Shown here: piece after piece, positions 1 through 64,000 of the stretch
Layout of the letters: each line of letters begins with the position of its first letter
Position numbering within the stretch: the stretch's first letter is position 1
Source: Selenomonadales bacterium
GTDB lineage: Bacteria > Bacillota > Negativicutes > Sporomusales > UBA7701
Length of the DNA: 64,000 nt
Reading direction: 5' to 3'
NCBI GenBank assembly: GCA_029976065.1
Contig: JARKNV010000035.1
Coordinates: 1 to 64,000, forward strand
Position numbers and translations under genes: made by a program
Notes under the pieces: model-generated
Databases searched by the model: none
Seen by the model: the letters and a program-made list of their open reading frames with translations, nothing else
What the model was told of the DNA's origin: nothing

Positions 1-1205
1 ACCGCCTCTTCGGTGTTCTCGCGGTTGCCGAAAGCCGTCAGCCGGAAGTACCCCGCCCCCGACGGGCCGAAGCCGCTGCCCGGCGTGCCGACGACGTGGA
101 CCTCGGTCAGCAGTTTGTCGAAGAACGCCCACGAGTCCAGGTTGTTCGGCGTCTTCAGCCAGATATAGGGCGCGTTCACGCCGCCGTAAACCTCCAGGCC
201 GGCGCTCTTCAGCCCCTCGCGGATGATGGCGGCGTTCGCCATATAATACTCGACCGTCGCCTTGGTCTGCTCGCGGCCGGCGGGGGAATACACCGCCTCC
301 GCCCCCTTCTGGACGATATACGGCACCCCGTTGAACTTCGTCGTCTGCCGCCTGTTCCACAGCGGGTTGAGCGGCCGGGCCTGTCCGTCCTTGGTATAGG
401 CCATAACCGTCTTCGGCACCACCGTGTACGCGCAGCGCGTGCCGGTGAAGCCGGCCGTCTTCGAGAACGAGCGCATCTCGATGGCCACCTCTTGGGCCCC
501 TTCCACCTCGTAAATGCTGTGTGGCACCTCAGGTTCGCGGATATAAGCCTCGTACGCCGAATCGTACAGAATAACCGCCTTGTTGGCCTTCGCCCAGTCC
601 ACCCACTTCTTCAGTTCCGTCTTGGAAAGCGCCGTGCCGGTGGGATTGTTCGGCACGCACAGGTACACCATATCCACCTTCGCCGCCGGCAGGGCCGGGA
701 CAAAATTATTCTCGGCCGTGCACGGCAGATAAACGATGCCCGCGAAGCGGCCGTCGCTCCCCAGCACGCCGGTGCGGCCGGCCATCACGTTGGTATCCAG
801 GTACACCGGATACACCGGATCGGTGATCGCCACCGTATTCTCCACCCCGAAAATCTCCTGGATGTTGCCCACGTCGCTCTTCGCGCCGTCGCTCACGAAC
901 ACCTCGTCCGTGTCGAGCTTGATGCCGCGGGCGGCGTAGTCGTTCGCGATGATCTTCTCGATCAGGAAGGCATAGCCCTGCTCCGGGCCGTAGCCGCGGA
1001 ACGTCTCCGCCTTGCCCATCTCGTCCACCGCCGCGTGCATCGCCGCCGTCACCGCGAGCGGCAGCGGGCGCGTCACATCGCCGATCCCCAGCCGGATGAC
1101 GTCGGCCGCCGGGTTTGCAGCCTTAAAAGCGTTGACGCGCCGGGCAATCTCCGCAAACAGGTAGCTGCCGGGCAGTTTCAGGTAATTCTCGTTGATCAGC
1201 GCCAT
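1..1205 (-). CDS. dapL: LL-diaminopimelate aminotransferase, 3' end outside window
   Basis: PLP-dependent class I/II aminotransferase that makes LL-2,6-diaminopimelate from tetrahydrodipicolinate, bypassing the succinylase/acetylase routes to lysine and peptidoglycan. The ATG at 1205 follows an AGGGGGAAG ribosome site, and 401 codons are visible before the window edge, so only about ten C-terminal residues should be missing. The PLP lysine lies in SFSKTAGF (about residue 249). The motifs [11 protein letters not shown] and [13 protein letters not shown] are typical of the DapL branch (family knowledge). It lies downstream of dapF on the same strand, separated by a palindromic repeat, so two successive steps of the DAP pathway are adjacent. 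Confidence 0.95.
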
Positions 1206-1271
1206 AATACTTCCCCCTAAATCTAAAAATTAATAATAACCATAACATTTAGAGCTTGTACTGTACGAAGA

Positions 1272-1553
1272 TGTCTAGAAAGCTCCAGATGCAAGGCGCA
1301 CCGGAGGCTGACACCACCGTTTCCTCCGCGACAACGTTTATAGAGGTTGTTTGCACGGATTAGTTCAACGGCATCGCGCGTACACGTACGTACGCTGCAC
1401 CCGTAAAGGGTAGGCCGCAGTTCTAACCGCTAAAGCGCTAAGAACTGCGCACAGGATGGCAGCCGAGGAGCAAGTGCGGAGTTCTTGGTGCTTCAGCACC
1501 ATAGAACGACGGCCTGCCCCTTGCGGGTACGCCGCAGATGGACTTTCTAGACA
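1272..1553. repeat. Intergenic palindromic repeat, copy R1 (long form)
   Basis: Fills most of the dapF-dapL gap. The ends are inverted copies: TGTCTAGAAAGCTCCAGATGC on the left and, read on the other strand, TGTCTAGAAAGTCCATCTGC on the right. Inside are a TACGTACG core and the block CCGCAGTTCTAACCGCTAAA, which recurs in R7. At 282 bp it is the longest copy. It belongs to the family R1-R9 described here. No coding sequence is seen in it. Confidence 0.8.
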
Positions 1554-1559
1554 CCTCCC

Positions 1560-2405
1560 CTATAATTTGAGCAAAAACTGTCCGCGGAATACCTCCACCG
1601 CCGGCCCGGTCATAAACACCCGGTCGTCGGCGGCCCACTCGATCGTCAGATCGCCGCCGTCGAGATGCACCAGCGCCGTCCGGTCGCAGCGTCCGCTCAA
1701 AGCCCCCGCCACCACCGTCGCGCACGTCCCCGTGCCGCAGGCCAGCGTCACGCCCGCGCCGCGCTCCCACACCCGCATCCGCAGCTCGGCGCGGCCCAGC
1801 ACCTGGGCGAACTCGATATTCGCCTTGCGCGGGAAAAGCGCGTCCGTCTCGATCTTCGGCCCCGTCACCGGCAGTTCGACCTTGCTCACATCGTCGAGGA
1901 AAATCACGAAATGGGGGTTGCCCATATTCAGCCCGATGCCGTAATACGTGCGACCGTCCACCGTCACCGGCACGTTCACCGCCGTCTCCTCCGCCGGGCC
2001 GCTCATCGGAATCTCGCCCCGCTTGAACCGCGGCTTGCCCATATCCACGCGCACGCCGCTCACCTTGCCGTCCTTGAACACCAGCTCGGGCCCGATCGGC
2101 CCCGCCAGCGTCTCCAGCGTAACCTTCGTCTTGTCCGTCAGGCCCTGCTCATACACATACCGGGCCACGCAGCGGGTCGCGTTGCCGCACATCTCCGCCT
2201 CGCTGCCGTCCGAATTGATGATCTGCATCCTGAAATCGGCCGTATCCGAAGGCAGCACGAACACCAGCCCGTCCGCCCCCACGCCGAAATGCCGATCGCA
2301 CACCAGGCGGCCGGCGGCGGCCAGATCCAGCCCCGCCACCTTCTCCTTGAACCCGTTCACGATCACGAAATCGTTGCCCGCGCCCTGCCACTTAGAAAAC
2401 TGCAT
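1560..2405 (-). CDS. dapF: Diaminopimelate epimerase
   Basis: Cofactor-independent epimerase converting LL- to meso-diaminopimelate. The 281 residues match the family size. Both catalytic cysteines are present: MCGNATRC (about residue 72, base for one face) and ACGTGTCA (about residue 222, the other face). The N-terminal GAGNDFVIV motif is intact. The ATG at 2405 follows GGAGGGATATT. The gene begins 45 bp after the Ca2+ ATPase on the same strand, so both may be on one message, and dapL lies downstream. Confidence 0.97.
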   Translation of the reverse strand: MQFSKWQGAGNDFVIVNGFKEKVAGLDLAAAGRLVCDRHFGVGADGLVFVLPSDTADFRMQIINSDGSEAEMCGNATRCVARYVYEQGLTDKTKVTLETLAGPIGPELVFKDGKVSGVRVDMGKPRFKRGEIPMSGPAEETAVNVPVTVDGRTYYGIGLNMGNPHFVIFLDDVSKVELPVTGPKIETDALFPRKANIEFAQVLGRAELRMRVWERGAGVTLACGTGTCATVVAGALSGRCDRTALVHLDGGDLTIEWAADDRVFMTGPAVEVFRGQFLLKL

Positions 2406-2449
2406 AATATCCCTCCGTCAGAAACGTTAATAGTCCTCATTCCTATATA

Positions 2450-5197
2450 TTATACCCGGCTGTAAGCCGAACGCACCGGCGAGCGCCGCCGCAGCAAAAC
2501 GTGGCGCAGCCCGCCGACGATCGTCGTCCAGCCGGACAAAACCAGCACGATCGCCCATTCCGTCAAGCCCAGCGGCACCGTCCCGAAAATCCCGCCAAGC
2601 AGCGGCAGATGGATTACCGCCGCCTGCATCAGCGCCGAACAGCCGGTGGCCAGCAACAGATACTTGTTGGTGGACAGGCCCAGTTCGAAAATCGTCAGCA
2701 CCTCGGAGCGGCAGTCGTACACATGGAACAGCTGGCAGAAAACCAGCGTCGCGAACGCCATCGTCCGCGCCAGGGCCAGATCGCCCCTGGCCAGGTAAAC
2801 GCCTGCGAACACCAGCAGCGTCGTCAGGCCGATCTGGATGCCGCGGAAAACGATTTTCCGCGCCAGGCCGCGGGAAAAAACGCTCTCCGCCGGGTCGCGC
2901 GGCGGACGGTACATCGTATCCGGCGCCTTGGGGTCCACCCCCAGCGCCATCGCCGGCAGCCCGTCGGTCACCAGGTTCACCCACAGAATCTGCAGCGGCA
3001 GGAGCGGCAGCGGCAGCCCGGCCAGCGCGGCCAGAAACATCGTCAGCACCTCGCCGATATTGCACGCCAGCAGATAACGGATAAACTTCCTGATATTGTC
3101 GTAAATGCCCCGGCCTTCCTCCACCGCCGCCACGATCGTCGCGAAATTGTCGTCAGCCAGCGTCATCGACGACGCCTCGCGGGTCACGTCCGTGCCCGAC
3201 AGCCCCATCGCCACGCCGATGTCGGCTTCCTTCACCGCCGGAGCATCGTTCACCCCGTCGCCCGTCATCGCCACGATATGGCCCTTCTGCTTCAACGCCT
3301 TCACGATCCGCAGCTTGTGGGCCGGCGACACCCGCGCGTACACCGCCGTCTCGGCCGCCGCCGCCGCCAGCTCGCGCTCGCTCAGCGCATCGACCTCCGC
3401 GCCGGTCAGCGCCCGTGAAGCGCCGTCGCGGAACATCCTTAGCTCGCGGGCGATCGCCACCGCCGTATTGCGGTGGTCGCCGGTGATCATCACCGTGCCG
3501 ATGCCGGCCTGCCGGCACAGGGCGATCGCCTCCTTCACCTCCTGGCGCGGCGGATCGATCATCCCCGCCAGGCCGGCGAAAACAAGCTCGCGCTCGGCCT
3601 CCTCGGACACAGCGGCGCCCTCGGCCGGGCCCAGGCGGCGATACGCCATCGCCAGCACCCGTAAAGCCCCGCTCGTCATCGTCTCGTTGGCGGCGCCGAT
3701 GCGGGCGATCAGTTCGGGCGTCAGCGGCCGTTCGGCACTGCCGTCGTAATAATAACGGCACAGCTCCAAAACGGTGTCAGGCGCGCCCTTCACATACAGC
3801 GTCGCCCCTTCCGGCCCGCCGTAAGCCACGGACATCCGGCGTCGCTCCGCCTCGAAGGGGATCTCCGCCAAACGGCGGGCGCCCTTCTCGAACTCGGCCC
3901 GCCAGAAGCCGGCCTTCGCGGCCGCCACCACCAGCGCCCCCTCGGTGGGGTCTCCCTCCACCGACCAGCCGCGGGCGCCCTTCTTGCGCCACAGGCCGGA
4001 AATGCCCACGCTGCCCTGCTTCAGCACGCTGTTATTGCACAGGCAGCCGATAGCCAGGCATTGCATTAGACATTTATCCTTTTTGGCATCGAATTCCTGC
4101 TTGTCGAGGAAAAATTCGCCTTTGATCTCGAAGCCCACCCCGCTCAGCTCGTACGTTTTCCCGCTGCAGTACAGCTGGCGCACCGTCATCGCGTTCTGAG
4201 TCAGCGTACCCGTCTTGTCCGAACAGATCACCGTCGTGCAGCCCAACGTCTCCACCGCCGGCAGCTTCCGCACAATCGCGTTCTGGCGGATCATCCGCTG
4301 CACCCCTAGCGCCAGCGCCACCGTCACAATCGCCGGCAGCCCTTCGGGGATGGCCGCCACCGCCAGGCTGATGCCCGTCAGGCACATCAGCAGCAGCGGC
4401 TCGCCCCTGGCCACCCCGGTAGCCGCCACCACCAGACACACCCCCAGGCAGCCCCACACCAGCCAGCGGCCAAGATGGTCGAGGCGCCGCTGCAGCGGCG
4501 TCTCCTCCTCCGTCGCCGCCTGGATAAGCCCGGCGATATGGCCCACCTCGGTATTCATCCCCGTGCCGCACACGATCGCCGCTCCCCGGCCGCGGGTCAC
4601 CACCGTCCCGGCGTACACCATATTCTTGCGGTCGCCCACCGTCACATCCTCGTCATAAACCCGGTCGGCCAGCTTGCGCACCGGCAGCGACTCGCCCGTC
4701 AGCGCCGATTCCTCCGCCTCCAGGTTGCTCGTCTCCACCAGCCGGCCGTCGGCCGCCACCACATCCCCCGGCTCCAGCAGGAGAATATCGCCTGGCGCCA
4801 GCTCGCGGGCCGGCACGTGCTGGACGTTGCCGTAGCGCATCACGCGGGCCGTCGGCGCCGTCAGCCTCTTCAAAGCCGTCATCGACTGCTCGGCCTTGTT
4901 CTCCTGCATAAACCCCAGCACCGCGTTCAGCACCACGATCGCCATAATCGTCACCGCGTCGGCATACTCGCCCAACAGCCCCGAAATCAGCGTCGCCGCC
5001 AACAGCACCAGCACCATGAAATCCTGGAACTGGGCCAGGAACCGCCGCCACCAGGCCGGCCGCTCCTTCTCCGCCACCTCGTTGTAGCCGAACAGCTTCA
5101 GCCGTTCGGCCGCCTCGGCGTTCGTAAGCCCCTCGTTACGGTCGGTCCGCCAGTAGGTCAGGGCGTCGGCGGCCGTTCGGGCATGCCACTTCTCCAT
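2450..5197 (-). CDS. P-type Ca2+-translocating ATPase (SERCA/PMR1-like)
   Basis: Integral membrane cation pump of 915 residues. The order is an N-terminal cation-ATPase domain (MEKWHARTAADAL onward), the actuator loop with TGES, the phosphorylation motif CSDKTGTLTQ (phospho-Asp about residue 327), a nucleotide-binding domain with KGAPD, the hinge MTGDGVNDAPAVK, and C-terminal membrane helices. The helix motifs AIPEGLPA and NLVTDGLPA fit Ca2+-ATPases of type IIA (family knowledge). The ion is inferred and Mn2+ is also possible. The start has a GGGGTGAAAACTT ribosome site. dapF follows closely. Confidence 0.93.
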   Translation of the reverse strand: MEKWHARTAADALTYWRTDRNEGLTNAEAAERLKLFGYNEVAEKERPAWWRRFLAQFQDFMVLVLLAATLISGLLGEYADAVTIMAIVVLNAVLGFMQENKAEQSMTALKRLTAPTARVMRYGNVQHVPARELAPGDILLLEPGDVVAADGRLVETSNLEAEESALTGESLPVRKLADRVYDEDVTVGDRKNMVYAGTVVTRGRGAAIVCGTGMNTEVGHIAGLIQAATEEETPLQRRLDHLGRWLVWGCLGVCLVVAATGVARGEPLLLMCLTGISLAVAAIPEGLPAIVTVALALGVQRMIRQNAIVRKLPAVETLGCTTVICSDKTGTLTQNAMTVRQLYCSGKTYELSGVGFEIKGEFFLDKQEFDAKKDKCLMQCLAIGCLCNNSVLKQGSVGISGLWRKKGARGWSVEGDPTEGALVVAAAKAGFWRAEFEKGARRLAEIPFEAERRRMSVAYGGPEGATLYVKGAPDTVLELCRYYYDGSAERPLTPELIARIGAANETMTSGALRVLAMAYRRLGPAEGAAVSEEAERELVFAGLAGMIDPPRQEVKEAIALCRQAGIGTVMITGDHRNTAVAIARELRMFRDGASRALTGAEVDALSERELAAAAAETAVYARVSPAHKLRIVKALKQKGHIVAMTGDGVNDAPAVKEADIGVAMGLSGTDVTREASSMTLADDNFATIVAAVEEGRGIYDNIRKFIRYLLACNIGEVLTMFLAALAGLPLPLLPLQILWVNLVTDGLPAMALGVDPKAPDTMYRPPRDPAESVFSRGLARKIVFRGIQIGLTTLLVFAGVYLARGDLALARTMAFATLVFCQLFHVYDCRSEVLTIFELGLSTNKYLLLATGCSALMQAAVIHLPLLGGIFGTVPLGLTEWAIVLVLSGWTTIVGGLRHVLLRRRSPVRSAYSRV

Positions 5198-5221
5198 AAG
5201 TTTTCACCCCTTGTATCGTGG

Positions 5222-5411
5222 CGGCCGTTGATAAGCGAAACTTGGCAAGGGCGATTAGCCCGAGCCTTAGTTGAGCTATCCGCGCCCATTGGCGCGGGAA
5301 AGGCCCCATCTGCGGTGTTGGTCCTGCGCGTGTTCGCTCGGCGTACGCCAGCATGTACGCCTCCGCTCACATGCTCGGCCCGCCTAGCATCTGGGGCTTT
5401 CTGAACGGCCG
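5222..5411. repeat. Intergenic palindromic repeat, copy R2
   Basis: Lies in the 340-bp divergent gap between the Ca2+ ATPase and rqcH. The outer arms CGGCCGTTGATAAG and, on the other strand, CGGCCGTTCAGAAAG pair with each other. An inner CCCCATCTGCGG/GCATCTGGGG pair flanks a GTACGC-rich centre. The left arm has about 75 extra bases before the CATCTG core, so this copy is longer than the 120-bp type form. The rest of the gap holds the rqcH promoter. Confidence 0.75.
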
Positions 5412-5477
5412 TTCTCTAACCATGATATTCCAAAACTGGCAGCCTTAGACCCGTTGCCACGACACTTTGACATGCAT

Positions 5478-5506
5478 TTGACCCCTTACGGCAGGGATGA
5501 TATACT
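5478..5506 (+). promoter_or_regulatory. Sigma-A-type promoter for rqcH
   Basis: TTGACC at 5478-5483, a 17-bp spacer and TATACT at 5501-5506, about 32 bp before the rqcH start codon. It lies outside repeat R2. Confidence 0.65.
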
Positions 5507-5537
5507 AATGGCGAAAATTACCGCGGAGGTTTCCCCC

Positions 5538-7292
5538 ATGAACATCGACGGCCTTTCCCTGCGGCCGCTCGTCGCCGAACTCGACCAACGGCTGGCCGGC
5601 GCCCGCATCGACAAGATATCCCAGCCCGACAAAACCCGCCTCGGCCTATGGCTCCGCCAGCCGGGCGAAAACATCGCCCTCCTCCTGTCCGCCAACCCGG
5701 AAAACGCCGGCGCCTGGCTGCCCGCGTCCCTGCCGGAAAATCCGGCCGTTCCCCCCTCCTTCTGCATGCTCCTCAGAAAACACCTCGAAGACGGCCGCAT
5801 CGCCGCCGTCACCCAGCACGGCCTCGACCGCGTCGTCGCCTTCGCCGTCGACATCCGCGGCGAGCGCGGCCTCATCGTCACCAAACAGCTCATCCTCGAA
5901 ATAATGGGCAAACACAGCAACCTCATCCTCGTCCAGGACGGCATCGTCCTCGACGCCATCCGCCGCATCGGCGCCGGCCTCAGCCGCGTCCGCCAGGTTC
6001 TGCCCGGCCGCCCCTACGCCCTCCCTCCCGGCCAGCCCCGCGCCGACCTCCTCGCCGCCGACCCGGCCGCCTTCGTCGCCGCCCTGCGCGCCGGCCACGG
6101 CAGCCTCGGCCTCGCCAAAGCCATCGTCGCCGCCGCCGAGGGTGTCGGCCCCGTCTCCGCCAAGGAAATCGCCTGGCGGGCCGGCCTCCCCGCCGACCAC
6201 CCCGTCGACCGCCTCGACGACGCCGACGCCGGCGCCCTCGCCGAAGCCGTCGCCAGCATCGCCGCCCCCATAGCCGCCGGCGAAAGCCAGCCCACCGTCG
6301 CCCTAAGTCCCGACGGGAGCAAGCTCCTCGCCGTCGCCGCCTTCCGTCCCGAGCACCTCGCCGGCGACCTCCGGACCTTCCCGGCCATGGCCGCCGCCGT
6401 CGAATACGCCGCCAACTTCCAGGGCCAGCCCGTCAATCCGGAAAAAACCGCCCTGCAGAAAATCCTCGCCCAGGAAACGGCCCGCCTCGCCCGCAAGGAA
6501 GGCGTCCTCGCCGCCGAACTGGCCGCCGCCGACGAAGCCGACAAATACCGCCTCCACGGCGACCTCCTCATGGCCAACCTCCACGTCGTGCCGGCCGGCG
6601 CGCGTGAGGTCACCCTCCCCAACCTCTACGCCGCTGACGCCGCCCCGCTGGCCATCCCTCTCGATCCCCTCCTCAGCCCCGTCGCCAACGCCAAACGCCA
6701 CTACGTCAAATACAACAAAGCCAAACGGGCCCAGCAGAGCCTCGCCGCCCAACTCGCCGAATGCCGCGCCGACCTCGCCTACCTCGACAGCGTCGCCGTC
6801 GCCCTCGACCACGCCGCCCTCCTCGACGAAATCGGCGAAATCCGCCAGGAACTGATCCAGGCAGGCTATATAAAAGAAAAAAGCAAGCGCCGCCCCCTGC
6901 CGCCCGCCGCGCCGCTTGCGGCCGCCGCCCCCGACGGCACCCCCGTCCTCATCGGCCGCAACAACCGTCAGAACGACCTCGTCACCTTCAAACACGCCGG
7001 CCCCGACGACCTGTGGCTCCACACCAAGGATATCCCCGGCTCCCATGTAATCTTGAAATGCGCCGGCCGCGAGCCCGCCCCCGAAGCCCTTGCCGCCGCC
7101 GCCATGCTCGCCGCCTACCACTCAAAAGCCCGCGCCTCGGCCACCGTCCCCGTCGACTACACCCGCCGCCGTTACGTCAAAAAACCGGCCGGCGCCAAAC
7201 CCGGCTTCGTCATCTACGACCACCAGAAAACAGTCTTCGTCACCCCTGACGAGGACGCCGTCAAAAAGCTGCTTATAAACAAAAAAGGATAA
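5538..7292 (+). CDS. rqcH: RqcH, NFACT-family ribosome quality-control protein
   Basis: Bacterial Rqc2/NEMF homologue that binds peptidyl-tRNA on obstructed 50S subunits and directs C-terminal alanine tailing; older annotations call it fibronectin-binding protein. The 584 residues fit. It has an N-terminal NFACT-N domain (MNIDGLSLRPLVAEL, IMGKHSNLILV, DAIRRIG), a central coiled coil (residues about 290-430) and a C-terminal NFACT-R domain (GRNNRQNDLVTFKHAGPDDLWLHTKDIPGS, shown here only as the GRNNRQND and DLWLHTKDIPGSH parts). The ATG at 5538 follows GGAGGTTTCCCCC; upstream in-frame ATGs lack a ribosome site. It is the only plus-strand gene in the first 14 kb. Confidence 0.95.
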   Translation: MNIDGLSLRPLVAELDQRLAGARIDKISQPDKTRLGLWLRQPGENIALLLSANPENAGAWLPASLPENPAVPPSFCMLLRKHLEDGRIAAVTQHGLDRVVAFAVDIRGERGLIVTKQLILEIMGKHSNLILVQDGIVLDAIRRIGAGLSRVRQVLPGRPYALPPGQPRADLLAADPAAFVAALRAGHGSLGLAKAIVAAAEGVGPVSAKEIAWRAGLPADHPVDRLDDADAGALAEAVASIAAPIAAGESQPTVALSPDGSKLLAVAAFRPEHLAGDLRTFPAMAAAVEYAANFQGQPVNPEKTALQKILAQETARLARKEGVLAAELAAADEADKYRLHGDLLMANLHVVPAGAREVTLPNLYAADAAPLAIPLDPLLSPVANAKRHYVKYNKAKRAQQSLAAQLAECRADLAYLDSVAVALDHAALLDEIGEIRQELIQAGYIKEKSKRRPLPPAAPLAAAAPDGTPVLIGRNNRQNDLVTFKHAGPDDLWLHTKDIPGSHVILKCAGREPAPEALAAAAMLAAYHSKARASATVPVDYTRRRYVKKPAGAKPGFVIYDHQKTVFVTPDEDAVKKLLINKKG

Positions 7293-7313
7293 GACGCAAG
7301 TCTTATCCTTTTT
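7282..7313. terminator. Bidirectional terminator between rqcH and the flavin oxidoreductase
   Basis: A 13-bp stem (AAAAAGGATAAGA and its complement) with loop CGCAAG and T-tracts on both strands. The rqcH stop codon lies inside the left arm. Confidence 0.9.
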
Positions 7314-7322
7314 GCTTATTTT

Positions 7323-8519
7323 CTATCTCTGCCCCGGCAGGCGGCCGTAGTAGCACTGCAGCGGATTCGCCCCCACGCCGATCAGGCAATAGTTGCAGTT
7401 GATGCACCGCGACCCCTCCTGGCGGCCGTCGCGCAGCCGGGCCACGATATCCGGCTCGATCACGAACGGTCGGCACAGCGACACATAATCCGCCTGCCCG
7501 GCGGCGATGATTCCCTCGATCGCGTCCAGCCGCCGTATCCCGCCGACCACGAGCACCGGGATATCCACCGCCGCCTTGATCGCCGCCGCCGCAGCCACGT
7601 TGTAATTCTCCTGCTCCCCGTACGTCGGAAACAGCCGCGGGAGGAGCAGCGCCGCCACCTTCTTCTTCAGCCACGACGCTCCCCGCAAAGCCGGCGCCAG
7701 TTCCAGGATCGCCGCTACCGGCACTTGGCGCGACCTAACCACGCAGAACCAGTTATCGTTGCCGCACGACACCTCGATCGCGTTCAACGACGCCTCCCGG
7801 CACAGCCCGGCCAAGTTCACCGCCTCCTCCAGGCGCATGCCGCCGTCGTCGTAGTCGTACGCGCTCAGCTTCGCCAGCAGGGGGAAATCGCCCACCGTCT
7901 GCCGCGCCCGGTCCACGATCTCCCGCACGATCCGGAAGCGGTTCTCCGCCGACCCGCCCCAGCGGTCGCGCCGCCTGTTCAGCGCCGGCGACAGGAACTG
8001 CGCCAGCAGATACCCGTGGGCCGCGTGCAGCTGCGCCCCGTCGAACCCGCTCCGCCAGGCGCGGCTTATCCCCTGCGCGAACGCGGCGATTATCCGCTCG
8101 ATCTCGCCCTCCGTCAGCTCCCGCGCCGTCGTCGCCGCCCCCTTATAGCGGCGGCGCGAAGGCGCCTTGGCCTCTTCCCCGGTCACCGCCGGCTCCGCCC
8201 GGCCGCCGGCGTGGGCCAGCTGCAGAACGAGCGGCGCACCGTACGGCTTCACCGCCTCCGTCACCCGCCGGTAAGCCGATATATAATCGTCGTCGTCGAT
8301 CATCAGCATGTTCGGCCATGCCCGGCCGTCCCTGCTCACCCCCGCGTAGCCGGTGATGATCGCCCCCGCCCCGCCCTGCGCCAGGCGGATATACCGCTCC
8401 GCCAGCCGCGCCGCGAAATCCTCCCGGTCGCCCAGCCCTTCATGGGTCGCCGACCGTATTATCCTGTTCGCCAGCCGCATTCCGGCCAGCGTCGCCGTCT
8501 CGAAAACCCGCATTCTCAT
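7323..8519 (-). CDS. Old Yellow Enzyme family NADH:flavin oxidoreductase
   Basis: FMN-dependent ene-reductase of 398 residues containing a single OYE TIM barrel. Family landmarks are visible: NRIIRSATHEG at the N-terminus, the HAAHGYLLAQFLSP active-site strand, NRRRDRWGGS, and the C-terminal VVGGIR and FVIEPDIV segments. The C-terminus carries a Cys cluster (CINCNYC followed by another Cys), resembling the iron-sulfur ligands of dienoyl-CoA-reductase-type members, although the second domain of those enzymes is absent. The start at 8519 has AAGGAGCGGAA. The substrate cannot be read from sequence. Confidence 0.88.
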   Translation of the reverse strand: MRMRVFETATLAGMRLANRIIRSATHEGLGDREDFAARLAERYIRLAQGGAGAIITGYAGVSRDGRAWPNMLMIDDDDYISAYRRVTEAVKPYGAPLVLQLAHAGGRAEPAVTGEEAKAPSRRRYKGAATTARELTEGEIERIIAAFAQGISRAWRSGFDGAQLHAAHGYLLAQFLSPALNRRRDRWGGSAENRFRIVREIVDRARQTVGDFPLLAKLSAYDYDDGGMRLEEAVNLAGLCREASLNAIEVSCGNDNWFCVVRSRQVPVAAILELAPALRGASWLKKKVAALLLPRLFPTYGEQENYNVAAAAAIKAAVDIPVLVVGGIRRLDAIEGIIAAGQADYVSLCRPFVIEPDIVARLRDGRQEGSRCINCNYCLIGVGANPLQCYYGRLPGQR

Positions 8520-8587
8520 TTCCGCTCCTTGCCGCAATATCATCACGACACCATCGTACTGGAAACGCCTTCCACCGTCAACCCGCA

Positions 8588-8622
8588 AAAAGAACCCCGG
8601 CGTCGTACGCCGGGGTTCTTTT
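8588..8622 (-). terminator. Terminator downstream of pyrR
   Basis: Hairpin AAAAGAACCCCGGCG / CGCCGGGGTTCTTTT with a five-base loop and a T-tract on the minus strand. It lies after pyrR and repeat R3 and before the oxidoreductase gene. Confidence 0.85.
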
Positions 8623-8660
8623 GCACTAATGCTTAAGGTCGATGAGTTGGTTCGTCAGCG

Positions 8661-8717
8661 CCTAGAACTGCGGCCTGCCCCTTGCAGGCACAACGCAGAC
8701 GGGCGCTTATCAGCGGC
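8661..8717. repeat. Partial intergenic repeat, copy R3
   Basis: Only one end of the family is recognisable. GAACTGCGGCCTGCCCCTTG and the following GCAGACGGGCGCTTATCAGC match the right half of R1 and R6. The matching left arm is not evident, so this looks like a decayed or truncated copy. It lies between pyrR and its terminator. Confidence 0.55.
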
Positions 8718-8728
8718 CGCCGCCCTTT

Positions 8729-10350
<1,622 letters not shown>

Positions 10351-10821
10351 CAGCCTTCCTTCCCGGCGGGAACACGATCGAATACACGATCAGCGCCACC
10401 CCGCCCACGATCGCCATATCGGCCACATTAAAAACCGGCCACACGCGGAAATCGAAAAAATCCACCACATACCCCGTCTTCAGCCGGTCGATCACATTGC
10501 CAGCCGCCCCGCCCGTCTGCAGGGCGATACCCAGGCGCAACAGCCCGTAGCCCTGCGGGATGCGGGGATAAAAATAAACCATCGCCGCGAACAGCAGGAA
10601 CGCCACCGCCACGAAGAACCACGTCTGGTGTTCGAGAATCCCGAACGCCGCGCCGGGGTTAAGCACATACGTAATGTGGAAAATGCCGGGAATAACGGGG
10701 ACCGAAGCCCCCGGTGCCATATTGGCCTGCAAATAAGCCTTGGACACCTGGTCGAGAGCGACCACCGCCAGGGCCAGTATTACGATCGGCACGCGCTATT
10801 CTCTCCTATCCGGGCGACCAA

Positions 10822-11184
10822 TCACAGCGCCTTCAGCAGCAGGACCGCCGATGCCTCATTCGTCGCCACCGGCACATTATGCACGTCGCAAACCCTCAAA
10901 AGCGCCGTGATATCGGGTTCGTGCGGCTGCGCCGTCAGCGGATCGCGGAGGAAAACCACCGCATCCACCGCCCCGCAGGCAATCAGCGCCCCGATCTGCA
11001 AATCGCCGCCCATCGGGCCCGATAAATACGCCTTCACATCCAGCCCCGTCTCCCGGGACACCAGCCCGCCGGTCGTGGCCGTGGCGATCAGCCGGCACTC
11101 GGCCAGTTGGGCGCGGTGCCCGGCCACGAAATCAAGCATCTCCTGTTTCTTGCGGTCGTGCGCGATAAGGGCAATTGTCTTCAT
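10822..11184 (-). CDS. mgsA: Methylglyoxal synthase
   Basis: Converts dihydroxyacetone phosphate to methylglyoxal and phosphate, a glycolytic overflow valve. At 120 residues it is a short but complete member. It has the N-terminal [10 protein letters not shown], the phosphate-binding ATATTGG, the catalytic-Asp segment [13 protein letters not shown] and [15 protein letters not shown]. The start at 11184 has GGAGAAGATAA. It is 30 bp upstream of lspA on the same strand. Confidence 0.95.
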
Positions 11185-11250
11185 TTATCTTCTCCGGCTA
11201 TATTTTTTCCCTGCCATAACCATAATACTCAATTTTTGCCGTAACGTAAA

Positions 11251-11274
11251 GAAGCGTAGCTAAAGCTACGCTTC
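11251..11274 (-). terminator. Terminator of the small ferredoxin gene
   Basis: Ten-base-pair stem GAAGCGTAGC / GCTACGCTTC with loop TAAA, followed on the minus strand by TTTACGGC and a later T-run. The T-tract is imperfect. Confidence 0.7.
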
Positions 11275-11288
11275 AATCACTACCCCTA

Positions 11289-11456
11289 TTAGTTGCCAGG
11301 GCTGATAGCTCCCACCGGGCAAACCGCTGCGCAAGAGCCGCAATCAACGCACTGGTCGCCGATGACATACTGAGTGTCACCTTCGGAAATAGCGCCAACC
11401 GGGCAAGTGGCCGCACAGGCGCCGCATTTGATGCACTCGCTGTTGATTACATACAT
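11289..11456 (-). CDS. Small 2[4Fe-4S] ferredoxin
   Basis: Clostridial-type ferredoxin of 55 residues carrying two CxxCxxCxxxCP cluster motifs (CIKCGACAATCP and CVDCGSCAAVCP), each followed by VGAIS. It serves as a soluble low-potential electron carrier. The ATG at 11456 has a strong AGGAGGTGAAAAGTAATC site. It appears monocistronic, with its own terminator. It was found by reading the sequence, as it is too short for most gene callers' length cut-offs. Confidence 0.95.
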   Translation of the reverse strand: MYVINSECIKCGACAATCPVGAISEGDTQYVIGDQCVDCGSCAAVCPVGAISPGN

Positions 11457-11536
11457 GATTACTTTTCACCTCCTGAAACATCGCTGAAAATATTATACCA
11501 AAGGAATGGAAAAAAAACCATGGACAAATTCGCAAA

Positions 11537-12238
11537 TCATTCCTTATGCGAGAAAAGCCGCTGCTCGATCTCGTTGCGATAATAATAAACCAGAAGACTG
11601 GCCACCACCAGCAGCGTCGTAATCACGATCGCCCAACGGATGCCGCGGGTCAGATGCTGGCCCAAAAACGAATACAGCACGATCGCCGGCGTCTGGCCGA
11701 TGCTCGTCGCCAGCGCATACTGCCGGAAAGCGATCGCCGTCAGCCCGGCCCCGTAACTTATCACCTTGAACGGGATCACCGGCGTCAGCCTGGTCACGAA
11801 CACCGCCAGCACCCCGTGGCGCTTGAAAAACTGGTCGGTCATATCGAGGTACTTCGGCCGCACGAACTTCTCCACCACCGGCCGCCCGTACCAGCGGGCG
11901 ATGCCGAAATCGAGAACCGCCCCGGCCAGCGCCCCGATCCACGAATACAGCGCCCCGTACTCCCAGCCGAAAATCCAGGCGTTCGTGATCGTAATCGCCA
12001 GGCCAGGCACCAGCGGCACCATCGACTGCACCGTCATCAGCGCAATCGACGTCACCGGCGCCCACACCCCGTATGCGAGAATAAACATCCTCAGCCCGTC
12101 GAAATCGCGGTGATGAAGATAACCGACCCCGGTCGCCACAAACTCCCGCACCCCGGGCACGAAAAAATACGCCGCCACGGCGCCGGCCAAAACCGATCCC
12201 TTCATAACATACAAACTTCTGTACGTCGGTTCGGCCAC
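11537..12238 (-). CDS. TVP38/TMEM64 (VTT-domain) membrane protein
   Basis: Polytopic membrane protein of 233 residues with about five hydrophobic helices. The VTT/SNARE-associated core is visible as GLAITITNAWIFG and LTPVIPFKVISYGAGL. Members of this family resemble DedA proteins and have been linked to lipid scrambling or membrane homeostasis; the molecular role here is not known. Adjacent genes are not functionally related. Confidence 0.85.
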   Translation of the reverse strand: MAEPTYRSLYVMKGSVLAGAVAAYFFVPGVREFVATGVGYLHHRDFDGLRMFILAYGVWAPVTSIALMTVQSMVPLVPGLAITITNAWIFGWEYGALYSWIGALAGAVLDFGIARWYGRPVVEKFVRPKYLDMTDQFFKRHGVLAVFVTRLTPVIPFKVISYGAGLTAIAFRQYALATSIGQTPAIVLYSFLGQHLTRGIRWAIVITTLLVVASLLVYYYRNEIEQRLFSHKE

Positions 12239-12352
12239 AGTAGCCGCCCCCCGTCCCCAATCCCGCGATATATATTAGTCGCCTCCCGCCGGAGCGTGAC
12301 GGCTGCAGGCAACTAATCTAGCATTCGCCAAATGCCGCCTCGCTATGTGCGG

Positions 12353-12580
12353 CTACTTCCCGCGCCCCTTCTTCCCCGCGGGATTCTTGATATTCTTCGG
12401 CAGACTCCGCCGCTTCCACCAGGTCGTAAACGACAGCACCAGGCAGCCGGCCGCGAACCCCACCATCAGCAGCCAGGGAATATTCACCCCGTCGCCCTCC
12501 TGCTCGCTGGCCCACAGGGCAAGGCCGCCGATGATCACCGTAGCCATGCTGATGATAAAATTCCTCAGAACAATATTCAC
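12353..12580 (-). CDS. Small two-helix membrane protein, unknown
   Basis: 75 residues with two hydrophobic helices (about residues 6-22 and 38-56) and a very basic tail (KNIKNPAGKKGRGK), suggesting an inside-facing C-terminus. I chose the GTG at 12580 because AAAGGAGAAATAACG precedes it; a longer ATG start at 12613 lacks a site. No family recognised. Confidence 0.65.
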   Translation of the reverse strand: MNIVLRNFIISMATVIIGGLALWASEQEGDGVNIPWLLMVGFAAGCLVLSFTTWWKRRSLPKNIKNPAGKKGRGK

Positions 12581-12684
12581 CGTTATTTCTCCTTTATCCT
12601 GACGTTCTAACATAGTTTATCCGCCGCGACGGCAAATTCCTGCCGGCGAACGGCAAGAAATCCGTACGAAATCCGGAAGAAAAA

Positions 12685-12704
12685 GAAACCGAGCCTTACT
12701 CGGT
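12685..12704 (-). terminator. Probable terminator of the DksA-like gene
   Basis: Six-bp stem ACCGAG / CTCGGT overlapping the stop codon of the DksA-like gene, followed on the minus strand by TTTCTTTTTCTTCC. Confidence 0.6.
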
Positions 12705-13385
12705 CTCTTCCTCTTCCGCCGCCTTGCGGGCCGCGGCCTCATTTCTCCGGCCGCGCGTGCCCGCCGCCGCAGCCGGTATGGCGTCTGCCCGGTCCACGAT
12801 CCCCTCATGCTCGTTGCTGTTCGGCCACAAGGCCTTGAAATCGTACGACCCGGGGATATCCTGCGGCGTATCCGAGCTCCCGTACTTCAGCGCCGCCTGC
12901 AGCGCATCCTCGCCGTCGAAGCCCACGAAATCGAACCGGGCCGAATCCAGGAACGAACGATGGAAAGGCGGCGCCAAAAGCTCCTCCTCCAGCGGCCGCG
13001 GCGTAGGATCGGCCACCTCGTCCAGCCGCTGGCAGTCGATGCAGTGGGTCGCCCACGGCAAAGCCTCCAGCCGCTCCTCGTCGATCGCCCGGCCGCACTT
13101 CTCGCACACCCCGTACGTCCCCCGGTCGACCTTACCCAGCGCCGCCTCCACCTCCTCCAGCAGCACATGGGCGTTATCCCTCAGCGCCACATCCTTGCCG
13201 CGCTCGAACACCGCGTCGCCGATATCCGCGGGATGATTGTCGTACACCGACAATTCCCCCAGCGAATCGCTCAATGTATCGCCGAGGCCCGTCTCCTCCA
13301 GGCGGGAAATCCTCTCGACCAGCCGTTCCTTCGTATCCTCCAGATCCTCGCGAAAATGCGTCAGCATCTGCCGGTCCACGCCCAT
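12696..13385 (-). CDS. DksA/TraR-family C4 zinc-finger protein (YteA type)
   Basis: 229 residues. A coiled-coil N-terminal half (HFREDLEDTKERLVERI) is followed by a C4 zinc finger (YGVCEKCGRAI ... THCIDCQ, about residues 96-125) and an acidic, alanine-rich tail. This layout matches YteA-like proteins common in spore-forming Firmicutes (family knowledge); their role is poorly defined, though relatives bind the RNA polymerase secondary channel. The ATG at 13385 lies very close to AGGGGGG, so the GTG at 13379 is a plausible alternative start. It lies 5 bp after the nitroreductase. Confidence 0.85.
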   Translation of the reverse strand: MGVDRQMLTHFREDLEDTKERLVERISRLEETGLGDTLSDSLGELSVYDNHPADIGDAVFERGKDVALRDNAHVLLEEVEAALGKVDRGTYGVCEKCGRAIDEERLEALPWATHCIDCQRLDEVADPTPRPLEEELLAPPFHRSFLDSARFDFVGFDGEDALQAALKYGSSDTPQDIPGSYDFKALWPNSNEHEGIVDRADAIPAAAAGTRGRRNEAAARKAAEEEETE

Positions 13386-13390
13386 CCCCC

Positions 13391-13921
13391 CTAATGCAAA
13401 ATCTTCGTCACGTCAGCCACCCGCAGGCGCTCCTTCGCCTCGTCCTCATCCGCCTCGTTGCTGTAGCCCAGGCACACGATCGCCACCGCCCTCAGCCGCG
13501 GCGGCGCCTCCACCAGCTCCTGCACCAGGCGCTCGTCGAAGCCCCCCACCCAGCAGGACGCCACCCCCAGCCCCGTAGCGGCCAGCAGCATATTCTGCGT
13601 CGCCGCCGCCGTATCCTGCAGGCAGTAAAGCTGCGCGCCCCGCTCGCCGTAGCGCTCGTTCGCCCGCGCCGGGTCGGCCATCACCACCACCACCGTCGGC
13701 GCCTCCGCCACCTGGTGCTGGCCGTGGCATGCCTCCGCCAGCCGCCGCTTCAGATCGGCGTTCTGCACCACATAAAAATACCACGGCTGCAGATTGCCGG
13801 CGCTCGGCGCCCAGCAGGCCGCCTCCAACAGCCGCGTCAGCGTCGGCTCAGGCACCGGCACCGTCGTAAACTGGCGGACGGCGTGAGTCTCGCGCATCGC
13901 ATCGAAAACATCCTTGGTCAA
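13391..13921 (-). CDS. Nitroreductase-family FMN oxidoreductase
   Basis: 176-residue NAD(P)H:FMN-dependent reductase. R-x-x-H-A-V-R-Q-F (FMN phosphate region) opens the protein, followed by EAACWAPSAGNLQPW, the signature of the family, and GVASCWVGGF near the C-terminus. I place the start at TTG 13921 because AGGGAGGTAATACT precedes it. The longer in-frame ATG at 14035 would draw 38 residues from repeat R5. The substrate is unknown. Confidence 0.85.
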   Translation of the reverse strand: MTKDVFDAMRETHAVRQFTTVPVPEPTLTRLLEAACWAPSAGNLQPWYFYVVQNADLKRRLAEACHGQHQVAEAPTVVVVMADPARANERYGERGAQLYCLQDTAAATQNMLLAATGLGVASCWVGGFDERLVQELVEAPPRLRAVAIVCLGYSNEADEDEAKERLRVADVTKILH

Positions 13922-13957
13922 AAGTATTACCTCCCTATAATGAAATAACCTCCGTGA

Positions 13958-14077
13958 GGTTGCGTTAAAAGCTCCAGATGCAAGGCGCACCGGAAGAGCG
14001 CGCCGCGACGCGTACTTGGTTGCGTACGCTAGCAAGCGCTCTGAGGAGCAACGCCGCAGATGGACCTTTTACGCGAC
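13958..14077. repeat. Intergenic palindromic repeat, copy R5 (120 bp)
   Basis: GGTTGCGTTAAAAGCTCCAGATGC on the left pairs with GGTCGCGTAAAAGGTCCATCTGC read from the right. The centre is GCGTACTTGGTTGCGTACGC. It occupies nearly all of the gap between the nitroreductase and the DUF5665-like gene. Being in frame, it falsely extends the nitroreductase. Confidence 0.8.
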
Positions 14078-14082
14078 CGAAC

Positions 14083-14388
14083 TTAAAAACGGCCTTTCCC
14101 GTTCGTCTCCTCCACTATTCGCATAATCTCGGCGATGAAGCCGCCGATGCCGGGGATATTCAGCATGATCACCCGGCGGAAGAACTCCAGCATCAGCGCG
14201 AAAATCAGCGTCGCCCCGATCGCGATCCCCAGCCCCCGCGCCAGCCCGGCCGCGAAATTCAGGAACAGCATCCGCGCCGGCCGCTGCATCAGCTCCACAT
14301 ACTCGGCCACGTTCATCTTCTCCAGATACTGCGCCAGCCGTTCCAGCTGGGCAGCGATCACGTCCGCCTTGCCAACATCCTGCGCCAT
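14083..14388 (-). CDS. DUF5665-like membrane protein
   Basis: 101 residues with a basic-amphipathic N-terminal half (QLERLAQYLEKMNVAEYVEL), then one or two helices (FAAGLARGLGIAIGATLIFALMLEFF) and IPGIGGFIAEI near the end. This is the layout of DUF5665 proteins of Firmicutes (from memory). The start is taken at 14388 with GGGGG seven bases upstream; the ATG at 14394 is an alternative. The function is unknown. Confidence 0.7.
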   Translation of the reverse strand: MAQDVGKADVIAAQLERLAQYLEKMNVAEYVELMQRPARMLFLNFAAGLARGLGIAIGATLIFALMLEFFRRVIMLNIPGIGGFIAEIMRIVEETNGKGRF

Positions 14389-14577
14389 CGGCATACCCCC
14401 ATATAGCCTAGTATCTCCACGCGGCGGCAAAAAATAAGGCCGCATACCGCGTCCGCCGCGCCGCCGCGCCGGCTTGCCGGCCGGCAAATTCTCTTTTCCC
14501 GGCTAAAGGAACGACGCCTTTTCCACCGAAATATCAATATATTCACACCCAATCAAATCATGAGAGAAGGTACGACC

Positions 14578-15267
14578 GTGCCTGCAGGTGAAACCTCCTC
14601 CGAATTCGCCATCCTCTCCCTGCCCTGGATCGACGCCGTCGCCCCCTCCCCCTGGGAAGACGTCCTGGCGTTGGCCGCCAGGCGGACTTACCGCAAGAAT
14701 GAATTTGTCATCAAGTCCGGCCAGATCCTCGACCACCTCTATTATTTGCGAAACGGCGAGCTGAAAACCCTGGCGGTCGGCAGCGACGGGCAGCAGAAAA
14801 CGCTCTGGTTCCTGGCCGCCGGCAGCGTTTTCGGCGAAACGCCCCTCTTCAACCGCAAACCGTGCGCCTATCTCTTCCAGGCAGTCACCGACTGCGAGAT
14901 ATACCTTTTCCCTAGGGAATTGCTGACCGAACTGTTAACAAACCGCCCCAGCCTCGCCCAGACGCTCATCACCACCCTTACCCGTAAGGTGCACATCCTC
15001 TCCTGCCAGATCGAAGACTCCCTGTTTTGCAAACCGGTCATCAGGGTCGCCAAACTCATCTACCTTCTATACCAGACAAAACAAAAGGCAGGGAATGAGT
15101 CCCTGCCCGTCACGCAAGAGGATATCGCCGCCGTCCTCGGCCTTCACCGCGTAACCGTAAACCAGTCGGTACGGGCGATGAAGCTCGACGGTATCCTCGA
15201 CATCAAAAACCATCATATTGTCGTCAAAAGCGTCGAAAAACTGCAGGCTCTGGCCTCCGGGGAATAA
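14578..15267 (+). CDS. Crp/Fnr-family transcriptional regulator
   Basis: 229 residues: a cyclic-nucleotide-binding-like sensor domain (about 20-130; LRNGELKTLAVGSDGQQKTLWF, given here as LRNGELKTL and FGETPLFNRKPC) and a C-terminal winged helix with EDIAAVLGLHRVTVNQSVRAM. No N-terminal Cys cluster is present, so it is not a canonical oxygen-sensing FNR. I prefer the GTG at 14578 (AGAGAAGG upstream) over the ATG at 14560. It converges on the nhaC operon with a 5-bp gap, so it is a candidate, not proven, regulator of that operon. Confidence 0.88.
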   Translation: MPAGETSSEFAILSLPWIDAVAPSPWEDVLALAARRTYRKNEFVIKSGQILDHLYYLRNGELKTLAVGSDGQQKTLWFLAAGSVFGETPLFNRKPCAYLFQAVTDCEIYLFPRELLTELLTNRPSLAQTLITTLTRKVHILSCQIEDSLFCKPVIRVAKLIYLLYQTKQKAGNESLPVTQEDIAAVLGLHRVTVNQSVRAMKLDGILDIKNHHIVVKSVEKLQALASGE

Positions 15268-15272
15268 TCCCC

Positions 15273-16694
15273 CTACCGGCCGTCCGCCGTCGTCTTCCCC
15301 GGCCCGCGGACCGGGCTGCCGTCGGAGCGCCAGATGCCGATGCCGCTATAAGCCAGCAAAATCGAAAACACCGGCACGAGCCAGTTCAGCAGGGCATACG
15401 GGGCGAACTCGTACGCGCTCACGCCGAGAACCGCCAGGATATAAAACGCGTGCACGCTCCAGGGAATCAGAGGACAGCCGATCGTACCGCCGTCCTCGCA
15501 CGTCCGTGACAGCACCCTGAGGCTGACGTCCTTCTCCCGGAACACCGGCACGAACGCCCGGCCGGGGATAATCACCGCCACCATCTGGCTGCCAGTCCCC
15601 AGCAGCATGATATAGCCGGCCGCCAGCACCGAAACCACCAGACGGCCCGTATTGGTCGCCCAGCGAGTGGCGGCGTCGATCAGCGCCTCCAGGGTACGGA
15701 TCTTCTCCAGCACGCCACCGAAGGCCACCCCGCTGATCAGCAGCACCAGCGTGCCCATGATGCTGTTCAGCCCGCCGCGGCTCAAAAGCGCGTCCACCTG
15801 CTTGACGCCGGTATTCGCCTTATAGCCCGCGGTCACCGCCTGGATCATCTCCTTCACCGAGCTCCCCTGCAGCGCCCACGCCGTCACCAGGCCCACGGCG
15901 ACGCAGAAAAACAGCAGCGGCACAGCCGGCATGCGCCGGTAAGCCAGCACCATCAGCACCGCGGGCGGCAGCAGCGTCCACAACGAAAGATTGAACTTGC
16001 CGGCGATCGCCTGCAGAATCACCGGGATATTGCCTTCCGTTCCCGTGCCGGTGTGCTGCATGCCCATCACAAGATAAATAATTGCCGAAACCACAGCCGC
16101 CGGGACCGTCGTCCACATCATCGACGCGATATGCGGGAACAGCTCCACCTCGCACACCGACGCCGTGATATTGGTCGAATCCGACACCGGGGACATCTTA
16201 TCGCCGAAATAAGCGCCAGCCACGATCGAGCCCACCACCATCGGCAGCGGATAGCCGAGCGCCTGGCCCACGCCCGTCAGCGCCACCCCCACCGTGCCCA
16301 TCGTCCCGAAGGACGTGCCGGTGGCCGTCGACGCGATCACGCACAACAGGAACGACGTCATCAGGAAACTGCTCGGCGAAATGAGCGTAAGACCCCAGTA
16401 AATAATCGTCGGAATCGTCCCGGCCAGTATCCAGGCGCCGATCAACATCCCCACCGCGACCAGAATGAGGATCGCCACCAGCACCCTGGCGATGGCCTCG
16501 AACATCCCCTTCTGCATCTCATCCCACGAATAGCCGAACGCCGCCCCGAAACAACAGGCGATGGCCGTCGCCAGCACCAGCGGCAGAATCGCGCCGACCT
16601 TCAGCACCGCCGTCCCGTAGAGAATAACCGTCACCGGAATTATGAACGACAAACCGGCCAGCCAAAGCGAAGGTTTTTTATCAACGCTGTTCAT
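15273..16694 (-). CDS. nhaC: NhaC-type Na+/H+ antiporter
   Basis: 473-residue membrane antiporter with about eleven hydrophobic segments. The NhaC signature region is visible: GTSFGTMGTVGVALTGVG, AGAYFGDKMSPVSDSTN and GTIGCPLIPWSVHAF. Members exchange Na+ for H+, and some exchange malate/lactate. It is the last gene of a three-gene minus-strand operon after the AprA-like flavoprotein and ferredoxin (gap 33 bp), which suggests the ion exchange supports that redox pathway. GAGGAGGACCGCGG precedes the ATG. Confidence 0.9.
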   Translation of the reverse strand: MNSVDKKPSLWLAGLSFIIPVTVILYGTAVLKVGAILPLVLATAIACCFGAAFGYSWDEMQKGMFEAIARVLVAILILVAVGMLIGAWILAGTIPTIIYWGLTLISPSSFLMTSFLLCVIASTATGTSFGTMGTVGVALTGVGQALGYPLPMVVGSIVAGAYFGDKMSPVSDSTNITASVCEVELFPHIASMMWTTVPAAVVSAIIYLVMGMQHTGTGTEGNIPVILQAIAGKFNLSLWTLLPPAVLMVLAYRRMPAVPLLFFCVAVGLVTAWALQGSSVKEMIQAVTAGYKANTGVKQVDALLSRGGLNSIMGTLVLLISGVAFGGVLEKIRTLEALIDAATRWATNTGRLVVSVLAAGYIMLLGTGSQMVAVIIPGRAFVPVFREKDVSLRVLSRTCEDGGTIGCPLIPWSVHAFYILAVLGVSAYEFAPYALLNWLVPVFSILLAYSGIGIWRSDGSPVRGPGKTTADGR

Positions 16695-16727
16695 CCGCGG
16701 TCCTCCTCACGCAAATATTATGAAACA

Positions 16728-16928
16728 CTACACGATCAGGCAGGGAAACTCCATCTTCGCGGCGCCCACGGGGCACTCAATCTCGCACACGCCGCAGTAC
16801 CAGCAGTCGTTCTTATACTTGTTGTAAGGGCGCTTTTTTTGCGGGTCCATATGGATAACGTCGCCCGGGCACTCCTCGGCGCACCGCCCGCAGCCGATGC
16901 ACCTATCCTTGTCAACCTTTACACCCAC
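16728..16928 (-). CDS. 4Fe-4S ferredoxin, AprB-like
   Basis: 66 residues with two cluster motifs: CIGCGRCAEECP and CWYCGVCEIECP. The loop between them (GDVIHMDPQKKRPYNKYKNDC region) resembles the N-terminal part of the adenylylsulfate reductase beta subunit, but the long AprB C-terminal tail is absent. The start is GTG 16928 with AGAGGAGTGGTATT. It is 21 bp downstream of the AprA-like gene and probably forms an AprAB-like heterodimer with it. Confidence 0.9.
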   Translation of the reverse strand: MGVKVDKDRCIGCGRCAEECPGDVIHMDPQKKRPYNKYKNDCWYCGVCEIECPVGAAKMEFPCLIV

Positions 16929-16949
16929 AATACCACTCCTCTCGCGCCG

Positions 16950-18638
16950 TCATACCCGGTGGGCCGGCACCGGCCTGGCAGAAACGGCCATCAGCCCGGT
17001 CGCCGCATCCTTCGCCACCACGGCGTACTTTTTTTCCCAGGCCGGGGCCTTCTTCGGGTAATCGAGCCGGTAGTGGCCGTAGCCCCAGCGGCTCTCCCTG
17101 CGGGCCAGCGATGCGCGCACGGCCATCTCCAGCGTGTCGATGATCGCCTCGACCTCCACGAACTTCATCACCTCGTGGTAATCGCGGGCCCTTACCCTGC
17201 CCATATCTTCCCGGAAGCGCTCCACGGCGCCGAGCGCCGCCATAAGCCTGGCCTCGTTCTTCGGCGACGTCAGGTGCGGCTTGATCATCCGCCTGACCTT
17301 GAACTCCATCTCCTCGGGGTCATAGCCGTCCTCCCGGTCGAGCGGCGCGGCCAGCCGCGCCAGTTCGCGCGCCACCTCTTCCTCGTCCGGAGCTTGGAAC
17401 GCCAGGTCGTCCATCCGTCCGGCCGCATCCTCGGCGGCCACCGTACCGAACACCCACGCCGCGCCGACGAACCCCCACCCGGTCGAGGCCACATCGCCGG
17501 CGGCATAAAGGTTGCGCACAGCCGTCTCCGCGTTTACGCCCACCAGCGCCCCCGTCGGCCCGTGCCCGCCGCACATATTCGGTCCGGACAGCGTCAACTC
17601 GATCAGATCGCGGCCGATATCGATGCCCTTGAGAGCGAAAAACTCCTTCTCTGTCGGACGTTCGGCGGCGAAAATGCCCTCCTTGATCAATTCGATCGTC
17701 TCTGCCGGCAGATGGCGAAGGTCGTAATAGATCGGCCCGCGCCCCTCCTTGATCTCGGTGCGCATCGCCTGCTCGCGCACCCCCGATGGAGCCCGTTCGA
17801 GGAACTCGGGCGAATACTTCGTCATGAACCGCTCGCCGAGCGAATTCACCAGATAGCCGCCGTGGCGGATGAAGGTCGAATGGCCGGGGCCCTCATAATC
17901 CTTCAGCATCGGCGAAACATCGTTATACTCCATATTCGCCAGTTCGCCGCCGGCATGGTACACCATCGAGTATCCCTCGCCGGCGTTGTACGGGCAGTCG
18001 AAGGTGCCGAACAGATAACCCGAATCCGGCAGGCCGAACCGCCCCTGCCCGCCGGTGCAGAGAATAACCGCCTTGGCGGTGCACGCTTGGAAAACGCCGC
18101 TGCGGATATTGAACAGCGCCGCTCCCGTCACCCGGCCGTCGGCCGAGAACAGGCGGGTGGCCATCGTCCGGTTCAGCACCTTCACCCCGTGCTCCTCCAG
18201 CAACTTCGCCATCGCCGGTTTGATATCGCCGCGCATCTCCGCCAGAAAAGCGCCTTTCGGGTGAAACTTCTGCACCATATAATGCCCGTTCTCGTCGCGG
18301 GGGAATGTCGCTACCCCCCAGTCCTCCAGCTCGCGGAGAATGGCGAAACTCTTCTCCGCCACGACCCGGCTGATATTGGGATCGGCTATCCCGTCGCTCA
18401 TCATGTCGATCGAATCGACATACTCCTGCACCGTCGCCACGCCGGGAACGGTAACGTTGTTGAACGCATCCATTCCCCGGCAAATCGAACCGCCGCGGCG
18501 GACCGTCGCCTTATCGACGATCAGCACCAACAAGGCCGGGTTCTTTTTTTTCGCCTTCAGCGCCGCCATCGGGCCGGCGGTCCCGCCGCCGATAATCAGC
18601 AGATCGACCTGCAAATCCTCTTTACGGGTAATCTTCAC
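16950..18638 (-). CDS. AprA/fumarate-reductase-like FAD flavoprotein
   Basis: 562 residues. The FAD-binding N-terminus is DLLIIGGGTAGPMAALKA, followed by RRGGSICRGMDAF. A second FAD loop is NLYAAGDVASTGWGFVG, and GPNMCGGHGPTGALVG contains the candidate active-site His. The C-terminal helical domain (RDYHEVMKFVEVEAI ... RRESRWGYGHYRLDYP) resembles the AprA alpha subunit more than SdhA/FrdA. No ATP sulfurylase or sulfite reductase is nearby, so true APS reduction is doubtful. The GTG at 18638 has AAGGAGGGAGATGCC. First gene of the operon with ferredoxin and nhaC. Confidence 0.82.
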   Translation of the reverse strand: MKITRKEDLQVDLLIIGGGTAGPMAALKAKKKNPALLVLIVDKATVRRGGSICRGMDAFNNVTVPGVATVQEYVDSIDMMSDGIADPNISRVVAEKSFAILRELEDWGVATFPRDENGHYMVQKFHPKGAFLAEMRGDIKPAMAKLLEEHGVKVLNRTMATRLFSADGRVTGAALFNIRSGVFQACTAKAVILCTGGQGRFGLPDSGYLFGTFDCPYNAGEGYSMVYHAGGELANMEYNDVSPMLKDYEGPGHSTFIRHGGYLVNSLGERFMTKYSPEFLERAPSGVREQAMRTEIKEGRGPIYYDLRHLPAETIELIKEGIFAAERPTEKEFFALKGIDIGRDLIELTLSGPNMCGGHGPTGALVGVNAETAVRNLYAAGDVASTGWGFVGAAWVFGTVAAEDAAGRMDDLAFQAPDEEEVARELARLAAPLDREDGYDPEEMEFKVRRMIKPHLTSPKNEARLMAALGAVERFREDMGRVRARDYHEVMKFVEVEAIIDTLEMAVRASLARRESRWGYGHYRLDYPKKAPAWEKKYAVVAKDAATGLMAVSARPVPAHRV

Positions 18639-18800
18639 GGCATCTCCCTCCTTGTCCACCACAATATACCAACATATCCCGTAAAGTCTGTAGTCTCATT
18701 TACATTCCGGCCTCCCGGCGGCGATTTTTTTATTCGGAGTGTAAGCCTCCCGAGCAAATTTTTCCCCCGCCCCTTCACCCACACCGCTACTTTTTGACAT

Positions 18801-18830
18801 TAGTCGCAAAAGCTCGGTTTTTTACGACTA
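18801..18830. promoter_or_regulatory. Inverted repeat in divergent region, candidate operator
   Basis: TAGTCGCAAAA, six bases, TTTTTTACGACTA: arms match at 10 of 11 positions. It lies between the divergent AprA-like gene and the 48-residue ORF, overlapping the presumed -35 zone of the latter (TAAAAT at 18843-18848 could be its -10). Neither side is followed by a T-tract suited to termination. Confidence 0.5.
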
Positions 18831-18881
18831 GCAAAGGCATACTAAAATCATACAACCTTCACACAAGGAGGTGCCAATAAC

Positions 18882-19028
18882 ATGCCCGCCATCCGCTTCA
18901 TCACCGAACCGGACGCCTCAATCGCCGGACAGAATTCTCCCGCTGCCCCCGGCTATGTCGTCATCCCCCCCGATAAAGACGAAATTCTCGCCAACCTCCA
19001 CACCTGCTATTACCCGCCCGGCTTCTGA
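18882..19028 (+). CDS. Small orphan protein, 48 residues
   Basis: The start codon is preceded by a near-perfect CAAGGAGGTGCCAATAAC site, and a clean terminator follows 23 bp after the stop, so this is very likely a real gene. The protein is soluble, proline-rich, and ends in TCYYPPGF with a single Cys. A PGYVVIPPDKDEILANL segment sits in the middle. I recognise no family. It is transcribed divergently from the AprA-like operon across the 18801-18830 inverted repeat. Confidence 0.75.
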   Translation: MPAIRFITEPDASIAGQNSPAAPGYVVIPPDKDEILANLHTCYYPPGF

Positions 19029-19050
19029 CCGCCTTTTCCGTCGCCCACAA

Positions 19051-19078
19051 AAAAACCGGGGCTGCCGCCCCGGTTTTT
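19051..19078. terminator. Bidirectional terminator
   Basis: AAAAACCGGGGC / GCCCCGGTTTTT with loop TGCC, between the 48-residue ORF and the convergent MFS gene. The stem is nearly identical to that at 20357-20382. Confidence 0.9.
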
Positions 19079-19079
19079 C

Positions 19080-20270
19080 TCACCCTTCCAGTTGCCCTTC
19101 CTCCAGCCGCGAAAACAGTCCCCCGGCGACCAGTCCGGCGCCGAGGATCATCATCGTATTAGCCACCGACCAGTCCGCCAGCAGCCCGATCAGCGGATTC
19201 ACCGCCACAATCGCCAGCGTCCGGCACATCGACGACGCCGACAGCACCGTCGCCCGCTTATCTGACGGAATGTGCCTGTTCATGTACGCGCTAAAAATCA
19301 CCGCCCGCGGCAGGCTGAAGGTGAAACCGGCCACGATCAGCGCCGCCACGGCCGTCAGGCTGTCCGTCAGCCCCAGCAGCACGAACGCCGCGCCCGCCGT
19401 CGCCACCGACGCCGTCAGCAGCCGCCGCTTCGACCCCAACAGCTTCTCCAGCCGCTCCACATTGCTCAAAAACGCTATCTGCCCCAAACAGGCCGCCGCA
19501 TGAACCACGCCGTAATACGCCACCGGCAGCCCGGCCGCCGCCAGCAGCGGCTGAAAGAGCCATATCAGTCCCCACGCCAGCGCATTCGTCACCGCCAGCT
19601 CCGCCGTCATCGCCAGCAGCACCCGGTTGCCCGCGAAAAACCTTGCCCCCTCGCGGAGGATTGCCCCGTAGCCCGGCCGGGAGGCGCCCGCCGCCCGCAC
19701 CGGCGGCTCCTGCAGCGTGCAGGCCAGCGCGAACGCCGCCAGCGCCGGCAACACGTAAAACCGCATCGGCGCTTCATAACCGAAATAGCCGGCCATAAAC
19801 CCGCCGGCGATCGTCGCCGCCACGATTCCCCCGAGCTTGAACGACTCCAGCGCCGCCAGCGTCCGCTTGGCCCCGCTCTCCAGCCCCGCCGCCTTCAGAC
19901 TGTCGTAGGCCAGCGCCTCGTCCGCCCCCGAATGAAGGGTGAACGCCGCGGCGAACAGCACCTCCGCCGCCAGGAACACGGTAAAATCCGGCTTGCTCAC
20001 ATACAGCAGCGCCGCCGCCGCCGCGATTACGCTGCCCGCCATCAGCGACGCCTTGCGGCCGAGAAAATCGGCCACCGTCCCGGTCGGCACCTCGAGCAGA
20101 AAAATCCACAGCATAAACCACGAGTTCAGGAACAGCACCTGGGAAAGCCTCAGCCCGCCCCACTCGGTATAGAAAGGGATGAGGACCGCCGCGAAAAAGT
20201 GCATCCAGAACAGCAGGCGGATGCCCATCAGCTTCCACAAATTGGCCACATATCCACGCTGCGCGGACAT
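19080..20270 (-). CDS. Major facilitator superfamily transporter
   Basis: 396 residues, about twelve membrane helices, with the helix 2-3 loop motif as EVPTGTVADFLGRKASLM. This is the pattern of drug/metabolite exporters of the MFS-1 group. The start is placed at ATG 20270 (GAGGGGGAGGGAAAA upstream) rather than 12 codons earlier. Its substrate cannot be told. It is flanked by two near-identical terminators, so it is a single-gene unit. Confidence 0.85.
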   Translation of the reverse strand: MSAQRGYVANLWKLMGIRLLFWMHFFAAVLIPFYTEWGGLRLSQVLFLNSWFMLWIFLLEVPTGTVADFLGRKASLMAGSVIAAAAALLYVSKPDFTVFLAAEVLFAAAFTLHSGADEALAYDSLKAAGLESGAKRTLAALESFKLGGIVAATIAGGFMAGYFGYEAPMRFYVLPALAAFALACTLQEPPVRAAGASRPGYGAILREGARFFAGNRVLLAMTAELAVTNALAWGLIWLFQPLLAAAGLPVAYYGVVHAAACLGQIAFLSNVERLEKLLGSKRRLLTASVATAGAAFVLLGLTDSLTAVAALIVAGFTFSLPRAVIFSAYMNRHIPSDKRATVLSASSMCRTLAIVAVNPLIGLLADWSVANTMMILGAGLVAGGLFSRLEEGQLEG

Positions 20271-20356
20271 TTTTCCCTCCCCCTCCTTGCCGGGCAATTT
20301 TTCCAATTATAGCGCCTGCTCCCTTCCCCGTCAACCTGTTCCCGGCGCATATAACA

Positions 20357-20382
20357 AAAAACCGGGGCTGCCGCCCCGGCTT
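20357..20382 (-). terminator. Terminator of the soluble chemoreceptor
   Basis: AAACCGGGGC / GCCCCGG stem with TGCC loop, and a T-run on the minus strand. Confidence 0.85.
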
Positions 20383-20390
20383 CACCGTCA

Positions 20391-21245
20391 TTATTTGTCC
20401 GTGAACTGGTACATGCCCATCGCCGCCTCGTTGAGCTCGCCGGCCAGCGTCGTCAGCTGCTCGCTCTCCTTGGCGATCTCCTGCACGGAGGCCGCCTGGT
20501 CGACGATATTCGCGTCGATGCTTTCCACCATCGCGGACAGATTATCCACCCGGTCCTGGATGCGCTTCAGCGACGCCGTGATGCTCTTCACCGACTCGGC
20601 GCTCACCCCGGCCAGCTTACGCACCTCCTCGGCCACCACCCCGAAGCCCCGGCCCATCTCGCCCACCCGCGCCGCCTCGATGGCCGCGTTCAGGCCCAGG
20701 AGGTTGGTCTGGTCGGCCACGTTGCGGATAAAGCTCACGATCTCGTCCGTCTCCTTCGTGAACTTCAAGAGCTCGGCGCTTACCGCCTCCAGCTTCTCGC
20801 TGGCCGCGGACAGCTCGCTCGACTTCGCCGCCATCTCCTCGATATTGGCGTTCATCGTTGCCGACGACCTGGACAGCGTCGCCGCCGTCCCCGTCATGCG
20901 CAGATACCCGTCCGCCGCCTCGGTGGTCGTAATGCAGCCGACCACCCTTCCGCCGTCCTTGACCGGCATGGCGCAGACCATATACGGCGCCCCGTAGGGC
21001 GATTTCTCCTTCGGAACAAGGCGGACGATCTGGCGTCCCTGGGCCATCGCCTCGACCGTTACCAGGCCCTGCGCCGGGTCGCCGGCCTTGTGCCCGAGAT
21101 CGAGACCCTCCGTAGGTTGGTACGCCAGATAAACGCCGTCCTTGACCACCGACACGCCCACATCCCCCGACAAGACGTCGTTGAAATACGGAGCCGCGAT
21201 CTTGAACGCCTCCAGCACCTCGTCGGCCGTATACTCCCTGCTCAT
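20391..21245 (-). CDS. Cytoplasmic methyl-accepting chemotaxis-like protein
   Basis: 284 residues with no membrane segment. Residues about 1-110 form a small sensor-like domain (AAPYFNDVLSGDVGVSVVKDG, VVGCITTTEAADGY) of the kind seen in several Firmicutes soluble receptors. The C-terminal part is a shortened MCP signalling domain with the hairpin tip [19 protein letters not shown] and EVRKLAGVSAES. The ligand is unknown. The start is set at 21245 after GGGGAGGCAGGAGA. A TTGTCACAA palindrome lies about 40 bp upstream. Confidence 0.88.
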   Translation of the reverse strand: MSREYTADEVLEAFKIAAPYFNDVLSGDVGVSVVKDGVYLAYQPTEGLDLGHKAGDPAQGLVTVEAMAQGRQIVRLVPKEKSPYGAPYMVCAMPVKDGGRVVGCITTTEAADGYLRMTGTAATLSRSSATMNANIEEMAAKSSELSAASEKLEAVSAELLKFTKETDEIVSFIRNVADQTNLLGLNAAIEAARVGEMGRGFGVVAEEVRKLAGVSAESVKSITASLKRIQDRVDNLSAMVESIDANIVDQAASVQEIAKESEQLTTLAGELNEAAMGMYQFTDK

Positions 21246-21283
21246 TCTCCTGCCTCCCCTTAATCCAAAAATAATAAGAACAG

Positions 21284-21292
21284 TTGTCACAA
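21284..21292. promoter_or_regulatory. TTGTCACAA palindrome upstream of chemoreceptor
   Basis: Nine-base palindrome lying between TTGTCG (possible -35) and TATTAT (possible -10) on the minus strand. The same nine bases recur before the sensor kinase at 60829-60837. Confidence 0.35.
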
Positions 21293-21338
21293 TTCGACAA
21301 ATAAATCGCTACTCCTGCCACAATTTTACATGAAACGA

Positions 21339-21366
21339 AAAACCCCGGAACAATTTCCGGGGTTTT
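21339..21366 (-). terminator. ileS terminator
   Basis: AAAACCCCGGAA / TTCCGGGGTTTT stem with a T-run on the minus strand, 36 bp after the ileS stop. Confidence 0.9.
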
Positions 21367-21401
21367 CAGCTTCTCCGGTGGTTTTCAGATCAGCAATCTG
21401 C

Positions 21402-24194
<2,793 letters not shown>

Positions 24195-24271
24195 CCCAGC
24201 CACCTCCGTAAAATATAGGCCAATAAAGATCAACCGTTGACGTTCCTTCCGTCCTATCCCATTAGTGCGCC

Positions 24272-24448
24272 GCGACCGTTCAGAAGTGCCCAGATGCAAG
24301 GCAGGTCGAGGACGCACAGCGCCGCGTACTCGGACGTACGCAAGCAAGCGCCCGCAGACCTAAGAGCGCCACTCTTAGCGCTTTAGCGGTTAGAGTGGCG
24401 GCCTGCCCCTTGCGGGTACGCCGCAGATGGGTACTTATCAACGGTCGC
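24272..24448. repeat. Intergenic palindromic repeat, copy R6, inside ileS leader
   Basis: GCGACCGTTCAGAAGTGCCCAGATGC on the left pairs with GCGACCGTTGATAAGTACCCATCTGC from the right strand. It contains GTACTCGGACGTACGC and a nested hairpin with TTAGCGCTTTAGCGG. It lies between the T-box terminator and the ileS start codon. Confidence 0.8.
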
Positions 24449-24453
24449 CCCAA

Positions 24454-24665
24454 TAAAAAAAGACCAGTCCTAAAGGGACGAGGTCTCCTCGCGGTACCAC
24501 CCTAATTGCTCACGCCACTCACAACGTCTAACGCCCGTCACGCGGCGGAGCCTACTGCCTTCGGTCCGCAGCTCGGGAGGGATCTTCGCCGTATCCGTCC
24601 TGCCGGGCTTCCACCGCCCCCGGCTCGCTGGGAAGACTTGGACGGGCTACTCTCTCCGTCATCGC
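24454..24665 (-). promoter_or_regulatory. T-box leader, isoleucine specifier, controlling ileS
   Basis: The T-box core AGGGTGGTACCGC is at 24491-24503 (minus strand). Stem I runs from about 24660, and a GCGAAG-ATC-CCTCCC context places the Ile specifier at 24591-24593. The intrinsic terminator is at 24454-24485 (AGACC...GGTCT and a seven-T tract). Uncharged tRNA-Ile would stabilise the antiterminator and raise ileS expression (established mechanism). Confidence 0.93.
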
Positions 24666-24675
24666 CTGTAACTAC

Positions 24676-24851
24676 GGCGATTGATAAACTTCGCCTAGCT
24701 TTGCACCCGTAAAGGGCAGGCCGCAGTTCTAAGCGCTAAAGCGCTAAGAACTTGCGCACTTGCCTGTGTCTCCGCGGTCCTCAACGTACTTTCATGTACG
24801 CCTCCGGCCGCGAAGCCACATGCGCCTCGCTATGCTCGTTTCTGAATCGCC
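24676..24851. repeat. Intergenic palindromic repeat, copy R7, between promoter and T-box
   Basis: GGCGATTGATAAAC on the left pairs with GGCGATTCAGAAAC from the right strand. It includes CCGCAGTTCTAAGCGCTAAA, shared with R1, and a TACGTAC-like centre (GTACTTTCATGTAC). The CCAGATG core is degraded to CATAGC. It lies between the presumed ileS promoter and T-box stem I, so it is probably transcribed as the 5' end of the leader. Confidence 0.7.
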
Positions 24852-24883
24852 TCGATTTTCCTGAAGAATACTGTATGCACAAT

Positions 24884-24913
24884 ATTATATACGACCGCGT
24901 CGCTTTTAGTCAA
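24884..24913 (-). promoter_or_regulatory. Presumed ileS promoter
   Basis: On the minus strand TTGACT (24908-24913), an 18-bp spacer and TATAAT (24884-24889). It overlaps the 3' end of yggU. No closer promoter is visible before T-box stem I, implying a leader of about 680 nt. Confidence 0.65.
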
Positions 24914-25217
24914 ACTTTACCGCCCCCAGCGCGGCAAAAAAGGCCGCCTTGTCGCAGCCCGCCACCCGCACCGTCTTATCGCGGCCCTTCAGTCCGGCCA
25001 CGATGCTCACCCGGCCCTTCGCCACGCCAAAAAGCGCGGCGAAAAAGGCGGTACACGCCGCGTTGGCGGCGCCCTCCACCGGCGGCGACGTCAGCGCCAC
25101 CCGGACGGCGTCCCCCGCCAGGCCCGTAACGGCGCAGCGCGACGCGCGCGGCTGCACCCGCACCCTGAAAGTCACGCCCTCAGGGCTTTCGCGAACATCG
25201 AGACCCGAAAAATCCAC
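24906..25217 (-). CDS. YggU/DUF167 family protein
   Basis: 103 residues. The family pattern is clear: FRVRVQPRASRCAVTG, VALTSPPVEGAANAAC and KGRVSIVAGLKGRDKTVRV. Function is unknown across the family. It starts 2 bp after divIVA, so it belongs to that operon, in the place where Negativicutes and other Firmicutes often carry it. Confidence 0.88.
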   Translation of the reverse strand: MDFSGLDVRESPEGVTFRVRVQPRASRCAVTGLAGDAVRVALTSPPVEGAANAACTAFFAALFGVAKGRVSIVAGLKGRDKTVRVAGCDKAAFFAALGAVKFD

Positions 25218-25219
25218 CG

Positions 25220-25672
25220 TCAGTTGTCGTCCTCCTCGGCCTTCTGCAGCATCTCCAGCTGGGCCTGCAGCAGCGTGCGCATCCGCGTCCGGTAAATCTG
25301 GTACTGCTTCTGCAGCTCCTCATACTCACCGTGCAGGCGGCGCACCTTCGCCATCGACTCTTCCACCAGCTTCTGGCCGCGGATCTCCGCTTCCTTGATC
25401 TGCAGCTCGCTCTCCTTGCGGGCGTTCAGCTTGACCTCCTCGGCCGTCTCCTGGGCGATCACCAGCGTGCTGTGGAGCGTATTCTCCATGTGCTGGTAAT
25501 GCTCCAGCTTGCTGTTCACCCGGTCGAGCGTCTCCTTCAGCTCGATGTTCTCGCGATACAGCTTCTCATAATCCTTGACCACCTCGTCGAGGAAACCGTC
25601 CACCTCTTCCTCGGCGTAGCCGCGGAAGCCGCGTTTGAATTCCTTGTTATGAATGTCCAACGGCGTTAGCAT
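25220..25672 (-). CDS. divIVA: DivIVA-family cell-division/polarity protein
   Basis: 150 residues. The membrane-binding N-terminus is MLTPLDIHNKEFKRGFRGY, with the exposed hydrophobic/basic loop of DivIVA. Two coiled coils follow (about 30-70 and 85-140), ending in an acidic tail EEDDN. It localises to negatively curved membrane and poles in Gram-positive relatives. It is downstream of ylmH in the classic dcw-flanking cluster. Confidence 0.95.
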   Translation of the reverse strand: MLTPLDIHNKEFKRGFRGYAEEEVDGFLDEVVKDYEKLYRENIELKETLDRVNSKLEHYQHMENTLHSTLVIAQETAEEVKLNARKESELQIKEAEIRGQKLVEESMAKVRRLHGEYEELQKQYQIYRTRMRTLLQAQLEMLQKAEEDDN

Positions 25673-25684
25673 TACTCCACTCCC

Positions 25685-26470
25685 TTATATAAACCTCTTC
25701 AGGTATATACTCGTCCGGCCCTTCTTCGTCTGGCCGAGAATCTCCACCACCTCGACCCGGCCGCGGCCGCGCATCGAAATGACATCCCCCGCCTTGATCG
25801 GCTGGGCGGGGCCCTTGGCGTCCTGCCAGTTCACCTTCACCTTCGCGGCCTCGATCTCCTCCGTCATCTGGCTGCGGGAAGTGCCGTAGCCGGCCGCCGC
25901 GATCGTATCCAGCCGGAGCGACGCCACCGTCGCCCGGATCTCCTTCACCTTCTCCTCGCGGGGCGCGATATCGGCCAGCGCGACCGGCGCCAGCTCGACA
26001 GGGGCCGCCCCTATCTTGACGAGGTTATCCTTGATAAACCCGGCCAGCGCCGCGTCGCACACGATCTGGCAGCCGCGGCCGCCCATGACGATATCGCCCA
26101 CGACCTCGCGCTTCACGCCCAAAGCCAGCACCGCCCCCAGCACATCGCGGTGGCCGATGCTGTAATAGCGCACATCCACCTCGGCCGCCAGCGCCGCCAG
26201 CTCGAAATCCGGCTTGCCGCGGAAATCCTCCTCCACGAACGCCGCCCGGACGCGCTCCGCCCCGGGATAGCCGCCGTCGCTCTCCAGCCTCACCCGCGGA
26301 TAATGGGCGGCCACCGTCTCGGCGATGCTGTAGCCGAAAGGATCGAGGAACTCGCTCACCTTATACCGTCTGCTCTTCAGAGCGCCCTCGGCCATATCCA
26401 CCAGCCTCGCGGCCAGGTCCGACTCGCCGCTGGCGCGGTAAAAACGCAGAATCTTTTCCCGTTCGCTCAT
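25685..26470 (-). CDS. ylmH: YlmH, S4-domain RNA-binding protein
   Basis: 261 residues with the YlmH N-terminal domain (ALKSRRYKVSEFLDPFGYSIAE, in two parts SRRYKVSEFLDP and FGYSIAE), GHRDVLGAVLALGV, and a C-terminal S4 domain (SLRLDTIAAAGYGTSRSQM). YlmH has been linked to ribosome quality control and to cell division in Firmicutes; notably rqcH is also in this window. It overlaps the proC stop by 4 bp. Confidence 0.93.
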   Translation of the reverse strand: MSEREKILRFYRASGESDLAARLVDMAEGALKSRRYKVSEFLDPFGYSIAETVAAHYPRVRLESDGGYPGAERVRAAFVEEDFRGKPDFELAALAAEVDVRYYSIGHRDVLGAVLALGVKREVVGDIVMGGRGCQIVCDAALAGFIKDNLVKIGAAPVELAPVALADIAPREEKVKEIRATVASLRLDTIAAAGYGTSRSQMTEEIEAAKVKVNWQDAKGPAQPIKAGDVISMRGRGRVEVVEILGQTKKGRTSIYLKRFI

Positions 26471-27285
26471 TTATGCTTCTGCCCCATCTCGCGCGAACGC
26501 TCCGTCGCGGCCACCACGGCGTCGATCAGCGCCGCCCGGACGCCCTTCTGTTCCAGCACGTGCACCCCCGCGATCGTCGTGCCCGCCGGCGACGTCACCA
26601 TATCGCGGAGCTTCGCCGGGTGTTCGCCCGTCTCCAGCACCATCTTCGCCGCCCCGTAGAGCGTCTGCGCAGCCAGCGTAATCGCCATCTGGCGGGGGAA
26701 ACCCACCCGCACCCCGGCGTCCGCCAGTGCGTCGATCATCACATATACAAACGCCGGCCCGCTGCCCGAAAGCCCGGTCACAGCGTCCATCGCGTCCTCT
26801 TTCACCGTCACGACCCGGCCCACCGACGCAAACAGCGCCGCGGCCACCTCGCCGTCCGCGGGCGCAGCGTAGCGGCCGAGCGCCAGCGCGCTCATCCCCG
26901 CCCCCACGGCCACGGCCGTATTCGGCATAACCCTGATTATCGGCACCTCCGGCAGCTTGTCCTGCAGCGTCGCGATCGTAATCCCCGCCGCCACCGACAC
27001 CACCAGCGCCGATTTCCTCACCGCCGGCCCGACAACAGCCAGCACCTCGGGAATAACCTGCGGCTTCACCGTCAGGAAAAGCACGCCCGCCCCGGCGGCC
27101 ACGCCCGCCGAATCGGGCGAAACGGCAACCCCGTACGTTTTCGCCAGATAATCAAGCCGTTCGGCCGCCACATCGCACACCGTCAGCTGGCCGGCCTTAA
27201 CCAGGCCCCCCTGCAGCATCCCGCGCAGCAAAGCCTCGGCGATCGCGCCGCCGCCGATAAAAGCCACGTTCTTGTTACTCACCAT
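26467..27285 (-). CDS. proC: Pyrroline-5-carboxylate reductase
   Basis: 272 residues; last step of proline synthesis from glutamate (P5C to L-proline, NAD(P)H). The Rossmann N-terminus is VAFIGGGAIAEALLRG. TVKPQV, VRVMPNTAVAVGAGM (as RVMPNTAVAVGAG) and the signature GLSGSGPAFVYVMIDALADAG are present. It is inserted in the division cluster between sepF and ylmH, a position where ylmG is found in Bacillus. Confidence 0.96.
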   Translation of the reverse strand: MVSNKNVAFIGGGAIAEALLRGMLQGGLVKAGQLTVCDVAAERLDYLAKTYGVAVSPDSAGVAAGAGVLFLTVKPQVIPEVLAVVGPAVRKSALVVSVAAGITIATLQDKLPEVPIIRVMPNTAVAVGAGMSALALGRYAAPADGEVAAALFASVGRVVTVKEDAMDAVTGLSGSGPAFVYVMIDALADAGVRVGFPRQMAITLAAQTLYGAAKMVLETGEHPAKLRDMVTSPAGTTIAGVHVLEQKGVRAALIDAVVAATERSREMGQKHK

Positions 27286-27318
27286 CGAAATTCCTCCTGC
27301 CTCCGGCGGCCGAAAAAC

Positions 27319-27756
27319 CTACTGCTTACTGTTCCAGGGCAGGATCGTCCTCTCCAGGCTCTCCTCGCGGCTATTGTAAGCAACATCGACATTATTGGGC
27401 GCGCACAGGAAAATATTATTGCCGATCTTCTGGATCGTCCCCCCGAGAGCATACGTCGTGCCGCTGATGAAATCGATCATCCGCTTGGCCACGTCCTTAT
27501 CCGTATTCTCCAGGTTGATCACCACCGGCTTGCGGTTCTTCAAATGGTCGGCTACGTGCTGGGCGTCGTCGAAAGCGAACGGCTCCACCACCATGACCTT
27601 GATCTGCTTGGGCTGGGCTGTCGGCAGGTTCACGATATTCCCACCCTTCTTACCCTTGCTCTCGGTCTCCTCCATAACGCGGGGGCGTTCCTCCTCCACT
27701 GTCTCGACCGGTTCAAAAAGCCCCAGGCTGCCCCAAACCTTCTCCATAAACTTCAC
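27319..27756 (-). CDS. sepF: SepF cell-division protein
   Basis: 145 residues. An amphipathic N-terminal membrane anchor (MKFMEKVWGSLGLF) and acidic linker precede the SepF core, with VMVVEPFAFDDAQHVADHL, KPVVINLENTDKDVAKRMIDF and SGTTYALGGTIQKIGNNIF. It tethers FtsZ to the membrane. It lies between yggS and proC on the same strand. Confidence 0.96.
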   Translation of the reverse strand: MKFMEKVWGSLGLFEPVETVEEERPRVMEETESKGKKGGNIVNLPTAQPKQIKVMVVEPFAFDDAQHVADHLKNRKPVVINLENTDKDVAKRMIDFISGTTYALGGTIQKIGNNIFLCAPNNVDVAYNSREESLERTILPWNSKQ

Positions 27757-27771
27757 GACGCGTTCCCCCTT

Positions 27772-28473
27772 TTAGTAATGGCGCGGGCCAAAGATCGCCG
27801 TGCCGACGCGCACCAGATTGGCCCCTTCCTCCACCGCTACCTGATAATCGTTCGTCATCCCCATCGACAGCCACTCCAGCGCCGTATTTGGCAGAGCGGC
27901 CGCCTTCAGGGCGGCGAACAGCGCGTATAATTCCCTGAATACCGGCCGGGCATCCTCGGCGGCCGCGTAAAAAGGCGCCATCGTCATCAGCCCGCACAGC
28001 CTCACATGTTTGAGGCCGCTCACCAGTCTGGCCAGCTCCGCCACGCCGTCCGGCGCCACGCCCGACTTCGTATCCTCACCGGCCACATTCACCTGAATAA
28101 GCACATCCTGGCGCTTGCCCGTCCTCGCCGCCACCCGCTCCACCTCCAGCGCCAGCCGCTCGCTGTCCAGCGAATGGATCAGCGTAAAAAGCGGCACCGC
28201 CTGGCGGACCTTATTACTCTGCAGATGGCCGATCAAATGCCACTCCGCCGGCGGCAGCAGCGTGGCCTTCGCCGTCGCCTCCTGCACCCGGTTCTCGCCC
28301 AGCGCCGCGGCTCCGGCCGCCAGCGCCTCCTGCACCTCGGCGGCCGTGTGGTTCTTCGTCACCGCCACCACCTTCACCAGCGGCCCCGTCACCGGGACTT
28401 CCCGCCGGCGGCTCGCGGCCAACTCCACGTTATGCCTCACGGCAGCCAGGTTATCGGCGATAGACATGGACAA
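27772..28473 (-). CDS. YggS/YlmE PLP homeostasis protein
   Basis: 233-residue single-domain alanine-racemase-fold protein that binds PLP without a known catalytic reaction. The PLP lysine is in VVAVTKNHT (about residue 36). HLIGHLQSNKVRQAV and the C-terminal WLSMGMTNDYQVAVEEGANLVRVG (as LSMGMTNDYQVAV and VRVGTAIFG) are diagnostic. First gene of the yggS-sepF-proC-ylmH-divIVA-yggU run. Confidence 0.95.
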   Translation of the reverse strand: MSMSIADNLAAVRHNVELAASRRREVPVTGPLVKVVAVTKNHTAAEVQEALAAGAAALGENRVQEATAKATLLPPAEWHLIGHLQSNKVRQAVPLFTLIHSLDSERLALEVERVAARTGKRQDVLIQVNVAGEDTKSGVAPDGVAELARLVSGLKHVRLCGLMTMAPFYAAAEDARPVFRELYALFAALKAAALPNTALEWLSMGMTNDYQVAVEEGANLVRVGTAIFGPRHY

Positions 28474-28551
28474 ACCCCCTAATATAAGCTTCTATTCGCC
28501 CATAAACATAATTTTCCTCTTAGTATCTGTCATTAACATAAAAATAATCAG

Positions 28552-28679
28552 CAAAAACTGGCGATAAAACCCCGTCTGCGGCGTTACGGCTCGGCCGCTA
28601 CCCTCCGACGTACGTTACGGTGCGCCTCCGGTCGCGTCCTCCCCGTGCCTTGCATTTGGGGCTTTCTAGCCAGTTTTTG
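28552..28679. repeat. Intergenic palindromic repeat, copy R8
   Basis: CAAAAACTGGCGATAAAACCCCGTCTGC on the left (first 20: CAAAAACTGGCGATAAAACC) pairs with CAAAAACTGGCTAGAAAGCC from the right strand. The outer arm CAAAAACTGGC is unique to this copy, yet matches at both ends. The centre holds GACGTACGTTACGG. It accounts for most of the 305-bp gap before yggS. Confidence 0.8.
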
Positions 28680-28732
28680 GCTTGTCGGATCATGAAATAG
28701 TTATGTTGTGTTGTATTTTGTCGCCCCCCACA

Positions 28733-28767
28733 AAAAGGGCTGCCCCAGAGACCTGGGGCAGCCTTTT
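28733..28767 (-). terminator. Terminator of the 192-residue gene
   Basis: AAAAGGCTGCCCCA / TGGGGCAGCC stem, six-base loop, and a T-run on the minus strand. Confidence 0.9.
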
Positions 28768-28778
28768 CGCACATTATT

Positions 28779-29357
28779 TCATTCCTCTTTATCGCCGCTG
28801 GCCGGGGCCGCCATGCCGAGCTCCTCGGCCCATTTATCGAACCCTTCCTGCACAAGCTCGTACGTCTTTTGGGAAATCTCCGGCAGCTCGCCGCCCAGCG
28901 CGTCGGTCGCATCCGCGAACCCCTTCTCCACCGCGTCCTGCAGCAGCTTGAACTTGCTCGCGTCGCCGCCCGACAATGCCTTGGCGAAATCGATAATCCG
29001 CGACGCCGTGGCTTCCGGCGAATAGTAGCCGCCGCTCGCGATATCGATCTGAGCCTGCTCCCTGACCTCCGGAGGAATCTCCACGGCCGGCTCGTCGGCC
29101 GAAAAACCGTGCTGGCGGGTGATCAGCTCCCGCACCATCGCGCGCAGGTTCTCGTACCTGGCCTCGGCCTCCTTCTTCATCGCCTCCACCGTGGGCCCGT
29201 AGGCGCTGGCGCTCTTGGCCGCGCCCCCTCCCAGCTCCACCACCGCGCTCGGCGTTCCCGCGCCGTTCTGCTGCGTGGCAACCGTGGTCTGGCTGTAGAC
29301 GGAATATGTGCTGACACTCGCGCTTATACCTGTACCGACAATTTTGGTCGCATCCAT
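28779..29357 (-). CDS. Hypothetical protein, 192 residues
   Basis: Soluble, no signal peptide. The low-complexity Ser/Thr/Ala N-terminus (MDATKIVGTGISASVSTYSV) precedes a helical C-terminal domain with EVREQAQIDIASGGYYSPEA, RIIDFAKALSGGD, VEKGFADATDALGGELPEI and TYELVQEGFDKW. The C-terminal pattern recalls DUF5610-like domains, but only from memory. The start at 29357 has GGGAGGTAGTGAGAGC. Monocistronic between two terminators. Confidence 0.7.
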   Translation of the reverse strand: MDATKIVGTGISASVSTYSVYSQTTVATQQNGAGTPSAVVELGGGAAKSASAYGPTVEAMKKEAEARYENLRAMVRELITRQHGFSADEPAVEIPPEVREQAQIDIASGGYYSPEATASRIIDFAKALSGGDASKFKLLQDAVEKGFADATDALGGELPEISQKTYELVQEGFDKWAEELGMAAPASGDKEE

Positions 29358-29471
29358 GCTCTCACTACCTCCCAATCCTTTTAGGCAAATTGCCGTGTAC
29401 AAATATATCGTTGCCAGCGGCAAAAATCTTAATAACCAACAATTCATGGCCGTTCCCGCCCGCCATAAAAA

Positions 29472-29497
29472 AAGCCCCGGGGAAAACCCCGGGGCTT
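29472..29497 (-). terminator. Terminator of the beta-barrel gene
   Basis: AAGCCCCGGGG / CCCCGGGGCTT with loop AAAA and a seven-T tract on the minus strand, just after the stop of the 29510-30139 gene. Confidence 0.92.
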
Positions 29498-29509
29498 GCC
29501 TACCACCGC

Positions 29510-30139
29510 CTAATACTTGAACGTCACCCCGAAGCCCAGGCCCTTGGCCTTCACATCAGCCCCGTCGAGGTCGTTCACCTTGAACTCGCGGTAACTCACG
29601 TTAAACTCGCATTTAGCCGAGAAAGCATAGCCGACGCCCGCCTCCCAGTTGGTCAGATCCGATCCCGCGCCCACGCTGGCCCACAGCGTCGTCTTGTCGC
29701 CGAGCGCCGCGGTGCCCACCAGGCCTAACTGCCACAAATCTTTCGTCGACGATGAAGCACTGCCCCACCCAGCCTCCGTAAGCGTCCCCTTCGCATTGGC
29801 GAAGCCGGCAAAGGCGGCGAGGTTTTTGTCCAGCTTGTACAGTACATTGAACTCGTTCGTCTCCAACTTGAGGGCATATTTGCCAGGGAAAATATAAGTA
29901 TTATCCGATTCGGGCTGGAAGTAACGGTACTGGACGGCCCACTTGTTGCCGAGGCCGAAAGTAACCGCTCCGTCGAAATTGTACTTGCTATCGAAGTCGA
30001 CACCCTCCACCGAATTCTCCGTATTCCGCATCGTCAGATCGATCGAGCCTTTCCCCTGCGAGAAGTCCATGAGCGGCGAGGCCATGACGACGCTGCCGAT
30101 CATCATAAAACAAGCAACCAGAACAACGACTTTCCTCAT
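29510..30139 (-). CDS. Predicted outer-membrane beta-barrel protein
   Basis: 209 residues with a Sec signal peptide (MRKVVVLVACFMMIGSVVMA, cleavage near ASP). Alternating amphipathic strands follow (GAVTFGLGNKWAVQYRYF, NEFNVLYKLDKNLAAFAGFA, WEAGVGYAFSAKCEFNVSYREF), and the C-terminus ends in an aromatic residue: GLGFGVTFKY. This fits an OmpA/OmpW-sized barrel and is one of two such proteins that argue for a diderm envelope. The family is not identified. Confidence 0.75.
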   Translation of the reverse strand: MRKVVVLVACFMMIGSVVMASPLMDFSQGKGSIDLTMRNTENSVEGVDFDSKYNFDGAVTFGLGNKWAVQYRYFQPESDNTYIFPGKYALKLETNEFNVLYKLDKNLAAFAGFANAKGTLTEAGWGSASSSTKDLWQLGLVGTAALGDKTTLWASVGAGSDLTNWEAGVGYAFSAKCEFNVSYREFKVNDLDGADVKAKGLGFGVTFKY

Positions 30140-30175
30140 AGTAATCCTCCTCCTTGTATGGATATTTATGGAAAT

Positions 30176-30204
30176 ACATTACCATTTATTCCATTTATTG
30201 TCAA
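30176..30204 (-). promoter_or_regulatory. Promoter of the beta-barrel gene
   Basis: Minus strand: TTGACA (30199-30204), 17-bp spacer, TAATGT (30176-30181), 36 bp upstream of the start codon. Confidence 0.65.
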
Positions 30205-30264
30205 TTATTTGTCCTTTTTTTCTCCTCCCCGCGCAGCCGGATTTTATCGGCATCACCCAAAATG

Positions 30265-30294
30265 AAAAACCCCGCGCCCTACGCGCAGGGTTTT
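30265..30294. terminator. Terminator-like hairpin in a divergent gap
   Basis: AAAACCC-GCGC / GCGCAGGGTTTT stem with short T-runs on both strands. It lies upstream of both divergent genes, so there is no annotated transcript for it to end. Confidence 0.6.
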
Positions 30295-30401
30295 CCCGCC
30301 CGACAACACAGCAAGAAAATACAATAAATCATCCTCCCCGGCCTGCCAAAATATAATCAACCCACAGCTTCATAAATACAAATTCGAGAGGAGCAAATAA
30401 A

Positions 30402-30752
30402 ATGAAAGAACTCGAACAAATCCTCGCCCACCGCAAGGCCAACCGCGACCGTCTCGAAAAAGAAGCCCCCGACCTTTTCAGCGGCTTCAACGAGCTGATG
30501 AAATACTACTACAAGCCCGGAGCCCTCACCCGCCGCGACAAAGAACTCATGGCCGTCACCGCCTCCGTCGCCACCCGTTGCATCCCCTGCCTCGGCAACC
30601 ACCTCAACAACGCCATTGCCGCCGGCGCCACCCGCGAACAGGCCCTCGAGGCCGCCTCCATCGGCGTCGAATTCGGCGGCGGCCCCTCCTTCGTCGTCGT
30701 CCGCGACCATATGCTCGGCATGCTCGACGAAATCTTCGCCCAGCGAGCCTGA
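30402..30752 (+). CDS. Carboxymuconolactone decarboxylase/AhpD-like protein
   Basis: 116 residues of the AhpD-like fold. The redox motif is CIPCLGNHLNNAI (CxxC followed by His), typical of peroxidase-associated members rather than true muconolactone decarboxylases. LTRRDKELMAV and GATREQALEAASIGVEFGG complete the family pattern. GAGAGGAGCAAATAAA precedes the ATG. Probably acts in thiol-based peroxide defence; no peroxiredoxin gene is nearby. Confidence 0.88.
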   Translation: MKELEQILAHRKANRDRLEKEAPDLFSGFNELMKYYYKPGALTRRDKELMAVTASVATRCIPCLGNHLNNAIAAGATREQALEAASIGVEFGGGPSFVVVRDHMLGMLDEIFAQRA

Positions 30753-30866
30753 AGCCGCCCGGCTTTTCCCCCCGTGCCCGTCCGGCGCGGGGATTTTATC
30801 TTCCGCCGCCGCATGCCCGTTATAATTCGCCCGCCGCCGGGGAAAATAGCCCCGGAGGTGAATCAC

Positions 30867-31034
30867 ATGCCCAACAAGCGCAAATCCCCCTGGTCGGCCG
30901 TCGACAAAGACCAACTCGGTTACGAATCCAGCTTCAACCCCGACGGCTCCTTCCACGACGGCCCGCGCACCGTCGGCAACGACAAAACCCTCACCATAGA
31001 AAATACCGCCGGCGACAGCGGCCGCCTCTCCTGA
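30867..31034 (+). CDS. Small hydrophilic protein, 55 residues
   Basis: Good ribosome site (CCCGGAGGTGAATCAC). The protein is charged, without helix-forming hydrophobic stretches: MPNKRKSPWSAVDKDQLGY then ESSFNPDGSFHDGPR. No family recognised. It lies between the AhpD-like gene and a membrane protein, all on the plus strand. Confidence 0.6.
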   Translation: MPNKRKSPWSAVDKDQLGYESSFNPDGSFHDGPRTVGNDKTLTIENTAGDSGRLS

Positions 31035-31108
31035 CCCTTCTCGGCGACGATAATCGCGCCCCTTTCGGTAATACTAGAAAAAAACCATCGCTTGAGGGGG
31101 CTGTATCC

Positions 31109-31603
31109 GTGGCAGGCACCGAACTGATCATCACCGTCGCGGCGACGGTCGCAACCCTGCTGCTCCTCATCTTCGCCGTCGACTGGCGCTACTTCCGCGA
31201 CTGGGTCGTAGTCTTCCTCTTCAAATGCACTCTCGATTTCATCTGGGGCAGCCCGGTAGTCGCCATGAAAATGATCGAATACCCCGACCGCATCCTGCCC
31301 CACTACTACGACACGAGCATCCTCTTCGAGCTGTGGGTCTTCCCCGTCCTCTGCATCCTCTACAACCAGATCACCCGCACGCGCGGCCTCACGGCCATCG
31401 TCGGCTACGCCTTCCTCTTCAGCGCCGGCATCGTCGCCCTCGAATACCCCATCGAACGCTACACCGACCTCATCGAATACAAAAACTGGACCTGGTTCAC
31501 CAGCCTCTACACCCTCATCCTCACCTTCCTCATGTCCCGGACCTTCATCGCCTTCTTCCGCTGGGGGTGCGACCGCTTCGGCCCCGGCCCCTTCAGACGC
31601 TGA
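31109..31603 (+). CDS. Small polytopic membrane protein (possibly CBO0543-like)
   Basis: 164 residues with about four or five helices. DWRYFRDWVVVFLFKCTLDF, YYDTSILFELWVFPVLCILY and WTWFTSLYTLILTFLMSRTF are the main segments. The pattern recalls CBO0543-family proteins of spore-forming Firmicutes, an assignment from memory. Starts at GTG 31109 with GAGGGGGCTGTATCC; the frame is open further upstream but there it merely shadows the AhpD-like gene. Confidence 0.7.
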   Translation: MAGTELIITVAATVATLLLLIFAVDWRYFRDWVVVFLFKCTLDFIWGSPVVAMKMIEYPDRILPHYYDTSILFELWVFPVLCILYNQITRTRGLTAIVGYAFLFSAGIVALEYPIERYTDLIEYKNWTWFTSLYTLILTFLMSRTFIAFFRWGCDRFGPGPFRR

Positions 31604-31610
31604 CGCTGAT

Positions 31611-31640
31611 AAACCCTGCGCGTTCCGCGCAGGGTTTATT
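31611..31640 (+). terminator. Terminator after the membrane protein
   Basis: AAACCCTGCGCG / CGCGCAGGGTTT stem followed by ATTTA. Confidence 0.85.
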
Positions 31641-31791
31641 TACGGCTGATAAGACCCCTCCCGGCAACCAGCGGCGTTGCCCCGCCGTCAAGGAGGATTT
31701 TTCCTGCACGATAGGGAAATTGTTTATCGAATAATTCTGTCTTCTATCCGCCGGAAACAGACGAAACCCCCCGCACAAGGAGGATGGGAAC

Positions 31792-32568
31792 ATGACGCGT
31801 ATATTCCGGTGCGGCCTCTTCTGCCTCGCCCTGGCGGCGATGCTCCTCGCCCTGCCCGCCGCAGCCTTCGCCGACGGCATCTGGGTCACGACCGACAAAG
31901 GCTGCAAAGTATGGAACAGTCTGGGAATCTCCGACCATACCGCCACCTGGACCGGCGCCGCCGACGCCGACGGCTACGCCACCGGCAAAGGCATCCTGCA
32001 ATGGTATGCCAACAACAAACCCCTCTATAAATACGAAGGGGAAATGCTGAAAGGCAAACGCGAAGGCCAGGGAACCGAAACCTTCGCCTCTTCGGCCGCC
32101 AGCTTCGCAGGCACCTGGCGGGGCGATAAAATGCACGGCCGCGGCGTCTACCGCATGGAAAACGGCGACATATACGACGGCAACTGGGTGGAAGGCTTCC
32201 GGACAGGCCGGGGCACCCTCACCTGCCCTAACGGCGACCGCTACGAAGGCGAATGGCTCAAAGGCGAACGCAACGGCAAAGGCATTTTCGCCTGGGCCAA
32301 CGGCGACCGCTACGAAGGCGACTTCAAAAACAACGACTTCGCCGGCCGCGGCGTCTTCACCGGCGCCAACGGCGACCGCTACGAGGGCGACTGGGCCAAC
32401 GGCAAACTGCATGGCAAAGGCACCTACTGGTGGGCCAACGGCATCCGCTACGAAGGCGAGTGGGCCAACGGCGCCATGAACGGCTACGGCGTCTGCTACT
32501 TTACCAACGGCGCCGTCCAGAAAGGCCAATGGGCCAACGGCAAATTCGTCGGCGACAAGACAAAATAG
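31792..32568 (+). CDS. Secreted MORN-repeat protein
   Basis: 258 residues. The signal peptide is MTRIFRCGLFCLALAAMLLA followed by LPAAAFADG. Residues about 80-255 form at least seven MORN repeats, recognisable as NGDRYEGEW, KGKGIF-like turns and ANGDRYEGDF; several are nearly identical at DNA level (GGCGACCGCTACGAAGGCGA recurs). MORN repeats form extended hairpin sheets and often bind lipid or protein partners; in a diderm cell the likely place is periplasm or surface. AAGGAGGATGGGAAC precedes the ATG. Confidence 0.9.
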   Translation: MTRIFRCGLFCLALAAMLLALPAAAFADGIWVTTDKGCKVWNSLGISDHTATWTGAADADGYATGKGILQWYANNKPLYKYEGEMLKGKREGQGTETFASSAASFAGTWRGDKMHGRGVYRMENGDIYDGNWVEGFRTGRGTLTCPNGDRYEGEWLKGERNGKGIFAWANGDRYEGDFKNNDFAGRGVFTGANGDRYEGDWANGKLHGKGTYWWANGIRYEGEWANGAMNGYGVCYFTNGAVQKGQWANGKFVGDKTK

Positions 32569-32571
32569 CGC

Positions 32572-32604
32572 AAAACCCTGCGCAAAACATGCGCAGGGTT
32601 TTTT
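32572..32604. terminator. Terminator after the MORN gene
   Basis: AAAACCCTGCGCA / TGCGCAGGGTTTT with six Ts, between convergent genes. Confidence 0.9.
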
Positions 32605-32625
32605 GGTCTGCCGGTCCCGCCGGCG

Positions 32626-33216
32626 TCACAGGCCGAACTGGCAGCTGATGCCGGCGGCGAAAATATCCGCCATCATCAGCGCCTGCTTCTCGACCTTGTC
32701 GAACACCTCGATATCCCTGGCGTATTCGCCGGCGAGGCGGGCCACCGCCTCCGCCTTGGTCAGCGCCAGATGCTCGAACCACATCGCCTTCATCTCGTCC
32801 ACCCGCCAGAACGGATTGAGGTGATTGAGAAAACGGACGATATCCTCGCCGTTCGCGTACCAGCGCCGTTCCGCCTGCGCGGCGGCCGCCTTGTCGCCGG
32901 CCTTCGCCGCGGTCACCAGCGCGGCGGCGATCGTCAGGTGGTCCCGGAACAGCCCCGCCAGCGCCACCGCCGCCTCCCGGCCGTAGCAGCGTCCGAACGG
33001 CCGCGCCATATCGGACGCGTTGCGCAGCAGCCGCGCCGTCGTCGCCTCCAGATCGGGCGCCCCGGCGGCGATACTGATGATAACCAGCCTAGTCCAATAT
33101 ACGTGCTGCTCCCACAGCAGGCGAAACCGCTCACGCAGCCTCACCGCCGCGCCACTCAAACACATTTCGCCCCTAAAGCAGCCGGGAGCTTCCCGCCATG
33201 TCCCGTTCACAGCCAT
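32626..33216 (-). CDS. Hypothetical helical protein, 196 residues
   Basis: All-helical, no signal peptide. AAVRLRERFRLLWEQHVYWT, RLLRNASDMARPFGRCYGRE and FRDHLTIAAALVTAAKAGD are the clearest segments. The WxxHVxWT and FxxHLxIAxxL patterns, with histidines spaced on helices, resemble proteins often misnamed acetylglutamate kinase; there is no kinase fold here. A metal- or ligand-binding helical bundle is an inference. The start could be 33216 (GAGGGGAGGG) or ATG 33165. Confidence 0.6.
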   Translation of the reverse strand: MAVNGTWREAPGCFRGEMCLSGAAVRLRERFRLLWEQHVYWTRLVIISIAAGAPDLEATTARLLRNASDMARPFGRCYGREAAVALAGLFRDHLTIAAALVTAAKAGDKAAAAQAERRWYANGEDIVRFLNHLNPFWRVDEMKAMWFEHLALTKAEAVARLAGEYARDIEVFDKVEKQALMMADIFAAGISCQFGL

Positions 33217-33287
33217 CCCTCCCCTCATCTGCTACATACTATGCGAACGCCGGCGACCGCGCCACGCCCGGGCCCGCGCCCGCCCCA

Positions 33288-33319
33288 TGCAAAAACCCCT
33301 GCGCCACTGCGCAGGGGTT
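33288..33319 (-). terminator. Terminator of the LivJ-type gene
   Basis: AACCCCTGCGC / GCGCAGGGGTT stem, loop CACT, T-run on the minus strand. Confidence 0.9.
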
Positions 33320-33333
33320 CTCATCTTCCGGCT

Positions 33334-34500
33334 CTACGGATTGACCGTTGCCTTATACACCTGTTTGCCGTCCTTGAACTCGATAATCACCGCGCCCTTG
33401 ACCGCGTCGTGGGACTCGTTCAGCGTCAGCTTGCCGGTCACGCCCTCGAAACCCTTGGTAGCGGCCAGCGCTTCCCGGATCTTGGCCGGCTCGGTGCTGT
33501 TGGCCCGTTTGATGGCGTCCACCAGTACACACGCCGCGTCATAGCCGAGCACTGCCATCGCGTCGGGCACCTGGCCGTATTCCTTCTTGTACGCCTCCAC
33601 GAACGCCTTCGACTTCGGGCTGGTATCCTCGACCGAATAATGGTTCGTAAAATAAGCCCCGTTCAAAGCCGCCGCGCTGGCAATATCCGGCAGCTTGGGC
33701 GAATCCCAGCCGTCGCCGCCCACAACCGGAACGGTGATCCCCAATTCGCGGGCCTGCTTGATGATCTTACCAACCTCTTCGTAATAGCCGGGCACATAAA
33801 TCATCTCGGGGTTGCCGGCCTTGACCTTGGTCAGAATGGGCTTGAAATCCTGGTCCTTCTGCTGGTAAGCCTCCTCGCCGAGAATCGTGCCGCCGCCCTT
33901 CACGAACGCCTCCTTGAAAAACTGCGACAGGCCCTTGCTGTAGTCGCTGGAGCTGTCGACCAGCACCGCCACCTTCTTAACCTTCAGCGTATTCAACGCG
34001 AAATTGGCGCCGACCGTCCCCTGGAACGGATCGATGAAGCATACGCGGAAGGTGTAATCCTTCACCTTGCCCGTTTTCTCGTCCACCGTAACCTTCGGAT
34101 TGGTAGGAGCCGCGCCCACCAAGGGAATCTTGCTGGCCTCCGCCACCGTCGACGCGGCGATCGCGTTGGAACTCGTCGTAAACCCGGTCACCGCCACAAC
34201 CTTATCCTGGGTGATGACCTTGGTAATGGCATTGGTCGACTCGGCCGGCTCGCCCTTATTGTCGGCCATAACCGCCTTGATCTGCTTGCCCAGCACGCCG
34301 CCGTTGGCATTGATCTCCTTGAACGCCAGCTTGGCGCCGTTGCTGGCCGCCTGGCCGAAAGTCGCGGTTCCGCCGGTAAGCTCGTACACAACGCCGATTT
34401 TAATCTCGTTACTGGTGCCGCCGCCGCAACCGGCGACCAGAGCGGCGAACAGGAAGATCGCGGCAACCGCCGCCGCCATTTTGCGATACTGTCTCCTCAT
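33334..34500 (-). CDS. Branched-chain amino-acid-type ABC solute-binding lipoprotein
   Basis: 388 residues with a lipoprotein signal (AAAVAAIFLFAALVAGCGGG, lipobox LVAGC). The LivJ-family core shows IKIGVVYELTGGTATFGQAA, GAKLAFKEINANGGVLGKQI and VLGYDAACVLVDAIKRA. It should bind an amino acid or small organic acid outside the inner membrane. No LivHMGF permease or ATPase genes are adjacent, so it is an orphan in this window. Upstream is a candidate attenuator and a 17-bp-spaced promoter. Confidence 0.93.
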   Translation of the reverse strand: MRRQYRKMAAAVAAIFLFAALVAGCGGGTSNEIKIGVVYELTGGTATFGQAASNGAKLAFKEINANGGVLGKQIKAVMADNKGEPAESTNAITKVITQDKVVAVTGFTTSSNAIAASTVAEASKIPLVGAAPTNPKVTVDEKTGKVKDYTFRVCFIDPFQGTVGANFALNTLKVKKVAVLVDSSSDYSKGLSQFFKEAFVKGGGTILGEEAYQQKDQDFKPILTKVKAGNPEMIYVPGYYEEVGKIIKQARELGITVPVVGGDGWDSPKLPDIASAAALNGAYFTNHYSVEDTSPKSKAFVEAYKKEYGQVPDAMAVLGYDAACVLVDAIKRANSTEPAKIREALAATKGFEGVTGKLTLNESHDAVKGAVIIEFKDGKQVYKATVNP

Positions 34501-34582
34501 TAACCATAACCCTCCCCAAAATTTGCTGCTTACGGATTCCCGGCCCCTGCCGCCCTTTCGACCTCCCTTCCCGCGCGATTAG

Positions 34583-34646
34583 CAAAAAAGAAAAGGCTTT
34601 TTAGCAAGCGATTGGCATCGCTTTCTAAAAAGCCGCGTTGCTTTTT
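34583..34646 (-). promoter_or_regulatory. Candidate attenuator in the LivJ-type gene leader
   Basis: On the minus strand an 18-bp hairpin (34595-34634; arms GGCTTTTTAGAAAGCGAT and its near complement, one mismatch, loop GCCA) is followed by TTTTCTTTTTT, a strong terminator. An alternative hairpin TAAAAAGC / GCTTTTTA (about 34627-34646) uses the same GCTTTTTA bases, so the two exclude each other. It ends about 83 bp before the start codon. Confidence 0.6.
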
Positions 34647-34670
34647 AACAATTGTCCCTTATAGTTAGAC

Positions 34671-34699
34671 ATTCTATTACATTATTTTTGATAACGCAA
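34671..34699 (-). promoter_or_regulatory. Promoter of the LivJ-type gene
   Basis: Minus strand: TTGCGT (34694-34699), 17-bp spacer, TAGAAT (34671-34676); predicts a leader of about 165 nt containing the attenuator. Confidence 0.55.
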
Positions 34700-34772
34700 G
34701 TATTTTTGCTAATATATTTTTTAGTTTACAAAAAGCGTTTTTCACAATCGCCCGCCCGTCCCTCCCGAAATC

Positions 34773-34826
34773 TTGACAAATCCCTATAACAACGTTATAC
34801 TGATGCCATAATATAACAGCGTTATA
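34773..34826 (+). promoter_or_regulatory. Promoter with two TetR-type operators
   Basis: TTGACA (34773-34778), 17-bp spacer, TATACT (34796-34801). Two perfect-armed palindromes TATAACNNCGTTATA-type lie at 34785-34799 (spacer/-10) and 34812-34826 (transcription start), centres 27 bp apart. The first TetR gene downstream, at 36235, is the obvious candidate repressor. Confidence 0.8.
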
Positions 34827-34858
34827 GAGCCGCCACCCGCGGCCAAGGAGGCAAACCC

Positions 34859-36238
34859 ATGGAAATCCTCGTGCTCAGCGGCAGCCCCAAGGGCGATCTC
34901 AGCGTCACCCTGCAGTACGTCGCCTACCTCGCCAAAAAAATCCCCGCCCATAAATTCTCCGTCGTCCATGTCGCCCAACAATGCCGGCAACTCGAAAACG
35001 ACCCCGCCGCCTTCGCCGCCGTCGTCGACCGGGTCCGCCGGGCCGACGCCGTCCTGTGGGCCTTCCCCCTCTACTACCTCCTCGTCCACGGCTCGTACAA
35101 GCGCTTCATCGAGCTCATCGGCGAGCGCGGCGCGCAGGACGCCTTCCGCGGCAAATACGCCGCCTCCCTCTCCACCTCCATCCGCTTCTTCGACCACACC
35201 GCCCACAACTACATCAACGCCGTCGCCGACGACCTGGAAATGCGCTACTTCGGCCGCTACTCCGCCAAAATGAACGACCTCTTCGACCCGGCCGAGCGGG
35301 CCCGCCTTCTCGCCTTTACGGAAAACTTCCTCGCCGCCGCCGCCCACGGCCACCCCACCGCCCGCGCCTACCGGCCGCTCGACCCCGTCGCCCGCCGCTA
35401 CACCCCCGGCCCGGCCGCCGCCCCTGTCGACACCGGCGGCAAAAAAGTCCTCATCGTCAGCGACGCCGGCCCCGACCAGCCCAACCTCACCGCCATGGTC
35501 GCGCGGCTGGCAGCCGCCTTCCGCGGCCCGGTCGAAACAATCAACCTCGGCGACCTCGACATCAAAGGCGGCTGCCTCGGCTGCTGCCGCTGCTCCTATG
35601 ACAACACCTGCGTCTATCAAGGCAAGGACGGCTTCAACGCCTTCTACGACGAAAAAGTCCGCCCCGCCGACATCGTCGTCTACGCCGGCGCCATCCGCGA
35701 CCGCTACCTCTCATCCCGCTGGAAGACCTACTTCGACCGCACCTTCTTCAACAACCACGTCTCCACCCTCAGCGGCAAACAATTCGCCTTCCTCGTCAGC
35801 GGCCCGCTAGCCCAGAACGCCAACCTCCGGCAAATCCTCGAAGCCTACGGCGAATTCCAGCAAACCGGCTTCCTCGGCATCGTCACCGACGAAGGCTCCT
35901 CCCCCGAAACCGACGCCCTCCTGGACCGCCTGGCCGCCGCCGCCGTCGAGCAGTCCGCGCGCGGCTACCTCCCGCCGCCTTCCTTCCTCGGCGTCGCCGG
36001 CCGCAAGCTCTTCCGCGACGAAATCTGGGCCAGGATGCGCTTCCCCTTCGTCGCCGACCACCGTTACTACCAAGCCAACGGCTACTACGACTTCCCCCAG
36101 CGCGAATGGGGCGTCCGCCTCCGCACCCTCTTCATGTACTGGCTGGCCCATATCCCCGCCGTCCGCAAAGAAATCTACGGCCCCAGAATGACCGAGCACA
36201 TGGTCGCCCCCCTCAGAAAGCTGGTCGCCAAACTATGA
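34859..36238 (+). CDS. Two-domain flavodoxin-fold NAD(P)H oxidoreductase
   Basis: 459 residues made of two tandem flavodoxin-like units: one starting MEILVLSGSPKGDLSVTLQY, the other near residue 195 (KKVLIVSDAGPDQPN). The second has the FMN-reductase Cys region GGCLGCCRCSYDNTC and ADIVVYAGAIRDRYLSSRWK. The C-terminal 100 residues form an extra domain (FPFVADHRYYQANGYYDFPQ). It probably transfers electrons via FMN to an unknown acceptor. GGAGGCAAACCC precedes the ATG, and it is the first gene of the TetR-controlled operon. Confidence 0.82.
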   Translation: MEILVLSGSPKGDLSVTLQYVAYLAKKIPAHKFSVVHVAQQCRQLENDPAAFAAVVDRVRRADAVLWAFPLYYLLVHGSYKRFIELIGERGAQDAFRGKYAASLSTSIRFFDHTAHNYINAVADDLEMRYFGRYSAKMNDLFDPAERARLLAFTENFLAAAAHGHPTARAYRPLDPVARRYTPGPAAAPVDTGGKKVLIVSDAGPDQPNLTAMVARLAAAFRGPVETINLGDLDIKGGCLGCCRCSYDNTCVYQGKDGFNAFYDEKVRPADIVVYAGAIRDRYLSSRWKTYFDRTFFNNHVSTLSGKQFAFLVSGPLAQNANLRQILEAYGEFQQTGFLGIVTDEGSSPETDALLDRLAAAAVEQSARGYLPPPSFLGVAGRKLFRDEIWARMRFPFVADHRYYQANGYYDFPQREWGVRLRTLFMYWLAHIPAVRKEIYGPRMTEHMVAPLRKLVAKL

Positions 36239-36870
36239 CCGCCCCCGGCAGCGACACCACCCGCGATGCCATCCTCGACGCCGCCCGCACCCTCTTCCTC
36301 ACCCGCGGCTACCACAAAACCTCCATGCGCACCATCGCCGGGGCCGTCGGCATCTCCACCGGCCCGCTCTACTTCCACTTCGCCAGCAAGGCCGAAATCT
36401 TCTTTCACATCTGCACCCAGAGCTACAGCCGCCTCCTCGCCGCCTTCGCCGCCGCGGCAGGCAGCGGCGAACACGCCGGCCTCAGGCTCAGGGCCATGTT
36501 CCTCGCCTACTGGGACTTCTTCGCCACCGAGCCCGAGCTGTTCGCCATCCTCCACCTCGCCGAAAACCCCATGGCCGGCATCGACCTGCCGCCTGACCTG
36601 CGGCAAAAGCTCGCCGGCGGCCACCGCCGGATCATCGCCGTCATGGAAGACGTCATCGCCGAAGGCATCGCCGCCGGCCAGCTCAGGGCCTTCGACCCGT
36701 CCACCCTTGCCCTCTTCCTCCACGCCGTCGCCGAAGGCGTCTTTCAGGCCCTCCGCAGCGGCGCCCTCGACGACGCCGGCACCGGCCTCGACGCCATGAT
36801 CGCCACCGCCGTCGGCGTCATCGGCCACGGCATGGTCCTCCTCCCCCCGCCGCCCGACAACGCCTGCTAA
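36235..36870 (+). CDS. TetR/AcrR-family repressor
   Basis: 211 residues. The N-terminal HTH is complete: ILDAARTLFLTRGYHKTSMR, TIAGAVGISTGPLYFHFASK. The ligand-binding helical domain follows (about 70-205). Its ATG overlaps the flavodoxin-fold gene's stop (ATGA), so the two are translationally coupled and autoregulation through the 34785/34812 operators is likely. The ligand is unknown. Confidence 0.92.
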   Translation: MTAPGSDTTRDAILDAARTLFLTRGYHKTSMRTIAGAVGISTGPLYFHFASKAEIFFHICTQSYSRLLAAFAAAAGSGEHAGLRLRAMFLAYWDFFATEPELFAILHLAENPMAGIDLPPDLRQKLAGGHRRIIAVMEDVIAEGIAAGQLRAFDPSTLALFLHAVAEGVFQALRSGALDDAGTGLDAMIATAVGVIGHGMVLLPPPPDNAC

Positions 36871-36881
36871 GGAGGGATAAC

Positions 36882-37343
36882 GTGCCCCAGAAAAACACCA
36901 TCTTCGGCGTCGGTCCCAAACTCGTCGCCGCCACCGCCGCCTACTTCCTCCTCGTCCTCTGGCTCGGCGCCCTCGCCGGCCTGCCGCCCATCGCCGCCGA
37001 TCCCTATTGGCTGCGGGCCGCCGGCCTCCTCCTCCTCGCCGTCGCCGCCGTCCTGTGGCTCATCCTCGCCCGCACCGTCGTCAGAATCTACAAACTCGGC
37101 CGCCTCTACCGCCAAGGCTTCTACGCATACTGCCGCCACCCCCTCTACGCCAACTACATCCTCCTCGCCATCCCCGGCTTTGGCCTGCTCGCCAACTCCT
37201 GGGCCGCCCTCACCGCCATCCCCGTCGCCCTCCTCATCTTCCGCCGCCTCATCCGCGAAGAAGAACGAGGCCTCGTCGCCGCCTTCGGCGCGGAATACGA
37301 ACAATACCGGCGCGAAGTCAACGCCCTCTTTCCCAAACTCTGA
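36882..37343 (+). CDS. Isoprenylcysteine carboxyl methyltransferase-family membrane protein
   Basis: 153 residues with four hydrophobic helices and the ICMT/PEMT SAM-binding signature: FYAYCRHPLYANYILLAIPG (RHPxY) and the C-terminal REEERGLVAAFGAEYEQYRR. Bacterial members methylate unknown small substrates or lipids. Start GTG 36882 with AAGGAGGGATAAC. Third gene of the operon, 11 bp after tetR. Confidence 0.87.
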   Translation: MPQKNTIFGVGPKLVAATAAYFLLVLWLGALAGLPPIAADPYWLRAAGLLLLAVAAVLWLILARTVVRIYKLGRLYRQGFYAYCRHPLYANYILLAIPGFGLLANSWAALTAIPVALLIFRRLIREEERGLVAAFGAEYEQYRREVNALFPKL

Positions 37344-37357
37344 CTAAGGAAGATATG

Positions 37358-38239
37358 ATGAACGAAAAAATAACCGACGTCACCGCCGGCCGGGGCGGCA
37401 AAACCTTTCTCCTCGCCGGCCGGGACAAAACCGCCCTCGTCGACACCGGCATGGCCTTCTGCGCCCCCGCCCTCATCGCCGGCCTCAAAGCGCGCCTCGC
37501 CGGCCGGCCGCTCGACTACATCCTCGCCAGCCACTCCCACTACGACCACATCGGCGCCGTTCCCTACCTCCGCCGCGAATGGCCCGCCGTCAAAGTCCTC
37601 GGCGCCGAACACGCCGCTTACGTATTCACCCGCCGGCGGGCCCTCGAAACCATCCGCGCCCTCGGCGCCCAGGCCGCGGCCCTCTTCGGCGCCGGCGACC
37701 TCCCGCCCTACGACGACGCCCTGCTGAAAATCGACGCCGTCGTCGGCGAAGGCGGCAAACTCGACCTCGGCGGCCTCAGCGTAACAATCCTCGCCACCCC
37801 CGGCCACACCCGCTGCTCGCTCTCCTTCCTCGCCGCCGGCGGCACCCTCTTCGCCAGCGAATCCGCCGGCTACATGAGCGGCGGCCGGGTCTACCCCTCC
37901 TTCATCACCAGCAGCGCCGCCGCCCTCGCCGCCATCGAAAAATGCCGCCGTCTGAACCCCGCCGTCATCATCCCGCCCCATCACGGCCCCCTCGGCGACC
38001 GGGCCCGCGCCTCCTACTGGGACGACTGCGAGGCCGCCGTCCGCGCCGCCGTGGACTTCATCCTCCGCCACGCCCGCCAGGGCCGCGGCGAAGCAGAAAT
38101 CCTCGTCGCCTACGAACGGGACATGCGCGACGAGGGCAGCCGCCGCGAGCAGCCCCTCGCCGCCTTCCGCCTCAACGCCGAAAACATGATCCGCACCGTC
38201 CTGCGCGAAAACGGCCTATCCGCCCCGCCCGGACGTTAA
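37358..38239 (+). CDS. Metallo-beta-lactamase-fold hydrolase
   Basis: 293 residues. The metal-binding motif is ASHSHYDHIGAVPYL (HxHxDH); the further ligands ATPGHTRCSLSFL and PPHHGPLGD are present. MBL-fold enzymes include glyoxalase II, lactonases and thioesterases, so no substrate can be given. The start is ATG 37358 (AAGGA six bases upstream), with 37355 as alternative. Last gene of the TetR operon, followed by a terminator. Confidence 0.88.
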   Translation: MNEKITDVTAGRGGKTFLLAGRDKTALVDTGMAFCAPALIAGLKARLAGRPLDYILASHSHYDHIGAVPYLRREWPAVKVLGAEHAAYVFTRRRALETIRALGAQAAALFGAGDLPPYDDALLKIDAVVGEGGKLDLGGLSVTILATPGHTRCSLSFLAAGGTLFASESAGYMSGGRVYPSFITSSAAALAAIEKCRRLNPAVIIPPHHGPLGDRARASYWDDCEAAVRAAVDFILRHARQGRGEAEILVAYERDMRDEGSRREQPLAAFRLNAENMIRTVLRENGLSAPPGR

Positions 38240-38268
38240 TAAAGCCGCCATTATTTATGGCGGCTTTT
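38240..38268 (+). terminator. Terminator of the TetR-controlled operon
   Basis: AAAGCCGCCAT / ATGGCGGCTTT stem with TTTGTC, directly after the stop of the hydrolase gene. Confidence 0.9.
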
Positions 38269-38427
38269 GTCAATTCAATTCCTAAAAGTTATATCATGGA
38301 AAACAGAAATAAGCTATTATATAAAAGTAGACCGTTGCAAGAAAGGGAAAAGAGGTAAACAAAATTATCTCCTATAAAAATAGGCGCCGAACATGATTCT
38401 CAGGTTAACGTCAGAAATGAAAAGTAT

Positions 38428-39138
38428 TTGAGTTATTCCTCCGAGGGCTTTCATCTCGATTTTATCGGCGGCGGTTACTATTCAGCCATGCATATGCGGG
38501 TTTACACGTCCGGCGCCGGCGGTTACCAGTACCATCCCAGCATAAGGTTCTGCAAACTCGGATACAGCCTGCCGGCGACTTTGGAAGACGCCGCCGGAGA
38601 AAGCGGGCTGGTACCGATAAAAGACATCCTCCCTCCCGAGCTTCGCTCCACCATCGACAGTCAAATACAAGCATACAGGGACGAATTCGACCGCACGGTA
38701 AAAAAGGAATCGGATAAAGACAAGCAGCGCATCTCCGAAGCCGACCTGACACTGCGCCGCGCCGGTGGCCGCTGGCGGTTGATGGTGCCGCTGCAATTCA
38801 GCAACTGGAAGTATTCCCATAACTATTTCGTCTCTTTTCATCAAATCGACTGCCCTCTGCCGGAAAGCCTCGTAGGCCATAACGAACTGTGCATCCCCCT
38901 CGACGAAATCCGCAAGCGAATCCCCGACGCAACAGACGCCGTTTCCTCTCCGGACAACTGGATGCTTGTCGTGCAGACCCCCGATTCCCTGAAGGTCTAT
39001 ATCGATCCGCTCAAAAGCATAGAGAAACCGGTATTCGTCATTCCAATCAGCGACAGGGAAAAAATAGTCCTCAATCAGTGGTCACATGGAAAAGCACTGG
39101 CGAAGTGGGACGAAGATCTGACCGGATTATTAGAATAA
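38428..39138 (+). CDS. Hypothetical protein, 236 residues, uncertain 5' end
   Basis: No recognised family and no signal peptide. YSSEGFHLDFIGGGYYSAMH, GGRWRLMVPLQFSNWKY and WSHGKALAKWDEDLTGLLE are its clearest parts. The TTG at 38428 has no good ribosome site; the frame stays open back to a TAA at 38356 and the extra residues (KIGAEHDSQVNVRNEKYL) look protein-like. The 5' flank is markedly AT-rich, and codon use is less GC-biased than the neighbours. It may be acquired or have lost its original start. Confidence 0.6.
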   Translation: MSYSSEGFHLDFIGGGYYSAMHMRVYTSGAGGYQYHPSIRFCKLGYSLPATLEDAAGESGLVPIKDILPPELRSTIDSQIQAYRDEFDRTVKKESDKDKQRISEADLTLRRAGGRWRLMVPLQFSNWKYSHNYFVSFHQIDCPLPESLVGHNELCIPLDEIRKRIPDATDAVSSPDNWMLVVQTPDSLKVYIDPLKSIEKPVFVIPISDREKIVLNQWSHGKALAKWDEDLTGLLE

Positions 39139-39153
39139 AATATCCACCGCCAA

Positions 39154-39183
39154 AAGACCGGCCGGATTACTCCGGCCGGTCTT
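39154..39183. terminator. Bidirectional terminator
   Basis: AAGACCGGCCGGA / TCCGGCCGGTCTT with loop TTAC, between convergent genes; one of several with the ACCGGCCGG stem. Confidence 0.85.
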
Positions 39184-39192
39184 CTTCCCTCA

Positions 39193-39846
39193 TCACAGGT
39201 ACTTGCTGCCCTCGCGCACGCTCAGCGGACTGAGCGGCTGGCCGGCGATAAACGCCCGCACCCACTCCCTGTCCGTCTTCGAATACTCGCGCAGCGCCCA
39301 GCCGATCGCCTTGTTGAGAAAAAACTCCTTCGTCCCGCACGTATTGCCGATCACCAGGCCGAGCACCGCCGTATCCGTCTTCTCCTTATATTTGAGCTGA
39401 AACAGGATCGCCGACCGCGCCAGCCAGAGGTTCTCCCCCGCCGACCATCCCACAATATGGCTGCCGACCAGTTCCGGATGCTTTGCGCACAAAGACCCAA
39501 TAACGTGCGCCGCCAGGGCGTCCACCGTGTCCCACCACGACTTCGCCGTCACCAGCCCCGCCACCCGGCCGATATCGTCCGCCGCCAGCCGGCCGCTCAG
39601 CGCCGTCAGATAATCCACAGCCAGGTACTGGAACTCCCGCTCCGGCAAGCCCCACAGCCTGTCCACCAGCCCCCAATCCACGGCGGCCGCCTTCTTCGCC
39701 CGGCGGAGGAAATCGCGCGCCAGCGTCGCCCGCTCCGGCTTCGTCAGCCCCAGGAACGGAAACTTATCCTTCATATACGCCTTCATAAAAACGGCCTTCG
39801 CCTCGTCCCGGTGCGCGTAGAACGCCGCGATCAGTTCCCCGGACAC
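39193..39846 (-). CDS. AlkD-like DNA alkylation repair glycosylase
   Basis: 217 residues of HEAT-like repeats. DEAKAVFMKAYMKDKFPFLGL, ERATLARDFLRRAKKA, LWGLPEREFQYLAVDYL and TAKSWWDTVDALAAHVIG correspond to the AlkD family, with the conserved Trp and Asp pair (WWDTVD). It removes alkylated bases such as 3-methyladenine or 7-methylguanine. The frame is open to 40059, but family length favours GTG 39846. Stand-alone gene, divergent from the MFS gene. Confidence 0.85.
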   Translation of the reverse strand: MSGELIAAFYAHRDEAKAVFMKAYMKDKFPFLGLTKPERATLARDFLRRAKKAAAVDWGLVDRLWGLPEREFQYLAVDYLTALSGRLAADDIGRVAGLVTAKSWWDTVDALAAHVIGSLCAKHPELVGSHIVGWSAGENLWLARSAILFQLKYKEKTDTAVLGLVIGNTCGTKEFFLNKAIGWALREYSKTDREWVRAFIAGQPLSPLSVREGSKYL

Positions 39847-40096
39847 AACACCACCGCCTATCGCCCGTATTATCACCTGCTTTCGCCGCCCCCGCGCCAA
39901 ATCCTCCCGCGCCCGCCCCTGCCGAAAATCGCGCAAAATTTTGCCGTACGCCACAGGAGGTCCGCCCTCAAGAGAGAATAACTGATAATAGCCGTTCGCC
40001 GGCGGCCCCGCCGGCAAATAGCCGCAGCGCCACAGCAGCATTCGCCGCAGCGCCAGCATCCCGTACTCACCAAACGACGTCGAAAGGTCTGGTACA

Positions 40097-41323
40097 GTGA
40101 ACTACATCCACAAAGACACCCCGCAGTATTGGCGGGCTATCTCCGCGTTGTTCCTCGGCACCCTCGCCTCGTTCGGCATCATGTACGCCACCCAGCCGCT
40201 CATCCCCGTTTTCTCGCGCGAATTCGGCCTCAGTCCCTCGGTCGCCAGCCTGTCCATGTCGGTCACCAGCGCCGGCCTGGCCGTGTCCATGTCGCTCATT
40301 GCCGTCCTGGCCGGCTTTCTCGACCGCAAACTGACGATGGCCGTCTCTCTGGTGGGCGCGACCGCCCTGACGGTAATCCTCGCCTTCACCGACAATTTCG
40401 CCGTCATCCTCCTCTGCCGGGCCCTGCAGGGCCTGCTGATCGCCGGCTTTCCCGCCATCGCCATGGCCTATGTCAACGAAGAATTCGCCCCGGGGATCAT
40501 CGGTCTGGTCATCGGCATCTACATCAGCGGCACCACCGTCGGCGGGCTGTTCTCGCGGCTGTTCGTCAGCACGCTGACCGATTATTTCTCCTGGCATGCC
40601 GCCCTCGGCGCCCTCGGCCTCCTCGGCAGCGCCATCACCGTCTGGTTCTGGTTCAGCATCCCCCGCTCCCGCCATTTCACCCGCCAGCAAGAGCTGCCGC
40701 GCCATATCCTCGCCGGCCTGCGGCAGAACCTCCGCGATCCCCTGATTCTCAAGCTCTACCTCGTCGCCTTTGCCATCATGGGCGCCTTCATGGCGCTCTA
40801 TAACTTCATCAGCTACCCGCTGATGGCCCCGCCGTACAACTTCAGCCACACAGCCGTCGGCAGCATCTTCCTCCTCTACCTCGTCGGCACCTTCAGCTCC
40901 ACCTTCATGGGCGGCCTGGCCGACCGGCTCGGCAACGGCAAAATCCTCTGCTTCTCGATCGCCGTCATGCTGGCCGGCGCCGTTATCACCCTCGCCTTCA
41001 ACCTCGTGCTGAAACTCCTCGGCGTGGCCATATTCACCTACGGCTTCTTCGCCAGCCATTCCGCCGCCTGCAGCTGGGTCGGCAAAAACTGCCCGGGCGA
41101 CAAAGCCCAGGCCGCCTCCCTCTACCTGCTCTTCTACTACTTCGGCGCCAGCGTCGTCGGCACCGCCGGCGGCGTCTTCCTGTCAGGCTACGGCTGGCCC
41201 GGCGTCATCGCCCTCGTCGCCCTGATGCTGTCAGGCGCGCTTTTCCTCGCCGCCTGGTTGCTGACGGCCGCGCCGCGCCCCCGGCAGCAACCCGCCCCGC
41301 AAACGGCCGACCGGTCCGTTTGA
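40097..41323 (+). CDS. MFS transporter (YnfM-like)
   Basis: 408 residues and about twelve helices. The loop 2-3 motif is LAGFLDRKLTMAVSL, and the pattern SFGIMYATQPLIPVFSREFG at the N-terminus is typical of YnfM-like/arabinose-efflux-like exporters. Start GTG 40097 with AAAGGTCTGGTACA. A group II decarboxylase begins 47 bp downstream on the same strand, suggesting export of, or import for, the compound handled there. Confidence 0.85.
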   Translation: MNYIHKDTPQYWRAISALFLGTLASFGIMYATQPLIPVFSREFGLSPSVASLSMSVTSAGLAVSMSLIAVLAGFLDRKLTMAVSLVGATALTVILAFTDNFAVILLCRALQGLLIAGFPAIAMAYVNEEFAPGIIGLVIGIYISGTTVGGLFSRLFVSTLTDYFSWHAALGALGLLGSAITVWFWFSIPRSRHFTRQQELPRHILAGLRQNLRDPLILKLYLVAFAIMGAFMALYNFISYPLMAPPYNFSHTAVGSIFLLYLVGTFSSTFMGGLADRLGNGKILCFSIAVMLAGAVITLAFNLVLKLLGVAIFTYGFFASHSAACSWVGKNCPGDKAQAASLYLLFYYFGASVVGTAGGVFLSGYGWPGVIALVALMLSGALFLAAWLLTAAPRPRQQPAPQTADRSV

Positions 41324-41370
41324 CTGTTCATAATTCCGCCCCGCCACCACCAACAAAGGAGTTGACAACA

Positions 41371-42768
41371 ATGGCCGAAAATATCTGCGACAGCCTCCGG
41401 CGCCATGCCGGGGACTGGGCCCTGTACGAGCAGGCCAAAGACTGCGCCCTCGACTACATGCGCACCGTCCAGGACCGCCCCGTCTTCCCCGCCCCCGCGG
41501 CCATCGCCGCCCTCGCCGCCTTCCGCGAGCCGCTGCCCGACGCCCCCGCCGACCCCCGCGACCTCCTCGCCACTCTCCACCGCCTCGGCTCCCCGGCCAC
41601 CGTCGCCCAGACCGGCGGCCGCTACTTCGGGTTCGTCAACGGCGGCATCATCCCCGCCGCCCTCGCCGCCAAATGGCTGGGCGACGCCTGGGACCAGAAC
41701 GCCGGCCTGTACGTCATATCGCCCGTCGCCTCGGTCCTCGAGGAAGTCTGCGAAAACTGGCTCGTCGACCTGCTCGGCCTGCCCGCAGGCACCGCCGCCG
41801 GCTTCGTCAGCGGCACCTCGAACGCCAGCCTCTGCGGCCTCGCCGCCGGGCGCGACTTCCTCCTGAACCGCAAAGGCTGGGACGTCGGCTCCCGGGGCCT
41901 GTTCGGCGCCCCCGAGCTCCGCGTCGTCCTCGGCGCCGGCGCCCACTCCACCGTCTACAAAGCCCTCTCCATCCTCGGCCTCGGCAAAGACCGCCTCATA
42001 AAAGTGCCGGTCGACAACCAGGGCCGGATGCTGGCCGACAAGCTCCCGCCCCTCGACGACAACACCCTCCTCATCCTCCAGGCCGGCAACGTGAGCACCG
42101 GCTCCTTCGACCCCTTCGCCGCCATCCTCCCCCGCGCCCGCGCAGCCGGCGCCTGGGTGCACGTCGACGGCGCCTTCGGCCTGTGGGCCGCCGCCTCCCC
42201 CGCGCTCCGCCCCCTCACCGCCGGCCTCGAACTCGCCGACTCCTGGTCGGTCGACGCCCATAAAACCCTCAACGCCCCCTACGACAACGGCATTGTCCTC
42301 TGCCGCCACCGCGACGCCCTCGTCCGGGCGATGAGCATGACCGGCGCCTATATCGTCTACAGCGAAAACCGCGACGGCATGAACTTCACCGCCGACATGT
42401 CCCGGCGGGCGCGGGCCGTCGAGCTGTGGGCCTCGCTCAAGGCCCTCGGCCGCAGCGGCGCCGCCGGACTCGTCGAAGACCTCTGCCGCAAAGCCCGCCT
42501 CTTCGCCGCCGCCCTGCAAAACGCAGACTTCCGCATCCTCAACGACGTCTGCTTCAACCAGGTCCTCGTCGCCTGCCGCGACGAAGCTCTCACCAAAAAG
42601 ACCCTCGAAAACCTCCAGCAGTCCGGCGAATGCTGGTGCGGCCCCACCCAGTGGCAAGGCGAAACCGTCATCCGCATCAGCGTCTGCTCCTACCGCACCA
42701 CCGACGAAGATATCGAGCGATCAGTTCGAGCCTTCGTCAAGGCCCGCGACGACAGCGCGCACGCATAA
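41371..42768 (+). CDS. Group II PLP-dependent amino-acid decarboxylase
   Basis: 465 residues. The PLP lysine is in SWSVDAHKTLNAPYDNG, preceded by the cofactor Asp in WVHVDGAFGLW. TGGRYFGFVNGG and SGTSNASLCGLAAGRDFLL (as SGTSNASLC) are typical of aromatic-L-amino-acid/glutamate decarboxylase relatives. The substrate is unresolved. AAAGGAGTTGACAACA precedes ATG 41371. It is followed by a terminator and forms a likely two-gene unit with the MFS transporter. Confidence 0.87.
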   Translation: MAENICDSLRRHAGDWALYEQAKDCALDYMRTVQDRPVFPAPAAIAALAAFREPLPDAPADPRDLLATLHRLGSPATVAQTGGRYFGFVNGGIIPAALAAKWLGDAWDQNAGLYVISPVASVLEEVCENWLVDLLGLPAGTAAGFVSGTSNASLCGLAAGRDFLLNRKGWDVGSRGLFGAPELRVVLGAGAHSTVYKALSILGLGKDRLIKVPVDNQGRMLADKLPPLDDNTLLILQAGNVSTGSFDPFAAILPRARAAGAWVHVDGAFGLWAAASPALRPLTAGLELADSWSVDAHKTLNAPYDNGIVLCRHRDALVRAMSMTGAYIVYSENRDGMNFTADMSRRARAVELWASLKALGRSGAAGLVEDLCRKARLFAAALQNADFRILNDVCFNQVLVACRDEALTKKTLENLQQSGECWCGPTQWQGETVIRISVCSYRTTDEDIERSVRAFVKARDDSAHA

Positions 42769-42780
42769 CGCACACACACA

Positions 42781-42809
42781 AAAGCCGCCATGCAGCCATG
42801 GCGGCTTTT
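42781..42809. terminator. Bidirectional terminator
   Basis: AAAGCCGCCATG / CATGGCGGCTTT with a four-base loop, between convergent decarboxylase and ParB-like genes. Confidence 0.9.
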
Positions 42810-42816
42810 CCTGTCG

Positions 42817-43872
42817 CTAGCGCCCCTTTTCCAGCAGCGCCTTTATCCTTGCAAGCTCCGCAACCCGGCCCTCCAGGGCCGCCAGCGACGCCCCCACGGC
42901 CGCCAGCAGCCGCTCGCGCTCCGCGTCCGCCAGCGCCGCTACGGCCTCCGGCGACAAAGCCGCAGCCGCCGGCACCGGCGCCAGCAGACCGGCCAGCTCC
43001 GCCGGCGCGCCGCCTCCCCAAGAGCCGGCGCCAGCCTCGGTCGCCGCACCGTCCCCAGCTTCCGCGTCCGCCGCGGCAGCCACAGCCGTCGCCGCCGCTT
43101 CAGTCACCGGCCCGGGCGCAGGCGCCACGGCCGCCGCCTTTGTCTCTGCCGTCTTTGCCAGCTCCTGGCGGCGCTCGCCGTCCACGCTCAAGGCCACCAA
43201 CTCGTGGCAGGGCATCTTCAGAAACTTTTCCTTCGTCGGCGCGTCGAACTCCTCGCTCACAAACAAGCCGGCGATCCGCTTCGCGTCCCTGGCGCTCCGC
43301 TGGTCCTTGGCCACCTTCACCGCCAGCTGGTCGCGGTACGCCAGCGGCACGTCCTTCAGATTGAGCGCCTGCTCCTCCGACAGCCGCCCGGCGATTATCT
43401 CCGCCCCGCCGTGGATGATCCTCCTGACCTCCGCGCCGAACACCAGCAGGGCGAGCTTATTGGTGATATACTTCTCCGTCTTGCCCAACCGGCTGGACAG
43501 GTACTTCTTCGAAACCTTCCACTTCTCGCCGTCCAGCAGCTTCTGGAAGCCCTCCGCCTCCTCGACCGGCGTGAAATCCCGCCGCTGGATGTTCTCCGTC
43601 AGCTGCTCGAAATAAATATCCAGCTCGTCGGTGTTATCCGACAGAATGCACGGGATCTTCCGGAAGCCCAGCAGCTTCAGCGCCTTGTAGCGCCGGTTGC
43701 CGAACACGATCTTGTAACGGCCGTACTTCGCCTTGTAAACCTTGATCGGATTGAGCAGCCCCACCTCGCGGATGCTCTCCGCCAGTTCCTCGATCGCCGT
43801 CTTGTCGAACTCCCGGCGCGGCTGCTCCGTATCCTCGTCAATCAGATTGATATCGATCTCAACAAGCTTCAC
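42817..43872 (-). CDS. ParB/Spo0J-family protein, stand-alone
   Basis: 351 residues. The N-terminal ParB/sulfiredoxin domain has EQPRREFDKTAIEELAESI and GNRRYKALKLLGFRKIPC, where canonical ParB has GERR. ENIQRRDFTPVEEAEGFQKL follows, then an HTH region (RLGKTEKYITNKLALLV). The last 110 residues are an Ala/Pro-rich linker and a short coiled coil (ALEGRVAELARIKALLEKG). No ParA gene or parS cluster is adjacent, so chromosomal segregation is not assured; a Noc-like or regulatory role is possible. Start GTG 43872 with AGAGGATATTGCC. Confidence 0.85.
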   Translation of the reverse strand: MKLVEIDINLIDEDTEQPRREFDKTAIEELAESIREVGLLNPIKVYKAKYGRYKIVFGNRRYKALKLLGFRKIPCILSDNTDELDIYFEQLTENIQRRDFTPVEEAEGFQKLLDGEKWKVSKKYLSSRLGKTEKYITNKLALLVFGAEVRRIIHGGAEIIAGRLSEEQALNLKDVPLAYRDQLAVKVAKDQRSARDAKRIAGLFVSEEFDAPTKEKFLKMPCHELVALSVDGERRQELAKTAETKAAAVAPAPGPVTEAAATAVAAAADAEAGDGAATEAGAGSWGGGAPAELAGLLAPVPAAAALSPEAVAALADAERERLLAAVGASLAALEGRVAELARIKALLEKGR

Positions 43873-44062
43873 GGCAATATCCTCTCCCGTATCTCCCGTA
43901 TCGCCACTCAATTCGACGGCTCCCGGCTTATTCCTGCCCGCCCGCCGGGGCGGCGGCGCGAAAATCGCAACACCTGCCTCATTTCATAAAATATCTTTCT
44001 TGTCGCTATCTGTCGGAAAAAAATTAAGTTTTTTGAAAAATCACTATTATATAAAAAGCAAA

Positions 44063-44240
44063 TTGCCCCGAATATATTATTGGGTTATTTCCTTACCCAT
44101 ACCGCCCCGGTTGGCGCCGTTACCCGTCAACGCCTTTTCGGGTTACAGGTTTCGTTCGCCCCGGACTGCTCTCCCGACAGCAGACCCTGCACAGGTCTGC
44201 TGTCTCTTTTATTCCGGCAGCAATTGCGAAGCAATTCTAT
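44063..44240 (+). promoter_or_regulatory. Structured leader upstream of the dCache chemoreceptor
   Basis: The 389-bp gap between parB-like and the chemoreceptor holds several paired segments. TGGGT/ACCCA lies around 44081-44099, and GTTACCCG/CGGGTTAC around 44119-44146. An 11-bp GC-rich hairpin lies at 44176-44204 (GACAGCAGACC/GGTCTGCTGTC), followed by TCTTTTATT, which is a terminator shape ending 50 bp before the start codon. The AT-rich part (43981-44060) could contain a promoter but none is convincing. Confidence 0.4.
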
Positions 44241-44261
44241 AAAAGCAAAGGAGTGACAGGC

Positions 44262-46235
44262 ATGAAAAGCATCCAGACCAGACTAACGGTGGTTATCCTC
44301 CTGATCTTCCTGATTGCGCTCGGCGCGATGGGCGGGCTCAACTACTGGAAGGCCAGGGAGATCATCACCGCCAACATCGCCGCCGACATGGCCGACACGG
44401 CCGTCGGCGCCGCCGGCGACATCGGCGACTGGCTGGCGGCCCGCAAGGCGGAAGTTTCCATCATGGCGGTGGCGCCGGTGATCCGGAGCGGCAACGCCGA
44501 CGCCATCCTCCCCTTCCTGCAGAACGTCGCCAAAGAAAATAAAGTCTACGACTCGATCGGCTACATCAGACCGGACGGCTCCTACATCAACTCGACCGGC
44601 GCGACCGGCAGCCTGGCCGACCGCGACTATTTCCCCAAAGCGATGCGCGGCGAAACGGTCATTTCCGACCCGGTCATCGCCAGATCCACCGGCCATCTCG
44701 TCGCCATCGTAGCCGTGCCGGTCAAGGCCGACGGCAAAGTCGCCGGCGTGATCTACGGCAGCGTCGACATGGAAGGCCTCGGCAAAAAAGTGCTGTCCAT
44801 CAAGATCGGCCAGACGGGCTACGCCTATGTTATGCAGGAAAACGGCCTGACCATCATCCACCCCGACAAGGAAGTCGCCATGAAGATGAACGCCGTGAGC
44901 GAACCCAAGCTCCCTGAAGTGCTGCGGGCGGTCAACGCGCGGATCGTCAAGGGCGAGAAAGGCTTCTCCTCTTACGAGTACGGCGGGGCCACGAAAATGG
45001 TGTCGTTCGCCCCCATCGAGGGCGCCAAATGGTTCCTGGCCGTCAACGTCCCCGAAAAAGAAGTCACCGGCACCCTCGCGGCGCTGACGACCGTCTCGCT
45101 CGTCACCGTCGCCGTCGTCCTCATCATCACCGCCCTGGTCGTTGTCTGGTTCGCCCGCCGCATCGCCGGGCCCGTCCGGCAGCTCGAGGCGGCCGCCGAC
45201 CGCATCGCCGCCGGCGACATCTCGCACGCCAGGCTCGCCATCGACAGCAACGACGAAATCGGCCGGCTGGGCCACAGCTTCGAGCAGATGACCCTCAACC
45301 TGCGCACCCTCATCCAGAAAATCCTCGGCGCCACCGAGCAGGTCGCCGCCTCCTCCCAAGAACTGACCGCCAGCGCCGAGCAATCGGCCCAGGCCGCCAA
45401 CCAGATCGCCACCGCCATCACCGGCGTCGCCGCCGGCGCCGAGGAGCAGCTGTCCGCCGCCGGCGAAAGCGCGGCCATCGTCGAACAGATGACGGCCAGC
45501 ATCCAGCAGATCGCCGCCAGCGCCAACCAGGCGGCTGCCCAGTCCTCCCAGGCGGCCGATACGGCCAAAGCCGGCGACCACAAGGTCGGGCAGGCCGTCA
45601 CCCAGATGGGGCAGATCGAAACGGCGGTAACCACCTCCGCCGCCGTCGTCGCCAAGCTCGGCGAACGCTCCAAGGAAATCGGCGCGATCGTCGACACCAT
45701 CGCCGGCATCGCCGGCCAGACCAACCTCCTCGCCCTCAACGCCGCCATCGAAGCGGCGCGCGCCGGCGAACAGGGCCGGGGCTTCGCCGTCGTCGCCGAG
45801 GAAGTGCGCAAACTCGCCGAGCAGTCCCAGGAAGCGGCCAAGCAGATCGCCGACCTCATCGGCGAAATCCAGGGCGACACCGATCAGGCGGTCGCGGCCA
45901 TGAACGACGGCACCCGCGAAGTCAAAACCGGCGCCGAGGTCGTCAACGCCGCCGGCGCCGCCTTCCGGGAAATCGCCGGCCTCGTCGGCCAGGTCGCCGG
46001 CCGGGTCAAGGAAATCTCCGCCGCCATGCAGCAGCTCGCCGCCGGCAGCCAGAAAATCGTCGACGCCGTCAAACAAATCGATGAACTGGGCAAAAAAGCG
46101 GCCGGCGACTCCCAGAGTGTATCGGCGGCCGCCGAAGAACAACTCGCCTCCATGGAGGAAATCTCCTCCTCCAGCCAGGCGCTCGCCAAGCTCTCCCAGG
46201 ACCTGCAGACCGCGGTCGCGCAATTCCGCATGTAG
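44262..46235 (+). CDS. Methyl-accepting chemotaxis protein with dCache sensor
   Basis: 657 residues. The first helix is [20 protein letters not shown], followed by a periplasmic dCache domain of about 230 residues ([20 protein letters not shown] and [18 protein letters not shown]). The second helix is near residue 275 ([20 protein letters not shown]), then HAMP, then the signalling domain with tip [19 protein letters not shown]. dCache receptors often sense amino acids or other small metabolites; the ligand is not defined. AAAGGAGTGACAGGC precedes the ATG. Confidence 0.95.
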
Positions 46236-46263
46236 CGCCCGCGCGAAAATGTTTCCAAGGGGA

Positions 46264-46292
46264 TTGACACCTAGCCCTCCCCGCTATATAAT
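46264..46292 (+). promoter_or_regulatory. Consensus sigma-A promoter of the Tyr T-box transcript
   Basis: TTGACA (46264-46269), 17-bp spacer, TATAAT (46287-46292): perfect consensus, about 30 bp before T-box stem I. Confidence 0.85.
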
Positions 46293-46314
46293 TTCCATAA
46301 ATGCATACAAAAAA

Positions 46315-46577
46315 TGCCATGAGCGGGAGAAGTAAGTCTTTCGGGCTTCCCAGAGAGCCGGTGGTTGGTGCGAACCGGCAGGCAGACTGACTGAAATACA
46401 CCCGTGAGCAGCAGGTTGAACCGCCAGTAGACCGCGCCGGGACGCCCCCGTTACAGGGCTAGGGTATCGGAACCCCACGGTTCCCGCACCCGAAACGAGC
46501 GGCTTGCCCCAAGCAAGCAGGGTGGTACCACGGCTTCACATCCCGTCCCTGTAGAAATACAGTGACGGGATTTTTTA
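46315..46577 (+). promoter_or_regulatory. T-box leader with tyrosine specifier
   Basis: Stem I begins at GAGCGGG (46321). The specifier context CTGAAATACACCCGTGAGC puts UAC (Tyr) at 46397-46399. The T-box core AGGGTGGTACCACGG is at 46519-46533. The terminator is TCCCGTCCCTGT / ACAGTGACGGGA with six Ts (46541-46577). Uncharged tRNA-Tyr would allow read-through into the downstream lyase gene (known mechanism). Specifier reading is by eye and should be confirmed by covariance alignment. Confidence 0.9.
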
Positions 46578-46606
46578 TTTTCAAAAACGAAAAGGAGTGG
46601 TAACCA

Positions 46607-48055
46607 ATGTCCCGCATCAACTTCTATCACGGCGAAACCATCCCCCTGGAGCTCCACAAGGTCCGCATCGTCCAAAAACTCTCCCTCGTCCCCGTCGAAC
46701 GCCGCCTTGAGGCCATCGCCGCCGCCGGCAACAACACCTTCCTCCTCAAAAACAACGACGTCTTCCTCGACATGCTCACCGACAGCGGCGTCAACGCCAT
46801 GAGCGACAGACAGCTCGCCGCCATGATGGAGGCCGACGACAGCTACGCCGGCTCGGCCACCTTCACCAAGCTCGAAGCGAAAATCCACGACATCTTCGGC
46901 CTGCAATACGTCCTCCCCGCCCATCAGGGCCGAGCATGCGAAAACATCATATCCCAGGCGTTCGTCCGCCCCGGCACCATCATCCCCATGAACTACCACT
47001 TCACCACCACCAAGGCCCACGTCGTATTGAACGGCGGCGCCGTCGAGGAACTCGTCATCGACGAAGGCACCAAAGTCACCAGCGACCACCCCTTCAAAGG
47101 CAACATGGACCCCGCCAAGCTCACCGCCCTCATCGACAAGCACGGTGCCGGCAAAATCGCCTTCCTCCGCATCGAAACAGGCACCAACCTCATCGGCGGC
47201 CAGCCCCACTCGCTCGCCAACCTCCGCGAAATCCGCGCCATCTGCGACAAACACGGCGTCATGATCGTCTTCGACGCCAGCCTCCTCGCCGACAACCTCC
47301 ACTTCATCAAAACCCGCGAAGAAGCCTGCCGGGACATGTCCATCCGCGACATCTGCCGCGCCATCGCCAGCCTCGTCGACATCATGTACTTCTCCGCCCG
47401 CAAGCTCGGCTGCGCCCGCGGCGGCGTCATCTGCACCAACAGCGAAGCCGCCTACCTCAAAATGCGCGAACTCGTCACCCTCTACGAAGGCTTCCTCACC
47501 TACGGCGGCATGTCCGTCCGCGAAATCGAAGCAATCGCCGTCGGCCTCGAAGAAACCATGGACGAAGACATGGTCAGTCAGGGCCCGCAATTCATCGCCT
47601 TCCTGGTCGAGGAACTCAAAAAGCGCGGCGTCCCCGTCATCACCCCGCCGGGCGGCCTCGGCGGCCACATCGACGCCCGCCGCTTCCTCCCCCACGTCCC
47701 CCAGCAGCAATACACCGCCGCCGCCCTCGCCGCCGCCATCTATCTCGCCGGCGGCATCCGCGGCATGGAGCGCGGCACCATGTCCGAAGCCCGCGACGAA
47801 CAGGGCAACGAAACCTTCGCCAAAATGGAACTCGTCCGCCTCGCCGTGCCGCGGCGCGTCTTCACCCTCTCCCAGATCATGTACGTCGTCGACCGCATCT
47901 CCTGGCTGTACGACAACCGGGCCCTCGTCGGCGGCCTCGCCTTCACCGAGGAACCCAAGCTCCTGCGGTTCTTCTTCGGCAAACTCGCCCCCGTCTCCGG
48001 CTGGCAGGCCGATCTCGCCGCCAAATTCAGGCAAGACTTCGGCGACAGCCTGTAA
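46607..48055 (+). CDS. Tyrosine phenol-lyase-like beta-eliminating lyase
   Basis: 482 residues of the tryptophanase/tyrosine phenol-lyase family. The PLP lysine is K266 in MYFSARKLGCARGG. Compared with Citrobacter TPL (recalled), TPL-specific residues are kept: Thr in FTTTK, Arg in MERGTMS and Phe-Phe in LRFFFGK, where tryptophanase has Asp, Ile and His. Two cofactor-site changes are odd: DASL (L226) where TPL/TnaA have DATR/DSAR, and Arg instead of Lys before the PLP lysine. TPL splits tyrosine to phenol, pyruvate and ammonia, reversibly. AAAGGAGTGGTAACC precedes ATG. Confidence 0.82.
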   Translation: MSRINFYHGETIPLELHKVRIVQKLSLVPVERRLEAIAAAGNNTFLLKNNDVFLDMLTDSGVNAMSDRQLAAMMEADDSYAGSATFTKLEAKIHDIFGLQYVLPAHQGRACENIISQAFVRPGTIIPMNYHFTTTKAHVVLNGGAVEELVIDEGTKVTSDHPFKGNMDPAKLTALIDKHGAGKIAFLRIETGTNLIGGQPHSLANLREIRAICDKHGVMIVFDASLLADNLHFIKTREEACRDMSIRDICRAIASLVDIMYFSARKLGCARGGVICTNSEAAYLKMRELVTLYEGFLTYGGMSVREIEAIAVGLEETMDEDMVSQGPQFIAFLVEELKKRGVPVITPPGGLGGHIDARRFLPHVPQQQYTAAALAAAIYLAGGIRGMERGTMSEARDEQGNETFAKMELVRLAVPRRVFTLSQIMYVVDRISWLYDNRALVGGLAFTEEPKLLRFFFGKLAPVSGWQADLAAKFRQDFGDSL

Positions 48056-48072
48056 TAATCCGCTTAAACGCC

Positions 48073-48102
48073 GCGACCGGCCGGAATTATCCGGCCGGTC
48101 GC
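48073..48102. terminator. Hairpin after the lyase gene
   Basis: GCGACCGGCCGG / CCGGCCGGTCGC stem, loop AATTAT; no clear T-tract, so it may work weakly or as a 3' stabiliser. Confidence 0.6.
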
Positions 48103-48111
48103 GTGTACGTA

Positions 48112-48807
48112 TTAGGCAAGTGCGGTTTCGACGACGGTCTGCGCCAGGATGGCGGTAGCGTCGTATTTTTCCAGGCCGCCGACAAAAGGAAAAAGCAGCG
48201 GCACCTCCGTGCACCCGGCCAGCATCGCCTGCGCACCAGCGGCGGCGAAGCGGTCGACCATCGCCTTCAGCTCTCTCAAATAAGGATTGTCCGCGACCGC
48301 GCCTGCTTTCACCTGCCTGACCGCGGCGTCCAGCGCCTTCTGCTCGGCCCCGTTCGGCGTCACGAGCGTCAGGCCGTAAACGGCGAACGCTTTCTGGTAC
48401 AGACCCGTCCCGATGGTCGCCGCCGTGGCCAGCAGCAGCGTCGGTCCGGCGGACGCGCCCGGCCGCCGCGCGATATGGGCGGCCGCCGCGGCAATCATAT
48501 CGATAACCGGCACCTTCACCGCCTGCCGCAACTCCGCGAGCCAATAATGGGCCGTGTTGCACGGCATGACGATAAAATCCGCCCCGGCCCGCTCCAGGAG
48601 GCGGGCGGAATCCGCCATGCCCGGCAGCGGGCTCTCCGCCCCGTTGAGAATGGCCTCCACCCGCGGCGGTATCTGGGGGTTGTTATCGATGATAATCCGC
48701 AAATGGTCCTGATCCACGGCGGCCGGGGTATGCTGCACAATCTTGGCGAACAGGTCGATTGTCGCCAGCGGCCCCATACCGCCCAGTATGCCGACCGTTT
48801 TTTTCAT
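48112..48807 (-). CDS. Aspartate/glutamate racemase family protein
   Basis: 231 residues, cofactor-independent racemase fold. The two catalytic cysteines are in IVMPCNTAHYW and LAGCTEVPLLF. MKKTVGILGGMGPLATIDLF opens the protein. Resembles RacX/YgeA broad-spectrum racemases as well as aspartate racemase. Last gene of the ridA-symporter-dcyD-racemase run, 35 bp after dcyD, so it likely interconverts D- and L-amino acids handled by that operon. Confidence 0.9.
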   Translation of the reverse strand: MKKTVGILGGMGPLATIDLFAKIVQHTPAAVDQDHLRIIIDNNPQIPPRVEAILNGAESPLPGMADSARLLERAGADFIVMPCNTAHYWLAELRQAVKVPVIDMIAAAAAHIARRPGASAGPTLLLATAATIGTGLYQKAFAVYGLTLVTPNGAEQKALDAAVRQVKAGAVADNPYLRELKAMVDRFAAAGAQAMLAGCTEVPLLFPFVGGLEKYDATAILAQTVVETALA

Positions 48808-48842
48808 ACGCCATTCCTCCCGCCGAATGCGAACCCGACAAC

Positions 48843-49835
48843 CTAGAATATCGGCTGATAAGCGTACAGCGCGGGCGAGCCGCCCGTATGCACGAACAGG
48901 ACGTTATCATCCTTTTGGAAGTGCTTTTGGCGGATGAGCCCGATAAGGCCGGCCATGGCCTTGCCCGTATACACCGGATCGAGCAGGATGCCCTCGGTCG
49001 TGGCCATCAGCTTCACCGCCTCGATCATTTCCGGCGTCGGCAGTGAGTAGCCCGGCCCGACATATTCTTCATAACAGACCACCGCCTCGCGGGGAATCGC
49101 CTGCTTGATGCCCAGCCTGACGGCGGTGCGCCCGACCAGCCCGTAGACCAGCTCCTCCTGCACGCTCTTTTTGCGGCTGATATTGATGCCGATCACCGGG
49201 ATGTTGGTGTTATTGCCGTAAAACCCGGTCACGAGGCCGGCGTGGGTGCCGGCGCTGCCGCTCGTGGTGACGACATAATCGAGGTTCAGCCCTTTATCGA
49301 ACGCCTGGGCGATTATCTCCTCGGCGCAGGCCACGTACCCGGTCGCGCCGATCTCGTTGGAACCGCCGCCGGGAATGATGTACGGCTTGCGGCCTTGAGC
49401 CGCCACGCCGTCCGCGACAACCTGCATCTCCTTCATCATATCCGACCCGCCGGGGACCACTTTTATCCCCTCGACGCCCAGCAGGCGGAAAAGGAAATTG
49501 TTGCCGCTGGCATCGGCCTTATAACTGCCGGCAACGCGTTCCTCCAGCACCAGCTGGCATTTGAGGCCCTCTTTCACCGCCGCCGCCAGGGTAAGGCGGC
49601 AATGATTCGACTGCACCGCGCCGCAAGTAATCAGCGTATCAGCCCCCTGGGCAAGGGCGTCAGCCACGAGGAACTCCAGCTTGCGGGTCTTATTGCCGCC
49701 TGAAGTCAAGCCGAGGAGATCGTCCCGCTTGATGAAAATGCGGGGCCCGCCGAGCGCGGCGGTAAAGCGGGGCAGAAACTCCAGCGGGGTTTGCCCCTCG
49801 GTATAACGTCTGCGGGGAAACTGTGCCAAGTTCAT
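48843..49835 (-). CDS. dcyD: D-cysteine desulfhydrase / ACC-deaminase family enzyme
   Basis: 330 residues, fold-type II PLP enzyme. The PLP lysine is in SGGNKTRKLEFL; CGAVQSNHCRLTLAAA and TTSGSAGTHAGLVTGF are cofactor loops. D-cysteine desulfhydrase gives pyruvate, H2S and ammonia through a 2-aminoacrylate intermediate; L-cysteate sulfo-lyase and ACC deaminase are close relatives and cannot be excluded. It lies between a dicarboxylate/amino-acid symporter and a racemase, with ridA in the same operon. Confidence 0.88.
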   Translation of the reverse strand: MNLAQFPRRRYTEGQTPLEFLPRFTAALGGPRIFIKRDDLLGLTSGGNKTRKLEFLVADALAQGADTLITCGAVQSNHCRLTLAAAVKEGLKCQLVLEERVAGSYKADASGNNFLFRLLGVEGIKVVPGGSDMMKEMQVVADGVAAQGRKPYIIPGGGSNEIGATGYVACAEEIIAQAFDKGLNLDYVVTTSGSAGTHAGLVTGFYGNNTNIPVIGINISRKKSVQEELVYGLVGRTAVRLGIKQAIPREAVVCYEEYVGPGYSLPTPEMIEAVKLMATTEGILLDPVYTGKAMAGLIGLIRQKHFQKDDNVLFVHTGGSPALYAYQPIF

Positions 49836-49885
49836 AATGACAACTCCTTCAAATATATATACCGTTGCCGGAAACGTCCTTCCCC

Positions 49886-51100
49886 TTAGGCGGACACGCC
49901 CGCTTTCTCCACCTTGTCTTCCGCCCTCTGAATGAATACTGACGCGACGGCGTCACCGGTAATGTTCAGCGTAGTGCGGGCCATATCCAGCACCCGGTCG
50001 ATGCCGGCGATCAGCGCGATGCCCTCCAGGGGAAGACCTACCGACTGCAAGGTCAGGGTGAGCATTATCAGTCCCGCGCCGGGCACACCGGCCGCCCCGA
50101 TGGAAGCGAGCGTTCCCGTGAGCACGATCACCAGCATCTGGCTGAGCGACAAATCGATGCCGTAGATCTGGGCCACGAACAACGCGGCAACGCCCTGATA
50201 AATCGCGGTGCCGTCCATATTGATCGTCGCGCCGAGAGGCAGGACAAAGCTGGACACTTCCTTCGACACCCCGAGATTCTCCTGGGTATTCTTCATCGTC
50301 ACCGGCAGGGTAGCCGCGCTGCTGCAGGTCGAAAACGCGATCATCTGCGCGGGAAGGATGCCCTTGAAAAATCGGACGGGGCTAAAATCGACCAGCAGCT
50401 TCAGGATAGCCGAATAAGTTATGCTCATATGAATCAGGCAGCCGATATAGACGGCGGCGATTACCTTGGCCAAAGGGATCAGGACCTTAGGCCCGTTGGC
50501 TGCCACGACGGGCAGAATCAGCGCGAAAACGCCGATCGGCGCAAACGCCATGATCACGCCGACAATCTTATAGGTTACCTCGGCCAGCCCGTCAAAAAAC
50601 GATTCGACCGGCTTCGCCCGCTCTCCCACCAGCGTAATGCCGATGCCGACAAACAGCGCGAAAACAATGATCTGGAGCATATCGGCGTTCAGCATGGCTT
50701 GGATAACGTTGGTCGGCACCATATTAACAAATACATCCATAAGCGGAGGAGCTTCCTTGCCCTTGTAAACCGCGTTGGCCGGCAGTTGCAGGCCCGAGCC
50801 GGGGCTCATCACCAACGACATGACGATCCCGATCACCACCGCCACCGCCGTCGTAACAAGATAGAACACTATCGTTTTGCCGCCGATGCGGCCAAGTTTG
50901 CGCACATCGCCGAGACTTGACGCGCCGACGACCAAGGAAGCGAGCACCAGGGGAACAATTATCATCTTGATCATGTTGATGAACAACGTGCCGAACGGGG
51001 CGATCCACTTCTTCACGACGCCCAGCCCCTCGGGACCTACGACCAGACCGGCCGCCACACCCAGTACCAGACCGATAAGAATCTTGTTGGACAGATTCAT
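49886..51100 (-). CDS. Dicarboxylate/amino acid:cation symporter (DAACS)
   Basis: 404 residues, GltP/DctA-like. The hairpin and helix motifs are FSTCSSAATLPVTMKNTQE, LPLGATINMDGTAIYQGVAA and GAAGVPGAGLIMLTLTLQSVGLP (as GVPGAGLIMLTL). It uses Na+ or H+ to import acidic or other small amino acids. RIL-AGIDRVLDMARTTLNITGD (as DRVLDMARTTLN) completes the substrate site. It follows ridA by 53 bp and precedes dcyD by 50 bp on the same strand. Confidence 0.93.
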   Translation of the reverse strand: MNLSNKILIGLVLGVAAGLVVGPEGLGVVKKWIAPFGTLFINMIKMIIVPLVLASLVVGASSLGDVRKLGRIGGKTIVFYLVTTAVAVVIGIVMSLVMSPGSGLQLPANAVYKGKEAPPLMDVFVNMVPTNVIQAMLNADMLQIIVFALFVGIGITLVGERAKPVESFFDGLAEVTYKIVGVIMAFAPIGVFALILPVVAANGPKVLIPLAKVIAAVYIGCLIHMSITYSAILKLLVDFSPVRFFKGILPAQMIAFSTCSSAATLPVTMKNTQENLGVSKEVSSFVLPLGATINMDGTAIYQGVAALFVAQIYGIDLSLSQMLVIVLTGTLASIGAAGVPGAGLIMLTLTLQSVGLPLEGIALIAGIDRVLDMARTTLNITGDAVASVFIQRAEDKVEKAGVSA

Positions 51101-51153
51101 AAGGTGCCTCCTTCATGCAAAATATTGACGAAAGCGGTGCTACCCTGCCATCC

Positions 51154-51534
51154 TCAATTGACGAAAGCCATCACCTCGATTTCCACCCCGACATCCTTGG
51201 GCAGCCTGGCAACCTCCACGCAGGACCTGGCCGGAGGATCGGCCGGGAAAAACTCGGCATACACCGCGTTGACCCTGGCGAAATCATCCATGCTCCTGAT
51301 AAACACCGTCGTCTTCACCACGGACTGAAGGCTGCTGCCCGCCGCCTCCAGGACGGCCTTCACATTTTGCAGGACCTGCCTGGTCTGTTCCTCGATAGTA
51401 CCCGTGATCAACTGTCCGGAAACCGGCTCCAGGGGAATCTGCCCCGACGTGAAAACCAGATTTCCGATCCGGATTGCCTGTGAATAAGGTCCGATTGCCG
51501 CAGGCGCGGCCGGCGTCTGTACAATTTGCCGCAT
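51154..51534 (-). CDS. ridA: RidA-family enamine/imine deaminase
   Basis: 126 residues. RidA quenches reactive 2-aminoacrylate and related imines by hydrolysis to keto acids. Signature segments: [41 protein letters not shown]-type centre (given as [18 protein letters not shown]) and the C-terminal [19 protein letters not shown] with the catalytic Arg. First gene of the operon that also encodes a 2-aminoacrylate-producing desulfhydrase, a chemically sensible pairing. Confidence 0.95.
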
Positions 51535-51593
51535 ATCATCTCTCCTTTTTAGCTGCCAAGCCGATCAAAGGCCCGTCTGTTAATCCTGCTTTG

Positions 51594-51649
51594 AGTGTAA
51601 AATTATTTCAACTCCCTGTCAACATTTACTTAAAATTTTTTAAGTAAAT
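51594..51649 (-). promoter_or_regulatory. ridA-operon promoter with adjacent 26-bp palindrome
   Basis: Minus strand promoter: TTGACA (51617-51622), 17-bp spacer, TACACT (51594-51599). Immediately upstream of the -35 is ATTTACTTAAAA-TT-TTTTAAGTAAAT (51624-51649), a perfect inverted repeat with 12-bp arms. The position, ending one base from the -35, suits an activator; the divergent YheO-like regulator is the candidate binder. Confidence 0.75.
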
Positions 51650-51674
51650 TTAAAATTATTTTTAAGAACACGTA

Positions 51675-51703
51675 TTGTAAGAGCCTGGATTTTCCGCTAA
51701 AAT
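51675..51703 (+). promoter_or_regulatory. Promoter of the YheO-like regulator
   Basis: TTGTAA (51675-51680), 17-bp spacer, TAAAAT (51698-51703); a TATAAT overlaps at 51703-51708. Confidence 0.55.
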
Positions 51704-51771
51704 ATAATTGGAAAATTTGCGTCACCCTTTGCGTTTATCGCCGAGCGCCGGCCATTCTAGGAGGTATCGCC

Positions 51772-52416
51772 GTGAGCGACATTCATGAGGAAGTCAGGAA
51801 ATTCATACCCTTTATCGATGCCATACAAGCCACGGTCGGCCCGCACTGCGAGATCGTCCTGCACGACTTTGCCCGGCCCGAGCAATCGTTGGTCCACATC
51901 GCCGGCAACGTCACCGACCGCCGAATCGGCGCTCCCATCACCGACTTTGTCCTGGCAAGGCTCCGCCAACACGGCGATGGCTGCGAAAACTTCATGAACT
52001 ACACGACGAACACGCAAACCGGCAAAACACTCCGCTGCTCCACCCTGTTTATCCGCAACGCCGCGGGAAAAATCGTCGGCTGCCTGTGCATCAACCTCGA
52101 CATCTCCCCAATGCTGGCCTTAAAACACTTCGTCGACGCCAGCCTGTCGGTAAACAGCGTTCCCATGGAAGAAAACTTCTCCAACGACGTCTTCGAAGCA
52201 TTGAACAGCATTATCAAAGATACCCTGGCGCCCTACCAAATTCCCGTCGCCAATCTGCCGAAAGAAGAAAAACTGAACATCGTCAGCCACCTTGACGAAA
52301 AAGGCGCCTTCCTCGTCAAGGGCGCGGTCGAACAGGTCGCAACCGCCCTCGGAGTATCGCGTTATTCCATCTACAACTACCTGGACGAAGTCCGCAGCCT
52401 CAGGAACGGCAAATAA
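51772..52416 (+). CDS. YheO/DauR-type transcriptional regulator
   Basis: 214 residues. The N-terminal YheO (PAS-like) domain covers about 1-125: IDAIQATVGPHCEIVLHDFA, GRTIG-like NVTDRRIGAPITDFVL, and KIVGCLCINLDISPM. The C-terminal HTH reads VATALGVSRYSIYNYLDEVR. DauR in Salmonella/Pseudomonas controls D-arginine use (recalled), consistent with a role over the divergent D-amino-acid-like operon. Start GTG 51772 with AGGAGGTATCGCC. Confidence 0.87.
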   Translation: MSDIHEEVRKFIPFIDAIQATVGPHCEIVLHDFARPEQSLVHIAGNVTDRRIGAPITDFVLARLRQHGDGCENFMNYTTNTQTGKTLRCSTLFIRNAAGKIVGCLCINLDISPMLALKHFVDASLSVNSVPMEENFSNDVFEALNSIIKDTLAPYQIPVANLPKEEKLNIVSHLDEKGAFLVKGAVEQVATALGVSRYSIYNYLDEVRSLRNGK

Positions 52417-52448
52417 CCCGCCCGAAAACCGCGTTTGCCCATAAACAC

Positions 52449-52479
52449 AAAACCGGCCGGAACAACACCGGCCGGTTTT
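52449..52479 (+). terminator. Terminator of the YheO-like regulator
   Basis: AAAACCGGCCGG / CCGGCCGGTTTT, loop AACAACA. Confidence 0.9.
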
Positions 52480-52614
52480 CCATTTATCTCACCCGACGCC
52501 CGTCACCCTTCCCGCCCTGCGCGCCGCACGATTTCCGGCATACCCGCCCCGCCGGCGAATATACATATACCAGGCCGCGCACCGTGGCCAAAAAATACTA
52601 CAGGGGGAGAGGAC

Positions 52615-53838
52615 ATGCGTCGGAAAGACAAGTTCGAACAAGGGGCCCTCCGCATTGAGCCGCTGACCTTCTGGGAAGCCGTCTGCATCATCGTCGGCGC
52701 CAACATCGGCGCCGGGATACTCAGCCTCGCCTTCGGCATCCGCAAAGCAGGCTGGCCGCTGCTCGTACTCTGGCTGCTCGTCGCCGGCGTCTTCACCACC
52801 ATCTCCATGCTCTATGTGGCCGAAACCACCCTCCGCACCAAAAAACCGCTCCAGCTCAGCGGCCTGGCGGAAAAATACCTCGGCCAGTTCGGCTCCTGGG
52901 CGATGTTCGCCGCCGTCGCCATCAACTCCATCGGCTGCCTGATAGCCTACACCAACGGCAGCGGCAAAATCCTCAGCAGCCTGCTCGGCGTCGCGCCCAC
53001 CGTCGGCAGCCTGCTGTTCTTCATCCCCGCCGTCGTCGTAATATGGTACGGCCTCAGAGTCACAGGCGTAGCCGAGAAATTCATCACCTTCGGCATGGTA
53101 GCGCTGGTATCCATCCTCATCATCGCCTCGATCGCCGGCCCCGGCCTCAAAACCGCCTTCCTCACCTACTTCAACTGGTATTATTCCATTCCCGTCTTCA
53201 ACCTCGCCATCTTCTGCTACATCGCCCAATACGCCGTCCCCGAGCTCACGCGCGGCTTCGCCGAAAGCGACGTCAGCCAGCTGCCGCAAGCCATCACCAC
53301 CGGGATGTTCCTCACCGGCATCCTCCTCGCCCTCGTGCCCATGTCGGCCCTCGGCCTGAGCGGCCCGGAGAAAGTCACCGAAGTCGCGACAATCGCCTGG
53401 GGTCAGGCGCTCGGGCAATGGGCCTTCTTCACCGCCAACACCTTTGCCCTCTGCGCCATGCTCACCTCCTTCTGGGCAGTCGGCGAAACCTTCCTCACCA
53501 ACATCGTCGACCGGCTAAAATTCTCCTCGGAGTGGAACGTCAAAGACCGCCTCATCGCCCTCGCCCTTGTCGTCGTGCCGCCCTTCTGGCTCGCCTACAG
53601 CGGCCTGGTCGGCTTCGTCGGCGCCATCTACTTCGCCGGCTCCTTCGCCGGGGTCATCATGTCGATCGTCCCGGTCATGATGCTGCGGGAAGCGAGAAAA
53701 AGCGGCGACCGCGAGCCTGAGTGGACCTGCGGCGCCATCGCCCATCCCCTCGTCCAGACGCTGCTCATCGTCCTCTTCTGCGGCGGGGCGCTCTACGCCA
53801 TCCTCGACTTCATCAAAGTGCTGCCGCACGGCTGGTAG
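52615..53838 (+). CDS. Amino acid permease, HAAAP/aromatic type
   Basis: 407 residues, about eleven helices. The first helix FWEAVCIIVGANIGAGILSL carries the GANIGAGIL ion/substrate motif of the hydroxy/aromatic amino acid permease group (TyrP, Mtr, SdaC). Start ATG 52615 with AGGGGGAGAGGAC; a longer frame to 52435 overlaps the preceding terminator. An acetamidase/formamidase gene begins 11 bp downstream, so the pair probably imports and deamidates one compound or recycles ammonia. Confidence 0.85.
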   Translation: MRRKDKFEQGALRIEPLTFWEAVCIIVGANIGAGILSLAFGIRKAGWPLLVLWLLVAGVFTTISMLYVAETTLRTKKPLQLSGLAEKYLGQFGSWAMFAAVAINSIGCLIAYTNGSGKILSSLLGVAPTVGSLLFFIPAVVVIWYGLRVTGVAEKFITFGMVALVSILIIASIAGPGLKTAFLTYFNWYYSIPVFNLAIFCYIAQYAVPELTRGFAESDVSQLPQAITTGMFLTGILLALVPMSALGLSGPEKVTEVATIAWGQALGQWAFFTANTFALCAMLTSFWAVGETFLTNIVDRLKFSSEWNVKDRLIALALVVVPPFWLAYSGLVGFVGAIYFAGSFAGVIMSIVPVMMLREARKSGDREPEWTCGAIAHPLVQTLLIVLFCGGALYAILDFIKVLPHGW

Positions 53839-53849
53839 GAGGTGCCCCG

Positions 53850-54737
53850 GTGCAGATAATCTCCCGAGACAAAGTCATCTACCGCTTCAGCCCCGCCAAC
53901 CCGCCCGTAGCCACCGTCAGCCCCGGCGAAGAATTCTGGGTCGAAACCCGCGACTGCTACAGCGGCCAGATAAAAAGCGCAAAAGACCTCCGGCCCCATA
54001 TCGACACCTCGATAATGAACGCCGCCACCGGGCCGATAGCGATCGCCGGCGCCCGCCCCGGCGACGTGCTGTGCGTGGAAATACGGGAAATCGAACTGGC
54101 CGGCTACGGCATCATGCCCACCAACCCCGGCCTCGGACCGCTCGGCGAGCGGATAACCGCCGCCGACACCAAAATAATCCCCATTGAGGGCGGCTTCGCC
54201 CACTTCTCGCCGGCGATAAGGCTCCCCCTCGCCCCGATGGTCGGCGTCCTCGGCGTGGCGCCGCCGGACGGCAAAATCCCCTGCGTCACCCCCGGCGACC
54301 ACGGCGCAAACATGGACACCACCGACATCAAAGCCGGCAGCCGAGTCTACCTCCCCGTCTTCGTCCCCGGGGCCAACCTGGCCGTCGCCGACCTCCACGC
54401 CTGCATGGGCGACGGCGAACTCAGCGGCACCGGCATCGAAATCGCCGGCCGGGTGCGGCTCGCGGCCATGCTGGTCTCCGGCCTCGCGCTCGCCGGCCCG
54501 GTCGTCGAAACCGAAGCTGCCTTCCTGGTCGTCGCCAGCGGCCCAGAATTCCGCGAAACGGCCCGCACCGCCATCGCCCGCGCCGCCGACCTCATCGGCA
54601 AAGCGCTGGCCGCCCCCTTCCCCGACGCCTACCGGCTGGTCAGCGCCGCCTGCGACCTGAAAATCAGCCAGATCGTCAACCCGCTGCTGACCGTGCGCGT
54701 CGCCATCCCCAAATACCTCATGCCCCGCCTCGTCTAA
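53850..54737 (+). CDS. Acetamidase/formamidase family amidase
   Basis: 295 residues of the FmdA/AmdA fold. The metal/catalytic region is PGDHGANMDTTDIKAGSRVY followed by VADLHACMGDGELSGTGIE. RPHIDTSIMNAATGPIAI near the N-terminus is also typical. It hydrolyses short amides to ammonia and a carboxylate; substrate specificity is not readable. Start GTG 53850 (TAGGAGGTGCCCCG overlaps the permease stop region). Confidence 0.9.
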   Translation: MQIISRDKVIYRFSPANPPVATVSPGEEFWVETRDCYSGQIKSAKDLRPHIDTSIMNAATGPIAIAGARPGDVLCVEIREIELAGYGIMPTNPGLGPLGERITAADTKIIPIEGGFAHFSPAIRLPLAPMVGVLGVAPPDGKIPCVTPGDHGANMDTTDIKAGSRVYLPVFVPGANLAVADLHACMGDGELSGTGIEIAGRVRLAAMLVSGLALAGPVVETEAAFLVVASGPEFRETARTAIARAADLIGKALAAPFPDAYRLVSAACDLKISQIVNPLLTVRVAIPKYLMPRLV

Positions 54738-54742
54738 AACTC

Positions 54743-54864
54743 GGTTGCCGATAAAGCCCCATCTGCGGCGTTGCTCCTCAAAGCGCTTGCTTGCGTACGT
54801 CCCGATGTACGCGGCGCGGCGCGCTTTTCCGGTGCGCCTTGCATCTGGGGCTTTCTAGGCAACC
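54743..54864. repeat. Intergenic palindromic repeat, copy R9 (122 bp)
   Basis: GGTTGCCGATAAAGCCCCATCTGC on the left pairs with GGTTGCCTAGAAAGCCCCAGATGC read from the right; the arms match at 19 of 24 positions. The centre is GCGTACGTCCCGATGTACGC. A further half-end (GGTTGCCGAAAGCCCC) follows at about 54891. The cleanest type copy, between the amidase and sod genes. Confidence 0.85.
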
Positions 54865-54977
54865 TTGGACTTTCTACACCGCCCGGTTGCCGAAAGCCCC
54901 GCCCGTCAACAACCTCCCGCCCGGCGAATACCATATAACATAAAAATCGCAAATTCGCTAAACGGGAGGAATGCCCC

Positions 54978-55646
54978 TTGGAAACCGACGCCCTGCGGCC
55001 TTACGTCCCGGCTGGCAAACACCGCCTGCCGCCCCTGCCCTACCCCTACGACGCCCTCGAACCCGTCATCAGCGCCGACACCCTCCGCAACCACCACGAC
55101 CATCACCACAAAACCTACGTCGACGGCCTCAACAAAGCCGAGCTGGCCCTCGTCGACGCCCGGCGCGAAAACAACTTCGACTACATCAAATATTGGGAAA
55201 ACGAGCTCGCCTTCAACGGCTCCGGCCACATCCTCCACAGCATCTACTGGACGGTCATGGCGCCCCCCGACTGCGGCGGCGAGCCCGGCCCGTGCGCCGC
55301 CCGCGAAATCGGCAAATACTTCGGCAGCCTCGGCGCCTTCCGCCGCCAGTTCGTCGCCGCCACCGTAAAAGTCGAAGCCTCCGGCTGGGGCATCCTCGCC
55401 TGGAACCCGGCCTGGGGTCGCCTTGAAATCCTCACCGCCGAAAAACACCAGAACCTCACCCAGTGGGGCGTCATCCCCGTCCTCGTCGCCGACGTCTGGG
55501 AACACGCCTATTACCTCGACTACCAGTACAAGCGCGACGAATTCGTCCGCGAGTGGCTCAAACTCGTCAACTGGTTCGAAGTCGAAAACCGCCTCTGCCT
55601 CGCCATGGAAGGCGAACTGCCCCTGCTCGCGACCGGCGAAGAATAA
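54978..55646 (+). CDS. Fe/Mn superoxide dismutase
   Basis: 222 residues. All four metal ligands are visible: His in LRNHHDHHHKTYVDGLN, His in GSGHILHSIYW, and Asp plus His in DVWEHAYYLDY. The LTAEKHQNLTQWGVIPVLVA region belongs to the second domain. The HILHSIYW form is that of Bacillus-type SodF/SodA relatives rather than E. coli (recalled). Fe versus Mn is not decided. Start TTG 54978 with GGGAGGAATGCCCC. The first 20 residues are an extra N-terminal extension. Confidence 0.93.
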   Translation: METDALRPYVPAGKHRLPPLPYPYDALEPVISADTLRNHHDHHHKTYVDGLNKAELALVDARRENNFDYIKYWENELAFNGSGHILHSIYWTVMAPPDCGGEPGPCAAREIGKYFGSLGAFRRQFVAATVKVEASGWGILAWNPAWGRLEILTAEKHQNLTQWGVIPVLVADVWEHAYYLDYQYKRDEFVREWLKLVNWFEVENRLCLAMEGELPLLATGEE

Positions 55647-55652
55647 AACGCG

Positions 55653-55685
55653 AAACCGGCCGGAGATCTATTCTCCGGCCGGTTT
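55653..55685. terminator. Bidirectional terminator
   Basis: AAACCGGCCGGAGA / TCTCCGGCCGGTTT between the convergent sod and symporter genes. Confidence 0.9.
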
Positions 55686-55696
55686 GCCGTTTGCGC

Positions 55697-57172
55697 CTAG
55701 ATTGTCTCATTGGGGGCGGGTGCCGCACCTGCGGACTTCGTCTTGAAAAACCTCGCCAAAGTAGCGTCGGAAGTGGGCGGAGCCAGATACGTAGCGATTA
55801 TCGTCAGCGGCACCGTCACCAGCAGGGCGACCTGGATGTGGTACAACCCGAAGGGATTGCCCAGCAGATGCCAGCCGACGAACGTCACCGAACCGCAAAC
55901 CATCGCCGTTATCACGCCGGCGGCGTTAAACCGCTTCCAATACAAGCCGCCGAAAAACACGATCGCGAATATCAGGCCCAGCACCCCCCAGGCGGGATAA
56001 AACAGCAGCGCGAGCAACTTCGGAGGATATAGGCCCCATATTACACTTATTATCCCGATCACGAGCGTCGTAAGCTGAGCGACCAGCACCCTCCTGCCGG
56101 GGCTCAGCGAATAACCCAGCGAATGCTTCAGAATATCGTTCTCGACCGTCGACGTACACACGATCAAGATCGAATCCATCGTCGACATCATAGCCGCGGC
56201 GAGCGCCGCCAGCGTTAAGCCCGCCCCGAACGGCGGCAGCAACTGCTTCATCATCGTCAGCACGGTCATATCCGAGTCCTTGAGCTCGGGGAAGAGCACT
56301 CTCCCGTACAGGCCCAACAGGACGATGACCACCTCCAGCACGCAAACGATGGTGATAATTATCACGAATCCCTGCTTTAACGCCTTGCCGCTTTTCAGGG
56401 CATAAAACCCGCGGATATAATTGGGCGCACCCAAAGCGCCGAAAAAAGTCAGCATCAGGAAAGCGAGGAAGAAAGCGGGCGAAACGGCCGAACTGGCATC
56501 CGGCCACGATATCGCCCCTCCCGGATTCAACGCCGCATACTGAACTCCCAGCAAACCGTTGGTCTTGATAAACGCCGCCCCCAGCAGGACGCTTATGCCC
56601 ACCAGCATGATCAACCCCTGGGCAATATCGGTGTAAACGACGGCGAGATAGCCGCCAAAGGCTACATACAGGAACACGATCGCGCCGAACAGAATAACGG
56701 CGTAATCGTAGGGAATCCCCGTTATCATATTCACCATCAGACCGGCGGCTTTATACTGGGCCACCATCAGCGGGATCATAAAAACGATCAAGGCGACGCT
56801 GGCCACCAGCCGCGCAGCCTTGCTCTCAAACCGCGACTCCAGAAAATCCGGAATCGTATACATATTCAGCTCCTTCGACGTCCTCATAACCTTGGAGCCA
56901 AGGAAATACCAGCACAAAAAGGTCGACACGGTCACCGTCGTGGCCGCAAAGATAAAAAACATGCCCCATTTGTAGGATAAACTGGTCCATCCCACGAGTG
57001 CGCCGGCGCTGACCAAGCTTGCCATATAAGTGAAGGCGACCAGTATGCCGCCTAATTTCCGCCCGCCGACATAATAATCGTCCACGCTCTGCGTCTTCTT
57101 GTTCGCATACCAGCCGATAAAGAACAAACAGACAAAATACGCGAGCATCACGCCTAAAATAATCGTGTTCAT
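55697..57172 (-). CDS. Sodium:solute symporter (SSS) family transporter
   Basis: 491 residues, about thirteen helices. The N-terminus has SVDDYYVGGRKLGGILVAFT and MASLVSAGALVGWTSLSYKWG (as ASLVSAGALVGW), typical of the PutP/PanF-like SSS group; AALAAAMMSTMDSILIVCTS is the Na+-site helix. Imports an organic solute such as an amino acid or carboxylate with Na+. Start ATG 57172 with AGGAAGGGTGTCGATCG. A 33-residue membrane peptide is encoded just upstream on the same strand. Confidence 0.9.
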   Translation of the reverse strand: MNTIILGVMLAYFVCLFFIGWYANKKTQSVDDYYVGGRKLGGILVAFTYMASLVSAGALVGWTSLSYKWGMFFIFAATTVTVSTFLCWYFLGSKVMRTSKELNMYTIPDFLESRFESKAARLVASVALIVFMIPLMVAQYKAAGLMVNMITGIPYDYAVILFGAIVFLYVAFGGYLAVVYTDIAQGLIMLVGISVLLGAAFIKTNGLLGVQYAALNPGGAISWPDASSAVSPAFFLAFLMLTFFGALGAPNYIRGFYALKSGKALKQGFVIIITIVCVLEVVIVLLGLYGRVLFPELKDSDMTVLTMMKQLLPPFGAGLTLAALAAAMMSTMDSILIVCTSTVENDILKHSLGYSLSPGRRVLVAQLTTLVIGIISVIWGLYPPKLLALLFYPAWGVLGLIFAIVFFGGLYWKRFNAAGVITAMVCGSVTFVGWHLLGNPFGLYHIQVALLVTVPLTIIATYLAPPTSDATLARFFKTKSAGAAPAPNETI

Positions 57173-57197
57173 CGATCGACACCCTTCCTGCAAAAGT

Positions 57198-57299
57198 TCA
57201 TTCTTCTCCTCTGGTCATCTTATCCTTTAGCAACAGCATGAGTACGAAAACAAGCGCCTGAATACCGATCGCGACCCACCAGCCAAAAGTAAAACCCAT
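57198..57299 (-). CDS. 33-residue membrane peptide linked to SSS transporter
   Basis: One hydrophobic helix: MGFTFGWWVAIGIQALVFVL, then MLLLKDKMTRGEE. Strong ribosome site AAGGAGGTGAGCGTAA. The gene ends 25 bp before the symporter start codon, so both are on one message. Small single-helix proteins encoded next to SSS and NSS transporters are known as accessory subunits in some Firmicutes; this one is assigned by position and shape only. Confidence 0.7.
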   Translation of the reverse strand: MGFTFGWWVAIGIQALVFVLMLLLKDKMTRGEE

Positions 57300-57440
57300 T
57301 TACGCTCACCTCCTTGCTTATCTCATTGAATGCCAATAATTGCTATTACCATCATTTCTCGATTTTCGCCCGACATCCTTTACCGCAGGGCCGCAATCGA
57401 TAATAAACCGCATCCCTTGACTTCCTTCCCCGGATGTGTT

Positions 57441-57455
57441 AATCTTAATAAGATT
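57441..57455. promoter_or_regulatory. 15-bp palindrome upstream of the symporter unit
   Basis: AATCTTA-A-TAAGATT, in the 304-bp divergent gap between the membrane peptide and the 68-residue gene. It is an operator candidate. The gap otherwise shows only the 57544-57573 promoter. Confidence 0.35.
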
Positions 57456-57543
57456 ATTCGCCATCAATCTTAGAAAGCAAGGTAAAATCTGCCTCCCCAG
57501 GTTTTCTTCATTCTAGTGAACGGTTGGTAATAGTCTGAGGTAA

Positions 57544-57573
57544 TTGCGGCTGATAGCGCCTGCGCGCTATAAT
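57544..57573 (+). promoter_or_regulatory. Promoter of the 68-residue gene
   Basis: TTGCGG (57544-57549), 18-bp spacer, TATAAT (57568-57573); 30 bp before the start codon. Confidence 0.65.
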
Positions 57574-57603
57574 TACCATCTCAGTAATCACGGAGGAAGA
57601 AAA

Positions 57604-57810
57604 ATGGAGCTCAATATCATCAAACAGCTCGTCAAGCGCCTCGCTTGGCTCGGGTATACCGCCTTTGAAATCAGCGCCATCGTCAGGGACGCCATCGGCG
57701 ACGACGAAATCGGCGACGGCATCTGCCCGGTCAAAGCCGGCCGGGTCATAAGCCACCTCAGGCGCTACGAACAGCTCGGCGCCGAATATCTGCTCACCTA
57801 CAGCAAATAA
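57604..57810 (+). CDS. Small helical protein, 68 residues
   Basis: MELNIIKQLVKRLAWLGYTA and FEISAIVRDAIGDDEIGDG suggest a compact helical, partly acidic domain. No family recognised. It has its own promoter, GGAGGAAGAAAA ribosome site and terminator, so it is an independent transcription unit. Confidence 0.75.
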   Translation: MELNIIKQLVKRLAWLGYTAFEISAIVRDAIGDDEIGDGICPVKAGRVISHLRRYEQLGAEYLLTYSK

Positions 57811-57818
57811 TTCGCGCA

Positions 57819-57858
57819 CACAAAAAACGGAAGGGCGTATGCCCTTCCGTTTTTTGTG
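57819..57858. terminator. Bidirectional terminator, long stem
   Basis: CACAAAAAACGGAAGGGC / GCCCTTCCGTTTTTTGTG with loop GTAT: an 18-bp perfect stem between convergent genes. Confidence 0.95.
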
Positions 57859-57860
57859 CC

Positions 57861-58538
57861 TTAAAAATTGATATCCAACTGCGTCGTGAACGTCTTCTTA
57901 AGATTCCGGTCATTATAAATATCATAGCCGATCAGCACCGACGCGTTCGGCGCAAAAGCGTAGGAAACCCCGAGGTTAAGCGCCCCCAGCGCGCTCTTGC
58001 CGCTCTGATAATCGACGCACACCCACCACTTGTCGTTCAGTTGCTTGTCGATGCTGGCCAGCACCATCTTGTTGTCGTCCCCCAGCGCCTCCTTGCGGCC
58101 AACGCCGTAGCCCAGCGAATAACGCCAGTTATTCGCGTCCGTCACGCTCGTCAGCAGATACTTCACCTCCTGGTTGGTGGTTTTTGTTGTGCCAATGTTA
58201 TACACCCCGGCCACCACGTTCAAATCCGACGGCGCCTTGCCGGCCAGCCGGAATTTGACATTGAAATACAGCGGATCGTTCTGGCCGGCCACATAATCGA
58301 AGCCGGCCTCGCCGTTCTTGAAACCGAACGTCAGGCCATAAGTCGGCGTCGTGAAAGCGCCCGTCGCCTCGCCGGCGTTGAGCGGCTTGGCGGTGAAATA
58401 ATTGTCCACGCCGAAATGGATTTTGTCCGCCGGCTGGATATCGGTCGAAGGAATCCAGACGGCGGTCGAAGGCGTGGCCGTCACGGGCGACGCGGCCACC
58501 AGCACGAACAGACAAACCATAAGCACCAACTTTTTCAT
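57861..58538 (-). CDS. Second predicted outer-membrane beta-barrel protein
   Basis: 225 residues. Signal peptide MKKLVLMVCLFVLVAASPVTA, then amphipathic strands such as TYGLTFGFKNGEAGFDYVAG, DLNVVAGVYNIGTTKT and LGALNLGVSYAFAPNASVLIG (as ALNLGVSYAFAPNASVLIGY). It ends in TTQLDINF, with the terminal Phe that BAM machinery prefers. Resembles small porin-like proteins of diderm Firmicutes. GGGAGGGTGTAT precedes the ATG. Not related in sequence to the 29510-30139 protein beyond the shared fold features. Confidence 0.75.
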   Translation of the reverse strand: MKKLVLMVCLFVLVAASPVTATPSTAVWIPSTDIQPADKIHFGVDNYFTAKPLNAGEATGAFTTPTYGLTFGFKNGEAGFDYVAGQNDPLYFNVKFRLAGKAPSDLNVVAGVYNIGTTKTTNQEVKYLLTSVTDANNWRYSLGYGVGRKEALGDDNKMVLASIDKQLNDKWWVCVDYQSGKSALGALNLGVSYAFAPNASVLIGYDIYNDRNLKKTFTTQLDINF

Positions 58539-58617
58539 ATACACCCTCCCCAGCATTCGTTAATTCACCCCATTCAGGAAAACGCGACCAGCCGTTTCTC
58601 CCCCCTCCCGGTAAAAA

Positions 58618-58655
58618 AAAGACGCCCGCCGCCGCAGCGGAAGACGTCTTTGTCC
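58618..58655. terminator. Weak terminator-like hairpin
   Basis: AAAGACG / CGTCTTT arms around a GC-rich inner part, in the 435-bp gap between the divergent barrel and GGDEF genes. Confidence is low because the inner part pairs poorly. Confidence 0.4.
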
Positions 58656-58673
58656 AATATGCCCGACAAACAG

Positions 58674-58706
58674 ACGCAGTCTTCCGAAAGAATCGGAAGA
58701 CTGCGT
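58674..58706. repeat. Perfect 13-bp inverted repeat
   Basis: ACGCAGTCTTCCG / CGGAAGACTGCGT with loop AAAGAAT. No T-tract on either strand, so it is unlikely to be a terminator. Confidence 0.7.
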
Positions 58707-58846
58707 TGTCATCGGCTGATATTGTTTGAACACATTATAAAGGTTTTTCCACCTCTTGGCAAGCGGTAATTGGCCAACCTTTCATATTTTTTCCTTCCCC
58801 CTCCGGCCCGCCGCCGCGCAGGTAGGTTGCCCCAGCTCCTCAAATA

Positions 58847-58855
58847 TGGCACAAT
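58847..58855. promoter_or_regulatory. Degenerate TTGTSACAA-like site
   Basis: TGGCACAAT, a weaker version of the TTGTCACAA palindrome before the chemoreceptor (21284) and sensor kinase (60829). Lies 119 bp before the GGDEF gene. Confidence 0.2.
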
Positions 58856-58973
58856 TTGTCGTATTATGTAAAATAAAGGAAATAGCAAAAAAACGGCGAA
58901 GGATACCTTTAGAAAAAAGATTATCGGCCGACAACCCCTTCCGCGTTGACATCGGCGAAAGCGAGCTGCCCAC

Positions 58974-60299
58974 ATGAGCGACGCACCGGTCCTTGACCGC
59001 AACCTCTTCAAAATCTTTGCCGACAACCCCGCCCTCATGGCCGTGACCAGCATGCCGGAAAGAAAATACGTCGAAATCAACAAAGCTTTTACCGCCAAGC
59101 TCGGTTACACCAGCCACGATATAATCGGCAAAACGGTCTTCGAAACGGACCTCATGCCCGCGGCGGACATAGACGCCATGATCGAAGCCGTTGGCCAAGC
59201 GGGCGGCATCTCCAGCCGGGAGCTGCGGGTGAAAGCCAAGGACGGCAGCCTGCACACCCTGCTCTTTTCCGGCAATATTCTCGAAGAAGGCGGCAACAAA
59301 TTCTTTCTCATGGTCAGCGTCGACATAACCGGGCGGCGCTCCCGCCTCACCCGCGGCGGCACCGGCAGCGGTATCGCCGGCGAAAAGAACAGCCGCGCGG
59401 AGCTCGAGCGCCTCTTCTCCCTCAGCCTCGATCTCCTCTGCATCGCCGACCGCGACGGCAACCTCCTCAAAACCAACCCAGCCTGGACCGAAATCCTCGG
59501 CTACGCGGCCGCAGAGCTCGCGAGCCGCAAATACCGGCACTTCGTCCACCCCGGCGACCTCGACGCCACCCTGCGGGCGATGGAACGGCTGGCGGCCGGC
59601 GAACAGACGCTCAGCTTCGTCAACCGCTGCCGCGCCAAAGACGGCGCCTACCGCCACATCGAATGGCGCGCCCGCCCTTACGGCAAGCTGATATACGCCG
59701 CCGGCCGCGACATCACCGAGCGCATCGCCAGCGAAGAACGCATCAGGGAAATCGCCCTCCGCGACCCGCTCACCAACGCCTACAACCGCAAATACATCTT
59801 CGAACAGCTCGAAATCATCCTGGCGGAATACAAGCGGACCGGCCGCGTCTTCTCCGTCGCCCTCCTCGACATCGACTTCTTCAGGAACATCAACGACCAG
59901 CACGGCCACCAGGCCGGCGACTTCATCCTTACGGAATTCGCCGCCCTCCTCCGCAGCAACCTGAGGCCCTACGACCTGCTGGGGCGCTATGGCGGCGAAG
60001 AGTTCATCGTCATCTCTCCCAACGCCTGGACCGAACAGGCCAGGTCCATCATAAAACGCATCCTCGACAAAGTAAGAAACTCCTGCTTCGTCTACAACGG
60101 CACACCACTCGGCTTCACCTTCAGCGCCGGCATCGCCGACTGCTTCGAATGCGGGCCCGACACCCTCTCCGCCGGCAAAACCATCGAAATGATCATCGAA
60201 AAGGCCGACAGCCGGCTATACAAAGCCAAACGGACCGGCCGCGACAAAATCGTTCCCTGGCGCGTCACCGTCGGCCGCCTCCACACGGCAGGCCACTGA
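58974..60299 (+). CDS. PAS-PAS-GGDEF diguanylate cyclase
   Basis: 441 residues, soluble. PAS domains lie at about 10-125 (ADNPALMAVTSMPERKYVEI) and 140-255 (LLKTNPAWTEILGYAAAEL). The GGDEF domain at about 265-435 carries an active GGEEF (GRYGGEEF, about residue 340) and an RxxD inhibitory site five residues before it (RPYD), so c-di-GMP synthesis with product feedback is expected. The ATG at 58974 has only a weak ribosome site. Adjacent genes include an orphan sensor kinase. Confidence 0.93.
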   Translation: MSDAPVLDRNLFKIFADNPALMAVTSMPERKYVEINKAFTAKLGYTSHDIIGKTVFETDLMPAADIDAMIEAVGQAGGISSRELRVKAKDGSLHTLLFSGNILEEGGNKFFLMVSVDITGRRSRLTRGGTGSGIAGEKNSRAELERLFSLSLDLLCIADRDGNLLKTNPAWTEILGYAAAELASRKYRHFVHPGDLDATLRAMERLAAGEQTLSFVNRCRAKDGAYRHIEWRARPYGKLIYAAGRDITERIASEERIREIALRDPLTNAYNRKYIFEQLEIILAEYKRTGRVFSVALLDIDFFRNINDQHGHQAGDFILTEFAALLRSNLRPYDLLGRYGGEEFIVISPNAWTEQARSIIKRILDKVRNSCFVYNGTPLGFTFSAGIADCFECGPDTLSAGKTIEMIIEKADSRLYKAKRTGRDKIVPWRVTVGRLHTAGH

Positions 60300-60383
60300 C
60301 CGGCAAAACCGGCCGGGAAGTTTAATACCGGCATTGAGAATACTACATTCCGACAGCACAGCCCCTCGCCAGGAGGTAACGAC

Positions 60384-60737
60384 GTGAAGCCCAAGGACAA
60401 AAAAGCCAAACCCCCGAAACCCGTCGCCGGCACCGACCTCGTATCCGTCCGCCGGCAGTGGAACAGTTGGGAAATCGCCCAGGTATACGTCGCCGACGTC
60501 GCCAACCCCCTCTGGGACATCGCCGGCGGCGGCACAAAAGAAACCGGCCCCGACGCCGAAATTTACGGCCACATCTGGTGCGACGCCATCGTCGCCGGCA
60601 GCGTCGCCCATTCCTGCCTCCACGGCACCGCCCCCCACAGCATCAAAATCTGCATCCTCCGCCGCGACAACCCGCCGCGCATCTACAACCACTTCCTCGC
60701 CCTCGTCGGCCCCAAACCGCCCCTGTGGCAGCGTTAA
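60384..60737 (+). CDS. Hypothetical protein, 117 residues
   Basis: Basic N-terminus (MKPKDKKAKPPKPVAG) then a compact domain: VRRQWNSWEIAQVYVADVAN, GPDAEIYGHIWCDAIVAGS and PRIYNHFLALVGPKPPLWQ. No family recognised. Start GTG 60384 with AGGAGGTAACGAC. Terminator downstream. Confidence 0.7.
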   Translation: MKPKDKKAKPPKPVAGTDLVSVRRQWNSWEIAQVYVADVANPLWDIAGGGTKETGPDAEIYGHIWCDAIVAGSVAHSCLHGTAPHSIKICILRRDNPPRIYNHFLALVGPKPPLWQR

Positions 60738-60750
60738 GCCCGTCCCGCAC

Positions 60751-60790
60751 CAGCCCGCTCCGGCCCGCCGCCGGCGCGGGCTGCATTTTT
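60751..60790 (+). terminator. Terminator after the 117-residue gene
   Basis: CAGCCCGC / GCGGGCTG arms with inner CGG/CCG pairing, then CATTTTTCC. Confidence 0.7.
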
Positions 60791-60828
60791 CCGGGTGGTA
60801 CTCAGTTATTTCAAAAAATGGCAGGATA

Positions 60829-60837
60829 TTGTCACAA
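60829..60837. promoter_or_regulatory. TTGTCACAA palindrome upstream of the sensor kinase
   Basis: Identical nine bases to the site at 21284-21292; 70 bp upstream of the kinase start codon. Confidence 0.35.
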
Positions 60838-60906
60838 TAGCAAAAATTACCATGGAAAAGAAACTTTCCTTGTCGACACGGAAGCAAAAAGGAAAGGTGT
60901 TCCGCG

Positions 60907-63213
60907 ATGCGAAACATTCGCTTTACTAATCCCCCCAACCTTCCCGGCATTCTGCGGCTTCTTGCCCTCGCCCTGGGCCTCCTTATCCTTCTTCTCCCGG
61001 CTGGGCCGGCCTACGGCGAACAAGCCGCCCCACCGCCCGTCGACAAAAAAGTCCTCCTCCTCTACCCGCGGAGCATGGACTTCCCCTTCTACGCCGACTT
61101 CACCGCCGGCTTCAAACAGCGCCTGGCGGCGGAAGCCTCGCTGCGCATCGACTACAGCACCGAAAACCTCGAAATCCTCGCCTACACCTCCGACGACACC
61201 GTCGCCCGCGCCATCGCCGCAGCATTCCGCCAAAAATACCGCGATAACCGCCCCGACATCATCGTCGTCCACTCCCTTAACGGCGCCCGCTTCCTTGCCA
61301 ACTACTGCGGCGACATCTTCGGCGACACGCCGGTAGTCGCCTTTAACACCAGGCCGGTCGAAATCGACCCGGCCTTGCGGCGCCCCCATTACACCTATTG
61401 CCATCCTGAGCTCGACCCGGCCAGGAACGCCGCGCTAATCCTCGACCTCCTGCCCGCCGTCCGGCAGTTGTACGTCGTCATGGGCCGCTCCGAAAGCGAA
61501 TTGAAAGTGCTCGGCGACCTCCCCCGCCAGCTCGCCCCCTTCGCCGGGCAAGTGGCGATAACCTATCTCGACGGCCTGTCCTTGCCCGACCTCACCGCCC
61601 GCGTCGCCGCCATCGACGGGCCGGCCGCCGTCCTGTTCGTCGACTTCGCCCGCGACGCCGGCGGCGCCCTCCACTTCCCCGCCAAGGTCGTGCGCAGCCT
61701 CGCCGCCGTAGCGAAAGTGCCCGTCTTCGGCAGCTACACCACCCACATCGGCGCCGACGGCGCCGTCGGCGGCTACGTCCTCAACATGGGCAACCTCGGC
61801 AAGGCCGTCGGCGAACAAACCCTCGCCCTCCTCCAGGGCCGGGCCGCGCCCGGCGGAGTGGAAACCGTCGACATCGCCGAATACCGCTTCGACTGGCGCG
61901 GGCTAAACCGCTGGGCGATCGCCGCGGCCCGCCTCCCGGCCGGCAGCATCGTCGTCAATAAGCCGCCGTCCGTATGGCAAAGCTACAAAATGCCGCTCCT
62001 CGGCGCCCTTCTTTTCGCCGCCGCCATCATCGGCCTGCTCGTCGCGCTCATCGCCCTGCACAGCCGGCGGCGGCTGGAGGCCGAACGGCGGGCGCTCCTC
62101 CACGAAGTGCTCCTCGGCAAAAAAGAAGAAATAATCCGCGAACGCACCAGCGAACTCTACGAAGCCGAGGAACGCTTCCAGCGCATCTTCCACAACAGCC
62201 CGGCCATGATCGCCATCTACAGCATGGCGGACGACAAACACCTCGAAGTCAACCAGAAATACCTCGACGTCCTCGGCTACACCCGCGGCGAAGTCATCGG
62301 CCGCACCGCCAAGGAACTCCGCCTCCGCGCCGACCATACCGACCGCGAAGCGGAAGCCCGCCGGCACGACCTGTTGATCGCCGGCGAAATACCCCTCGCC
62401 GAGCAGAAATTCAGAACGAAATCCGGCGAAACCGTCACCGCCCTCACCACCGTCACCACCATCCAGATCGGCGACGAACAATGCCTCATCGCCATCATGC
62501 AGGACATCTCCGAAGAAAAGCGCCTCGAAGCCGACCTGGCCCGCCTCGACCGCCTCAACCTCATCGGCGAAATGGCCGCCGGCATCGGCCACGAGGTCCG
62601 CAACCCCATGACCACCGTCCGCGGCTACCTCCAGATGTTCCAGCTGCGGAAAGAATTCCACCGCTACAAAGAGCAGTTCGCCACCATGATCGAAGAACTC
62701 GACCGCGCCAACACCATCATCAGCGAATTCCTCTCCCTCGCCAAAAACAAAGTCGCCGACCTCAAACCCGGCCGCCTGAACGACTCCCTCGCCGCCATCC
62801 TGCCCCTCCTCCAGGCCGACGCCCTGCGCACCGGCCATTTCGTCGGGCTCAACGCCGGCCAGATCCCCGTCATCGACTTCGACGAAAAAGAACTGCGCCA
62901 GCTCGTCCTCAACCTCGTCCGCAACGCCCTCGAAGCCATGCCGGCCGGCGGCGCCGTAACCATCGCCACCTGCCGCGACGGCGACCACGTCGTCCTCGCC
63001 GTGCGCGACACCGGCCCCGGCATACCGAAACGCGTCATCAAAAAAATCGGCACCCCTTTCCTCACCACCAAGGAAAACGGCACCGGCCTAGGCCTGTCCG
63101 TCTGCTACCGCATCGCCGAACGCCACCGCGCCACAATCGACTTCACCACCGGCAAAAACGGCACCACCTTCTACGTCCGCTTCCCGCTCGCCCCCGACAG
63201 CGCCGGGGACTGA
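60907..63213 (+). CDS. Sensor histidine kinase with ABC-type solute-binding sensor
   Basis: 768 residues. Signal/anchor at about 15-40 (LLALALGLLILLLPAGPAYG), then an extracytoplasmic ABC-transporter-substrate-binding-like domain (about 45-345; VLLLYPRSMDFPFYADFTAG). A membrane helix near 360-385 follows, then a PAS domain (FHNSPAMIAIYSMADDKHLE), HisKA with the phospho-His in GIGHEVRNPMTTV (about residue 562), and HATPase with DTGPGIP and GTGLGLSVCYRI. No response regulator gene is adjacent. GGAAAGGTGTTCCGCG precedes the ATG. Confidence 0.93.
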   Translation: MRNIRFTNPPNLPGILRLLALALGLLILLLPAGPAYGEQAAPPPVDKKVLLLYPRSMDFPFYADFTAGFKQRLAAEASLRIDYSTENLEILAYTSDDTVARAIAAAFRQKYRDNRPDIIVVHSLNGARFLANYCGDIFGDTPVVAFNTRPVEIDPALRRPHYTYCHPELDPARNAALILDLLPAVRQLYVVMGRSESELKVLGDLPRQLAPFAGQVAITYLDGLSLPDLTARVAAIDGPAAVLFVDFARDAGGALHFPAKVVRSLAAVAKVPVFGSYTTHIGADGAVGGYVLNMGNLGKAVGEQTLALLQGRAAPGGVETVDIAEYRFDWRGLNRWAIAAARLPAGSIVVNKPPSVWQSYKMPLLGALLFAAAIIGLLVALIALHSRRRLEAERRALLHEVLLGKKEEIIRERTSELYEAEERFQRIFHNSPAMIAIYSMADDKHLEVNQKYLDVLGYTRGEVIGRTAKELRLRADHTDREAEARRHDLLIAGEIPLAEQKFRTKSGETVTALTTVTTIQIGDEQCLIAIMQDISEEKRLEADLARLDRLNLIGEMAAGIGHEVRNPMTTVRGYLQMFQLRKEFHRYKEQFATMIEELDRANTIISEFLSLAKNKVADLKPGRLNDSLAAILPLLQADALRTGHFVGLNAGQIPVIDFDEKELRQLVLNLVRNALEAMPAGGAVTIATCRDGDHVVLAVRDTGPGIPKRVIKKIGTPFLTTKENGTGLGLSVCYRIAERHRATIDFTTGKNGTTFYVRFPLAPDSAGD

Positions 63214-63296
63214 GCAGAAAGTTTCCGGCGGCGGTTGCCGCCGCCACCTGTTTCTGCCAGGCACAGCCTCCCCTGCATAAATTGCCCATAATCGTC

Positions 63297-63322
63297 AAAA
63301 CCGCGATTCTCGCGGTTTTTTG
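63297..63322 (+). terminator. Terminator of the sensor kinase
   Basis: AAAACCGCG / CGCGGTTTTTT, loop ATTCT. Confidence 0.9.
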
Positions 63323-63433
63323 TCTTTTTCGGGCGTTTGTCTTCCCCCCGGCCGAAAAGCTATAATGATTCTTGACCTCCGCCGCAGGCTCACAGCGTCC
63401 GGAGGCGCCGCCAAAACAGCGAGGAGCGCGCCG

Positions 63434-64000
63434 ATGCACATATTAGCAGACCTGTTCGCCAACCGGCAATTTCAGACCATCGCCTTCGTGCAGATGACAA
63501 TGGTCTTCGGCAATAACATGCTCAACCCCGTCCTCCCCATCCACTTCAAAATGATCGGCCTCAACGAAGCCCAGATCGGCTTCGCCATGGGCATCATCTC
63601 GCTCGGCGCCCTCGTCCTCAGGCCCTGGTCCGGAATGAGCGCCGACATCAAGGGCAGCCGCTTCACCCTCCTCCTCGGCCAGCTCCTCACCGGCGCCGGC
63701 ATCGCCGCCTTCCTGTGGGCGTCCGGCTTCTGGGCCCTGCTGCTCGTGCGCTTCTTCCAGGGAATAGCCGTCTCCTTCTACGGCACCGGCGCCGTCACCT
63801 ACGCCAGCTCCGTCGGCACGCGGGAAAATGCCTCCGCCGCCATCGCCTACTTCTCCCTCTTCACCATGATCGGCCTCGGCATCGGCACCAGCACCGGCCC
63901 CTTCATATACCAGTCCGTCGGCTTCACCCCCGTCGTCGCCGTCGCCCTCACCGCCGCCGTCTGCGCCACCGCCTTCATGTTCTTCCGCTCCGAGCCCTCT
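63434..64000 (+). CDS. MFS transporter, 3' end outside window
   Basis: 189 codons visible, about six helices. MHILADLFANRQFQTIAFVQ opens the protein; the loop motif is SLGALVLRPWSGMSADIKGS. LVRFFQGIAVSFYGTGAVTY and GIGTSTGPFIYQ mark helices 4-5. Typical of the drug/sugar exporter MFS-1 group. Start ATG 63434 with GAGGAGCGCGCCG. Confidence 0.85.
   Translation, partial: MHILADLFANRQFQTIAFVQMTMVFGNNMLNPVLPIHFKMIGLNEAQIGFAMGIISLGALVLRPWSGMSADIKGSRFTLLLGQLLTGAGIAAFLWASGFWALLLVRFFQGIAVSFYGTGAVTYASSVGTRENASAAIAYFSLFTMIGLGIGTSTGPFIYQSVGFTPVVAVALTAAVCATAFMFFRSEPS

Follow-up and report, generated by a model that had tools for sequence, protein, structure and literature searches.

The window, a stretch of 64,000 nucleotides from a 3.42-Mb draft genome (82 contigs) of a Selenomonadales bacterium, contains nine sites (R1 to R9) at which a sequence-only reading had placed members of a family of palindromic repeats. 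By sequence inspection and folding, related sequence was present at all nine. R5 (13958-14078, minus strand), R8 (28552-28679, plus strand) and R9 (54743-54864, plus strand) were full copies supported by profile and fold. Between R5 and the stop codon of the gene called at 14083-14394 (minus strand) there are about 4 nt, R9 starts 5 nt past a called gene ending at 54737, and the outer arms of R8 (CAAAAACTGGC / GCCAGTTTTTG) are 11 bp long. R4 (9297-9415, plus strand; profile and fold) has its core at 9306-9406, imperfect outer arms and an orientation opposite to the flanking genes. In R2 (5222-5417, plus strand; sequence, profile and fold) the left arm CGGCCGTTGATAAG is separated from the core (5300-5401) by about 60 bp of other sequence, a hairpin-rich insert (5238-5299) identified by sequence and resembling sequence that flanks an IS at locus L268. 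R6 (24272-24451, minus strand; profile and fold), with a long interior, lies directly downstream of a T-box leader identified with Rfam (24471-24671, minus strand), and R7 (24676-24851, plus strand), a long diverged copy with the arms GGCGATT / AATCGCC, adjoins the same leader. R1 (1272-1485, minus strand, right limit approximate; sequence and fold) is a degenerate copy with a long interior and poorly paired ends, and R3 (8661-8726, minus strand) is half a copy.

A profile was iterated from four of the window copies. It recovered seven of the nine, namely R2, R4, R5, R6, R8, R9 and a 37-nt fragment only of R1 (1278-1314). It missed R3 and R7, which are partial or diverged and were recognised by eye only, from sequence and fold. 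Ten occurrences of the motif CCAGATGC were found in the window, compared with an expectation of 2.1; none of 100 shuffles reached ten, and six of the occurrences fell within R copies. At gathering score, Rfam matched two T-boxes only in the whole window and none of the repeats, and around R9 (54700-54920) no family was found at E values up to 1. No recognisable target duplication was seen at any of the nine copies, nor were terminal inverted repeats recognisable in them. The window copies were assigned to one family with the young units described below because core, arms and fold are common to both; they are probably old members of a MITE family that have lost the tail and the duplication.

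Copy number, placement and empty sites

Many further copies were found elsewhere in the genome. A first look yielded 177 candidates; 40 were scored, with 42 matches. The profile gave 50 hits in 452 kb, which merged to 45 elements. Counts of the exact 11-mer CTTGCATCTGG were 96 for the own genome, 54, 78, 120 and 121 for four other genomes of the genus and 8 for a relative at family level; the reversed pattern, as a control, was absent from all of these six genomes. As 28 of 50 sampled own elements carried the 11-mer, the 96 exact occurrences make roughly 170 copies likely. The copies were unevenly spread: 45 fell in 452 kb that had partly been chosen for hits, whereas 250 kb from other contigs yielded 5. 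With R5 as query, a match was obtained in 24 of 60 genomes (own included), a few as far away as class level. The named records matching a 30-mer of the repeat (own genome possibly left out) were Sporomusaceae or Selenomonadales MAGs, except for one contig labelled Paludibaculum. A 17-mer of the repeat also matched five viral contigs; on stretches of these contigs the profile gave no match at E 0.01.

Placement relative to genes was evaluated with calls from our own hexamer caller. This caller covered 36% of G013, a genome from another family of the order, and the gene context of G013 was left out. None of the 132 elements sampled in the genus lay inside a called gene, in agreement with the intergenic location described for the window. 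Among these elements, 81 were co-oriented with both neighbours, 24 had the opposite orientation, 14 were convergent, 10 divergent and 3 at edges. In 66 of the 81 co-oriented tandem copies the core started at most 32 nt past the upstream stop codon, so that the outer arm begins near the stop codon. By eye, the element's own TAA appears to act as the stop codon in some copies. Replication as a cause of the orientation bias was examined by contig majority, which gave 12:11 for convergent and divergent copies and is confounded with gene orientation. No conserved flank outside the arms was common to the whole genus. The genus copies that follow a stop codon without an intervening stem-loop may have replaced a stem-loop, may have lost the first one, or may owe their position to a later role.

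Empty sites, which the earlier reading had suggested looking for in sister strains, were found. In 293 site comparisons within the genus, 204 sites were occupied and 89 were not, and 43 of the 89 passed a strict flank filter. The R4 site was unoccupied in G003 and G004, and the R5 site in G001, G003 and G004. Remnants were present among the unoccupied sites at 118 (G003), 52 (G003, G004) and 26 (G001). At sites 53, 64 and 86 the unoccupied relatives lacked arms and core alike, and the arms are therefore part of the unit. This bears on the idea that the arms pair merely because the element inserted into pre-existing palindromes. The arms of R8 resemble a terminator stem, the apparent target of the family is a stem-loop, and at site 106 the unoccupied relatives do have the 5' arm, as coding sequence. 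Against this, the relatives unoccupied at sites 53, 64 and 86 had no arms, the duplicated stem-loops sit outside the arms, and none of the empty sites inspected had both arms. We consider this origin of the arms highly improbable, and it was put aside on the evidence of the empty sites.

Fold, covariation and preferred strand

The forward orientation is defined here as arm-GAT-AAGCCCCATCTGC...GCATCTGGGGCTT-CTG/A-arm. RNA folding z-scores of six copies ranged from -3.6 to -8.7. The fold runs inwards from the outer stem through a 3x3 loop into the second stem (stem 2) and on to a 2x2 loop, which is UC/UC on the forward strand and tandem G-A on the reverse strand.

The proposal that the two outer ends of each copy pair although their letters differ was borne out, with covariation far beyond chance in two lineages; exceptions were R1, with ends unpaired in the predicted fold, R2, with the insert beside its left arm, and R4 with its imperfect arm. 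For 28 full-length own copies, the 16-nt flanks paired within copies with a mean of -14.8 kcal/mol compared with -9.0 between copies, and none of 20,000 permutations matched the within-copy value. In G013, 36 full copies had arms of 8-17 nt, loop included. The 35 of them that were aligned showed double changes at all nine outer-arm pairs, and 91.4% of the cells of these pairs were paired. Taking the outer arm together with a 3-pair inner helix, 93.6% of cells were paired compared with 76.4% after shuffling, a level reached in none of 500 shuffles. Four of five covariation measures were reached by no shuffle; pair types, the remaining measure, was reached in 31 of 500. The covariation thus held once more copies were aligned.

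Orthologous sites were compared over the nine arm columns in 47 comparable pairs, 22 further pairs being set aside. In total 372 cells were unchanged, 13 showed Watson-Crick double changes, 31 single changes and 7 other states. At the site C58:11557, the second stem was identical in G001, G004 and G002, while one arm position was A-T, A-C and G-C, respectively; G004 had an additional G-T pair. Compensation thus seems to have proceeded stepwise at one orthologous site, although exchange between copies may have produced such states. Covariation, conserved internal loops and the stepwise double change together support the earlier suggestion that selection acts on the fold over the sequence. Covariation could also be mutational, with template switching or gene conversion keeping the palindromes matched. 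Interiors often differ among occupied orthologous sites, so exchange among copies does occur. Internal-loop mismatches have gone uncorrected in most copies, however, and such processes fit poorly with the strand bias of one-sided states in stem 2 and with the single arm-pair difference beside an unchanged stem at C58:11557. We regard a mutational origin as unlikely.

One-sided changes in stem 2 bear on which strand folds, since an A-C on the forward (gene-sense) strand is a G-U on the reverse strand. On the gene-sense strand the ratio of A-C to G-U in stem 2 was 49:4 in G013 (30 distinct stems). In the genus it was 39:5 for co-oriented copies, 7:2 for opposite copies and 12:2 for convergent and divergent copies; an earlier count over distinct genus stems gave 46:11. 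The same bias in all three groups indicates that it tracks the element and not the neighbouring genes. For the outer arms the ratio was 40:9 over 99 copies, and in a stricter count it was clear only in the co-oriented group (22:5), the others giving 10:6. The opposite direction was seen over all paired cells of the 78-copy genus alignment, where the forward strand had 212 G-U against 151 A-C, and in the inner halves, with 227 G-U against 71 A-C. Three inner near-constant columns supplied 123 of the 212 G-U, which are therefore hardly independent changes; the conflict with the stem 2 count remains. The reverse strand had the better predicted energy in 54 of the 81 genus copies and in 32 of the 36 from G013. 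These data make a moderate case that the reverse-strand fold is preferred, as RNA or as single-stranded DNA. Strand-biased mutation may be another source of the asymmetry between A-C and G-U. The fold that matters is presumably that of CCAGAUGC...GCAGAUGG, the strand lying antisense to most of the genes nearby.

Complete units, duplicated stem-loops and a partner insertion sequence

Six complete units of 142-150 bp were found in relatives of the order. Each starts on the left with CAGNNYGTYGANAA, followed by the hairpin and then by a tail (16-26 nt) that ends in the right terminal repeat (TTNTCWACANNCTG). Terminal inverted repeats were thus present in young copies, and the units are short, multicopy and free of a transposase gene. 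In L073, a 30-nt stem-loop is followed by the 143-bp unit (CAGACTGTCGATAAAGG...CAGTCTG-ACATTGCCTACAAGCTG) and then by the identical stem-loop again.

Direct repeats around copies were evaluated against controls. In a first search, 5 of 36 G013 copies scored 16.5-26.5 compared with a control maximum of 9 among 108. In the genus of the own genome, a duplicated stem-loop of 31-32 nt at C58:126029 scored 28 compared with a control maximum of 11 among 288, and this was the only one of 96 genus copies with a clear above-control duplication. In a larger set of 78 unique copies (51 from G013 and 27 from other genomes), 16 reached at least the best of 156 shuffled-partner controls (10.5). Exclusion of L167 for its tRNA genes, and of L171 for repeats lying 22 and 72 nt off the unit, left 14, of which nine were in G013, three in G005 and two in G012, with scores of 13-36.5. 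A stem-loop was predicted in 13 of the 14 duplicated repeats, with lengths of 14-43 nt and two of them weak (L166, L221); the repeat of L224 had no predicted fold. The first stem-loop ended at most 4 nt from the outer arm and the second began 16-26 nt past the other arm. At least four T's followed within 10 nt of the repeat in 8 of the 14, so the evidence for a terminator is good in roughly half of them, the others being presumed terminators. Examples are the 30-nt repeat of L147 (followed by GTTTTTTT), the 25-nt repeat of L155 (AATTTTTT), the 16-nt repeat of L241 (GTTTTTT) and the 14-nt repeat of L149 (TTTTT).

All gathered sequence was also searched for exact repeats of at least 14 nt around CAG...CTG, which gave 19 rows at 11 sites. 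Eight of these sites were units (L073, L093 and L157 among them) or insertion sequences with a stem-loop as the repeat; the other three (L018, L087 and L167) were unrelated and had a weak fold or none. A stem of at least 7 bp at the 5' foot was present in 6 of 51 G013 copies, 6 of 27 other copies and 4 of 96 genus copies, and was rarer in shuffled sequence (3 of 255, 3 of 135 and 2 of 480, respectively). Most copies are old or inserted elsewhere than at a stem-loop.

Variable duplications of 14-43 nt and a strand bias would also fit a SINE-like retroelement moved by a reverse transcriptase, and RVT_1 matches were obtained in G002, G003, G014, G016 and G019. In contrast, RVT_1 was not matched in 6 of 11 genomes (G000, G001, G004, G005, G009 and G013), G013 being the one with most young copies; moreover, the duplicated length equals that of the stem-loop, and the terminal repeats match those of a DDE-type insertion sequence. 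A retroelement is thus very unlikely, and it was put aside because RVT_1 is missing from G005 and G013 and because of the DDE-type ends.

An earlier search of the gathered sequence for a full insertion sequence with the ends of the unit gave 34 rows and no convincing candidate. The partner was found by a search with PF13751, which was present in 7 of 13 genomes searched. In G001, L261 (1596 bp) starts with CAGGCTGTCGACAAAG, ends with CTTTGTCTACAAGCTG and has a copy of one 24-nt stem-loop on either side; in G021, L260 (1549 bp) is flanked by two copies of a 30-nt stem-loop. Their proteins matched the IS1182 transposase model NF033551 with 436 and 434 bits, respectively (cut-off 270), and contained the domains PF13751, PF05598 and PF01609. 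L293 in G006 (1342 bp, 20-nt stem-loop repeat) is a decayed relative, judged from 45 residues that share 59% identity with L261. At the right end, L261 and the unit L093 agreed in 16 of 16 positions; at the left end, L261 and L073 differed in 2 of 16. The left end of L261 folds back onto a subterminal copy, unlike that of L260, which by eye pairs only from inside the terminal repeat.

Across 16 genomes, complete L261-like proteins were found in G001 (100%) and G021 (57%), and fragments in G012 (81% over 199 aa), G005 (79% over 69 aa) and G022 (72% over 100 aa). Nothing closer than a relative at 30%, together with a weaker one, was found in the own genome, and G002, G004, G013 and G016 gave no match. 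As the protein is missing or fragmentary in most hosts, G013 included, the mover there has been lost or is something else.

Interpretation and comparison with known systems

The repeats are most probably MITEs of an IS1182-type element that targets terminator-like stem-loops. This reading draws on features observed in the sequences: the unit, its terminal repeats, duplications of stem-loop length, ends matching IS1182, covariation, presence and absence among relatives, and the wobble asymmetry of stem 2. The gene-less units would be moved in trans by a DDE transposase of the IS1182 family and inserted next to a terminator-like stem-loop, at its 3' foot, the target presumably being read as a hairpin. 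The whole stem-loop would be duplicated in the process, and the copy beyond the element would retain any T-run, so that termination could continue. The outer stem of the rod-like hairpin would be formed by the left terminal repeat paired with a subterminal inverted copy. The following observations were counted against the MITE reading: the duplications in only 1 of 96 genus copies and 0 of 9 window copies; the scarce 5'-foot stems; the position of 66 of the 81 co-oriented tandem genus copies directly after a stop codon; the lack of an L261-like protein in several hosts, the left-end fold of L260 and the unfolded repeat of L224; and the excess of G-U in the whole alignment (212:151 and 227:71).

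The family might instead be a structured RNA with a host role, in a 3'-UTR or between operon genes, that is kept by selection and whose mobility is incidental or past. The closeness of the core to the upstream stop codon, the orientation of tandem copies (81:24), the pairing maintained through double changes at orthologous sites and the conserved internal loops would all fit such a role. On the other side, the better-folding strand of stem 2 is antisense to most neighbouring genes, Rfam gave no match, copies are present or absent among sister genomes, and relatives show stem-loop duplications and IS-like ends. We find this account doubtful; a host RNA role can coexist with a MITE origin as a later use of old copies. 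The sequence-only reading had allowed for either a hairpin-recognised mobile unit or a structured RNA. The former is supported, with hairpins as both its apparent target and its own end, and the repeats are not a structured RNA alone. The tail and terminal inverted repeats of the complete unit, the duplicated stem-loops and the partner insertion sequence were not visible from the window itself.

A tentative extension of the MITE reading is a structure-to-structure system, in which the IS1182-type transposase would read both its own left end and the target terminator stem-loop by shape. The left end would then act as a one-strand hairpin whose letters drift under compensation. If so, the length of the duplication would be set by the target hairpin and the host terminator would be regenerated at each insertion.

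Transposases usually duplicate a fixed number of target bases. Here the duplicated stretch appears to be a stem-loop of any length (14-43 nt). This suggests how an element could occupy numerous gene ends at low cost to the host, since each insertion also copies the stem-loop. A bacterial repeat may moreover covary strongly without being a regulatory RNA. In open-access PMC text we found no report of an IS1182-derived MITE or of a documented duplication of a whole stem-loop. In ISfinder, some members of the IS1182 family are annotated with long direct repeats, and part of the duplication finding may be known to curators.

Bacterial MITEs are short, have no ORF, carry terminal inverted repeats, generate target duplications and share their ends with a full insertion sequence. 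The present units resemble them in all these respects, and differ in that the duplication length follows the target stem-loop and the left end folds with a covarying subterminal copy. REP and BIME elements, which are associated with RAYTs, are likewise abundant imperfect palindromes between genes, and movement of REP-type elements by a Y1 (RAYT/IS200-type) transposase would fit the numerous intergenic palindromes and the seven Y1 matches in G001. However, in five genomes searched, no Y1 match was obtained in the own genome (G000, 88% complete) or in G005, and only short ones in G003 and G004. The ends of the elements differ as well, and to our knowledge Y1 enzymes are not expected to give stem-loop duplications. 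This mode of movement is extremely improbable, and it was put aside for the lack of Y1 in the own genome. Group IIC introns insert directly after terminator stem-loops, as the present units seem to do just past theirs. In contrast to these introns, the target is duplicated here, and RVT_1 is lacking in G013 and G005, which hold 12 of the 14 duplications.

The closest comparison is with IS1272, a member of the IS1182 family that inserts into hairpins, several of which were shown to be terminators (PMC4923244; PMC5678879). The partner insertion sequence described here belongs to the same transposase family, and both systems have a stem-loop target without a fixed sequence, several of the targets being terminators, and insertions directly downstream of genes. 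IS1272 removes the target hairpin and leaves no duplication (Furi 2016, PMC4923244; Wan 2017, PMC5678879). Such replacement was not encountered among units with recognisable flanks, in which the stem-loop is duplicated, and the carrier here is mostly gene-less. Wan et al. also drew a pathway b, as a proposal only, in which the joins are made at the 5' feet of the stem-loop and all of it would end up duplicated (PMC5678879). By analogy with that scheme, the present units look like products of pathway b and may be natural examples of it.

An insertion sequence adjoining the element

In the search with the transposase domain PF13751, an insertion sequence (IS) of G001, a relative of the same genus, gave eight equal-score matches; this IS is 1805 bp long and carries a 539-aa frame. 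At both of the loci examined (2/2), it directly adjoined a copy of the element. At L267 the element occupied positions 139-242 and the IS began at 241, while at L273 the IS ran to 2045 and the element began at 2054, as if the hairpin of the element were the target of this IS.

A hairpin-rich stretch (window 5238-5299) was found nested within copy R2 (5222-5417, + strand). A stretch resembling it forms the flanks of L268, on contig C76 of the window's own genome, where it is interrupted, apparently at its loop, by an element that encodes a PF13751 protein and has the ends GGGCCTGTTGACAA.

Interiors and surroundings of the window copies

Inspection by eye revealed an interior module (CACCCGTAAAGGG, GCAGTTCTAACCGCTAAAGCGCTAAGAACTGCG and relatives) common to R1, R3, R6 and R7. 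Since this module recurs in the four copies, their interiors are mosaic.

A T-box leader (24471-24671, - strand) is bracketed by R6 (24272-24451) on one side and R7 (24676-24851) on the other, with R6 lying between the leader and the called gene at 21402-24194 (- strand).

Distribution in other genomes

The repeat was also present on JARKQJ010000244.1 (L081), a contig 6.8 kb in length that belongs to an acidobacterial MAG labelled Paludibaculum and was probably wrongly binned. On G018:C1, matches at 22931, 48679, 74427 and 100175 followed one another at a constant interval of exactly 25,748 bp; either a 25.7-kb unit is repeated in tandem there, or the assembly is at fault.

On G001:C1, none of the 53 exact occurrences of the repeat's 11-mer fell within the first 0.9 Mb, although a weaker match to the R5 query was located at 0.57 Mb. 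The strand use of these 11-mers shifts near 1.87 Mb.
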